Assembly (NCBI GenBank): GCA_947174565.1 | Contig: CAMWJL010000013.1 | Span: 1 to 37,178 of the forward strand | Direction of reading: 5' to 3' | Source of the DNA: an uncultured Prevotellaceae bacterium | GTDB taxonomy: Bacteria; Bacteroidota; Bacteroidia; Bacteroidales; Bacteroidaceae | DNA: 37,178 nt | Part shown: positions 1 through 37,178 of the stretch, piece after piece | Position numbering within the stretch: the stretch's first letter is position 1 | Layout of the letters: each line of letters begins with the position of its first letter | Notes under the pieces: generated by a model | Seen by the model: the letters and a program-made list of their open reading frames with translations, nothing else | What the model was told of the DNA's origin: nothing | Database searches by the model: none | Made by a program: the position numbers and the translations under genes

Positions 1-53
1 TCTATAATATCTACGCATTTGAGTCCATTTTTATATTTCTTTAGTAGTTGAAA

Positions 54-98
54 TGTAAATTATCGGCAATTTTAGGAGTTTATTACCGATAATTTACA
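54..98. repeat. 17-bp AT-rich inverted repeat just past the recombinase stop codon
   Basis: The arms are 54-70 and 82-98, with a single mismatch and an 11-base spacer. The structure begins 7 bases beyond the stop codon of the adjacent recombinase gene. It could fold as a hairpin at the 3' end of that mRNA, but the stem is AT-rich and no T-run follows on the minus strand, so it is a poor intrinsic terminator. The geometry (two arms around a short spacer) also resembles the core site of a tyrosine recombinase. The repeat is directly visible; its role is inferred. Confidence 0.6.
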
Positions 99-105
99 CG
101 TTCTA

Positions 106-1431
106 TTAGTCAATCATCTCCACCAACTCACGCTTCATCTCCATGTCGATCTCACGGTAGCGAGCGAAGGCACGGCTTCCATCAGTGTGACCAGAGAGTG
201 AGGCAACAAGGCTTGGATCCTTCACTTTCTTATAGAGATTACCGATGAAGGTCTTACGTGCAGTATGGGTTGTTGCAACATCGCATAAAGGCTTCATCTC
301 TGACTCTCTTGTCATGAGGTTAATGACAACGACCTTTCTGTTGATGCCGACATGCTTGAGAATCTTGCGGATATTCTTGTTGTAGTCGCTGTAGTTAAAC
401 TTTGGCAGGATGCGGTCACCAAGGTCATTGTACTTTTCAAGGATAGCCTTTGCCTTATCATTGAGTGGAACACGAATGGTACGAGGATTGTGTCCCTTGG
501 TCTTCTCTGCGATGTATTCAACTGCTCCGTCAACGATGTTGTCCTTACGCAAAGTGATCAAGTCACCTGCACGACACCCGATCAGACACTGAAACATAAA
601 GATGTCTCGGTACACTTGCATTCCTCTACAGCAGTCACTGAGGTCTGCATAATAGACCTTATCTCGCTCTTCGAGGTTGAGATAGAAAGGTGGGCCATAT
701 ATCACCTTTGGTGTCTCGAAGGTCACAAACGGATCGTTGGTGGTGAGTTTATTCTTCAGACAATAGTTGCTGACGGTGTGTATGCGACGGAAGATAGTGT
801 TGAGACTGTTCTCTGACTGTTCGCGTGGCGCATATCCTTTTTCAATGTCTGTATAGAGCTCGGGATATTCATCATAGAAGTCAACCTCCTTACAGATGAA
901 TGCTTGGAGTGAACGCAAGTCATCGGATGTCATCGTGTCAACGTTGAGTCCGAAGTTTCTGCGCTTCATTATCGTCTTCATGTACTCAGTGTAGCGGTCA
1001 ACCTTCTTTGCTATACCCAGCAAGCGCAACTTAGCTCTTGGGGTAAGCGGACGATTCTCTGCATACTGACGGATGCGATTCTGCAAGAGGTTCTCCTTGT
1101 TCTTGCTTACACGCTTGTTGATGTCTGGATGGTGATACTCTTCAATGAGAGTCTTCAACCATTCGCCATCGGCACCTCGGTAGTATTTCTCTGAGATAAG
1201 CGTCTTCAGTTCGCTTATCTTCTTCTCGAAATCAACCTTGGCAGATTCGCTCACGAGTGATACGCGTGACTTGTAGCCTTGCTTCTCTGCGTTCCAGTGA
1301 TTTGGATTGATAGAGAGTTCGCTTGCAGCCTTGATGTCCGTCTTGCCATCGCGCACACGGAAGTATATATGTACGGTCTCGTTGGGAGTGCCCTTGACCG
1401 TAGCCTGTCGGATAAATGCTGTTACTTTCAT
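106..1431 (-). CDS. Tyrosine recombinase / integrase (downstream member of tandem pair)
   Basis: Site-specific recombinase of the phage-integrase superfamily, Bacteroidetes type: N-terminal arm-binding domain (about 1-90), SAM-like core-binding domain (about 105-230), C-terminal catalytic domain (about 250-441). Catalytic residues are visible: Arg in GCRAGDL (about 287), HxxR in THTARKTF (about 389-392), His in LSGHTDG (about 415) and the nucleophilic Tyr in FARYREID (about 425). I chose the ATG at 1431 because its product begins MKVTAF, matching MKVTTY of the neighbour; a TTG four codons upstream (1443) is also in frame. The gene lies 20 bp after the second recombinase, so the two are probably co-transcribed and arose by duplication. 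It probably moves or inverts a DNA element; the substrate is unknown. All catalytic residues are present, so it looks active. Confidence 0.93.
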   Translation of the reverse strand: MKVTAFIRQATVKGTPNETVHIYFRVRDGKTDIKAASELSINPNHWNAEKQGYKSRVSLVSESAKVDFEKKISELKTLISEKYYRGADGEWLKTLIEEYHHPDINKRVSKNKENLLQNRIRQYAENRPLTPRAKLRLLGIAKKVDRYTEYMKTIMKRRNFGLNVDTMTSDDLRSLQAFICKEVDFYDEYPELYTDIEKGYAPREQSENSLNTIFRRIHTVSNYCLKNKLTTNDPFVTFETPKVIYGPPFYLNLEERDKVYYADLSDCCRGMQVYRDIFMFQCLIGCRAGDLITLRKDNIVDGAVEYIAEKTKGHNPRTIRVPLNDKAKAILEKYNDLGDRILPKFNYSDYNKNIRKILKHVGINRKVVVINLMTRESEMKPLCDVATTHTARKTFIGNLYKKVKDPSLVASLSGHTDGSRAFARYREIDMEMKRELVEMID

Positions 1432-1451
1432 GATGTAATGCAATGAAGTTG

Positions 1452-2816
1452 TTAGTTGATGAGGTTTACCAATTCTATCTTGATGTCTTCGTCTATCTCT
1501 CTGTATCGTGTAAATGAGTGACTGCCCTTTGTGTGTCCAGTCATGGAACAGATGAGTTCAGGGTCTTTGACCTTCTTATAGAGGTTGCCGATGAAGGTTC
1601 GTCTTGCCATGTGACTTGACGCAATCTCATTTATCGGCTTCTGCTCGTCTGCTCCTGTAACTGGATTTCTGACAGTCACCATTCTTGTTATACCACAGAT
1701 GGTGAACAGTCTCTTTATCTCCTTGTTCAAAGCAGCGGTATTGGTGGTTACTGCATGATGAGGGAAGAGAAGGTGTCCATCAGAATAGTTCCTTGCAAGA
1801 ATCTCCTTTGCCTTGGAGTTGAGAGGAACATCTACAGAGTTTCCTTGTCTGCCCATTGTCTTATGGGGAATGTAGGTCAGTACTCCGTCATGGATGTTGT
1901 CGTATGTCAGTTTGCGAAGGTCACCGACTCTGCATCCTATCAGAGACTGGAACATGAAGAAGTCACGTGCCATCTGTATTGACATGCAATGCTTGCTGAG
2001 GTTTGCATTGTAAATCTTGTCTCGTTCTTCCAATGTAATATATATAGGTGTGCCGAGCGTTGGGTCAGGATTGGAAACCTGGTCGCAGGACTTGTTCGTG
2101 GTATAGCCTTGCTTTATGCACCAATGGTGAATGGTTCGTAGATGGCGTATCATAAAGGTTATGCTGACTATTGCCATTGGCTTGGGAACACTGACACCTT
2201 TCAACCCGAACTGAGAATAGAAGTCTGCATACTCCTTGAACAGTTCGTGTTCGCTCTGTATGTACTCCTCAAAGTCATGGTAATCGTCAGATGTGATAGT
2301 CTCAACATAGAGGTGGAAATCCATAATTCCATCTATCTCCCTCTTGTAAGCCTCATACCTCTTCAACTTTTTGAGGGTAGGCTTATAGATGCTGTACGAG
2401 TTCTCAGCCATCTTGTGCTCGTTGAGGTATTGCTCAAAGCGGTCAATGAAGGTTGGAGTGGAACGCTTCTGTTCCACCTCCGGGAACATACAGCGGTTCA
2501 CTATTTCTCGTACCCAAACAGCATCAGCCGTTTCGGCATCGTACTCACCTGTTAACTTGGTGATGATGTCGGTGACAAGAGTATTGACCTTCTTCTTGTC
2601 AGCAGAAGCAAGTTTCCTTGTCTTGCCATAACCAGGGATGTCGTTATCCCAAAATTCACTCATGACAAGGATGTCTGTTCTCACTTTGAAATCGAGATTC
2701 TTGTCACGCAAACGAAAACACAGATATGCGTTTCCCTCGCTCCCTGAATCATTAAGGAGTGGACTTTGCTCAGCGACCTTGCGCTTGCATTCTGTTAAAT
2801 AGGTTGTAACTTTCAT
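1452..2816 (-). CDS. Tyrosine recombinase / integrase (upstream member of tandem pair)
   Basis: Full-length 454-residue recombinase, homologous along its length to the following gene. Catalytic set: Arg in GCRVGDL (296), SHMARRTF (His402, Arg405), His428 in MTGHTKG and nucleophile Tyr438 in FTRYREID. The N-terminal part (1-100) matches the arm-binding domain of Bacteroidetes integrases and 120-240 the SAM-like domain. The ATG at 2816 is well placed: a perfect 10-bp inverted repeat and a TAACTTTG -7-like box lie immediately upstream. Paired tyrosine recombinases usually mark an integrative element or an invertible locus. No excisionase, relaxase or phage gene is seen nearby, so the element may extend left of the window or be a remnant. 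Confidence 0.93.
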   Translation of the reverse strand: MKVTTYLTECKRKVAEQSPLLNDSGSEGNAYLCFRLRDKNLDFKVRTDILVMSEFWDNDIPGYGKTRKLASADKKKVNTLVTDIITKLTGEYDAETADAVWVREIVNRCMFPEVEQKRSTPTFIDRFEQYLNEHKMAENSYSIYKPTLKKLKRYEAYKREIDGIMDFHLYVETITSDDYHDFEEYIQSEHELFKEYADFYSQFGLKGVSVPKPMAIVSITFMIRHLRTIHHWCIKQGYTTNKSCDQVSNPDPTLGTPIYITLEERDKIYNANLSKHCMSIQMARDFFMFQSLIGCRVGDLRKLTYDNIHDGVLTYIPHKTMGRQGNSVDVPLNSKAKEILARNYSDGHLLFPHHAVTTNTAALNKEIKRLFTICGITRMVTVRNPVTGADEQKPINEIASSHMARRTFIGNLYKKVKDPELICSMTGHTKGSHSFTRYREIDEDIKIELVNLIN

Positions 2817-2820
2817 TTCT

Positions 2821-2850
2821 ACTTTGTGCTTAAAATCTGTAGCACAAAGT
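2821..2850. promoter_or_regulatory. Perfect 10-bp inverted repeat at the recombinase start (operator candidate)
   Basis: ACTTTGTGCT at 2821-2830 is mirrored by AGCACAAAGT at 2841-2850 with a 10-base spacer. On the minus strand the upstream arm lies inside TAACTTTG (2845-2852), which fits the Bacteroidetes -7 consensus TAnnTTTG. No good -33 TTTG is present at the expected distance. The position, ending 5 bases before the ATG, suits an autoregulatory operator or an arm-type recombinase binding site. The inverted repeat is certain; the function is inferred. Confidence 0.45.
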
Positions 2851-3259
2851 TAGAAACTATTCCCGAGAATGTTCCCCTATGTCCTAAACTAATCGCTCTC
2901 TCGTTAAGATAGTTTAAGATTCCGTTTTTGCCTATTCTTGCCTTATTTTCAGTTGTTTACACGAACAAATCTTCAAATCTCCAACAACTGATTTCAGCAT
3001 ATATTTGAACACCCATAGCCCACGCCGGTATATACAACCCATATATTCAGCAATATCTCTAACGAAATATCAGCCGAATACAAAATATTGTATATTCAAC
3101 GGGCATCTACCGTTGCTACATCCTTGACACCAATAGAAATTTTGCGAGAATTTCCAGTAGTCAAGAATCAGCGCGGATAAACGCTTTCTTAATGTATGTT
3201 CACCGCATCCCTCCTCACCTGTCCCTCACTCGGGACTTTTGCGAATCGGTCTGCGGTTG

Positions 3260-3291
3260 CAAAAGTACAACTAATTTTTGATACATGCAAT
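3260..3291 (-). promoter_or_regulatory. Candidate promoter reading toward the recombinases
   Basis: On the minus strand ATTG, 20 bases, TACTTTTG fits the Bacteroidetes primary-sigma consensus TTTG-N19-21-TAnnTTTG with one mismatch in the -33 element. Transcription from here would create an untranslated leader of over 400 bases before the ATG at 2816, or a separate small RNA. Confidence 0.4.
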
Positions 3292-3370
3292 AGACGTGAG
3301 AAAAAAGAGGAGGGTCGGACAGGGGCGATAGCGCACTCTCGTGTGAGGTACGTTTCCACGGTATAAAAAA

Positions 3371-3460
3371 CGATGTCCCCGACTCCGATTGGTCGGAGTC
3401 GGGGACATCGGTCAGTCGGAGTCGGGGACTCCGATTTTGGGGTTGTGAAAGCGCATCGCA
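3371..3460. repeat. Complex palindromic repeat, copy A
   Basis: A perfect 18-bp inverted repeat (arms 3371-3388 and 3393-3410, loop TTGG) is followed by a smaller palindrome (3416-3434) built from the same TCGGAGT motif, then by a non-palindromic tail containing TGTGAAA. Copy B at 30851-30950 carries the same motifs and the same tail in the same orientation. Both sit downstream of a minus-strand gene's stop codon. It may act as a terminator or mRNA stabiliser, or be a dispersed REP/MITE-like element. Confidence 0.8.
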
Positions 3461-3499
3461 CATGGAGGTGCTTTGCATGGTCTGTGTCGGTGCATTCTG

Positions 3500-4276
3500 C
3501 TATTCCACGTCCATGAAGTTTTTGGCATGCGTCATGAAGGTTTTGCCAAATTTCATGGACTTCTTTCCGTCGTTGGCACCGGCTTCAAGTGCTTCTTCCA
3601 TGATGTCGTCTTCTGTCACGGCATCAGGGGCGGCTTCTTCTTGGTCTTCTTCCATGAAGCGTTCGATGTTGCTTCTGACGTTGCGTGTGGAGTTGATGAT
3701 GACGCCTTTCATGCCGCCATTTCTCTTGAACGCTTCGTAGGCGCGCTTTCGGCGGATGCGGGAGAGTTTCATTCCTCGTTTGCAGCGTTTCATGCCAGCG
3801 ACGGTTGCCCAGAAGCCTGCCACAATCAGTTGGCCTATCTTCTTGATGGTGGGGCGCAGGTGGATGATGCCTTGGATGGTTGCCTTGATGCCGATGACGA
3901 GTCCTTTGCCTGTGGCTTTGGCTGCAATGACAATGCCATGTCCTGTGGCTAAGAGTCCTGTTTTGAGGCCTTTGAGGGTGGCTTTGCTTGCTTTGATGCA
4001 CCAGCGTCCGAAGGTCTTGGCGGCTCGCTTCAGCCACGCCTTGATTTTGGCGACTTTCTCTTGTGTGTTGTTGTCGTGCCACCAGTCGTCGAGTCGGTTC
4101 CAGCCTTTTTCGGCTGTCTGCATGCACCACAGCACACCCTTGAGGAACTTCTTGATGAGCCATATAAGAAATCTCCATAGCAGCACAAGGAGCACCTTGA
4201 GAAGCTCGCGTATAAGCTCTGGGGCACTTTTCCCCGAATACTCTTCGTGTCTGTTGTGTAACTCTTTTTCGGTCAT
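3500..4276 (-). CDS. Unrecognised basic membrane-associated protein with 11-residue repeats
   Basis: I do not recognise the family. The 258-residue product has a short polar N-terminus, a hydrophobic helix (about 21-50) with Lys/Arg at its C-side, a Trp-rich basic stretch (50-95), then four consecutive 11-residue units (97-140) sharing the pattern xxATxxGxxxx (for example SKATLKGLKTG, AKATGKGLVIG). A second hydrophobic stretch (145-162) leads into a very basic block (163-200, with RIRRKR). The C-terminus is first strongly acidic (207-235) and then basic again. The 11-residue periodicity is typical of amphipathic helices lying on membranes, so membrane association is a fair inference. No catalytic motif is seen. 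The charge zoning and uninterrupted frame support a real gene. A TATCTTCG box lies about 48 bases upstream. Confidence 0.72.
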   Translation of the reverse strand: MTEKELHNRHEEYSGKSAPELIRELLKVLLVLLWRFLIWLIKKFLKGVLWCMQTAEKGWNRLDDWWHDNNTQEKVAKIKAWLKRAAKTFGRWCIKASKATLKGLKTGLLATGHGIVIAAKATGKGLVIGIKATIQGIIHLRPTIKKIGQLIVAGFWATVAGMKRCKRGMKLSRIRRKRAYEAFKRNGGMKGVIINSTRNVRSNIERFMEEDQEEAAPDAVTEDDIMEEALEAGANDGKKSMKFGKTFMTHAKNFMDVE

Positions 4277-4323
4277 AAGTTTAATTTGTGTGTGGTGCTG
4301 ATGCCGGGTGTGTGATTTGAGTG

Positions 4324-4331
4324 CGAAGATA
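4324..4331 (-). promoter_or_regulatory. Candidate -7 promoter box for the basic membrane protein gene
   Basis: TATCTTCG on the minus strand differs by one base from TAnnTTTG. The same variant precedes the M64 peptidase gene. No matching -33 element is evident. Just upstream, a 7-bp inverted repeat (TCACTTT at 4343-4349, AAAGTGA at 4369-4375) lies between this box and the stop of the preceding gene and could be a weak terminator or operator. Confidence 0.3.
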
Positions 4332-4384
4332 GCGTAAATATCTCACTTTATGCTTGTTTTATCTCTTAAAAGTGATTTTATGCC

Positions 4385-5092
4385 TCAATTTCCTATGAAT
4401 AGGAGGATGGCGATGCTGATGAAGAGCAGGCCTGTAATGCCATTCAGCCATTGTTGGAAGTGCTCAAAACTGTGGCTGAACTTTTCTGCGCCATGCAGTG
4501 CTTTTTGTATCAGCCATGCCATCATGACTACGGGGATGCTGGCGGATATTCCAAACACGAGGGGGATGGCTGCGCCTACATGGCTGGTGATGCTCAGTGG
4601 AATCATCATGCCGAAGTAGAAGATGGCACTCTCGGGACAGAAAGCCAGTGCCAGGGTCATTCCAAGTACCAGCGAACCTAATGGTCCGTTCCGTTTGATG
4701 ATTCGTCCGCTGTTGTGGCAGTGCTCTCCGTCATGGTGGTGGGGATGGAAGGCTCTGGTGATGAGATAGATGCCAAGACCTGTCAGTATGTACGGGACGG
4801 CTACTTCTGCCTTGGAGAGCGCGCTTTGTACACCGGCTATGTTGCTGCCTCCGCCAATGAGGCACATGGTTGCCCAGCCCATGATGGTGTAGGTGATGGT
4901 TCTTCCCAGCGCATACACGATGCCGTCTGAGAGGCTTTTCCCGTTGCGGTACTCGTAGGCGAGGGCGGATATGCTGATGGCTAATTGACAGGGATTGAGG
5001 GCGACCAGCACGCCCAGTACAAATGCAGCCAACAGCGGTAAGTCTGTTGACTGCAAAAAGGTATCTGTCAGTAGATGAATGTCTAACTGCAT
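4385..5092 (-). CDS. CcdA/DsbD- or TauE/SafE-like six-helix membrane protein with His-rich loop
   Basis: A 235-residue polytopic inner-membrane protein with about six helices arranged as two halves. Each half carries a conserved Cys-Pro type motif: NPCQLA (Cys35) and AFCPESA (Cys152). This paired-cysteine layout is that of the CcdA/DsbD transmembrane domain, which passes electrons across the membrane. Similar short proteins are also annotated as sulfite-exporter TauE/SafE or organoarsenical-permease types. The loop between the halves (about 115-127) is rich in His and contains Cys125, suggesting metal binding. The gene overlaps the end of the transporter gene by 10 bases, implying translational coupling. 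Family is fairly sure; substrate is not. Confidence 0.8.
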   Translation of the reverse strand: MQLDIHLLTDTFLQSTDLPLLAAFVLGVLVALNPCQLAISISALAYEYRNGKSLSDGIVYALGRTITYTIMGWATMCLIGGGSNIAGVQSALSKAEVAVPYILTGLGIYLITRAFHPHHHDGEHCHNSGRIIKRNGPLGSLVLGMTLALAFCPESAIFYFGMMIPLSITSHVGAAIPLVFGISASIPVVMMAWLIQKALHGAEKFSHSFEHFQQWLNGITGLLFISIAILLFIGN

Positions 5093-6792
5093 AGCAGGAG
5101 TATAATGATTTGTGCAGTGATGATGCGAAGGAACATGGAGAGGGGATACACGGTGGAGTAGCCTACGGACGGGATGCCGTTATTGGCTGTTGCTGTGCTG
5201 AATGCCAGTGCTGGTGGGTCGGTGGTTGCACCGCTCATGATACCCATCAGGAGGAAGTAGTTCATGCCCCATTTGATGCGGGCATACATTCCCATCGCAA
5301 CCAGCGGTATGACCGTGATGAGAAAGCCAATCCACACATAGTGAATGCCACCGTTGATGACGGTGTCAACGAAGTTTCCGCCTGCCTTGATGCCGACGCT
5401 TGCCAAGAAGAGCACCAAACCGATGTCTCGAATCATGAACGAAGCTGAGTTGGTCGTGTAGGCCACCAGCTTGAGCTTGTAGCCGAAGCGTCCCAACAGG
5501 ATGGCGATGACGAGTGGTCCACCTGCCAAACCTAACTTGACGGGCATTGACATGCCAGGAATGCTGATGGGCAGCATACCGAAGATGATACCAACGAGGA
5601 TGCCAAGGAACAGGGTGAGCAGGTTCGGCTTGTCCAGTTGCTGTTTCTTGTCGCCAATCTTGTTGGCGAAACGCTCTACGGCATCTTCTGGCCCTACTAC
5701 GGTCAGTATGTCTCCCATTTGCAGGATGAGACTTGGGCTTGCAAACAGCTCGATACCAGAGCGGTAGAGGCGAGTGACGTTGACACCATACATGGAACTG
5801 GAGTGAAGGCTTCCCAATGTCTTTCCGTTTATCTTTTCCTTCGTGACGGTGAGTTTCTTCGATGCCATTGGCACATCTTGTTCGTCCCATTCCACCTGCA
5901 CTTCGGGACCGATGAATGCGATAATGGCGGCTGCATCCTCTTCGGCACAGACAATATAAAGTTTGTCATCCACGTTCAGCAGGGTCTCTTTGGTTGGCAC
6001 AACGACGTGGCCTTGGTGGAGCATGCGCGAGCATACAAAGTCACGTCCGATAAAGCCTCGCACTTGCAGTATGGTCTTGTCGGCAATGGCGGGGTTGAAC
6101 ACCTTTATGGTCATGAGGTGTGGTTTCACTGCTTCATTGTTGTTCCTTTTGTTGAAGTGCTCTTCCTCTTTCTGAAAGTTCACCTTGAAAATCAAACGGA
6201 TAAGGATGATGCTACCGATGATGCCGACCACACCCAAGGGGTAAGCGCACGCATAGCCGTTTGCGATGACTGGTACACCGTTTTTGAACGGATGAATCTG
6301 ATTGATTTGGTCTAACGCGGCATTCGCAGCACCCAAACCTGGCGTGTTGGTGACTGCACCACACAGCGTTCCCACCAGCATAGGCAGATTGTTCACCGCA
6401 GGAATGACATTGCGCAACCCATAGTAAATACAGAGCATGACAGCGATGTTCAGCATCACGATGCCTGCCGCTATGCCATTGGCCTTCAGACCGCCTTGTT
6501 TCAGCGAAGTGAAGAACGAAGGACCTACTTGAAGACCGATGCTGAACACAAAGAGAATCAGGCCAAAGTCTTGAATGAAGTTCAGCACACCTGTGTTTTC
6601 CTGAATGCCGCCACGCATCAGCAGGTCGCCAGCTAAAATGCCCACGAAGAGCACCCATGTAACACCCAAATAGATGCTCCCGATTTTTATCTTGTTGCCT
6701 AAAAAGATGCCCAACGAGATAACGAGCGCGTAGAGAATGACCGTGTGCGCAACACCACCGCCAGAGGTGAATAGTTCAATCAACCAATCCAT
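5083..6792 (-). CDS. AspT/YidE-family putative transporter with two RCK_C (TrkA-C) domains
   Basis: The 569-residue product has the full architecture of the aspartate:alanine exchanger family: an N-terminal membrane half (about 10-200), two soluble TrkA-C domains (about 222-300 and 305-382), and a C-terminal membrane half (about 390-568). Each half has the family signature: GAVTNTPGL at 145-153 and GATTDPPAL at 521-529. These proteins are secondary transporters; members of this group in Bacteroidales have no assigned substrate. The soluble domains probably bind a regulatory ligand. A TAACTTTG box overlaps the stop codon of the upstream GH28 gene, so it may have its own promoter. It overlaps the following CcdA-like gene. 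Confidence 0.93.
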   Translation of the reverse strand: MDWLIELFTSGGGVAHTVILYALVISLGIFLGNKIKIGSIYLGVTWVLFVGILAGDLLMRGGIQENTGVLNFIQDFGLILFVFSIGLQVGPSFFTSLKQGGLKANGIAAGIVMLNIAVMLCIYYGLRNVIPAVNNLPMLVGTLCGAVTNTPGLGAANAALDQINQIHPFKNGVPVIANGYACAYPLGVVGIIGSIILIRLIFKVNFQKEEEHFNKRNNNEAVKPHLMTIKVFNPAIADKTILQVRGFIGRDFVCSRMLHQGHVVVPTKETLLNVDDKLYIVCAEEDAAAIIAFIGPEVQVEWDEQDVPMASKKLTVTKEKINGKTLGSLHSSSMYGVNVTRLYRSGIELFASPSLILQMGDILTVVGPEDAVERFANKIGDKKQQLDKPNLLTLFLGILVGIIFGMLPISIPGMSMPVKLGLAGGPLVIAILLGRFGYKLKLVAYTTNSASFMIRDIGLVLFLASVGIKAGGNFVDTVINGGIHYVWIGFLITVIPLVAMGMYARIKWGMNYFLLMGIMSGATTDPPALAFSTATANNGIPSVGYSTVYPLSMFLRIITAQIIILLLCS

Positions 6793-6847
6793 ATAAATAA
6801 AATGTCAAATGTTCAATCTGAAAAGTTGTTCTGTATGTAAGTTGGCA

Positions 6848-6855
6848 CAAAGTTA
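6848..6855 (-). promoter_or_regulatory. Candidate -7 box for the AspT/YidE transporter gene
   Basis: TAACTTTG on the minus strand matches TAnnTTTG exactly and includes the TAA stop of the GH28 gene. The region where a -33 TTTG is expected has no good match. Initiation here would give a leader of about 50 bases. Confidence 0.4.
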
Positions 6856-8217
6856 CTGCTTTTTTTCGGCTCTCACATTCTTGATGGTGAAATTTTCGAC
6901 ATATTCAGGATGAAAATCCGCATTCGTCGCTGTAATGCTCAGATTCTCGAATGTGAAGTTACTTAAATGGTACTGCTCTTCCCGTTGCTTCACGTTGAAG
7001 AACACGTCGCAGTCAAAGGTGATGTTCCGCATGGTGATGTGGTCGCTGTACGACATCGGTGTGCTCTCTCTGCCTTTCAAGTCGTAGAATTGTGTCCACG
7101 GAGCTACCAGGATGAAATTCTTTGCATTCCCTTCTATGTCCTCTACGGTCACATATTCATATTGTTGTGGCGTGTCGGGACGCATCTTCAACCAAAGGAG
7201 GTTGTTCGCTTTGTTCACCTTGATGCGTCGCAAGACGATGTTGTGGTCATAGACGGACTCGCTACCCAATGTTAAGCAACCGTGGCAGAAGCCGTATTCG
7301 CAGTCCTCGATGAGGATGTTCTCATTGCCGCCATCGCCTATCATCTCGGGATATTGGTTCATGTCGATAGTGGGGTAGGGAGTGCGCCAATAGTCGGCAT
7401 AAGGACCTTTGCCGCCTTTGATGGCAACAGCATCATCGTTCACGTTCATGTAGCAGTCTTTCACGAGGATGTTTTTCACCACGTCGAGGTCGATGGCATC
7501 TGTGCTTGGTGCTTTCACGGGTGTTGCTGGCGAATAGATGTGGAGACGTTGCAACTTTACGTTCTCGCTATTATAAATATGTGTTGTCCAAAATGCGGAG
7601 TTTTGTAGTTTCACACCGTCAATCTGCACATTCTGGCAGTTGCTTACATACACCAGGCGTGGACGTTGTTCATCTTTGTTTGTGCAGCGAGGATTCCAGC
7701 TGCGCCGCTCCCAAAAGTGTTTCCAATAGGTGTAGCCGTTGCCGTCTATCGTGCCTTTGCCAGAAATGGTGAACCCATCTAACCCGTCCGCATTGATGAG
7801 GGCAGCATAGTAGAGGCACGTTTCGCCTTCCATTCGGGTTTTCAGAATGGGGTAGTCGCTCGGGTCATTGCTGCCCATCAGTGTGGCACCATCATAGAGG
7901 TGCAGGTGGACACCCTGCTTGAAGAAGAGTGCTCCTGTCATATAAGTTCCTTCGGGCACAACGACGACACCGCCCCCTTCTGCCGCTACTTTGTCAATGA
8001 GTTGCTGCATCTCGGTCGTGTGGATTCGTCCGTCATTCACTACGCCATAGTCAGTCACGCGGTATTGTTTGCCTAATGCCGACACCTCTACTGGGGCGGT
8101 CTGCTTGAACCATGCGCTTATCTCAGTTCCGTCAGGCCAAAGGTCGGCAGTTCTTTTGGCAAAAGATGGCATGCACATGAGTGCGCATGCCATCAGGGAT
8201 ATAAGTCTGTATTTCAT
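6853..8217 (-). CDS. Glycoside hydrolase family 28 (polygalacturonase-like), secreted
   Basis: 454 residues with an N-terminal signal peptide (about 1-20, ending SFA) and a right-handed beta-helix typical of GH28 pectinases. The N-terminal segment VTDYGVVNDG is the usual GH28/pectate-lyase-like entry motif. Active-site motifs are visible: STDAIDLD (238-245), NDDAVAIKGG (Asp261-Asp262), CHGCLTLGS (His312) and LKMRPD (343-348), corresponding to the family's NTDGxD, DD, GHG and RIK motifs. It should hydrolyse galacturonan-type pectin, probably in the periplasm or outside the cell; variants near the active site could mean a rhamnogalacturonan or exo specificity. The ATG directly follows the TAG of the preceding HExxH-protein gene, so translation is probably coupled. 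Confidence 0.92.
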   Translation of the reverse strand: MKYRLISLMACALMCMPSFAKRTADLWPDGTEISAWFKQTAPVEVSALGKQYRVTDYGVVNDGRIHTTEMQQLIDKVAAEGGGVVVVPEGTYMTGALFFKQGVHLHLYDGATLMGSNDPSDYPILKTRMEGETCLYYAALINADGLDGFTISGKGTIDGNGYTYWKHFWERRSWNPRCTNKDEQRPRLVYVSNCQNVQIDGVKLQNSAFWTTHIYNSENVKLQRLHIYSPATPVKAPSTDAIDLDVVKNILVKDCYMNVNDDAVAIKGGKGPYADYWRTPYPTIDMNQYPEMIGDGGNENILIEDCEYGFCHGCLTLGSESVYDHNIVLRRIKVNKANNLLWLKMRPDTPQQYEYVTVEDIEGNAKNFILVAPWTQFYDLKGRESTPMSYSDHITMRNITFDCDVFFNVKQREEQYHLSNFTFENLSITATNADFHPEYVENFTIKNVRAEKKQ

Positions 8218-11200
8218 CTATTTCACATAAATTGTGGTGCTGGAACCATCGTTGTACTTAATGATGTTGAAGCCCTTCTGCGTTGCTTGCAGTTGGATGC
8301 CTCCCGTAGTGTAGATACCCACCACCTTCTTGTCGCCATTCATGGTTGAGTCATTGATTGTAATGGGGCGGATGCCTGTTGCAACAGCGTAGGCTTGATA
8401 AGCCTCCAGTTCGTCTTCGCTAATGATAATCCATTGTTGCTTGGTGGCTGCATCGCTAAAGTTGAAGGTGTCTTGTGACAGCGTGCCGTAGCCGTTGCGT
8501 GCGTTGATGGCGTTGGCGTTCATCGCCTTGAATCCGTCGTTGGTCCAAGTCAGCCAATAGCCATGTGTGGTGATGGCAGACTTGCCTTTGCCCAGTGTAA
8601 CATCCGTGCGGTCAGGCATCAACTGGAAACGCTCATTGGTAGTGGGGGTATTCAGGCTTTTCGCCGTGATGCCCGAAGCGTGCGACAGGTAGCGACCAGT
8701 GGCTGCATTCTTGAACATGTAGTAGCCGAGTTTGGCGTTGTACTCCATATACCATGCAGCAGAGTCGCTCAGTGCTTCGTCTGTCAGACATGGCTTCCAA
8801 GCCACACTGGCAGCAGCACGCTGGTAGAGCAGACCTTCACCGAGTCCGCGTTCTGCGTCTTTGCACATCAAATAGTACTTCTTTGCATCATCAAAGTTGT
8901 AGGTGTAGCCAGCAATTCCATTATGGTCGGTGTACCACCATCCGCTGGATGTGGGGTCGAGTCCGTCTATGAACATACCATGCAGGATGCACATGCCACC
9001 GATATACTGGAGTTCTTGGTGGGTGTCTGTGTGCGCGCCATTCACAAGCCAGTCATAGCTGGCATTGTTTCCCCATGCGTGTGTGCCGTCACCTTGGAAC
9101 ACATACTCGGAATTGCCCATCTTGTTTTCAAGGAATTGGTATGTCGTGTTTGTTTCGCGTCCAAACCATCGCCAGTCGTGCAAATTCGTGTTGCTGTAAC
9201 GTTCTTGTGTGCCTACGCCCACACCGTGTCCAGTCTCGTGCAGCACCGTTCCAATTGCTTGGTTGGCTTGGTTTTGGCTGATGCGCATATAGCCACCATA
9301 GGAACAGTCTGCGGTTCCGCCACCAGCACCAGCACCTGGCACATAGTGACCCGAAAGATGGAAACCCATGATGCCCGTCCATTCGTTGAAATACTCGATG
9401 GTCTCTTGGATAGCTTGTCGGCAGCGGTCATTGGTCGCATTGTCTGGTCCAGCCTCGTCCCAGCTCCAGGTACAAGTGCCTTTGGGGTGAGTAACGATTT
9501 TCACCTCGTCTCCGTATGCCACGGTGTAGGTTTTGTTCATGACGTAGGGACGCAGATAATAGACCGTGGCAGGTTGCATGCCTGTGATGTGGAAAATAGT
9601 GCCGTTCAGCGTAAATGACTTGGTGCTGCGGTTGTCCAACACCGTGGGATTGTGTTCGGTGCTCCAGCATACGCCACGCTCCAACACATTGGAACCTGCG
9701 GTAGTGGCACGCATCAAGGCCTGAGTGGCACCTGTTGCGACATAATGGTTGGTCACTGTCACCTTGGGGGCAGTGCCTGTGCCAGGTGTGGCATTGGCAA
9801 GGTTGAAAGCGAGGAGTGCCTTGTCGAGCGTAGCGATTTCTGCGGCAAGCTCGTCAGAGGTCGTCTCTGCATTGGTTGCCAGTTCCTTGGCGTGGTCGAT
9901 GGCGGATTGCAGGTCTGCTGCTCCCTCCTTCGTTGCATCGTAAGATTGTTCAACCGCTGCGATTTTCGTGGCAAGTGCTTGATACTCACCGATGGAGACG
10001 CTGGCTGCCTTGATGGCGGTATTCAGATTCCTCACTGTGCTTTGGAAGGATTCCGTCTCGGTCGTAGCGGTGAGCTGCTTGGCTGCATCGTTAGCGGTCT
10101 TGAGTGTGTTGGCGGCTGTCGCTGACATCATGCTGCTTTGCAGGGATTCCGCATTGGTGATGAGGCGGTTCAATTCTTCCATGAGGTCGTCTGCTGTCAG
10201 TTCGCCAATGAGATAGAGGCGGAAGTTATCGACACAGATCCAGTTACCAGTGGCATTCTCTGCCACAAAACCGATTTCCGTTTCGCCAACGATGCTGGTG
10301 AACTTGACCGAATAGTCGTTGGGCGTATAGACAATTTCCTGTTGGGCACCAGCATAGATATAGGCACCTGTGTTCTTCTTCGATGTGCTGGATTGTGTAT
10401 AGTTTTGAGCGGCTGCGGTCAGTTTGTAGATGCCATTGGGCAGTCCTGTAATAGTCTGTCTTACAGAGCCGTCGCCTACACTTCCTGAGGTTACCCACTT
10501 CTCCATATATGTGCTGCCTGATTTCTTCGTGAAAGAAGAATTGGTTTGGCTTTGCATATTTGTAGTTTCCCATCCATTGGTGCTGTTCTCGAAACTTGGA
10601 TTTACTATATATGAAGTGTAGTCAAGTGGGTCTTCTTCACTGACATTTTTCTTGCGATATGTTGCTATGGCTTCGTTCAGCGCATGTATTTCAGCAACAA
10701 GGTTTTCTGATGTAGGGGCTTCATCGGATTTCGTTACCAATTCTTTAGCCTTGTCAATCTCCGCTTTCAGAGTCTCCGCACCAGTTTTGTTTTCGTCATA
10801 TCTTGTTTCGGCATCAGCGATAATCTTGCTTAATTCTTCAATCAGCAGGTCGGCTTCTACTTCGTCAATGAGATACAGGCGGAAGTTATCCACCGCAATC
10901 CAGTTTCCTTGAGCATTTTCTGCCTTAAATCCAATTTCCACTTCGCCTGAGATGTAGGTGAAATAGACGGAATAGTCGTCTGGAGTGTACACGTTTGTCT
11001 TTTGCCCACCTGCGTATATCACGGCACCTGTTTTCTTGCTTGTTTTGTTGTTTTGGTCAAGGTTTTGTGCCCCCACAACCAGTTTGTACTTGCCAATAGG
11101 AAGGTCAGAAAGAACCTGCGAGGCACTGCCATTGCCCACAGCGCTGCCTGCTTGTACCCATTTCTCCATATACTTCGCCCCTGCTGTCTTAGGGAAGTCA

Positions 11201-11373
11201 TTGTTACTTTGGCTCTGTAGGTTTGCGCTCTTCCATCCCTCTGTGCCATTCTCGAAACTTGGGTTTACGATGTATGATGTGCAGTTTTGAGGATTATCTT
11301 CGCTAATCTCTGTCTGTGCTCCTATGCACAGAGAAATCAGCATAAACAGGTTTGTTAATAAATAGGTTTTCAT
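8218..11373 (-). CDS. Large secreted multidomain protein with HExxH zinc-peptidase motif
   Basis: 1051 residues. Order: signal peptide (1-19); a jelly-roll-like module (32-169); a helical linker; a second copy of the module (253-389); two more helical segments (395-525); a fibronectin-like region (535-630); a putative metallopeptidase region (632-800) with HETGHGVGVG at 712-721; a C-terminal region with YYMFKNAATGRYLS that recalls beta-trefoil or ricin-type binding; and a tail (about 1000-1051) like Prevotella type-IX-secretion C-termini. Both modules begin TSYIVNPSFEN and end VDNFRLYLI, as in carbohydrate-binding modules. The HExxH is followed by G, as in metzincins, but the position of the usual third ligand is Thr722; His732 is the next candidate. 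I cannot assign a peptidase family. It probably degrades glycoprotein at the cell surface. It lies 42 bp after deoD and abuts the GH28 gene. Confidence 0.85.
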   Translation of the reverse strand: MKTYLLTNLFMLISLCIGAQTEISEDNPQNCTSYIVNPSFENGTEGWKSANLQSQSNNDFPKTAGAKYMEKWVQAGSAVGNGSASQVLSDLPIGKYKLVVGAQNLDQNNKTSKKTGAVIYAGGQKTNVYTPDDYSVYFTYISGEVEIGFKAENAQGNWIAVDNFRLYLIDEVEADLLIEELSKIIADAETRYDENKTGAETLKAEIDKAKELVTKSDEAPTSENLVAEIHALNEAIATYRKKNVSEEDPLDYTSYIVNPSFENSTNGWETTNMQSQTNSSFTKKSGSTYMEKWVTSGSVGDGSVRQTITGLPNGIYKLTAAAQNYTQSSTSKKNTGAYIYAGAQQEIVYTPNDYSVKFTSIVGETEIGFVAENATGNWICVDNFRLYLIGELTADDLMEELNRLITNAESLQSSMMSATAANTLKTANDAAKQLTATTETESFQSTVRNLNTAIKAASVSIGEYQALATKIAAVEQSYDATKEGAADLQSAIDHAKELATNAETTSDELAAEIATLDKALLAFNLANATPGTGTAPKVTVTNHYVATGATQALMRATTAGSNVLERGVCWSTEHNPTVLDNRSTKSFTLNGTIFHITGMQPATVYYLRPYVMNKTYTVAYGDEVKIVTHPKGTCTWSWDEAGPDNATNDRCRQAIQETIEYFNEWTGIMGFHLSGHYVPGAGAGGGTADCSYGGYMRISQNQANQAIGTVLHETGHGVGVGTQERYSNTNLHDWRWFGRETNTTYQFLENKMGNSEYVFQGDGTHAWGNNASYDWLVNGAHTDTHQELQYIGGMCILHGMFIDGLDPTSSGWWYTDHNGIAGYTYNFDDAKKYYLMCKDAERGLGEGLLYQRAAASVAWKPCLTDEALSDSAAWYMEYNAKLGYYMFKNAATGRYLSHASGITAKSLNTPTTNERFQLMPDRTDVTLGKGKSAITTHGYWLTWTNDGFKAMNANAINARNGYGTLSQDTFNFSDAATKQQWIIISEDELEAYQAYAVATGIRPITINDSTMNGDKKVVGIYTTGGIQLQATQKGFNIIKYNDGSSTTIYVK
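10207..10617 (-). repeat. Intragenic duplication, second copy of the binding module
   Basis: Codes for residues 253-389 of the HExxH protein. It aligns without large gaps to residues 32-169 of the same protein, sharing the opening TSYIVNPSFEN, an EKWV motif, the YSV.FT strand and the closing VDNFRLYLI. The divergence indicates an old duplication. Confidence 0.8.
10867..11280 (-). repeat. Intragenic duplication, first copy of the binding module
   Basis: Codes for residues 32-169, directly after the signal peptide; partner of the copy at 10207-10617. A helical linker of about 80 residues separates the two modules. Confidence 0.8.
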
Positions 11374-11415
11374 GTTAGTGTAGTTGTTTTGTATTAGTAA
11401 TGTCTCTATTTCGGG

Positions 11416-12132
11416 TTATAATGTGATTGCAGTTTCAAGTGCCAAAGTCATCATTTCTGTGAAGGAATTTTGGCGTTGCTCAGCTGTAAGTTCTTGTGAA
11501 TCAACGAATGAATCGCTGATGGTGAGCAGGCAGGCGGCATGTTTGCCCAGTTGACGAGCATTGTGGAAAAGGGCAAAGCTTTCCATCTCCACACAATCCG
11601 TTCCTGTACGTTCAGCGATGTCTTTCCATGTGCCTTGCGACGGGTCGGCATAGAACACGTCGCTGGAATGGACGATGCTCTTTTTGCAGGCGATGCCTAA
11701 TTCGTTGGCTTTCTTTTCGATGGCGTTGTTCAGCTTCTCACTCGGCTTGATGCTGTGTGAGGTTTCGCCACCTTGCAGTTTGGCGAAGGTGGAGTCGCTG
11801 TAGGCACTGTCTGCCAAGGTGACATCCATTACTTTCAGCCATGGGCGGTAGCTGCCAGCCGAACCGATGCGGATGATGTTCTCCACGCCATAGAAGTGGT
11901 ATAACTCATAGGAGTAGATGCCGATGCTGGGCATGCCCATGCCGCTTGCCATTACAGAGACGGGTACGTCATGATACAGACCTGTATAGCCCAATACGTT
12001 ACGCACGGCAGTGACCAGACGGGCATCGGTCAGAAAGTTCTCGGCAATATACTTTGCTCTCAGGGGGTCGCCCGGCATGAGGACGGTCTTGGCAAAAGCG
12101 TCATCGGGGGCTGAAATGTGTGGTGTAGCCAT
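11416..12132 (-). CDS. deoD: Purine nucleoside phosphorylase, DeoD type
   Basis: 238 residues, the usual length of hexameric bacterial purine nucleoside phosphorylase. The enzyme converts purine (deoxy)nucleosides and phosphate into free base and (deoxy)ribose-1-phosphate in cytosolic salvage. Landmarks: N-terminal MATPHISAP with the substrate His, the phosphate-loop MPGDPLRAKYIAE (about 19-31), GMGMPSIGIYSYEL (63-76), IRIGSAGS (about 86-93), VEMESFALF near 176-184 with the nucleoside-binding Glu, and the late SDSFVD region. A near-ideal Bacteroidetes promoter lies upstream. The coding frame is intact. Its position ahead of a secreted HExxH protein and a GH28 enzyme, with no visible promoter between, suggests an unusual mixed transcript. 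Confidence 0.97.
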   Translation of the reverse strand: MATPHISAPDDAFAKTVLMPGDPLRAKYIAENFLTDARLVTAVRNVLGYTGLYHDVPVSVMASGMGMPSIGIYSYELYHFYGVENIIRIGSAGSYRPWLKVMDVTLADSAYSDSTFAKLQGGETSHSIKPSEKLNNAIEKKANELGIACKKSIVHSSDVFYADPSQGTWKDIAERTGTDCVEMESFALFHNARQLGKHAACLLTISDSFVDSQELTAEQRQNSFTEMMTLALETAITL

Positions 12133-12175
12133 AGTTTGCAGGATTGAACAGGCTGTGAATTATGATATATCTTTG

Positions 12176-12206
12176 CAAAGGTAGTGCTTTTTTGAATCAG
12201 TGCAAA
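12176..12206 (-). promoter_or_regulatory. deoD promoter
   Basis: On the minus strand TTTG (12203-12206), exactly 19 bases, then TACCTTTG (12176-12183) is a full match to the Bacteroidetes primary-sigma consensus TTTG-N19-TAnnTTTG. The predicted start of transcription is near 12168, giving a leader of about 35 bases before the ATG at 12132. Confidence 0.8.
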
Positions 12207-12271
12207 AAAAAGATAGGAAAAAGAACTGAGGGGGAGGATTCAAGCCGTCACCCACAGCGGAGCTTGTGCTT

Positions 12272-12349
12272 CACCCTGCGCATTAACAAACGTCCACCCT
12301 GCGCATGTTATTTCGCGCAGGGTGCGTGATTACAAGTGCGCACCCTGCG
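12272..12349. repeat. Cluster of four CACCCTGCGC / GCGCAGGGTG units
   Basis: Units start at 12272, 12295 and 12338 in one orientation and at 12315 in the other. The inverted unit can pair with either neighbour, giving alternative GC-rich hairpins (12295-12324 or about 12316-12349). The cluster lies between the operon terminator and the deoD promoter. It may be a dispersed intergenic element or a second, bidirectional terminator. Confidence 0.7.
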
Positions 12350-12404
12350 TACAAAGGGAAGGGGTTGGTATGCAGAAACATACGGAAAGGGTGGGTGGAA
12401 AGTG

Positions 12405-12452
12405 TCGGAAAAGAGAAAGGGGACATGCCGTGTTGGAAAGGCATGTCCCCTT
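12405..12452 (-). terminator. Intrinsic terminator of the FAS1/SusCD operon
   Basis: Perfect 13-bp inverted repeat: arms 12417-12429 and 12440-12452 with a 10-base loop. On the minus strand the stem is followed by a pyrimidine run rich in T (12405-12416). It begins 53 bases after the stop codon of the last operon gene. Confidence 0.8.
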
Positions 12453-12505
12453 GGAGTGTAAGTAGTGAATGTGTTGGCAATCAAGTTGCCATCACGTCTG
12501 AAAGA

Positions 12506-14707
12506 CTATTTTGGAACAGCGAAGTACCAGTTCGTCTGGTTCTTCAGCTTGGCATAGAGGTCGGCATTGTAGCCTTCCACGCCTGCGGCTTGCGACGTAG
12601 GTGCTTTGGTGCCGCGGTTGGCTATCTTCTTGGCGAGCCATTCTGTACCATCAAATCCAGCAGCGTTCTTGTGCTCGGCAATGCGCACCAAGTCCGTGAA
12701 GCGGTTGCCCTCAAAAGCGGTCTCCAGTGCCAACTCATCGACGATGATGTTCTCCACGGCATTGATGGAGTCTTGTAGTGCAGGGTTAGCGTTGTCTCCC
12801 AACTGCAAGTTTAACAGACGGTCGTAGTCATAGTAGGTGCGATCGTAGTTGCCGCCAATGTTGGTGATGATGTTCTTGGATGAACTGAGGTCGTTCATGC
12901 CCGTACCTCTGGCATGAATGCCGTAGGTTTCGTTCCACATATCGTCGCTGAAGTCAAGGAACTTGTTGAAGTCTTTCAGGCGAACGGAGTCGGTGACATA
13001 GTACATGGCATTTTCGTCATTGTAGAGGAGTTTGCCGATGGTGTCTTGATAAACGACGTAGTTCTCCTTGATTTCCTCGTCGGTCAGGCTGCACGCTGCA
13101 AAGTCGCCGTTTTCGCCCTTCTCGAAGAAGGTCTTGTCATCTGGGTTCAGGTAGATGAAGGTGTTAGCCTCTGTCTTGTGCGTGTAGATTTGGTAGCCGA
13201 AATCTTCCTCAAACTTGTCGATGTATTCTTTGCCAATGGTTGGCAGGGTATATTTGTTGATGCCGTCTTTGAGTATGGCAAACGCAAATTCGGGGTAGCC
13301 GGCACGGTTGATGGCTTCTGCCATGCGAAGCCACACGAGTGTCTTGCGGTAGGTCGGTATCGTATAGTAGAACGTGCCGCCACGGGCTGCCTTGCAACAA
13401 AGTGGGTATGCCTCGTTCAGACCCTGCTCATTGGCGTAGGTGTACGGTTCTACCGAGCCATAATAACGGGCATCGCAGTTCTCGATGGCAGTCGCCTCGG
13501 TCTCGCCGCTGGAGGTGTTGATGACGCGCTGGCGCAGATAGGTCTGCTGATTCACCACGTCTTGGTAGGCGTTGGACGGAGCATATTGACGCTTGTTGGT
13601 GCGAGTTACCTGGATGGCACCTGAAGATTGGTCTTCGTCCTCGGCGTTGCTTTCAGTGGAAGAACTGTCTGTCGTGCGCTGGGATGAAGAGGTGCTATAG
13701 CCGAAGATGTCTGCTACACGGGTGAGCATCTTGCCATAACCGGCATTGGCAGAACTTGGAATCATGGAGATAAGCTCGCTCGTTCTGCTGTTGACGTAGG
13801 TGGATGCCCATCTGCCCCATTCCGTTGGTCCCATGATACCGTCTGCTTCAAAGCTGTTTGCGTCTATCACACCGTTGCTGCTGCGACCAAAGTATGCATA
13901 GCATTGGTTAGGCTGTGGGGTTTCCTCTCGCTTCAAGAACTCGTAATAGTATTGAGCGGCCTTTGCGTAGTCGTTGCTGTTTGCACCACGCAACAAATAG
14001 AGGTCGCCCAACACGACACGGACTGGAATCATAATCAGGCGATTGCTTATCTCGACCGCACCGTTGTTCAGCGTTCCAAAGGCTTCGGTATTGGAGCCGC
14101 CATGTTGTGGATAGCGCATATCTACAAAGTTCTGTAGTCCATCTTCCAGTATCTTGTCAATCAGGTTGTCTTTGTTGACGACATCGTTGTCATAGTCGAA
14201 GTTCTCGACAATGCTTAACTTGTCGATGGGCTTAGTGATATAAGGCACTTCTTTGTAGTTCTTGACCAGTTGCAGGTAAGCCCAAGCACGGATGGTCTTG
14301 ACCTGTGCATACTCTGGGAGCATGTACTTGATGTTGGATTTCAGCTGGTTGGTGTCGGCATAGTGAATGTAGAAGTTGCAGTTGTTGATGATGTTGTAGT
14401 AATCGCGAATCTGCAACATGGAACAAGTGCCGTCCTGTGGATTTTCAAAGTTGGAGATGGCGTACAGTGTATCTGTGGTATATTGGGTTGATGAGACAAG
14501 GTCGCCACGGATTTCTCCAAGGATGATTTGACGCTCTGCCACATCCTGCATGGCACGCATGATGCCACGGTAGGAGTAGAGCGTGTCTTGTGCATTTCTG
14601 TATGCTTTGTCGCCTGTATCGACTGTCATCATGTCCTCGCAGGATGTTGACACGGCACCTGTGGCAATGATGGCTGCTATGGCGATGGTTTTCAATATAT
14701 TCTTCAT
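12506..14707 (-). CDS. SusD/RagB-family outer-membrane lipoprotein (second pair)
   Basis: 733 residues, longer than most SusD proteins (500-600). A lipoprotein signal ends VSTSC (Cys23), followed by acidic residues (CEDMM). Helical TPR-like core features typical of SusD/RagB are visible: IRDYYNIINNCNFYI (100-114), VKTIRAWAYLQLVKNYKEVPY (136-156) and, near the C-terminus, LALETAFEGNRFTDLVRIAEHK, the standard family motif. A Ser/Thr/Glu-rich segment (about 338-364) looks like a flexible insertion. SusD proteins bind the substrate at the cell surface and form the lid of the SusC channel. The gene starts 12 bp after its SusC partner and is the last of the operon. The ligand is unknown. Confidence 0.93.
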   Translation of the reverse strand: MKNILKTIAIAAIIATGAVSTSCEDMMTVDTGDKAYRNAQDTLYSYRGIMRAMQDVAERQIILGEIRGDLVSSTQYTTDTLYAISNFENPQDGTCSMLQIRDYYNIINNCNFYIHYADTNQLKSNIKYMLPEYAQVKTIRAWAYLQLVKNYKEVPYITKPIDKLSIVENFDYDNDVVNKDNLIDKILEDGLQNFVDMRYPQHGGSNTEAFGTLNNGAVEISNRLIMIPVRVVLGDLYLLRGANSNDYAKAAQYYYEFLKREETPQPNQCYAYFGRSSNGVIDANSFEADGIMGPTEWGRWASTYVNSRTSELISMIPSSANAGYGKMLTRVADIFGYSTSSSQRTTDSSSTESNAEDEDQSSGAIQVTRTNKRQYAPSNAYQDVVNQQTYLRQRVINTSSGETEATAIENCDARYYGSVEPYTYANEQGLNEAYPLCCKAARGGTFYYTIPTYRKTLVWLRMAEAINRAGYPEFAFAILKDGINKYTLPTIGKEYIDKFEEDFGYQIYTHKTEANTFIYLNPDDKTFFEKGENGDFAACSLTDEEIKENYVVYQDTIGKLLYNDENAMYYVTDSVRLKDFNKFLDFSDDMWNETYGIHARGTGMNDLSSSKNIITNIGGNYDRTYYDYDRLLNLQLGDNANPALQDSINAVENIIVDELALETAFEGNRFTDLVRIAEHKNAAGFDGTEWLAKKIANRGTKAPTSQAAGVEGYNADLYAKLKNQTNWYFAVPK

Positions 14708-14719
14708 GATTCTATCGTA

Positions 14720-17700
14720 TTACAAGTTGATTTTTACACCGAGATTAAAGCTTCTGTTGACAGGGAGCATGCCTGTGTCTATGCCTTGGTAGAGCACGCT
14801 GTTGCCACATGAGAACTCTGGGTCTTTGCCTGTATATTTTGTCAGTGTGACCAGATTGTTGGCTTCTGCCCAGATGGTAAGACCCTGAATCCACGAAGCG
14901 TTGATGGGCCATTCGTATGAAAGGCGAACTTTCTTCAGCTTGAGGAAAGAACCGTCTTCAATCCAACGGTCGGAGAAACGTTCGTTGTTCACCCATTCCT
15001 CTGACTCTGTGGACATGGCACGGGGCAGAAGGGCACAGTCGCCTTCTGATGTCCAACGATTCACTGCTGCGGTGGTTTGGTTGTAGAATGTGTTGAGCGA
15101 CTCCAGTCTCGAACGCTGATAGTTGTAGATGTCGTTGCCGAGAGAATACTTGAAGTTGATGTCAAGACTCCAGCGTTTATATGAGAGGTTGGTGTAGATT
15201 GTACCGTAGATGTCGGGGTTTGGATTGCCAATCACGGTTCTGTCATGGGAGTCAATCACACCATCGTTGTTCATATCTACAAAGTGAATGTCGCCTGATG
15301 AGAAATTACGATAGGGAGTCTCTTTAATACCAGTAGGATACTTCAAGTAACCGTCTTCTGTCTTGGTCGTTGCATGGCTTGCAGCTTCGTCGGTAGAGAA
15401 GACACCTGCGGTCTTGTATCCATAGAAAACACCTGCTGACTGACCAACAGCCGTAAGAACCTCAGCACCATAGATTGTCTGTGTGTAGTCGCCTTCTGGC
15501 AGAGAGGTGAGCTTGTTCTTGTAATGTCCCATGGTGGCACCGAGTTGCCACTTAAAGTCTTTTGTGTTCGCCAAGATGACGTTCATTTTGACATCTACGC
15601 CGACATTGCGGAGAGAACCGTCATTGCTCAGATAGCTTTTCAAACCAGAAAGATAGCCTATGCTCTTGGGAGTAATCAGGTTGTCGGTGTTGGAGACATA
15701 GAAATCAGCACCTGCCTGAATGCGGTTTTGGAAGAACGAACCATTCAGTCCCACGTTCCAACGGCGAGTCGTTTCCCACTGGAGAGAAGGATTCTCGATA
15801 TTGGCAAGCTGCAACGCTGTTGCTGTTCTTAGGAACGTGTAAGACTTGAAGTAGGTGCGAGCTGCTGAATAGTCGAAGTTGTCATTACCTGATTCGTCAT
15901 AGCCCACAGTCAGTTTCAGATAGTTGATACCGCTGTTTTTCGGCATCCACTTTTCGTTCGTGATGACCCATCCTGCTTGGAGGCTGGGGAAGATGCCCCA
16001 TCTTACACCAAAGAGTTTGATGCCTTCTGCGGCGTCAGAACCGAAGCGTGATGATGTTTCGGCTGACAGCGTGCCTTCAAGAATGTAGGTGTTCTTGACT
16101 GACCATCGTCCGAAAAGGTAGTAAGCCAAGTTGTTCCAACCGTCTTGGTTGCCTTCCACAGATCGGTAAGTGGCTGTCATGTTAGGCATCTTGTCGTTAC
16201 CAGGGTTGTAGGAACGCATGTATGAATCAGAGAAACGGTTGCTGGTGAAGCGGACGCCACCGAATGCCATCAAATCGTGCATGCCATAGTTGGCTGACCA
16301 ATTGGCACGGAGGTCTTCGTAAATGGATGTCTCTTTGGAGAAGAGTGATTTCACCATGGATGTGACGAGACCATAACCCTCATAGTTGAAGTAAGGGCTA
16401 CCAGCATTGGGGAGGAAGTACTTTTCGTTGGAACGGTTCAACTGATAGGCGAAACGGTTCGTGAGATAGAAGTGCTTGCTGATTTCCCATTTGGGCATGA
16501 TATTCAGGTTGAATTGAGTCACTTCTTGGCGATTCTTGTTGTCGCCTTCACCATTTTGGAGAATCCAGTAGGGGTTGGCAAGAGCTGTGTTCGTGCCATA
16601 GAGTGAGGCAAAAGCGAACGGGTAAGTGTCGTCATCGACATACTTGCCAGCATATGTGGTGGAGAGGTGCAGTTGCCCGTCGTCGCCTGCATAGTAGCCA
16701 TACTTGGACAGGAATGGTGCCTGTATGAGACCGAGCACGTTAGGGGCTGCAATGGTTTGAGTTGTATAGGACTCTGCCCATCCATTGTCGCGAAGATTGT
16801 AGGCGAGTTTGGAGTAGGAGAGGTCAAGTTGTGTAGAAAGGTTCTTTATCAGTTTGATGTCGGTGTTGAAGCGAATGTTCAAACGGTCGAAATCATTGCT
16901 CTTGGCAGTTGACGCTGAGTTTGTATAGCCCAATGCAAGGTTGTACATAGCCACATCGTCACCGCCTTGTACGCTGATTTTGTAGTTTTGTGTAGTCGCT
17001 GTTTGGTAGAGACCATCTGACCAGTCCGTTTCGTTGTGGTACATGGGATACCAGTAATAGGACGGGTTGCTGTTTAAGAAGGGGATGGACGCATTCGCAG
17101 TTGTGTGTTCAGAGCCATAAGTGGTTGTTCCCATCAAATCGCTGAGGTAATTGCGGTACTGATTTGCGTTCATCATCGGAGTGAGGGAAGGCTTGAGTTC
17201 AAAGCCGATATTGGCGCTGACGTTAATCTTTGTTGCCATAGAATGACCGCGTCTGGTGTTGATAAGCACCACGCCGTTGCCACCACGGGAGCCGTAAAGG
17301 GCGGTAGCATTTTTCAGAACTTCTACAGATTCAATGTCTTCTGGGTCAATGCCTGCCAAAATGTTGTTGAAGAAACCTTCGTGGATGCTGGTTCGGTCAA
17401 GTTGAGGATCCATTATCATACCATCGAGGATGATGAGTGGCTGTGCATTGATGTTGAGCGAGTTGAGACCTCGGATGAACATCGCTACGCCTTGACCGCG
17501 CAGACCTGAGCGGTTGATGGTGTGGATGTCGCCCGACAACAGGTGGTCTATTTCTTCGTCTGCAACAATGGCAGATGTCGTTTCAACCGTCGCTTTGCCT
17601 GTGGCAGTGATGTTCGTGGTGGGCGCATAGGCCTTGTTGAAGATGCTGCTATACAGTCCTACTGATGGGGCTGTGGCATTATCAAAGCTGGTTTGAACGT

Positions 17701-18025
17701 CATTGTAACCAGGGACGGTGATGTAGAGCGAATTGACGAAGGTTGGCACTTTGAGTGTGTACTTACCATCTTCACTGGTCATGACGGCATATCGGTCGTA
17801 ACCGTATGCTTGCACTCTTGCACCATCGATGGGCTGTCGGGTGGCGGCATCATAAACATAACCGCTTACCTCTTTCATCTCATATTGAGGTGCTTGAGCC
17901 GTAGCTCGGACAGGCTTGGCGGGGGCTTCTGTTGCTTCTTGGGCACACAGGGTCGTTACTCCTGATAACATCATGAGTCCGAGACCAAGGCGAAGCATGC
18001 CTATATGTATATTTTGATTTTTCAT
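14720..18025 (-). CDS. SusC/RagA-family TonB-dependent outer-membrane channel (second pair)
   Basis: About 1101 residues from ATG 18025, whose product (MKNQNIHIGML...) begins with a normal signal peptide ending LCAQ; an in-frame start 14 codons upstream lacks one. Domains: an acidic/Pro-rich linker, a carboxypeptidase-D-like beta-sandwich (about 38-110, SGYVYDAATRQPIDGA), a plug domain with the SusC signatures FIRGLNSLN, PLIILDG and LKNATALYGSRGGNGVV, and a 22-strand barrel ending FNLGVKINL. The protein imports substrate across the outer membrane using TonB energy. It follows the third FAS1-like lipoprotein gene with a 55-bp gap, the widest in the operon. It is clearly diverged from the other SusC of the operon, so the two pairs may take different ligands. 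Confidence 0.94.
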   Translation of the reverse strand: MKNQNIHIGMLRLGLGLMMLSGVTTLCAQEATEAPAKPVRATAQAPQYEMKEVSGYVYDAATRQPIDGARVQAYGYDRYAVMTSEDGKYTLKVPTFVNSLYITVPGYNDVQTSFDNATAPSVGLYSSIFNKAYAPTTNITATGKATVETTSAIVADEEIDHLLSGDIHTINRSGLRGQGVAMFIRGLNSLNINAQPLIILDGMIMDPQLDRTSIHEGFFNNILAGIDPEDIESVEVLKNATALYGSRGGNGVVLINTRRGHSMATKINVSANIGFELKPSLTPMMNANQYRNYLSDLMGTTTYGSEHTTANASIPFLNSNPSYYWYPMYHNETDWSDGLYQTATTQNYKISVQGGDDVAMYNLALGYTNSASTAKSNDFDRLNIRFNTDIKLIKNLSTQLDLSYSKLAYNLRDNGWAESYTTQTIAAPNVLGLIQAPFLSKYGYYAGDDGQLHLSTTYAGKYVDDDTYPFAFASLYGTNTALANPYWILQNGEGDNKNRQEVTQFNLNIMPKWEISKHFYLTNRFAYQLNRSNEKYFLPNAGSPYFNYEGYGLVTSMVKSLFSKETSIYEDLRANWSANYGMHDLMAFGGVRFTSNRFSDSYMRSYNPGNDKMPNMTATYRSVEGNQDGWNNLAYYLFGRWSVKNTYILEGTLSAETSSRFGSDAAEGIKLFGVRWGIFPSLQAGWVITNEKWMPKNSGINYLKLTVGYDESGNDNFDYSAARTYFKSYTFLRTATALQLANIENPSLQWETTRRWNVGLNGSFFQNRIQAGADFYVSNTDNLITPKSIGYLSGLKSYLSNDGSLRNVGVDVKMNVILANTKDFKWQLGATMGHYKNKLTSLPEGDYTQTIYGAEVLTAVGQSAGVFYGYKTAGVFSTDEAASHATTKTEDGYLKYPTGIKETPYRNFSSGDIHFVDMNNDGVIDSHDRTVIGNPNPDIYGTIYTNLSYKRWSLDINFKYSLGNDIYNYQRSRLESLNTFYNQTTAAVNRWTSEGDCALLPRAMSTESEEWVNNERFSDRWIEDGSFLKLKKVRLSYEWPINASWIQGLTIWAEANNLVTLTKYTGKDPEFSCGNSVLYQGIDTGMLPVNRSFNLGVKINL

Positions 18026-18080
18026 GTTCTTGCTATTTATATAAGTTTTTGGGGAGCATTGTTCCAAGTACTTCGGAGTT

Positions 18081-19955
18081 CTACCATTCTTTGGGCTTCA
18101 TGATGATGGAGTTAATCCAAAGTTCACGACAGTATTCCTTCTCTGTTGACTTGGGTTTGCTTTCAATCTCGATGACAGGATAGGCGTTGTCTCCGAGTCC
18201 ATCATAACAGACGGGGAATTCAAAATCTTTGGCAACACAGATGGTGTCTGTATAATCGACATTGCCATAAGCGTTGAAATGCACGCCACGGTTGACAAAG
18301 TTGTTCGTGTTATACAATGAATCACCTTGTGCATCGACGGCATCTTCAGAAGGGTTCTTGAATTTCTCATTTTTGACTCGTTTGCTTTGCTTGTCGTCAG
18401 CCATCTTGTCGTAGGAGATAGAAACCGAGAACTTGTTGGGTTTCTCCAAATCTGTGTTGTAATTAACGACGACATAGATGTCGTACTTGCAGGATTGGAC
18501 ACTTGATAGCATGAAATCTACCTTGGGATTGCTGGAACTTGACTTGTTCACAGCCTTGTAGATGCGGTACTTAAAGGTTGAGTCTGGCTGAATTTCTTCC
18601 TCTCCAATCGTGACGGTTGGGTTGATATACGTCAGTGAGGTGAAACCAGAACGGTTCTCATTGATGGTCTTTGTATCCGCATACTCTAAATTGAGTTGGT
18701 CAAGGGTTGGAGCGTAGATTGTGTATGGGTAGGGGAACTTATCGACAATGTAAGCATACCCATTGCTAAGCGTAACGGGCTCTACATTACCAAACATGTC
18801 GGCATAACTGTCTATCTCTATTGCACGCATTGCACGATCTTCGGCGGTGAGTGTACCTTTTTTCTTGAACTTTCGATCTATTGTTGAATAGAGAGAATCA
18901 CCCTGTTCATCCAACTTCTTAATGTCGTCCAGCGTTGCGATGGGAACATTCCTATATTGCCAGTTTGCGTTGAAGACAAGTTCGCGGCAGATGACATTCT
19001 TTGATGCGAAATTGACGAGTGAGTCCAGCTCTTCATCCGTGAATGTTGTCTCTTTGGAGTAAGTGGCATCCCCACCTGTTTCGCTGGTTGTGTGAAAGTC
19101 TTGTTTATAACTCTTCGCTCTTTTAAAGTATTGCTGTGTTTTCTCTAAGACTTCATCCCAAGCATCATTGGTGAGAAGAATCGCCGCATAGTTGGAATCT
19201 TCACGTTCCAAGAATGCACGGAGATAATAGCTCGTGTAGTCATTTGAAGTGGTAGTAACAGAATCAACCCATGTGATTTTGCCATCAATCGTAGGACCTT
19301 GTGTAGAAGCATACTCGTCGAACTCGGTCTTTTGGTATTTCTTGATGAACTCATTCATGCCGCTGAGGTCATCACGCGTGTCCAGATATTCGTAAAGATT
19401 GGGCAGATATTTCGTGGGCTGTGCCAAAATGTGAAGCGCACCATTGGACACTCTCACATTTGGTTCTGTCATAGCAATGCCTTGGAAAGTGCCTTCATCA
19501 AAGTTTAGCCATGCAGACTTATTGTTTAAGAGATTCACTTTCGCTGAACCTGTGCCAATAGCTGAACGGCTATAGCGGGTCATGTTGTTGCGAAGTAATT
19601 CTTGCTCAACCTTGTAAATGCTGTCTCTGATACCAGATTCTATCAATCCTTTATAGTAATTGTAGTTGAATGAACCATTGGTGGGAGCCCAAACGGTGAA
19701 TGTCTGTGCATTGTTCAGCAGGTCGGCATAAGTCTCAGGTGTCGTTTTCTGCTCGTTCTTTGAGTAATAGACATTCTGCAAGATGTCGGCAAATTCGCTG
19801 AGCCGCTCATCGGCTTGAATAGTCTTCCATATCGTCTGCTTGCTTGTTGCATCAGACGTGATGTCAAAATGATCATCGGAACAGGCACTGATGCCCGCAG
19901 CTAACGCTACAGTCATCAATGAACCCGTGAACCATTTTATATTGTTGATTTTCAT
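18081..19955 (-). CDS. FAS1-like surface lipoprotein with C-terminal beta-rich domain
   Basis: 624 residues from ATG 19955 (MKINNIKWF...); an upstream in-frame start would overlap the preceding gene and spoil the signal. The lipobox gives Cys25, followed by SDD, consistent with Bacteroidetes surface export. Two divergent fasciclin-like modules are seen: about 33-182 (TIWKTIQADERLSEFADIL, then TFTVWAPTNGSF) and about 184-450 (LYEYLDTRDDLSGMNEFIKK, then YAAILLTNDAWDEVL). The last 170 residues look like a beta-sandwich and end near ELWINSIIMKPKEW. The position between another FAS1 lipoprotein and a SusC/SusD pair points to a surface glycan- or protein-binding role. FAS1 assignment rests on these boxes only and is weaker than for the neighbours. 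Confidence 0.82.
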   Translation of the reverse strand: MKINNIKWFTGSLMTVALAAGISACSDDHFDITSDATSKQTIWKTIQADERLSEFADILQNVYYSKNEQKTTPETYADLLNNAQTFTVWAPTNGSFNYNYYKGLIESGIRDSIYKVEQELLRNNMTRYSRSAIGTGSAKVNLLNNKSAWLNFDEGTFQGIAMTEPNVRVSNGALHILAQPTKYLPNLYEYLDTRDDLSGMNEFIKKYQKTEFDEYASTQGPTIDGKITWVDSVTTTSNDYTSYYLRAFLEREDSNYAAILLTNDAWDEVLEKTQQYFKRAKSYKQDFHTTSETGGDATYSKETTFTDEELDSLVNFASKNVICRELVFNANWQYRNVPIATLDDIKKLDEQGDSLYSTIDRKFKKKGTLTAEDRAMRAIEIDSYADMFGNVEPVTLSNGYAYIVDKFPYPYTIYAPTLDQLNLEYADTKTINENRSGFTSLTYINPTVTIGEEEIQPDSTFKYRIYKAVNKSSSSNPKVDFMLSSVQSCKYDIYVVVNYNTDLEKPNKFSVSISYDKMADDKQSKRVKNEKFKNPSEDAVDAQGDSLYNTNNFVNRGVHFNAYGNVDYTDTICVAKDFEFPVCYDGLGDNAYPVIEIESKPKSTEKEYCRELWINSIIMKPKEW

Positions 19956-19972
19956 ATTCTTTATATTATTGA

Positions 19973-22111
19973 TTACCAAATGTCTTCATTCATCTCTCCG
20001 TTATATACGGACTTTGGAACCATCTCAATGAAGTCGTAGAAGAACTCCTTACGGTTGTTGTTCAACACTGATTTGAAACGAATCCAATAGGTCTGACCTG
20101 CCTCGAAATCGCCTGTATAGATAATCTTGCGGACATTGTTGGAGTTGTCACGGGCTGTTGAGTGAGGGCAACCGCCGCTGAAATTTTCTTGATTCTTAGT
20201 GGCGGTGACGTATTTCGGACCCTTCATGAAACCAAGGTTTCTCATGGTCTTTTGGTTCTCATAGAGGCTGGTGGAGTCTGTCCCCGCAGGGTGAATTGTT
20301 CTTTCTTCGACCCAGCCAGTTAAGTCCCTACCAGTACCTGTGGAGCGCAGGTCAAGTGGAGTGCCGATGGCTGGTAAATGTTTCGGGTCGTCGCCCAAAT
20401 AAACCTGTACCATGCCACGGTTGTCGCTCACCCAAACGCCGAAGCGAACTTCGTATGTACCAGAGCGAGGAACAGGAGGTAACTTCATAGTGAAATCTAC
20501 AGGACCACGAATGTTGAACTCATCAATTTGGTAGTCCAACCAAGAGCCACCATGCTCGTAACGTGTGTTCGGCATGTATTCGAACTCAGTTTCATAAGTC
20601 ATGTCGCAAATGTTGTCAAAGTAGTCCGTTGGGAAGAACCAAGAGTCTTCTCGATTTTGGCGTATGTTGTTGGTCATCATCTCGGGAAGAAGAGCTGTCA
20701 CATCGTAGCGTTGACGCTCGTTGAGCACGTTTGTAGCCACTTCTTCATTCCAAATGAGAATATCGTCGATAGGCCAGTAGATGCCGTTCTTGCAATCGTT
20801 GTCCTCCACATCTGTTAGAATCTTGATTCCTGGTATTTTTTCAGACAGAGTTTTGTTCTCGTTGTAGGTACGTGGATTATAGATAGATTTACGGTTGATG
20901 CGTAACTCACCACCACGAAGACCTGTTACCTTGAGTGAACGGCGTTGTACACCCATTGTTTCCCAATACTCCCAAACGTTCACGGTGAAACGTTTGTTGC
21001 CGCTCTGTACATCGCTGGCATCACGACCGTACTCGTTCGCAGAAATGACTAACTGTGTTTTTACCAACTTCTCAGGGAGAATGTGATAGGCAACGAACTG
21101 GTTCAGCCAGTTTCTATCGTTGCTGAAATCATTGTCAGTCCATGTGGTCTGATGCCCACTGTTAGTGTCGTCATCGTAGTAGTTGTGTTCCCGTACATAG
21201 TTCTTTAATGCAGCAATGAAATCCGCTTCTGTTGGGTCTTCACCGAGGGAAAGTTTCTCTTTCAATACATCATCGGTCTCTACGAAAATGGTGTAGCCGT
21301 ACTCGCGCTGCTTGGGGAACTTGCCTGTGTAGTCAGAGTAGCGACATGTCACCTTTTCACCAAGTTTATCGTAGTATTTCTCTTCCCATTCCGTATCTTT
21401 CCACTTGTTTACTTTCTTGTCCCAACCTGTCTTCTCCAGAAGTCGTCCGAACATCTGTGTACTTTCGGTTGCCATCACCATCTCTGCAATGCTTGATTTT
21501 GAGGGTGAAATGACGTGGTCGATGGTGTGGATATAACCATTCTCTACTTCAATGTCACCGTTGATGACTTTTGAGTAAGCATTGATGTATAATAATGTGT
21601 TGTCCTCGACATCATTGGTATAACGCGGAGTGATGTAGCGGTTATTCATATTGGTGACAGACAGGGGCTCATTCGCCACAAAGTCTGTGGTCATGAAAGC
21701 TGTGTTGTTTCCATTGTCGATGATGGAGTTGAACACGATGTATTCTGCCACAGAGTCGGGAATCTCATTGATATCTGTCGTCTCCACTTCACCAACTTCC
21801 AAAAGGGAGTCAAGATAAGCTTGGATGGCTTTGTCTGTAGGAGCAAAGCAGGTGTAGTTGCCACGGGCATCCAATAACTCTTTCATAGTGGATGAAGAGT
21901 GGTCGCTCAAGTGTATCTTTGTCAGTAAGGAAAGGTAGTTGCTAAACGAATCCGTATGATTCTCGAAATAGTCGGTCATCATTTCTCCTGTGAAAGTGTA
22001 GAGGTCACGTTCGTCAATGTCCTCTTTGCACGAATACAGAGCCATGGTTGCAAGAGCACACGCCATGAGTGGTGCTCCGCAATATTGTTTAATGTGATTC
22101 AATATGTTCAT
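19973..22111 (-). CDS. FAS1-domain surface lipoprotein with C-terminal ligand-binding-like domain
   Basis: 712 residues. Lipobox ALYSC gives Cys28, followed by KED, a surface-export type signal. Two fasciclin modules: about 40-201 (MKELLDARGNYTCFAPTDKAI, then NGYIHTIDHVISP) and about 206-455 (MFGRLLEKTGW, YTIFVETDDVL, FVAYHILPEKL, NGIYWPIDDILIW). These are the H1 and H2 boxes of FAS1. The C-terminal 250 residues are rich in beta strands and aromatic residues (GTYEVRFGVWVSDNRGMVQVY..., YWIRFKSVLNN), as in carbohydrate-binding lipoproteins of similar loci. It starts 11 bp after SusD of the first pair. A glycan- or glycoprotein-binding role is inferred from context. Confidence 0.87.
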   Translation of the reverse strand: MNILNHIKQYCGAPLMACALATMALYSCKEDIDERDLYTFTGEMMTDYFENHTDSFSNYLSLLTKIHLSDHSSSTMKELLDARGNYTCFAPTDKAIQAYLDSLLEVGEVETTDINEIPDSVAEYIVFNSIIDNGNNTAFMTTDFVANEPLSVTNMNNRYITPRYTNDVEDNTLLYINAYSKVINGDIEVENGYIHTIDHVISPSKSSIAEMVMATESTQMFGRLLEKTGWDKKVNKWKDTEWEEKYYDKLGEKVTCRYSDYTGKFPKQREYGYTIFVETDDVLKEKLSLGEDPTEADFIAALKNYVREHNYYDDDTNSGHQTTWTDNDFSNDRNWLNQFVAYHILPEKLVKTQLVISANEYGRDASDVQSGNKRFTVNVWEYWETMGVQRRSLKVTGLRGGELRINRKSIYNPRTYNENKTLSEKIPGIKILTDVEDNDCKNGIYWPIDDILIWNEEVATNVLNERQRYDVTALLPEMMTNNIRQNREDSWFFPTDYFDNICDMTYETEFEYMPNTRYEHGGSWLDYQIDEFNIRGPVDFTMKLPPVPRSGTYEVRFGVWVSDNRGMVQVYLGDDPKHLPAIGTPLDLRSTGTGRDLTGWVEERTIHPAGTDSTSLYENQKTMRNLGFMKGPKYVTATKNQENFSGGCPHSTARDNSNNVRKIIYTGDFEAGQTYWIRFKSVLNNNRKEFFYDFIEMVPKSVYNGEMNEDIW

Positions 22112-22122
22112 AATTCAAACAG

Positions 22123-24033
22123 TTATAAATCTTCCGTTCTTGAAGATGTCTCGTTGACTGACCACACACCATTCTGGTAGAGCCAGCTGTTATTCTTAAT
22201 TTCGGTGTTGTAGATAGGCGAGAAGAGCGACTGTATATGAGCCAGTTTTACTTTGATGGAGTTCATGTCGTCTGTTTTCTTCTTGCTGTAAATCTTCAAC
22301 ATTTCTGCGGTTCCTCCTCTTCTCAACGCATAGCGTACAAGGTCAAACCAACGTTTGCCTTCTCCATAGAACTCACGTTGGCGCTCATTCAGAACAAGAC
22401 GTTCCAATGCTTCTTGGGTCTTGAAGTTTTCAGGCTTCAGAGAGTCATTTCGTGCATTGGTATTATGCTGTTTGTCATAAGCGTATGGATTGGAACGCTT
22501 GAAAACATCACGCACATAGTGAAAGCCCTCTGTCAGATTCTCTTCATCATCGTATCGCTGTGATATGGCTTCCGCTTTCATCAAGAAGATATCGGATATA
22601 CGATAGAAAATCCAGTTGGCATTATTCGTAGAGCGTACCGACTGACCGATGTTGCCAGTGGTGAGACTCTTATCTTTGTTGGATGTCAGGTAAGCATCCT
22701 TGCTGAGAGGTCCTTGCTGTGTAATGGTTGAATATACATATTTTGCGATGTTGAAGCTCTCTTGGGTACTGGTAAAGATGAAGGAATTCCAACGGCGGTA
22801 GTCTGTCTTTGAGAAGACATAATCCGACTCAATGTTGGGATTCTCGTTGGCATCATTAAAAAGACTTGTAGTTCCTGTAAACACTCCAGCTTTTCCCTCT
22901 TTTGTGGAAAAAAGATTCCCCACCATGGTGTTCTGACAAGATACACCATCTACTTGCAACTCGAAGATGGATTCGGTGGAGTTTCCCTGTCCGAAAATCC
23001 GAGTGTAAGCAGAAGGACTTATATTGTATCCTGTTTTTTTATTCACGTTGGCAATCAGCAAGTCCTCCTCTGTTAGTGATGTGAGGTCTTCCATTGGGTC
23101 ATCTTTTAGTGTTCTGTCTGCCAATTCCGACATCTTGATGTCGAGAACCTTGTTACAGTAGATAATACAAGCGTCGTAGTCTTCTTCAGCAGTCGTTGTG
23201 TATGCCTCTTCGCGCTCGAGGTTGTTCACTTCTGTCTTGGCATCATTGATTTTCAAACCCTTAAATTCGCCATTATAGTTTTTCGCGAGCGTTATCTTTG
23301 TGAAAGGATGGTTGTTACCCGTCTTGTAAGAGGCACGCCACAGGTAGGTATCTGCCAGAAGTGCATAGATGGCTTGGCGAGTAATACGTCCCTTGTTCTG
23401 AGCCGTAGTGCCATAATCTATAGGTGCATTCTCCATGACTGATTCCAAGTCGTCAATAATGTTGTTGAGCACGGTCAGTAGTGTTGATTGTGCTTGGCGG
23501 AGTTCCTGTGAGTCGTTGTTATAATCTGTTGTCACATAAGGCACTTCGCCAAAGGTGCGTACTAAATAGAAGTGGCATAATGACCGTAGGGCTATCACTT
23601 CAGCCTTGATTGGTCGCCATTGGGCTTCTGAAAAACTTTGGTCTTTCAGAACAATTTCAGGACCATGCGCCAGCACCTTGTTGCAATAGTTGATAGCATT
23701 ATAGACGGCTGTCCAGTTAAACTGACCGTAGGTCGGAAGAAGGTTTGCCTTGATGATATTTGCATCGTTGTCGGAGCTGTTGGTCGAACGCTCAAAGTTA
23801 TCAGAACGTTCCTCGCCCCAATAGATATATCTTATTAACATGTCATTCTCGGCCATACGTCTATAACATGCCATGACGGCATTGTCTAAGTCGTTTTTGT
23901 CTTCCCAGAACTCTTCTTCCACGATGCGGTCTGTTGGGGTGATAGTCAAGAAGTCCTCACAGGAGGAGAACCCTAAACCTGTACCAGCCACAATCAGTCC
24001 GCAGAGGGTGATATTTTTAATGATATTCTTCAT
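22123..24033 (-). CDS. SusD/RagB-family outer-membrane lipoprotein (first pair)
   Basis: 636 residues. Signal peptide ends FSSC (Cys25), followed by EDFLTITPTDR, the classical SusD N-terminus. Family landmarks: FWEDKNDLDNAVMACYRRM (43-61), YNAINYCNKVL (110-120), IKAEVIALRSLCHFYLVRTFGEVPYV (about 142-167) and the late LVLNERQREFYGEGKRWFDLVRY motif, which is nearly diagnostic. It caps the SusC channel encoded 12 bp upstream and binds substrate at the surface. It is only distantly similar to the other SusD of the operon, which argues for two ligands rather than a recent duplication. Confidence 0.95.
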   Translation of the reverse strand: MKNIIKNITLCGLIVAGTGLGFSSCEDFLTITPTDRIVEEEFWEDKNDLDNAVMACYRRMAENDMLIRYIYWGEERSDNFERSTNSSDNDANIIKANLLPTYGQFNWTAVYNAINYCNKVLAHGPEIVLKDQSFSEAQWRPIKAEVIALRSLCHFYLVRTFGEVPYVTTDYNNDSQELRQAQSTLLTVLNNIIDDLESVMENAPIDYGTTAQNKGRITRQAIYALLADTYLWRASYKTGNNHPFTKITLAKNYNGEFKGLKINDAKTEVNNLEREEAYTTTAEEDYDACIIYCNKVLDIKMSELADRTLKDDPMEDLTSLTEEDLLIANVNKKTGYNISPSAYTRIFGQGNSTESIFELQVDGVSCQNTMVGNLFSTKEGKAGVFTGTTSLFNDANENPNIESDYVFSKTDYRRWNSFIFTSTQESFNIAKYVYSTITQQGPLSKDAYLTSNKDKSLTTGNIGQSVRSTNNANWIFYRISDIFLMKAEAISQRYDDEENLTEGFHYVRDVFKRSNPYAYDKQHNTNARNDSLKPENFKTQEALERLVLNERQREFYGEGKRWFDLVRYALRRGGTAEMLKIYSKKKTDDMNSIKVKLAHIQSLFSPIYNTEIKNNSWLYQNGVWSVNETSSRTEDL

Positions 24034-24045
24034 GTGTCGTTGTTT

Positions 24046-27000
24046 TTAGAATCCAAGATTTACACTAAGCGTTACAGATTTAGCACGTGGGGTCTTGCTG
24101 TTGTCTATACACATACTGTATTGGCTGTATGATACCTCAGGGTCTATACCCGTATATTTTGTCAGCACGAAAAGGTTGTTGGCTGAGGCGCTGATTCGTA
24201 GTGACTGAACTCCCAAGTCTTTACAAACTTTATTAGGAAGCGAATAACCCAACTGCATGTATTGCAAACGAAGGAAATCACCTTTTTCGATATAGCGGTC
24301 GCTTGCCAAAGAGTTATAGGAAGGACCGATTTTCTCGTTCATGGCACGAGGAATCTCGGTGATATCCCCGTTCTTGCGCCAGCGCCATGCTACAGCCTGC
24401 GACTGGTTCTTGTTCGTAAGCATCGATTCATTCAATAAGCGCGCAACATTGGCGATTTTGTTGCCCATACGGTAGTTGAATGAGAGTTTGAGTGTCCACT
24501 GTCCATAGTTGAAGTTGAATCCAAATCCACCAGTTATCGTTGGAAGAGAATTACCTAAATATACGATGTCAAGTTCATTGATTTGACCATCGTGGTTAAT
24601 GTCTTCGTAGATGACATCGCCACCTTGGAACTCGTAGTTTTGTCCTCCATAATTAAAGTACATGTGCAATGGATTGCCCTTGGAATCATAGATGATGTTG
24701 CCTGCAGCATCGCGTACAATAGGTGTAGTGGCATTCTCACCACGTTCTGCGGCTGCCGCTGCTGTTTTATCACCATAAGTGTCGCGTGACAGTTGTGTGT
24801 AGCCGCTATGCTCATAGTCGTAACGGTAAACACCTTTATAGCGGAATCCGTAGAAAGAACCCAGTGCATTGTTCACTTGAATGCGCTTCAGGTAATTATC
24901 TCCTGCGGTGGCATTCTTATAGGTGAAATCTTTGTTGATGTTGGCAAGAACGGTTGGGTCCATGTCTGTGATAGTCTGGAAGTTCTGTGCAAAGTTAAGA
25001 GTGGCAGACATCGAGAACTTTCCTCTCTTGAGGAATTTGCCCGTGTTTACATAGAGTTCCCAACCATGGTTGCGCATACCTCCATCATTCTTGTACGTTA
25101 AACTGTTATAGCCCGAAGTGCCAGCGACTCCGAAATTGCCCATCAATACATTGTCTGTCTGTCTGTTATAGTAGTTGAAGTCGAACTGCAACAGGTCATT
25201 GAACAGATTCAAGTTTGCACCGATGTTCCAAGCTGTCGTCGTTTCCCACTTGAGGTCGGTCAGTCGGAGTGACTCTGGCGCAATAGCTTCACCTATTGTG
25301 CCATACGAACCAGTATTTTTGTATTTGTTATACATCAAATACTCTGCCGCAGGAGGGTTTCCGTTCTTACCCCATGATGAGCGGAATGCCAGCATGGATA
25401 CAACTTTTTCAATGTGCAGACTCTCGAAGAATGGTTCTTGATTGATGTTCCATCGTACAGAAAGACCAGGGAAATTACCCCATTTGCGACCTGCACCGAA
25501 TCGTGTGGAACCATCTCGACGCAAAGTGGCGTCAAAAGAATAACGACCATCATAGAATGCAATATGCGCACTGGCAAGCATGGAAGCACCACGCCACTGG
25601 CTCGTTCCTGAACCTGCTCCAGTCAAGTATGCAGAAGCAACAGACGATGTGATGCCCGTAGGTACACCGCTATGACCAATGTTTTGGGATGTGCCGTTTC
25701 CTGTTGTGAACTCAAACTGCCCCATGACGCTGGCGGTTACCACGTCTGTGTTGAAGTGTGGAACAAAAATCAATTTCTCGCGATTGGTGAAGGCCAATGA
25801 TTTGTATTCATTGTTGGATGTCGTGTTGACACCGCTGGCCCACGAGTCGGTCGTCAGTGAAGCGGGATAATAGGTGTTCTCTGACTGGTTGTAGATGTCC
25901 ATATAAACCTCTGCATTCAAATCCAGCTGGTGTCCTTCGTCATCTTTCGACAACAGTTTGTATCGGAGATTGAACTGTGGTATGATGCGGTAAGTTGATT
26001 GGTTGTTAAAAGCCTGATTCGCAATAGCAACAGGGTTACCAATCGCCTTCATATCGCTGAGATAGTTGGAAGAATAGTAGTTGTCGCCACTTGCCCCAGT
26101 GGTAGGGTTGGTGGGCAACATCTTGTAGTAGTCGCCCGTCTTGTTTCCATTCTGGTCATACTCGTAAATAGACATGTTTGGCATGGCATCATACGCTTTG
26201 CCCAAAATAGAAGACGTGGAACTTCCATCCCAATTACGTTGCCAATCCGTGTAGGTAAGGGCAAAGTTACTTGAGAAGCGAATGCGGTCAGACACGTCAT
26301 AGTCGAGCACCAAACGCGTGTTGAAACGGTCAAGAGTCTGCTGGATGATTGTACCTGTCTGATGGTAGTAACCGCCAGAAATACGGAATCTTGCCTTTTC
26401 GCCACCACCATTCAAAGCAATGGTGTAATCGTGGGTCTGTCCAAATTGGTTGACAGCATCTACCCAATCCGTGTTCTTGTTGAAGTTGTAGTACTGCGTT
26501 GGCATGGAACGGTCGTAATTCAACTCCACCATATCGGAAGAATTGGGGTTCTGTTTAGGGTTGAAGTATGCCTCTTTCAGCATCATGGTGTAACCATCAC
26601 CATTCAGCATGTTGAGTCCTTCCGGTGACCATGAACCTGTGAATTTATAGGAGAAATTGATTCTCGTCTTACCCGCAGTACCACGGCGAGTGGTGATTTC
26701 GAGCACACCATTAGCACCTTTTGAACCCCAGATAGCTGTTGCGGCAGCATCCTTCAGCACTTTGATTTCCTTGATGTCTTCAGGGCTGATAGAGAGGAGG
26801 GTAGAGAACTGCTCCTCGTTGTCCAGATTCTCAAAATCAACTTTTTGTACGTCGGCAGGCAGCTCGAAGATGTTGCCATCCACTACAATGAGCGGCTCGG
26901 CCGAACCATGGATGGAGCTGACACCACGCAAGCGCATTGATGTTCCTGCACCCACGTTACCCGAGTTTGCAACGATGTCGAGACCTGCAATCTTTCCTTG

Positions 27001-27456
27001 AAGGGCTTCGTCAGCAGAAGCGAAGGAAAGACCTTCCACTTCATCCATGCTCATGGTTTGTGTAGCCACAGAGATTTCCTTCAAAGGGATGGACATACCA
27101 TTGCTTTGGACTTTGGGCTTGGCGTTCACCACCACTTCCTGCAGTTGGGTATTTTCTTGCAGGCGGATATTGAACTTGGTTGTGTTGCCGATGACTTGGC
27201 TCCAAGTCTTGTAACCGATGTAGCTGACTACCAGCTTGTCCTTTGGATTCTTGATGACCATCGAGAAGTTGCCGTTGATGTCTGTCACAGCAGCCTCTAC
27301 GATACGGTTGTTATTGTCTCGCTCCACAACGTTTGCCATCATCACGCCGCCCATGTCGTCATAGACGTAACCCGTGATGCGTCGCTGCTGAGCCATAGCT
27401 GAACTTACACAGAAGAACAGCACGAGAGAAGTAAGAATGATTTTAGTCTTGTTCAT
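24046..27456 (-). CDS. SusC/RagA-family TonB-dependent outer-membrane channel (first pair)
   Basis: 1136 residues with a signal peptide (1-22, ending AMAQ). Domains: carboxypeptidase-D-like beta-sandwich (25-105, ITGYVYDDMGGVMMANVV), the LQEVVV segment, plug domain (about 125-260; MRLRGVSSIHGSAEPLIVVDG and LKDAAATAIWGSKGANGVLEI) and a barrel to the C-terminal SVTLSVNLGF. It is the energy-dependent importer of the first SusC/SusD pair. It starts 17 bp after the four-module FAS1 lipoprotein and 12 bp before its SusD, so co-transcription is near certain. Confidence 0.96.
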   Translation of the reverse strand: MNKTKIILTSLVLFFCVSSAMAQQRRITGYVYDDMGGVMMANVVERDNNNRIVEAAVTDINGNFSMVIKNPKDKLVVSYIGYKTWSQVIGNTTKFNIRLQENTQLQEVVVNAKPKVQSNGMSIPLKEISVATQTMSMDEVEGLSFASADEALQGKIAGLDIVANSGNVGAGTSMRLRGVSSIHGSAEPLIVVDGNIFELPADVQKVDFENLDNEEQFSTLLSISPEDIKEIKVLKDAAATAIWGSKGANGVLEITTRRGTAGKTRINFSYKFTGSWSPEGLNMLNGDGYTMMLKEAYFNPKQNPNSSDMVELNYDRSMPTQYYNFNKNTDWVDAVNQFGQTHDYTIALNGGGEKARFRISGGYYHQTGTIIQQTLDRFNTRLVLDYDVSDRIRFSSNFALTYTDWQRNWDGSSTSSILGKAYDAMPNMSIYEYDQNGNKTGDYYKMLPTNPTTGASGDNYYSSNYLSDMKAIGNPVAIANQAFNNQSTYRIIPQFNLRYKLLSKDDEGHQLDLNAEVYMDIYNQSENTYYPASLTTDSWASGVNTTSNNEYKSLAFTNREKLIFVPHFNTDVVTASVMGQFEFTTGNGTSQNIGHSGVPTGITSSVASAYLTGAGSGTSQWRGASMLASAHIAFYDGRYSFDATLRRDGSTRFGAGRKWGNFPGLSVRWNINQEPFFESLHIEKVVSMLAFRSSWGKNGNPPAAEYLMYNKYKNTGSYGTIGEAIAPESLRLTDLKWETTTAWNIGANLNLFNDLLQFDFNYYNRQTDNVLMGNFGVAGTSGYNSLTYKNDGGMRNHGWELYVNTGKFLKRGKFSMSATLNFAQNFQTITDMDPTVLANINKDFTYKNATAGDNYLKRIQVNNALGSFYGFRYKGVYRYDYEHSGYTQLSRDTYGDKTAAAAAERGENATTPIVRDAAGNIIYDSKGNPLHMYFNYGGQNYEFQGGDVIYEDINHDGQINELDIVYLGNSLPTITGGFGFNFNYGQWTLKLSFNYRMGNKIANVARLLNESMLTNKNQSQAVAWRWRKNGDITEIPRAMNEKIGPSYNSLASDRYIEKGDFLRLQYMQLGYSLPNKVCKDLGVQSLRISASANNLFVLTKYTGIDPEVSYSQYSMCIDNSKTPRAKSVTLSVNLGF

Positions 27457-27473
27457 AATGTTCTATGTAAGTT

Positions 27474-30400
27474 TTATTTTGCAAGTTGATACTTTTTGAG
27501 ATAGGCGCGTGCCTTGGCAAGCGTTTGCCAATCTGAATCATAGCGGCCATTTGTGAGTGTTTTATAGTGTAACACACCGTCCAATCCATGGATGACAGCT
27601 GAAGAACTTGACAGAATCTTTGTCTTGACCACCGCCAGTGAGCCTCCTGCATCGTTTGTGATGTAGTCGCGTGCGAGGAAGTTGAGCAATGTCGGATTGG
27701 TTGTACAAGAACTTCCTGTGCAGTCGGTCACTTTTATGGTGCCGTCACTTTCGCGCGATGTAGTCACTTTGAAGTAGATGCCTGTCTTGCTGTCCATCGT
27801 TCCTGTTTCGTAGGCCGTTGGGTTCATGGCTAAAGGCTCTGAATAGACGCTGTTGTCTTGGAAGTGATACTTGACGAAGTTGATGATAGCGGCCGCCATC
27901 GCTTTTCCTTTGATTTTGCGGCTGTGCTCTTCCTCTTCATCAAGAATATCTCTGTCGTCTTCGTCTTTGTCCAACTGGAGCAGATGCTTGATGTCATCCC
28001 ATGTGGGAAGTCCCTTGCTTTCAGCTTCTTCCATTGCTGCGTTGGTTGGGATGTAGATGGTGTAGCGATAGTTGCTGAAGAAACGAATGTTGGTGTCGTC
28101 AGCCACTTTTGCCAATCTTCCTTCCTCGTTTACTGCATAGCAGGGAAGACCTGATGAGTTGGGGTCGAATATATAGTACTTGTTTCGTGCAGAAGGGTTG
28201 TTAATCTCCGTGCCATCTTCAGGGTCTATCTCCATGTTGACATCCAAAGCGTCTAAGACATCTTCTGGTGTTTGGCAGAGTGCGAAGAACTTGGAGAACT
28301 CTTCATTGTCGTGCATAATGGAATAAACCGATTCAATGGTTGGTATCATCGGCTTGTCAATCGTGTAAGCAAAACCGTTACCATAACCATTGGTTTGCGC
28401 AGACTTGTCGGCAAAACGAGTCACTGTGCAGTTGTCTTTATGGTCGAGTTGCCAGCCACCCTTGACAATCATGCCGTTAGCGCGGTCGGTTGCATTATCT
28501 ACATAGATGACGGCATTGTTTTTGGCGTAGAAATAGTGTCTACCACACTCTACACCTGTTTCTGTCTCATCAATGCCTGTGGCTTTGTTGTTCTCATGCA
28601 CAATGGTATGTGTCTCCAGCATGTCTTTCAGACGGTTGGAGAAAAACTCTCTGTCGATGGACTGATTGGCAGCTAACTTTGAACCGATGGAGCCAGTTTT
28701 GGTCGGCACGTCATAGAGATATTCGTAAGTTTCCACGGTGGGGTGTACCTTATCTTTGGTCTCGTCCCAAATGTATTTGTAGGCACGACCAACGAGTTGA
28801 GTAGTTCCACTCTTCACCGCATTGCTACCACGGAATGAAATAGGGTCGATATACCAGAACTCATCGTCGCTGGGCACAAAGAATGAGAAGCGTGAACTCA
28901 TCGAAAGCAGATAGCTGTCGTAGTAGGTCTTCAACGTGTTACCCGCGTCGAGGGTCATATCTTTAATGGCATATCGGAAAATGCGCTTGTCCGTTTCTGT
29001 AATGGCAGGTGCCAATACGGCTGCATAGGTAGGCGTTGTAATCACCTCATCCATCAGGTAGATGACACCGTTATTTGCCAGCAAGACCTTGTTGATTCTG
29101 CCACGGTGATAGTCATCATTTGCATCGAACATAGCATCCTGAGCTGTGTTCTTGATGCTCTCGAACTTGCTGGGCACACTGGCGATGAACGATTCCATCA
29201 TCAGATTGTTGATAAGCTCCTGAATCACATTGCGAGGAATCATGTCCAACGCCTTGTTGATAAGTTCCATGTCGGTGGGATGCTCTCCAAGTTCGCTCAG
29301 CATATCGGGTGCGTATGCTTGCATGAGGAAGTAGCCACCGCCATTGGGGCTAAAGAAATAGGGAATCAACTTCTCGTCGGTGGGGCAGAAGAAAGCCGCC
29401 ATGTCCTGCTCTTTGCTGAACAAGTCCACATTGTAGCCGTTCCATCCTGGGTCGAATTTCAAAGAATAATCAACGCGTTCTGTCAGATTTGGGTTGTCTG
29501 GGTCAGTGTACGCATTCAGCGGATTGCCGTTCTTGGAACGTTCAGAGAAGTAGCGTTTCTCATACACCTTCTCCACATCGTTGCCGTAGTTCAGCTGATA
29601 GCTGTAAGTGAGGTCGGCATTGTAGAACGGGGCAGAAAAACGATCCATCATGTGGCTGAAAATGTTGGTCATGCCATTGGTACGCAACAACTCTGCAATG
29701 TTGGGGGGGGTAAGAAGAACCTTGTCCAAACGGTTTACATAACCATTTTGGCAGGTGATGTCCTGCTCCAGCACTTTGCAATCGTAGATAAACGCATCGT
29801 TCTTATCGCGCGTCTGTCCTGTGATGATGTGGAAATCCTCGTCAGTGATGCTCTTCAATGCCATCTGTGCAGGCAAAAAGTGGGTCATCATCGCAGCGGT
29901 GTTGTCCAGTGCGATGTAGAGGTCTTTGTTGTTGTCGCGGTAAGGTGCCCAATAGTCCTTGTCCGTAGGATTGTAGGTGGTCGGCATGTCTTCGGGCAGG
30001 AGGTGGGGGACAGAGTCCAACACCGTTCCAGCCGTGTTGCGGCGCAGGCACTGTCCTTTCACGGGCGTGTCGTTCGTGCCGTTACCAGCCTGCATGCTCG
30101 ACATCATCTCCAGCAGATAGGCATTGTTAATCATGGCGTTGTTCAGCAGGAGCTTTTTCTGACTGAGGGTCAGTTCCGCATAGCTGTGAACACCCCATGG
30201 ATTCTCTTGATAGAAGGTTGTGAAAGCGTCGTCGTCGGCCACAAAGAGTGTCTTGGAGCCTGTGCGCGCTAACACCTCCTTATAGCCAAGGTCGTTGATG
30301 AGCTTGACGAAGTTGGTGTAATTGCCTTTGCTGTCAAGATACTCGTAGATGCTGGAACCGAGCCATGAGGGATTACCATCGTCCCACATGTAGTCGTCCT

Positions 30401-30485
30401 TACACGAGTAAGTCGAACCGCATACGGCAAATAGGAAGAATGCTTTGGCGGCATACCGTCCTAATTTACAAAAGCGTTTGTCCAT
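27474..30485 (-). CDS. Four-module FAS1 surface lipoprotein, first gene of the operon
   Basis: 1003 residues. The lipobox ends STYSC (Cys28), followed by KDDYMWDD, a strongly acidic surface-export signal. Four divergent fasciclin modules can be laid out by their H1/H2 boxes: about 43-260 (TLFVADDDAFTTFY, then GYVNRLDKVLLTPP), 262-487 (AAFFCPTDEKLIPYF, then VIYLMDEVITTP), 488-713 (FSFFVPSDDEFW, then GFAYTIDKPMIPT) and 715-972 (YTIYIPTNAAMEE, then AVIHGLDGVLHY). No enzyme motif is seen. FAS1 modules mediate adhesion and ligand binding elsewhere. As the leading gene next to SusC/SusD it most likely captures substrate on the cell surface. A run of eight C residues (minus strand, 29703-29710) lies in codons about 259-261. 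Confidence 0.88.
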   Translation of the reverse strand: MDKRFCKLGRYAAKAFFLFAVCGSTYSCKDDYMWDDGNPSWLGSSIYEYLDSKGNYTNFVKLINDLGYKEVLARTGSKTLFVADDDAFTTFYQENPWGVHSYAELTLSQKKLLLNNAMINNAYLLEMMSSMQAGNGTNDTPVKGQCLRRNTAGTVLDSVPHLLPEDMPTTYNPTDKDYWAPYRDNNKDLYIALDNTAAMMTHFLPAQMALKSITDEDFHIITGQTRDKNDAFIYDCKVLEQDITCQNGYVNRLDKVLLTPPNIAELLRTNGMTNIFSHMMDRFSAPFYNADLTYSYQLNYGNDVEKVYEKRYFSERSKNGNPLNAYTDPDNPNLTERVDYSLKFDPGWNGYNVDLFSKEQDMAAFFCPTDEKLIPYFFSPNGGGYFLMQAYAPDMLSELGEHPTDMELINKALDMIPRNVIQELINNLMMESFIASVPSKFESIKNTAQDAMFDANDDYHRGRINKVLLANNGVIYLMDEVITTPTYAAVLAPAITETDKRIFRYAIKDMTLDAGNTLKTYYDSYLLSMSSRFSFFVPSDDEFWYIDPISFRGSNAVKSGTTQLVGRAYKYIWDETKDKVHPTVETYEYLYDVPTKTGSIGSKLAANQSIDREFFSNRLKDMLETHTIVHENNKATGIDETETGVECGRHYFYAKNNAVIYVDNATDRANGMIVKGGWQLDHKDNCTVTRFADKSAQTNGYGNGFAYTIDKPMIPTIESVYSIMHDNEEFSKFFALCQTPEDVLDALDVNMEIDPEDGTEINNPSARNKYYIFDPNSSGLPCYAVNEEGRLAKVADDTNIRFFSNYRYTIYIPTNAAMEEAESKGLPTWDDIKHLLQLDKDEDDRDILDEEEEHSRKIKGKAMAAAIINFVKYHFQDNSVYSEPLAMNPTAYETGTMDSKTGIYFKVTTSRESDGTIKVTDCTGSSCTTNPTLLNFLARDYITNDAGGSLAVVKTKILSSSSAVIHGLDGVLHYKTLTNGRYDSDWQTLAKARAYLKKYQLAK

Positions 30486-30597
30486 AAAGGTTTGATATTG
30501 TTTTTAGTTTTAGTTTGTCTTGTTCCTTATTATATATGTATATTAGAGGAATGTCAATAGGTTAGTGGTATGCTGTTGCCTACCTGTAGCCAGCTTA

Positions 30598-30605
30598 CAA
30601 ATATA
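30598..30605 (-). promoter_or_regulatory. Candidate -7 box of the FAS1/SusCD operon
   Basis: TATATTTG on the minus strand matches TAnnTTTG exactly. There is no TTTG at the standard -33 distance, which would suit an activator-dependent or alternative-sigma promoter. The leader to the ATG at 30485 would be about 105 bases. Confidence 0.4.
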
Positions 30606-30663
30606 GCGTAACTTTAGGAAATGCTCATGCTGAATGCTCTCCATTAGTTCTATTTTTAACATG

Positions 30664-30706
30664 ATTTAACTATAATGATGTTAAATTATGTCGAATTTGG
30701 TTAAAT
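30664..30706. promoter_or_regulatory. GTTAAAT operator-like repeats upstream of the operon
   Basis: GTTAAAT occurs at 30680-30686 and 30700-30706, exactly 20 bases apart (two helical turns). Its complement ATTTAAC occurs at 30664-30670, forming an inverted repeat with the first. The array lies 60-110 bases upstream of the -7 candidate, a suitable place for an activator. AT-rich sequence makes chance occurrence possible. Confidence 0.35.
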
Positions 30707-30850
30707 GTTCTTTTAAGATGACAGATATTCGATGAATGTAGCATGGAGTTGACAGCGCATCTTGTACCCTTTCTTTTGCCATAGATTCTCCCCCTTCGAG
30801 TCTGCTTCTTGAACACGCAGAGGTCACGGAAAGACTCCCCTTAAAATACC

Positions 30851-30950
30851 CTCTAAATCGGAGTCGGGGAGATCGACCAATCGGAGTCCCCGACTCCGAC
30901 CGACCGATGTCCCCGACTCCGATTTAGAGGCTGTGAAACCGCCTTGCAAA
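30851..30950. repeat. Complex palindromic repeat, copy B
   Basis: Arms at 30851-30870 and 30910-30929 form a perfect 20-bp inverted repeat, extendable to 25 bp with one mismatch. Inside it is a smaller palindrome (about 30881-30899) built from TCGGAGT/ACTCCGA. The right flank contains TGTGAAA and a CGC/TGCA tail like that of copy A at 3371-3460, in the same orientation. Confidence 0.8.
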
Positions 30951-30990
30951 CCGAAACACTTGTGCCTTGTCTGATGTGCATACAACGCAG

Positions 30991-31022
30991 AAGAGCCACG
31001 TCATATTGCTGACGTGGCTCTT
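30991..31022 (-). terminator. Hairpin terminator after the GH128-like gene
   Basis: Perfect 13-bp inverted repeat (30991-31003 and 31010-31022) with a six-base loop, starting 43 bases after the GH128-like stop codon. The following T-run on the minus strand is weak, so termination may be partial or assisted by the nearby palindrome. Confidence 0.65.
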
Positions 31023-31064
31023 CCTGTGGTTTGAGGGTGGCTGCTGCCACCTTGTATGTGTGTC

Positions 31065-34028
31065 TTACTTGACTAAGATCTTGGCGGATAGTTCATTCGC
31101 TTTCACTACATAGATGCCTGTTGGCAGTGTGCTGTTGGTTGCGACTTTCTTGCCAGCTACGGTATAAATATCAAAAGATGAAACGCCGTCAACATAGATG
31201 CGCCCATCCACCACGCGTGGTGTCAGCTTTCCTGGGGCTTGCTGGTCTGGGCGGATAGTGTTGATGGCTGTAGGGACGGAGCCGCCTTCCTTGTAGTTGG
31301 CAACCGCAACCCAACCCAGACGGTCGAAGTATGCCTCATCAGCTGTTCCCGTTGTGATGGTTTTCCCATCTACGGTCAGGTTGTGGTCCAGTATTCTCTT
31401 GATTTTCACTCCGTTTGTCCATGTCGTGCCATCTTCTCCCTTGGTCGTCACGTCTGTGCGTCTGAGCATGCAGATGGTGGGAAAGTTGTTGGTTTGCAAG
31501 CCTGTCAAAATGGTGGGTTGGTACAGATTGAGCTGTTCCTGTGTTGTGCCTTCCACTTCGTCATAACGCTCTACACGAAAGGTGTTCTCGTAGAAACTGG
31601 CTCCATGAATGGCGTTGTCCGTGCCATGTCCTGCTGCAATGATGATGTCGTTTTCTGTGTCAACCATGCCAATGCCAGGCGTGATGGCAAGATAAGAGAC
31701 GTTTTGTGCTCCTTTCACTTGTCGGCCTGACGCATCTTCTGAATAGACGATGAACTTGAACCCCGTGTTGGTCACGTCGAAGACACGAGCACCCAATGCT
31801 GTAACAGGGTTGGCTGTTGTATAGCTCGGGTTCTTGAGTTCCACCAGCACGACGGGAGTGACACCCTCGGGAAAAGCCTGCTGGAAAGTCACTTCGGTAA
31901 TGTCTGTCCATAGGTTGTCGGTGGTGGAAGTCTTTGATTTCACCATCGCCACCTCGCAATCCAGTTCGCCGTATTTGTAATTACCGGGCTGTATGGCAAG
32001 AAACGGGATTTCTTCGTTCTTGGCGAGGTCGGTCTTGCTGGTTTGCCAAGGCATGGGCTTGTAGGTGAACTTCTGTGCGCTGCTGGTCTTCGCGGTCACG
32101 TTGCCCGCATAGAATGTATTGTTTTTGTTGGTCATGCTGCCCATGAACACACAGGGGGTGGCAGACAGCGTTGTGGAATAGAGCACAGAGATTTCGTCTG
32201 TGTTGGCGATAGTCAGACGACCATGCTGAATCTCGTTCGTGCCTTGTGCAGGTGCAACGTCAGCAGTGACTTCTTCTGAGTAACGCTGTTTCTTGTCTGT
32301 GTCGTAGTCGCAGATTCTGTACAGGATGGCACCTGAGAGACCACTAACATCGTCTGTCATTGTTACCGCTCCACAGTCCTTCATGCCGAGGTTTTGGATG
32401 GTGACATACTTGCCGCCTGGCTCCTTGCGCTGCACACAGATGGAGTCAGTTTGCTTCGTGTTGTTGTGTGTCCAGTTGAGGGTGACAAGCTTCTTGCTGG
32501 CGTTGTAGGTGAGTGCGATACCTGTTGGGGCTTTGTGATTCCATGGCATGAAGTATTCGTTGCCGTCGGTGTAGGCAAAGCCCGAAGTGTAGGTTGACAA
32601 TACTTTGGCGGCATCGGTTGGCTTGCCGTTGGTCCAAATCTCGCGTTTGCCTTCCACGGCGTTGTAAACAGCGAGACGTTCCAGCCAACTGTTCTCTGCC
32701 TTGTCTGCCCGCACAAGCACATCCTTCATCCATACGCCATTTTTGTGCTGGTCGTTTCCTGAGCCCCAGTTGTACCAACCTTCTGAATCTGTGCTAAAAC
32801 CACCTTCACCTGTCCAGTTGGCACCGTTGTTCCACTCCGTCACCCATACGGGGAGGCCTGTTGCGTTATAGAGCGACCAAAGGCGGTCGATACATCCTTG
32901 GGGACTTTGTCCGCCTATGTAATAGTGGGTAGCCACAAAATCGACACGGATGTTGTTCTGGCGGCACCAGTTTACATAGTCGCTAACCCAGCCTGTGTTC
33001 GGGTTGCAGCAAGCGAAAGTTCCGATGCGTTTGCCGCTGTAAAGGAACTTGTCTGCCACGTTGACGAGAGGGTAATCGCCATGCTTCTCGCGTGCATTCT
33101 CGGGAATGTTGAGCACATAGGTATATACCTCGTTGCCGCCAGATGTATTATCAGGTTCGTTCTGCCCAAGGACATGGGTACAGGTGTTGTCAGAGGCATT
33201 GATGTTATCCCATGATTCCCATGCGCCTTTGTAGCCATTGCCGTTGGATTGCCCTGACTCGTGGTGGCGTTGTGGTACGTATTCGGCATCTTTTCGGCTG
33301 CTTCTGCCTGCCCCCCAATCGTAGTACCATGAGGAGTTGGTGAGTGCCATGAGTTCATCGTCGCGCGCATCGCCCATGCCGAGCTTGGTAGGCCATTGCC
33401 AGCGGAAGATGCGGAAGAAACCGAGCTTGCCAGCCAACTCTTTGGGGAGTGTGATGGTTCGGTCTTGGCTGTTGGCGATGTAGCAGTGGCTGTATCCTGT
33501 GCCTGCGGCATCATTGGCGACGGTACACATATAGCCACGTTTCAATGTGAAGGCGCGTGCCTTGTCAATCCATGGTCCTGTTACATATCGGTTGGTGCCG
33601 TTGTAGCTGGCAATCTCTTCTGTACAGGCATCATCGCTGTACATGGTGACAGGGTAGAATGGAGTGCCATCTGCATTCTTGTTGTCGCTGTGTGCAAACA
33701 CAATCGCGCCAGCGCGGTAGATGCTGACACGGCAGTTGTTCCCATCGGTCAATGCCACACCATTGCAAGTGATGTATTGCAGATAGGTCGATACGACGGT
33801 CGAAGGTCGTACTTTCTCGAACACTACAGCTGCATTGGGATTCTTGATGTCAATACTTGCCATGGTGGCAAAAGGCTCTGCACTCGTGATGGTGTAATCG
33901 ACTGCTTCTGTCAATTCTACGGTGCCCGCCACCTGTTCCACTTTCTGAACAGGATTTTGTGCATTGGCTGTCAGCCCCAAGGCTATCAGCCATGCCATCG
34001 TTAGTTGTTTTAGTCTCATGATTTGCAT
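31065..34028 (-). CDS. GH128-like secreted beta-glucanase with C-terminal sorting tail
   Basis: 987 residues. Signal peptide ends ANAQ (about 20-24). An N-terminal beta-rich domain (25-195) precedes a TIM-barrel-like domain (about 200-500) with the two expected acids of the Asl1/GH128 fold: VLGQNEPDN (Glu291, acid/base) and, after DFVATHYYIGG, PVWVTEWNNG (Glu398, nucleophile). A fibronectin-like domain follows (about 500-595), then beta-rich domains and a final segment (about 915-987: DIYTVAGKKVAT...GIYVVKANELSAKILVK) matching type-IX-secretion C-termini. GH128 enzymes cleave beta-1,3-glucan; this substrate is inferred from fold motifs only. The alternative ATG at 34019 is equally possible. 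It lies 34 bp after the M64 peptidase gene and probably shares its transcript. Confidence 0.83.
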   Translation of the reverse strand: MQIMRLKQLTMAWLIALGLTANAQNPVQKVEQVAGTVELTEAVDYTITSAEPFATMASIDIKNPNAAVVFEKVRPSTVVSTYLQYITCNGVALTDGNNCRVSIYRAGAIVFAHSDNKNADGTPFYPVTMYSDDACTEEIASYNGTNRYVTGPWIDKARAFTLKRGYMCTVANDAAGTGYSHCYIANSQDRTITLPKELAGKLGFFRIFRWQWPTKLGMGDARDDELMALTNSSWYYDWGAGRSSRKDAEYVPQRHHESGQSNGNGYKGAWESWDNINASDNTCTHVLGQNEPDNTSGGNEVYTYVLNIPENAREKHGDYPLVNVADKFLYSGKRIGTFACCNPNTGWVSDYVNWCRQNNIRVDFVATHYYIGGQSPQGCIDRLWSLYNATGLPVWVTEWNNGANWTGEGGFSTDSEGWYNWGSGNDQHKNGVWMKDVLVRADKAENSWLERLAVYNAVEGKREIWTNGKPTDAAKVLSTYTSGFAYTDGNEYFMPWNHKAPTGIALTYNASKKLVTLNWTHNNTKQTDSICVQRKEPGGKYVTIQNLGMKDCGAVTMTDDVSGLSGAILYRICDYDTDKKQRYSEEVTADVAPAQGTNEIQHGRLTIANTDEISVLYSTTLSATPCVFMGSMTNKNNTFYAGNVTAKTSSAQKFTYKPMPWQTSKTDLAKNEEIPFLAIQPGNYKYGELDCEVAMVKSKTSTTDNLWTDITEVTFQQAFPEGVTPVVLVELKNPSYTTANPVTALGARVFDVTNTGFKFIVYSEDASGRQVKGAQNVSYLAITPGIGMVDTENDIIIAAGHGTDNAIHGASFYENTFRVERYDEVEGTTQEQLNLYQPTILTGLQTNNFPTICMLRRTDVTTKGEDGTTWTNGVKIKRILDHNLTVDGKTITTGTADEAYFDRLGWVAVANYKEGGSVPTAINTIRPDQQAPGKLTPRVVDGRIYVDGVSSFDIYTVAGKKVATNSTLPTGIYVVKANELSAKILVK

Positions 34029-34062
34029 AGGTTTGGTCTTGTACTATTATATATATGTAGCG

Positions 34063-35514
34063 TTATTGTGCAGTGTAGAAGTCGGTGATGCGGATGATAG
34101 CACGAGTACACACGGGGCAGAAATCTTCCACTTCGTTGATTTTCATGCGGCACTCCTGCGCAGGGCGGTAACATCCTTTGCTCTGGTATCCGGCACCTTC
34201 AAACACACCAACCGTTTGGGTGCAGCGGTTGAGTGCTGCCATCGCCTTGGTGTCCGTCTTGTCTATTTTCTTGAAATCAGGCACTTTGGGGTCGAGTGGC
34301 GTGGGGATGGGTTGCTTCTTTGGCATCAGGTCTGCCCATTTCGCGTTAAAGTCTTTCAGCGTGGTGATGTTTGGCTCCCATGGCTCTGTGTCAGCAGGAT
34401 ACCACTCAGAGTCCATGTCGTCGTAAGCGTATTCGTCGGCAAGACCTGCATAGCTGTGCCCGAACTCATGCACGAAGACTTCTTTGAAAGTGGGGTGGTC
34501 GCTGGTGGAGCAGGTCACTTGGTTGTAGATGCCGCCACCGCCGTAGGTGTCGCTGTTGACCAGCACCATGATGTGCTCAAACGGTACGCCCGAAAGGAGG
34601 TCGTAGATGCGGTGCATGTCCTGCGACATGAGGTAACGGTCGGTGTAGAAGGTGTCGTAATGGCTGCCAGCAGGGGTGGTGTGCCACACGCCTTGATGCG
34701 GTACAGTAGGACCAGCCTCTCTTGATGGCGCGGCTACAGCCACGACGTTGAAGCGGTTCTTGAGCGACTTGAATGGTTCCCATGCGAACAGGGCATCGAC
34801 AGCCCTTTCACTATCGTGGTAGAACTTACCCATCTGTGCCTCTGTGTATCCTTCAGCCACGATGGCTAAGTCAATGCAGTTCGTGACATCTACGCCTTGG
34901 AAAGGGTTGTAAGCCGATGCGGTGAAATTACGACCTTTGCCATTGCGAGGCTCATCCTTGCTCGTGGCGGCTGGAGTGCTGGATTCCGTTGCCATTCCTT
35001 TCCAAACATAGTAGAAAGGAATGCCGTTGTCACCAATCTTGCGGATGAGTATGTCCTTGGGATCCACCGTGTGAGTCATCTCGGTGGTGACTACCTGATG
35101 GTTGTTGGTCAGCGTGATGGTCACGTCGATGGGGTTCTTGGGGAAGGGGATGTTATAGGAGGTCTCGAAGGCTTTATCCACCTTCTTGGCTTCTTCATAT
35201 TGCAACCACTCTTGGAACAAGGTGGAGAATGTCCACACATAAATTACCTGTTGTGTAGCATGGTCTCTGACGGTCAGTTGCCCGTTGCCGTTCAGGAACT
35301 TCTCTGCCAGTCGGCTCTTTCTTCCTGCCCATCTGTCCTGTTTTTTCAGTTCTTGGAGATAGATGTGCTGTTCTTGGTAGTTTCCTGCAAAGACATAATC
35401 CAATCTCAGCGTTGCGTCTTCAAAGTAGTCTTCAAAACGCTGTGCTGAAACATTCTGTACGAGCAAGAGGAGGCTGGCAATGAGGGTAGTGATTCTCAAC
35501 GTTTGTCTTTTCAT
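34063..35514 (-). CDS. Secreted M64-family metallopeptidase
   Basis: 483 residues with a signal peptide (1-24, ending VSAQ). The N-terminal domain (about 25-180) is the M64 N-domain type: RLDYVFAGN, then VDPKDILIR. The catalytic domain has DLAIVAEGYTEAQMGKFYHD (215-234), NSDTYGGGGIYN and the zinc motif HEFGHSYAGLADEY (349-362), in which the two His are ligands and Glu350 is catalytic. The family prototype is an IgA-cleaving peptidase of a gut Clostridium; Bacteroidales homologues are common and mostly uncharacterised. Several Cys near the C-terminus (ECRM...CPVC) may form disulfides or bind metal. It is the first gene of a probable pair with the GH128-like gene; a TATCTTCG box lies about 46 bases upstream. 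Confidence 0.94.
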   Translation of the reverse strand: MKRQTLRITTLIASLLLLVQNVSAQRFEDYFEDATLRLDYVFAGNYQEQHIYLQELKKQDRWAGRKSRLAEKFLNGNGQLTVRDHATQQVIYVWTFSTLFQEWLQYEEAKKVDKAFETSYNIPFPKNPIDVTITLTNNHQVVTTEMTHTVDPKDILIRKIGDNGIPFYYVWKGMATESSTPAATSKDEPRNGKGRNFTASAYNPFQGVDVTNCIDLAIVAEGYTEAQMGKFYHDSERAVDALFAWEPFKSLKNRFNVVAVAAPSREAGPTVPHQGVWHTTPAGSHYDTFYTDRYLMSQDMHRIYDLLSGVPFEHIMVLVNSDTYGGGGIYNQVTCSTSDHPTFKEVFVHEFGHSYAGLADEYAYDDMDSEWYPADTEPWEPNITTLKDFNAKWADLMPKKQPIPTPLDPKVPDFKKIDKTDTKAMAALNRCTQTVGVFEGAGYQSKGCYRPAQECRMKINEVEDFCPVCTRAIIRITDFYTAQ

Positions 35515-35559
35515 CGTTTGTTATAAGGTTATAGTTTATACATCATTAGTAACTTGGGG

Positions 35560-35567
35560 CGAAGATA
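35560..35567 (-). promoter_or_regulatory. Candidate -7 box for the M64 peptidase gene
   Basis: TATCTTCG on the minus strand, one base from TAnnTTTG, lies directly after the uvrA terminator. The predicted leader is about 40 bases. No -33 match is seen. Confidence 0.3.
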
Positions 35568-35569
35568 CG

Positions 35570-35618
35570 AAAAAAAAGTGAAATGGAAGACACTTTGATG
35601 TTTTTTCTTCCACTTCAC
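35570..35618 (-). terminator. uvrA intrinsic terminator
   Basis: Inverted repeat with 13-base arms at 35578-35590 and 35606-35618; the single mismatch is a G-U pair in the minus-strand RNA. It is followed on that strand by eight T (35570-35577). It starts 7 bases after the uvrA stop codon: a textbook intrinsic terminator. Confidence 0.88.
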
Positions 35619-35625
35619 CTGCAAA

Positions 35626-37178
35626 TTAGTGCTTTTTGTATAGCTTGTCTTGCAAAAATTGCCCCGTGTGGCTATATGCACATTGTGCCACCGCCTTTGG
35701 TGTGCCCTCCACCATCACATTGCCACCCGCTTGTCCGCCTTCGGGACCAAGGTCGATGATGTGGTCTGCACACTTGATGATATCCATATTATGCTCAATG
35801 ATGAGGATGGTATGTCCACGGGCGATGAGGGCATTGAAGGCATCCAACAGCTTGTGGATGTCGTGGAAATGCAATCCTGTGGTCGGTTCGTCGAAGATGA
35901 ACAGGGTCGGTTCCGACTTCTCTTGGCTCAGGTAGGAAGCCAGCTTAATTCGCTGGTTTTCACCGCCAGAAAGGGTGGAAGAGGTCTGCCCGAGCTTGAT
36001 GTAGCCGAGACCGACATCTTGCAATGGCTTCAACTTCCCTACAATCTTCGTCTGTTTGTGCTGGGTGAAAAACTCCACCGCCTGATTGATGGTCATGTTC
36101 AGCATGTCGTTGGCGTTCATCCCTTGGTAGGTCACTTCCAAAATGTCGCTCTTGAACCGCTTTCCGTGACACGCCTCGCACTCCAGCACAAGGTCGTTCA
36201 TGAATTGCATCTCGACCGTGATAGTACCTTCGCCCTTACATTCCTCGCAGCGTCCTCCTTCGGCATTGAAAGAGAAGTAGGCTGGTGTGTAGCCCATTTG
36301 TTTGGACAGTTGCTGGGTAGCCAGCAGTTTGCGTATCTCGTCCCAAGCCCCGATGTAGGTGACAGGATTGGAACGTGACGATGTGCCGATAGGGTTCTGA
36401 TTGACGAAATCGACGTGCTTCACCATCGCCATGTCGCCCTCCAACTTGGTGAAGAGTCCTGGCTTGTCAGCACTTTCGCCTAAATAGCGTTTCATCGCCA
36501 AATAGAGGATGTCGCGTACAAGTGTGGATTTGCCACTGCCCGAAACGCCTGTTACGCAGGTCATTACGTTGAGTGGAAACTTGACATCAATGCCTTTCAG
36601 ATTGTTGGCGCGAGCGTTCTTTACGCAGATGTAGTTGTTCCACGGGCGACGGCTTTCAGGGATGGGTATTTGTTCTGTGCCCGTGAGATAGTCGAGGGTA
36701 TGGGAATGGGTGGGCTCTTTGGATTTCCCAGACTTTCCTTCGCCTTTGGGAGGAGGACCAGCGTACATAATTTGTCCGCCCAAGCGACCTGCGTCGGGAC
36801 CGATGTCGATAATGTAATCAGCGGCACGCATGATTTCTTCGTCGTGCTCCACCACAATGACGGTGTTGCCCAGTCGCTGGAGGGCGCGGAGCACGTGAAT
36901 CAGGCGTTGGGTGTCGCAAGAGTGGAGACCGATGCTTGGCTCATCCAAAATGTACATGCTGCCCACCAATGACGAGCCAAGGCTGGTTGCCAGATTGATG
37001 CGCTGGCTCTCACCGCCTGAGAGTGAGTTGCTTAGACGCGAGAGGGTAAGGTAGCTCAACCCCACATCGTTCAGGAATTGCAGGCGGCTTTTTATTTCCA
37101 CCAGCAGCCGTTTGGCGATTTGGACATCGTGTGCCGACACCTTCAATGTGCGGAAGAACTCGTTGAGTTCGCTGATGG
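35626..37178 (-). CDS. uvrA: UvrA, excinuclease ABC subunit A (C-terminal part; 5' end outside window)
   Basis: The frame stays open to the window edge (upstream codons read ISELNEFFRTLKV), so this is about the last 516 residues of a protein usually near 940. UvrA is the damage-sensing ATPase of nucleotide excision repair. Visible: the first ABC signature LSGGESQRINLATSLG with ILDEPSIGLH (Walker B), the second Walker A GVSGSGKSTLV, a zinc finger of CEEC and CEAC pairs about 20 residues apart, the second signature LSGGENQRIKLA, and IFDEPTTGLHFHD. A Gly/Lys-rich insert (GPPPKGEGKSGKSK) sits between the ATPase halves. The frame has no defect. A UvrA paralogue rather than the housekeeping copy cannot be excluded from this half alone. 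Confidence 0.96.
   Translation of the reverse strand, partial: ISELNEFFRTLKVSAHDVQIAKRLLVEIKSRLQFLNDVGLSYLTLSRLSNSLSGGESQRINLATSLGSSLVGSMYILDEPSIGLHSCDTQRLIHVLRALQRLGNTVIVVEHDEEIMRAADYIIDIGPDAGRLGGQIMYAGPPPKGEGKSGKSKEPTHSHTLDYLTGTEQIPIPESRRPWNNYICVKNARANNLKGIDVKFPLNVMTCVTGVSGSGKSTLVRDILYLAMKRYLGESADKPGLFTKLEGDMAMVKHVDFVNQNPIGTSSRSNPVTYIGAWDEIRKLLATQQLSKQMGYTPAYFSFNAEGGRCEECKGEGTITVEMQFMNDLVLECEACHGKRFKSDILEVTYQGMNANDMLNMTINQAVEFFTQHKQTKIVGKLKPLQDVGLGYIKLGQTSSTLSGGENQRIKLASYLSQEKSEPTLFIFDEPTTGLHFHDIHKLLDAFNALIARGHTILIIEHNMDIIKCADHIIDLGPEGGQAGGNVMVEGTPKAVAQCAYSHTGQFLQDKLYKKH

Follow-up and report, generated by a model that had tools for sequence, protein, structure and literature searches.

Seven consecutive genes of an uncultured Prevotellaceae bacterium probably (we put the probability at about 0.6) form one discrete, old outer-membrane cassette that captures and imports a complex glycan, with the enzymes encoded next door. 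The genes lie on the minus strand of the window, that is, the whole stretch of 37,178 nucleotides analyzed here, between positions 12506 and 30485. Their order is FAS1-SusC-SusD-FAS1-FAS1-SusC-SusD, and they are denoted F1, C1, D1, F2, F3, C2, and D2 (Table 1). C1-D1 and C2-D2 would be two different SusCD importers, each consisting of a TonB-driven barrel and a lid lipoprotein. F1, F2, and F3 would stand in for the glycan-binding proteins usual at the cell surface; they would hold the polymer there or scaffold it and pass its fragments on to both importers, and the cutting would be done by enzymes of the adjoining genes.

Architecture of the seven-gene run

Table 1. Features of the cassette and its surroundings; positions refer to the window.
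Feature	Position	Strand	Description
GH28	6853..8217	-	pectin-type hydrolase, neighbor; PF00295 9.9e-25
HExxH protein	8218..11373	-	neighbor; no Pfam match at 0.01
Nucleoside phosphorylase	11416..12132	-	downstream-edge neighbor; PF01048 3e-35
Terminator hairpin	12417..12452	-	3' of D2; -24.5 kcal/mol, z -6.95, then TCTCTTTT
D2	12506..14707	-	733 aa, diverged SusD-family lipoprotein
C2	14720..18067	-	1115 aa, SusC-type transporter, second lineage; first ATG 42 bases inside
F3	18081..19979	-	632 aa, predicted surface lipoprotein; N-terminal FAS1 and second FAS1-type NG motif
F2	19973..22111	-	712 aa, predicted surface lipoprotein; two FAS1 and CBM6/35-like beta-sandwich
D1	22123..24033	-	636 aa, SusD/RagB lipoprotein
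C1	24046..27456	-	1136 aa, SusC-type TonB-linked outer-membrane transporter, first lineage
F1	27474..30485	-	1003 aa, predicted surface lipoprotein; four tandem FAS1 modules
Promoter-like site	30529..30557	-	TTGACA-17-TATAAT 5' of F1; 12/12 consensus matches
Hairpin	30990..31023	-	between Glyco_hydro_cc gene and F1, without a clear T tail
Glyco_hydro_cc	31065..34028	-	GH128/GH39-like protein, neighbor, not member; PF11790 9.6e-15
M64	34063..35514	-	M64-family peptidase, neighbor; PF09471 2.5e-67

Counted from the first possible start codon, the intergenic gaps from F1 to D2 are 17, 12, 11, -7, 13, and 12 bp. If F3 and C2 start at their first ATG (24 bases inside the ORF in F3), the F2-F3 gap is 17 bp and the F3-C2 gap 55 bp. 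This reproduces the spacing of 11-17 bp with one gap of 55 bp given in an earlier, sequence-only reading, whose order of seven same-direction genes is borne out by the ORFs and domain matches. As that reading had it, no enzyme was found among the ORFs of 12506-30485; this holds for the seven genes only, and enzymes recur in the genes adjoining them. The terminator said to close the run is also there, as a hairpin at 12452-12417; a pattern scan did not report it because its loop of 10 exceeds the maximum of the scan. Upstream of F1, the promoter-like site is defined by the consensus alone, sites of this type in the region numbering 31 compared to 26.1 expected. Approximately 40 bases further upstream (30605-30598) lies TATATTTG, a sequence of the Bacteroidota -7 type. 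The hairpin preceding F1 folds at -28 kcal/mol with z -6.5 when taken as 30985-31030. One transcript for all seven genes is plausible.

The assignment of F1, F2, and F3 to the FAS1 (fasciclin) family is firm, as profiles of their relatives match solved FAS1 structures in the PDB, with 9e-22 for F1, 2.6e-44 for F2, and, for an F3 profile of 30 rows matched to periostin, 2.8e-35. As single sequences, F1 (1.8e-12, 48 bits) and F2 (3.4e-14, 53.5 bits) exceed the Pfam Fasciclin (PF02469) cut-off of 22 bits, while F3 alone falls below it (0.0014, 19.3 bits) and reaches 22.1 bits with neighboring stretches. N179-G180 and N406-G407 of F3 are invariant in the alignment of its relatives, as is Cys28 of F1 (33 alignment rows). 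Structural models of F1 (pLDDT 86.6, pTM 0.81) and F2 (pLDDT 83.7) are FAS1 folds and match human TGFBIp and periostin. For F1, the Foldseek match to TGFBIp is 1e-17 across 962 columns, and the model and this alignment confirm the four modules previously proposed for one of the lipoproteins, at about 45-255, 263-480, 485-710, and 716-970. TGFBIp and periostin share the four tandem modules; they are, however, animal matrix proteins with 11-12% identity to F1 and, to our knowledge, have no lipid anchor and no transporter partner. In F2, two FAS1 modules within about 41-455 are followed by the C-terminal beta-sandwich at 464-702 (Foldseek, VIA-align). The view that three large FAS1 lipoproteins occupy the usual positions of surface glycan-binding proteins is supported.

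Both SusC proteins score far over the curated TIGR04056 cut-off of 368 bits (C1, 648; C2, 587). D1 exceeds the cut-offs of PF07980 (2.3e-20, 73.9 bits) and PF14322 (1e-19, 72 bits). D2 is just above the former (4.9e-6, 26.8 bits; cut-off 23.1) and below the latter (18.8 bits; cut-off 27), and its profile matches SusD in the PDB at 8e-14. SusC-1 and SusC-2 fall into distinct groups with support of 100 each, so the C1/C2 pairing is old and its members travel together. The two diverged SusCD pairs of the earlier reading are supported, and both lie inside one tight gene run.

No regulator family exceeded its Pfam cut-off in the 18 window ORFs scanned, the weak Transcrip_reg match at 3500-4276 scoring 17.5 bits against a cut-off of 27. 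This agrees with the statement that the window encodes no sensor, sigma factor, or regulator; in G212 and G202, two further genomes tested, hybrid two-component regulators (HTCS) adjoin the cassette. In the Glyco_hydro_cc neighbor, the H-type lectin match is below the cut-off, and the best solved relatives are distant: beta-xylosidase 6yyh (2.5e-4) and Glyco_hydro_cc 6ubd (5e-4). The GH128 label given to it is weak and uncertain. The domain profile of the HExxH protein had no solved relative at E 1. No Por_Secre_tail (T9SS) domain was found in the window's Glyco_hydro_cc protein (E 1) or HExxH protein (0.01). In other genomes, several cassette neighbors carry this Pfam domain.

Distribution and inheritance of the cassette

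The locus is not an isolated oddity; it is a recurring cassette. Among 142 loci examined, all from searches centered on F2 only, 66 have all seven genes in the same order; the others are truncated where a contig or stretch ends (24), are defective (2), or lack SusCD neighbors (50). A second set of role models was partly trained on gene position in the first 62 loci, so that its order counts are in part circular; with models built on the genus alone, the same order had already emerged outside the genus. One locus (L106) has no C1 call because a long antisense ORF was retained by the ORF filter at that place. The carriers belong to many families of the order and include a few Flavobacteriaceae; they are mostly uncultured animal-gut lineages, with a few marine bacteria. 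Cultured carriers include Paraprevotella clara YIT 11840 (L142) and Leeuwenhoekiella nanhaiensis (L150). In a sample of 295 genomes from the class, the F2 profile at 1e-40 had matches in 6, of which three lie outside the order. The recurrence of the same order in distant families means that it is more than chance.

Within the genus, a genome has either the whole cassette, at one site, or none of it. In one genome without it (G003), the nucleoside phosphorylase gene lies directly 3' of the Glyco_hydro_cc gene, with a gap of 9 bp (L252), and the M64, Glyco_hydro_cc, HExxH, and GH28 genes occur together. This means that M64 is not tied to the cassette. Glyco_hydro_cc and HExxH-type genes also occur with no cassette in view in G034:C21 and G218:C36, as in G003, and they are side by side in ten genomes of the genus. 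In the 38 cassette genomes, 7 of 16 Glyco_hydro_cc matches of 900-1030 aa are directly upstream of F1. Proteins similar to the HExxH protein are found near cassettes of other families (G147, G179, G255, and G144), and the motif itself is present in the first three.

Paraprevotella clara carries the cassette (L142). Trypsin recruitment by this species was considered as a function and rejected: in the available part of the study where cluster 03048-03053 was deleted (PMC9477747), the effect is due to other genes (00502 and 00509), and the word fasciclin is absent from that text.

Ligand and alternative explanations

Recurrent neighbors of the cassette are PL11, GH28, GH43, and an arabinofuranosidase. 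Together with the CBM-like end of F2, they lean toward pectic or other acidic glycans, and the likeliest ligand would be a plant or algal glycan of the pectic or another uronic-acid-rich type, perhaps with glycoprotein attached. Of the two ligands suggested earlier, glycoprotein or beta-glucan, the former is kept open by M64 and the HExxH protein, while the neighbors and the F2 end favor the pectic or other acidic class. Of the enzymes for the rhamnogalacturonan-I (RG-I) backbone, GH28 is encoded in the window. In five genomes, four of which were picked after a link had been seen, PL11 lies close to 5 of the 21 SusD loci of cassettes. A single ligand for all copies is unlikely, because PL11 had no match in 7 of 38 cassette genomes, none of the four PL11 matches of the genome studied here is on a cassette contig, and the neighbors vary, including sulfatase, acetylesterase, GH2, GH43, oligogalacturonate lyase-like, and housekeeping genes. 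A system for RG-I only was dropped as a general claim for the same reasons, namely the 7 of 38 genomes without a PL11 match and the varying neighbors.

The usual features of a PUL are partly present: the adjoining Glyco_hydro_cc and GH28 genes are CAZymes co-located with SusCD, none being inside the seven genes, and no linked regulator (HTCS, ECF sigma/anti-sigma) was found in the 18 window ORFs. The locus could be an ordinary PUL, with FAS1 as another surface glycan-binding fold and the tandem SusCD as a known doubling of the xylan or arabinan type. Hybrid two-component regulators flank some cassettes, the available part of PMC3243724 describes the arabinan locus of B. theta as having two susC-like genes, and that of PMC11784079 gives two adjacent SusCD pairs in the Segatella copri xylan locus, along with GH10, arabinofuranosidase, GH5_21, and HTCS. 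In the cassette, however, the pairs are flanked and separated by three FAS1 genes (F-C-D-F-F-C-D), all three non-SusCD lipoproteins are FAS1, the seven genes include no enzyme or regulator, and the order is fixed across families while the enzyme neighbors change. We consider this explanation rather unlikely. It overlaps with the glycan-import cassette, the main difference being that it denies the cassette is a distinct class.

RagAB-type peptide importers, like the cassette, have a SusC/SusD-type pair with no known glycosidase; unlike it, they have one pair and are not known to include FAS1. In animals, proteins with FAS1 domains bind matrix proteins, and a doubled RagAB-like importer of proteins or glycopeptides might use FAS1 to grip a protein, M64 and HExxH proteins to cut it, and the SusCD pairs to import the peptides. 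The cassette has M64 and HExxH proteins on its flanks both in the window and in relatives from the genus, HExxH-like proteins are near cassettes in other families, and C1 has RagA as one of its solved relatives, a distant one in sequence. Yet RagA is not the best of these relatives, glycan enzymes are commoner among the recognized neighbors of other families, the C-terminal fold of F2 is like a carbohydrate-binding module, and G003 has M64 beside Glyco_hydro_cc, HExxH, and GH28 but no cassette. A peptide importer is improbable.

Still more doubtful is an adhesion apparatus, in which FAS1 lipoproteins would anchor the cell to plant fibers or other cells and SusCD would feed only on material released nearby: FAS1 proteins are linked to adhesion in other organisms (PMC6032426, available text) and F1 has the architecture of TGFBIp and periostin, but the constant gene order and the inheritance shared with the two SusCD pairs favor one importing machine, and F1 and F3 as adhesins would be expected to part from SusCD more often, the searches being F2-centered only. 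Full-length F2 genes also occur without SusCD; therefore, F2 can act apart from importers, and this and the adhesive role of FAS1 are points against glycan import, and F2 genes standing alone speak for adhesion.

Relation to known systems and significance

SusCD systems are the main fiber-uptake route of gut Bacteroidota. Like SusCD importers and outer-membrane utilisomes, the latter being physical complexes of SusCD and surface lipoproteins, the cassette has SusC and SusD (two of each) and predicted surface lipoproteins in the same run; it differs in having no enzyme in the seven genes, FAS1 as the extra lipoproteins, and two SusCD lineages together. A large surface complex of its proteins, as proposed in the earlier reading, which is partly supported as a whole, is plausible. 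More tentatively, this could be a new class of double-SusCD importer, its surface layer consisting of as many as eight FAS1 modules plus a CBM-like domain. Among Bacteroidota, it would be inherited or transferred as a unit and sit beside changing enzyme sets, the same capture core serving different acidic glycans. It may act as one joint complex, with the two SusC barrels importing different products of one polymer.

A literature search, with subscription papers and preprints outside it, found no published description of the cassette. In their available parts, PMC2668756 mentions fasciclin and SusD in separate contexts, and PMC10199937 mentions a domain protein with high transcription in a symbiont that carries four SusCD pairs and has fasciclin in a cited title, with no statement there that fasciclin and SusCD adjoin.

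The cassette is a fixed seven-gene SusCD form in which the periostin-type FAS1 fold would take the role that different glycan-binding proteins have in other systems. The genome studied here has two diverged cassettes, and the cassette may be a main route of polymer uptake there, since four of the seven SusC matches over the cut-off belong to them. The cassette also makes two questions testable: what bacterial FAS1 domains bind, and why two SusCD pairs are present in some loci.

Gene order of the cassette and its recurrence

The window is one complete contig of 37,178 bases from a genome of 2.8 Mb in 187 contigs. It carries seven closely packed genes, F1, C1, D1, F2, F3, C2 and D2 (see Table). 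By Pfam and NCBIfam, C1 and C2 belong to the SusC/RagA family, D1 and, barely above the cut-off, D2 to the SusD family, and F1, F2 and, weakly, F3 to the FAS1 family. Profiles built from relatives matched solved FAS1 structures (9e-22 for F1, 2.6e-44 for F2 and 2.8e-35 for F3), which settles F3 as a predicted FAS1 protein and raises the other assignments. A promoter-like site and a hairpin lie 5' of the cassette, and a further hairpin with a T-rich tail marks its 3' end. As Bacteroidota promoters usually differ from the TTGACA/TATAAT type, the perfect site before F1 is unexpected. Given the gene spacing, the cassette is likely one transcript. Two neighbouring tyrosine recombinase genes are found at the contig end (Phage_integrase matches of 1.1e-10 and 3.2e-11).

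Coordinates of the cassette and associated features
Feature	Sequence	Coordinates	Strand	Remark
Cassette, F1 to D2	window	30485-12506	-	seven genes
Perfect TTGACA-17-TATAAT before F1	window	30529-30557	-	consensus match
Tyrosine recombinase gene	window	106-1443	-	
Tyrosine recombinase gene	window	1452-2816	-	
Third host F2-like gene	L087, host contig C22	201-3392		1063 aa
Empty site	L252, genome G003	11139-11149		9-bp gap
Two ORFs directly upstream of cassette	L221, genome G034	2445-5833		489 and 640 aa

The complete seven-gene order was present in 66 of the 142 loci examined, several of which came from a single genome. These comprised 22 loci (the window, the copy on host contig C9, 18 stretches from genus relatives and two from other genera), 40 stretches from a search of the order Bacteroidales, including one host stretch, and 80 loci on contigs of named genomes. 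As the 66 loci were selected for C1 in the second place and C2 in the sixth, and gene position in the first two sets served in part to train the role models, only the 27 complete loci from the named-genome set count as independent. Median intergenic gaps across the 66 cassettes were 9.5-23.5 bp. Another 24 loci were cut by the end of a contig or fetched stretch; most keep a matching partial order, but locus L070 and the pair L079/L082 have F2 after D2. In the variant cassettes L079 and L082, D2 precedes an additional F2-like gene, and L082 continues with three more ORFs on the same strand (554, 324 and 406 aa). A gene was lacking or broken in two loci (L120 and L041), and 50 had no SusCD partner, many of them being plain FAS1 genes.

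The second host cassette, on contig C9, has the identical order with gaps of 3-24 bp. The two SusC proteins share 47% and 45% identity with those of the window, while F1, D1, F2, F3 and the longest D2 segment share 26-28%. Host TIGR04056 matches number 18, seven of them above the cut-off, and four of these seven belong to the two cassettes. The third host F2-like gene has no SusCD neighbours. Named relatives carry lone F2 genes as well, with two in tandem in locus L122.

Presence, spread and inheritance

In the genus member G003, the M64, Glyco_hydro_cc, nucleoside phosphorylase, HExxH and GH28 genes form a run with no cassette; the second and third are only 9 bp apart, at the position that the 18-kb cassette occupies in the window. 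Glyco_hydro_cc and HExxH genes share a contig in 19 of 45 genus genomes: within ~1.4 kb in ten, ~20 kb apart in eight and ~65 kb apart in G005. FAS1 matches lie between them in seven of the eight, the remaining genome, G578, being counted by spacing only; the empty site was confirmed in sequence for G003 only. Within the genus, the cassette is either carried or missing as one block, a pattern that repeated loss or gain could each explain.

Among the named carriers are Paraprevotella clara YIT 11840, assemblies with the labels Prevotella, Prevotellaceae and Bacteroidaceae, many of herbivore-gut origin, one Muribaculaceae and one Prolixibacteraceae assembly, and the Flavobacteriaceae Leeuwenhoekiella nanhaiensis, Salegentibacter sp. 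and Algibacter miyuki. The cassette is rare beyond the order: at 1e-40, the F2 profile matched six of 295 genomes sampled from the class Bacteroidia, of which three lie outside the order. The searches were F2-centred, so that cassettes without F2 would escape. In a one-sided check with up to five candidates scored per genome and D2 of more distant cassettes out of reach, a D2 profile with a threshold of 1e-40 hit 12 of 247 genomes of the order, all 12 F2-positive.

A quick tree built from 65 SusC proteins placed the 29 C1 and the 29 C2 sequences in one group each (support 100 each), apart from seven other SusC; branching in the two halves was broadly alike, with some differences. Pairwise identities of the seven proteins correlate at 0.74-0.96 across the 66 loci, which points to joint inheritance and not to contact, since shared species history contributes. 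The Flavobacteriaceae sequences nest among those of the other carriers, and therefore transfer is as possible as common descent for their cassettes.

Neighbouring genes

Among 38 cassette genomes, 16 Glyco_hydro_cc matches had frames of 900-1030 aa. Seven lie directly upstream of F1 (four from one genus, the rest from three further families), one is near a cassette and divergent (G144), one is at a contig edge (G022), and seven are away from any cassette. Proteins resembling the HExxH protein of the window are encoded close to cassettes in G147, G179, G255 and G144. The two kinds are found together with no cassette in view in G003, G034 (contig C21) and G218 (C36), which speaks against a strict tie to it.

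PL11 was found within 15 kb of five of 21 cassette SusD loci versus one of 64 other SusD loci (one-sided p 0.003; five genomes, four picked after the link was seen). The host PL11 genes are located away from its cassettes. A class of long frames (~1500-1600 aa) that match PL11 (RGL11_C) recurs in G259 (C50), G065 (C6), G147 (C33 and C48), G144 (C7) and others, alongside PL11 frames of ~600-750 aa.

A selection of flanking proteins (28 scanned singly, 50 and 59 in partly overlapping sets) included GH28, GH43, GH2, arabinofuranosidase, sulfatase and acetylesterase, as well as rhamnose genes, hybrid two-component regulators and housekeeping genes. The two L221 ORFs group with hybrid two-component regulators by clustering; the window cassette has no such genes.

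Proposed role

SusCD, FAS1 and tandem SusCD pairs are already known, and we found no published description of the fixed seven-gene combination in the open journal literature searched.

We infer a glycan ligand, a physical complex and a single transcript. The FAS1 lipoproteins F1-F3 would keep a complex glycan at the cell surface, enzymes of the neighbouring genes would cut it, and the two SusCD pairs would take up different fragments. A review of FAS1 proteins suggests that one from plants works on the network of pectin and might contact RG-I (PMC6032426), which offers a lead only. Overall, the loci suggest a capture-and-import core that stays constant next to enzymes that vary, with pectin-type ones recurring.
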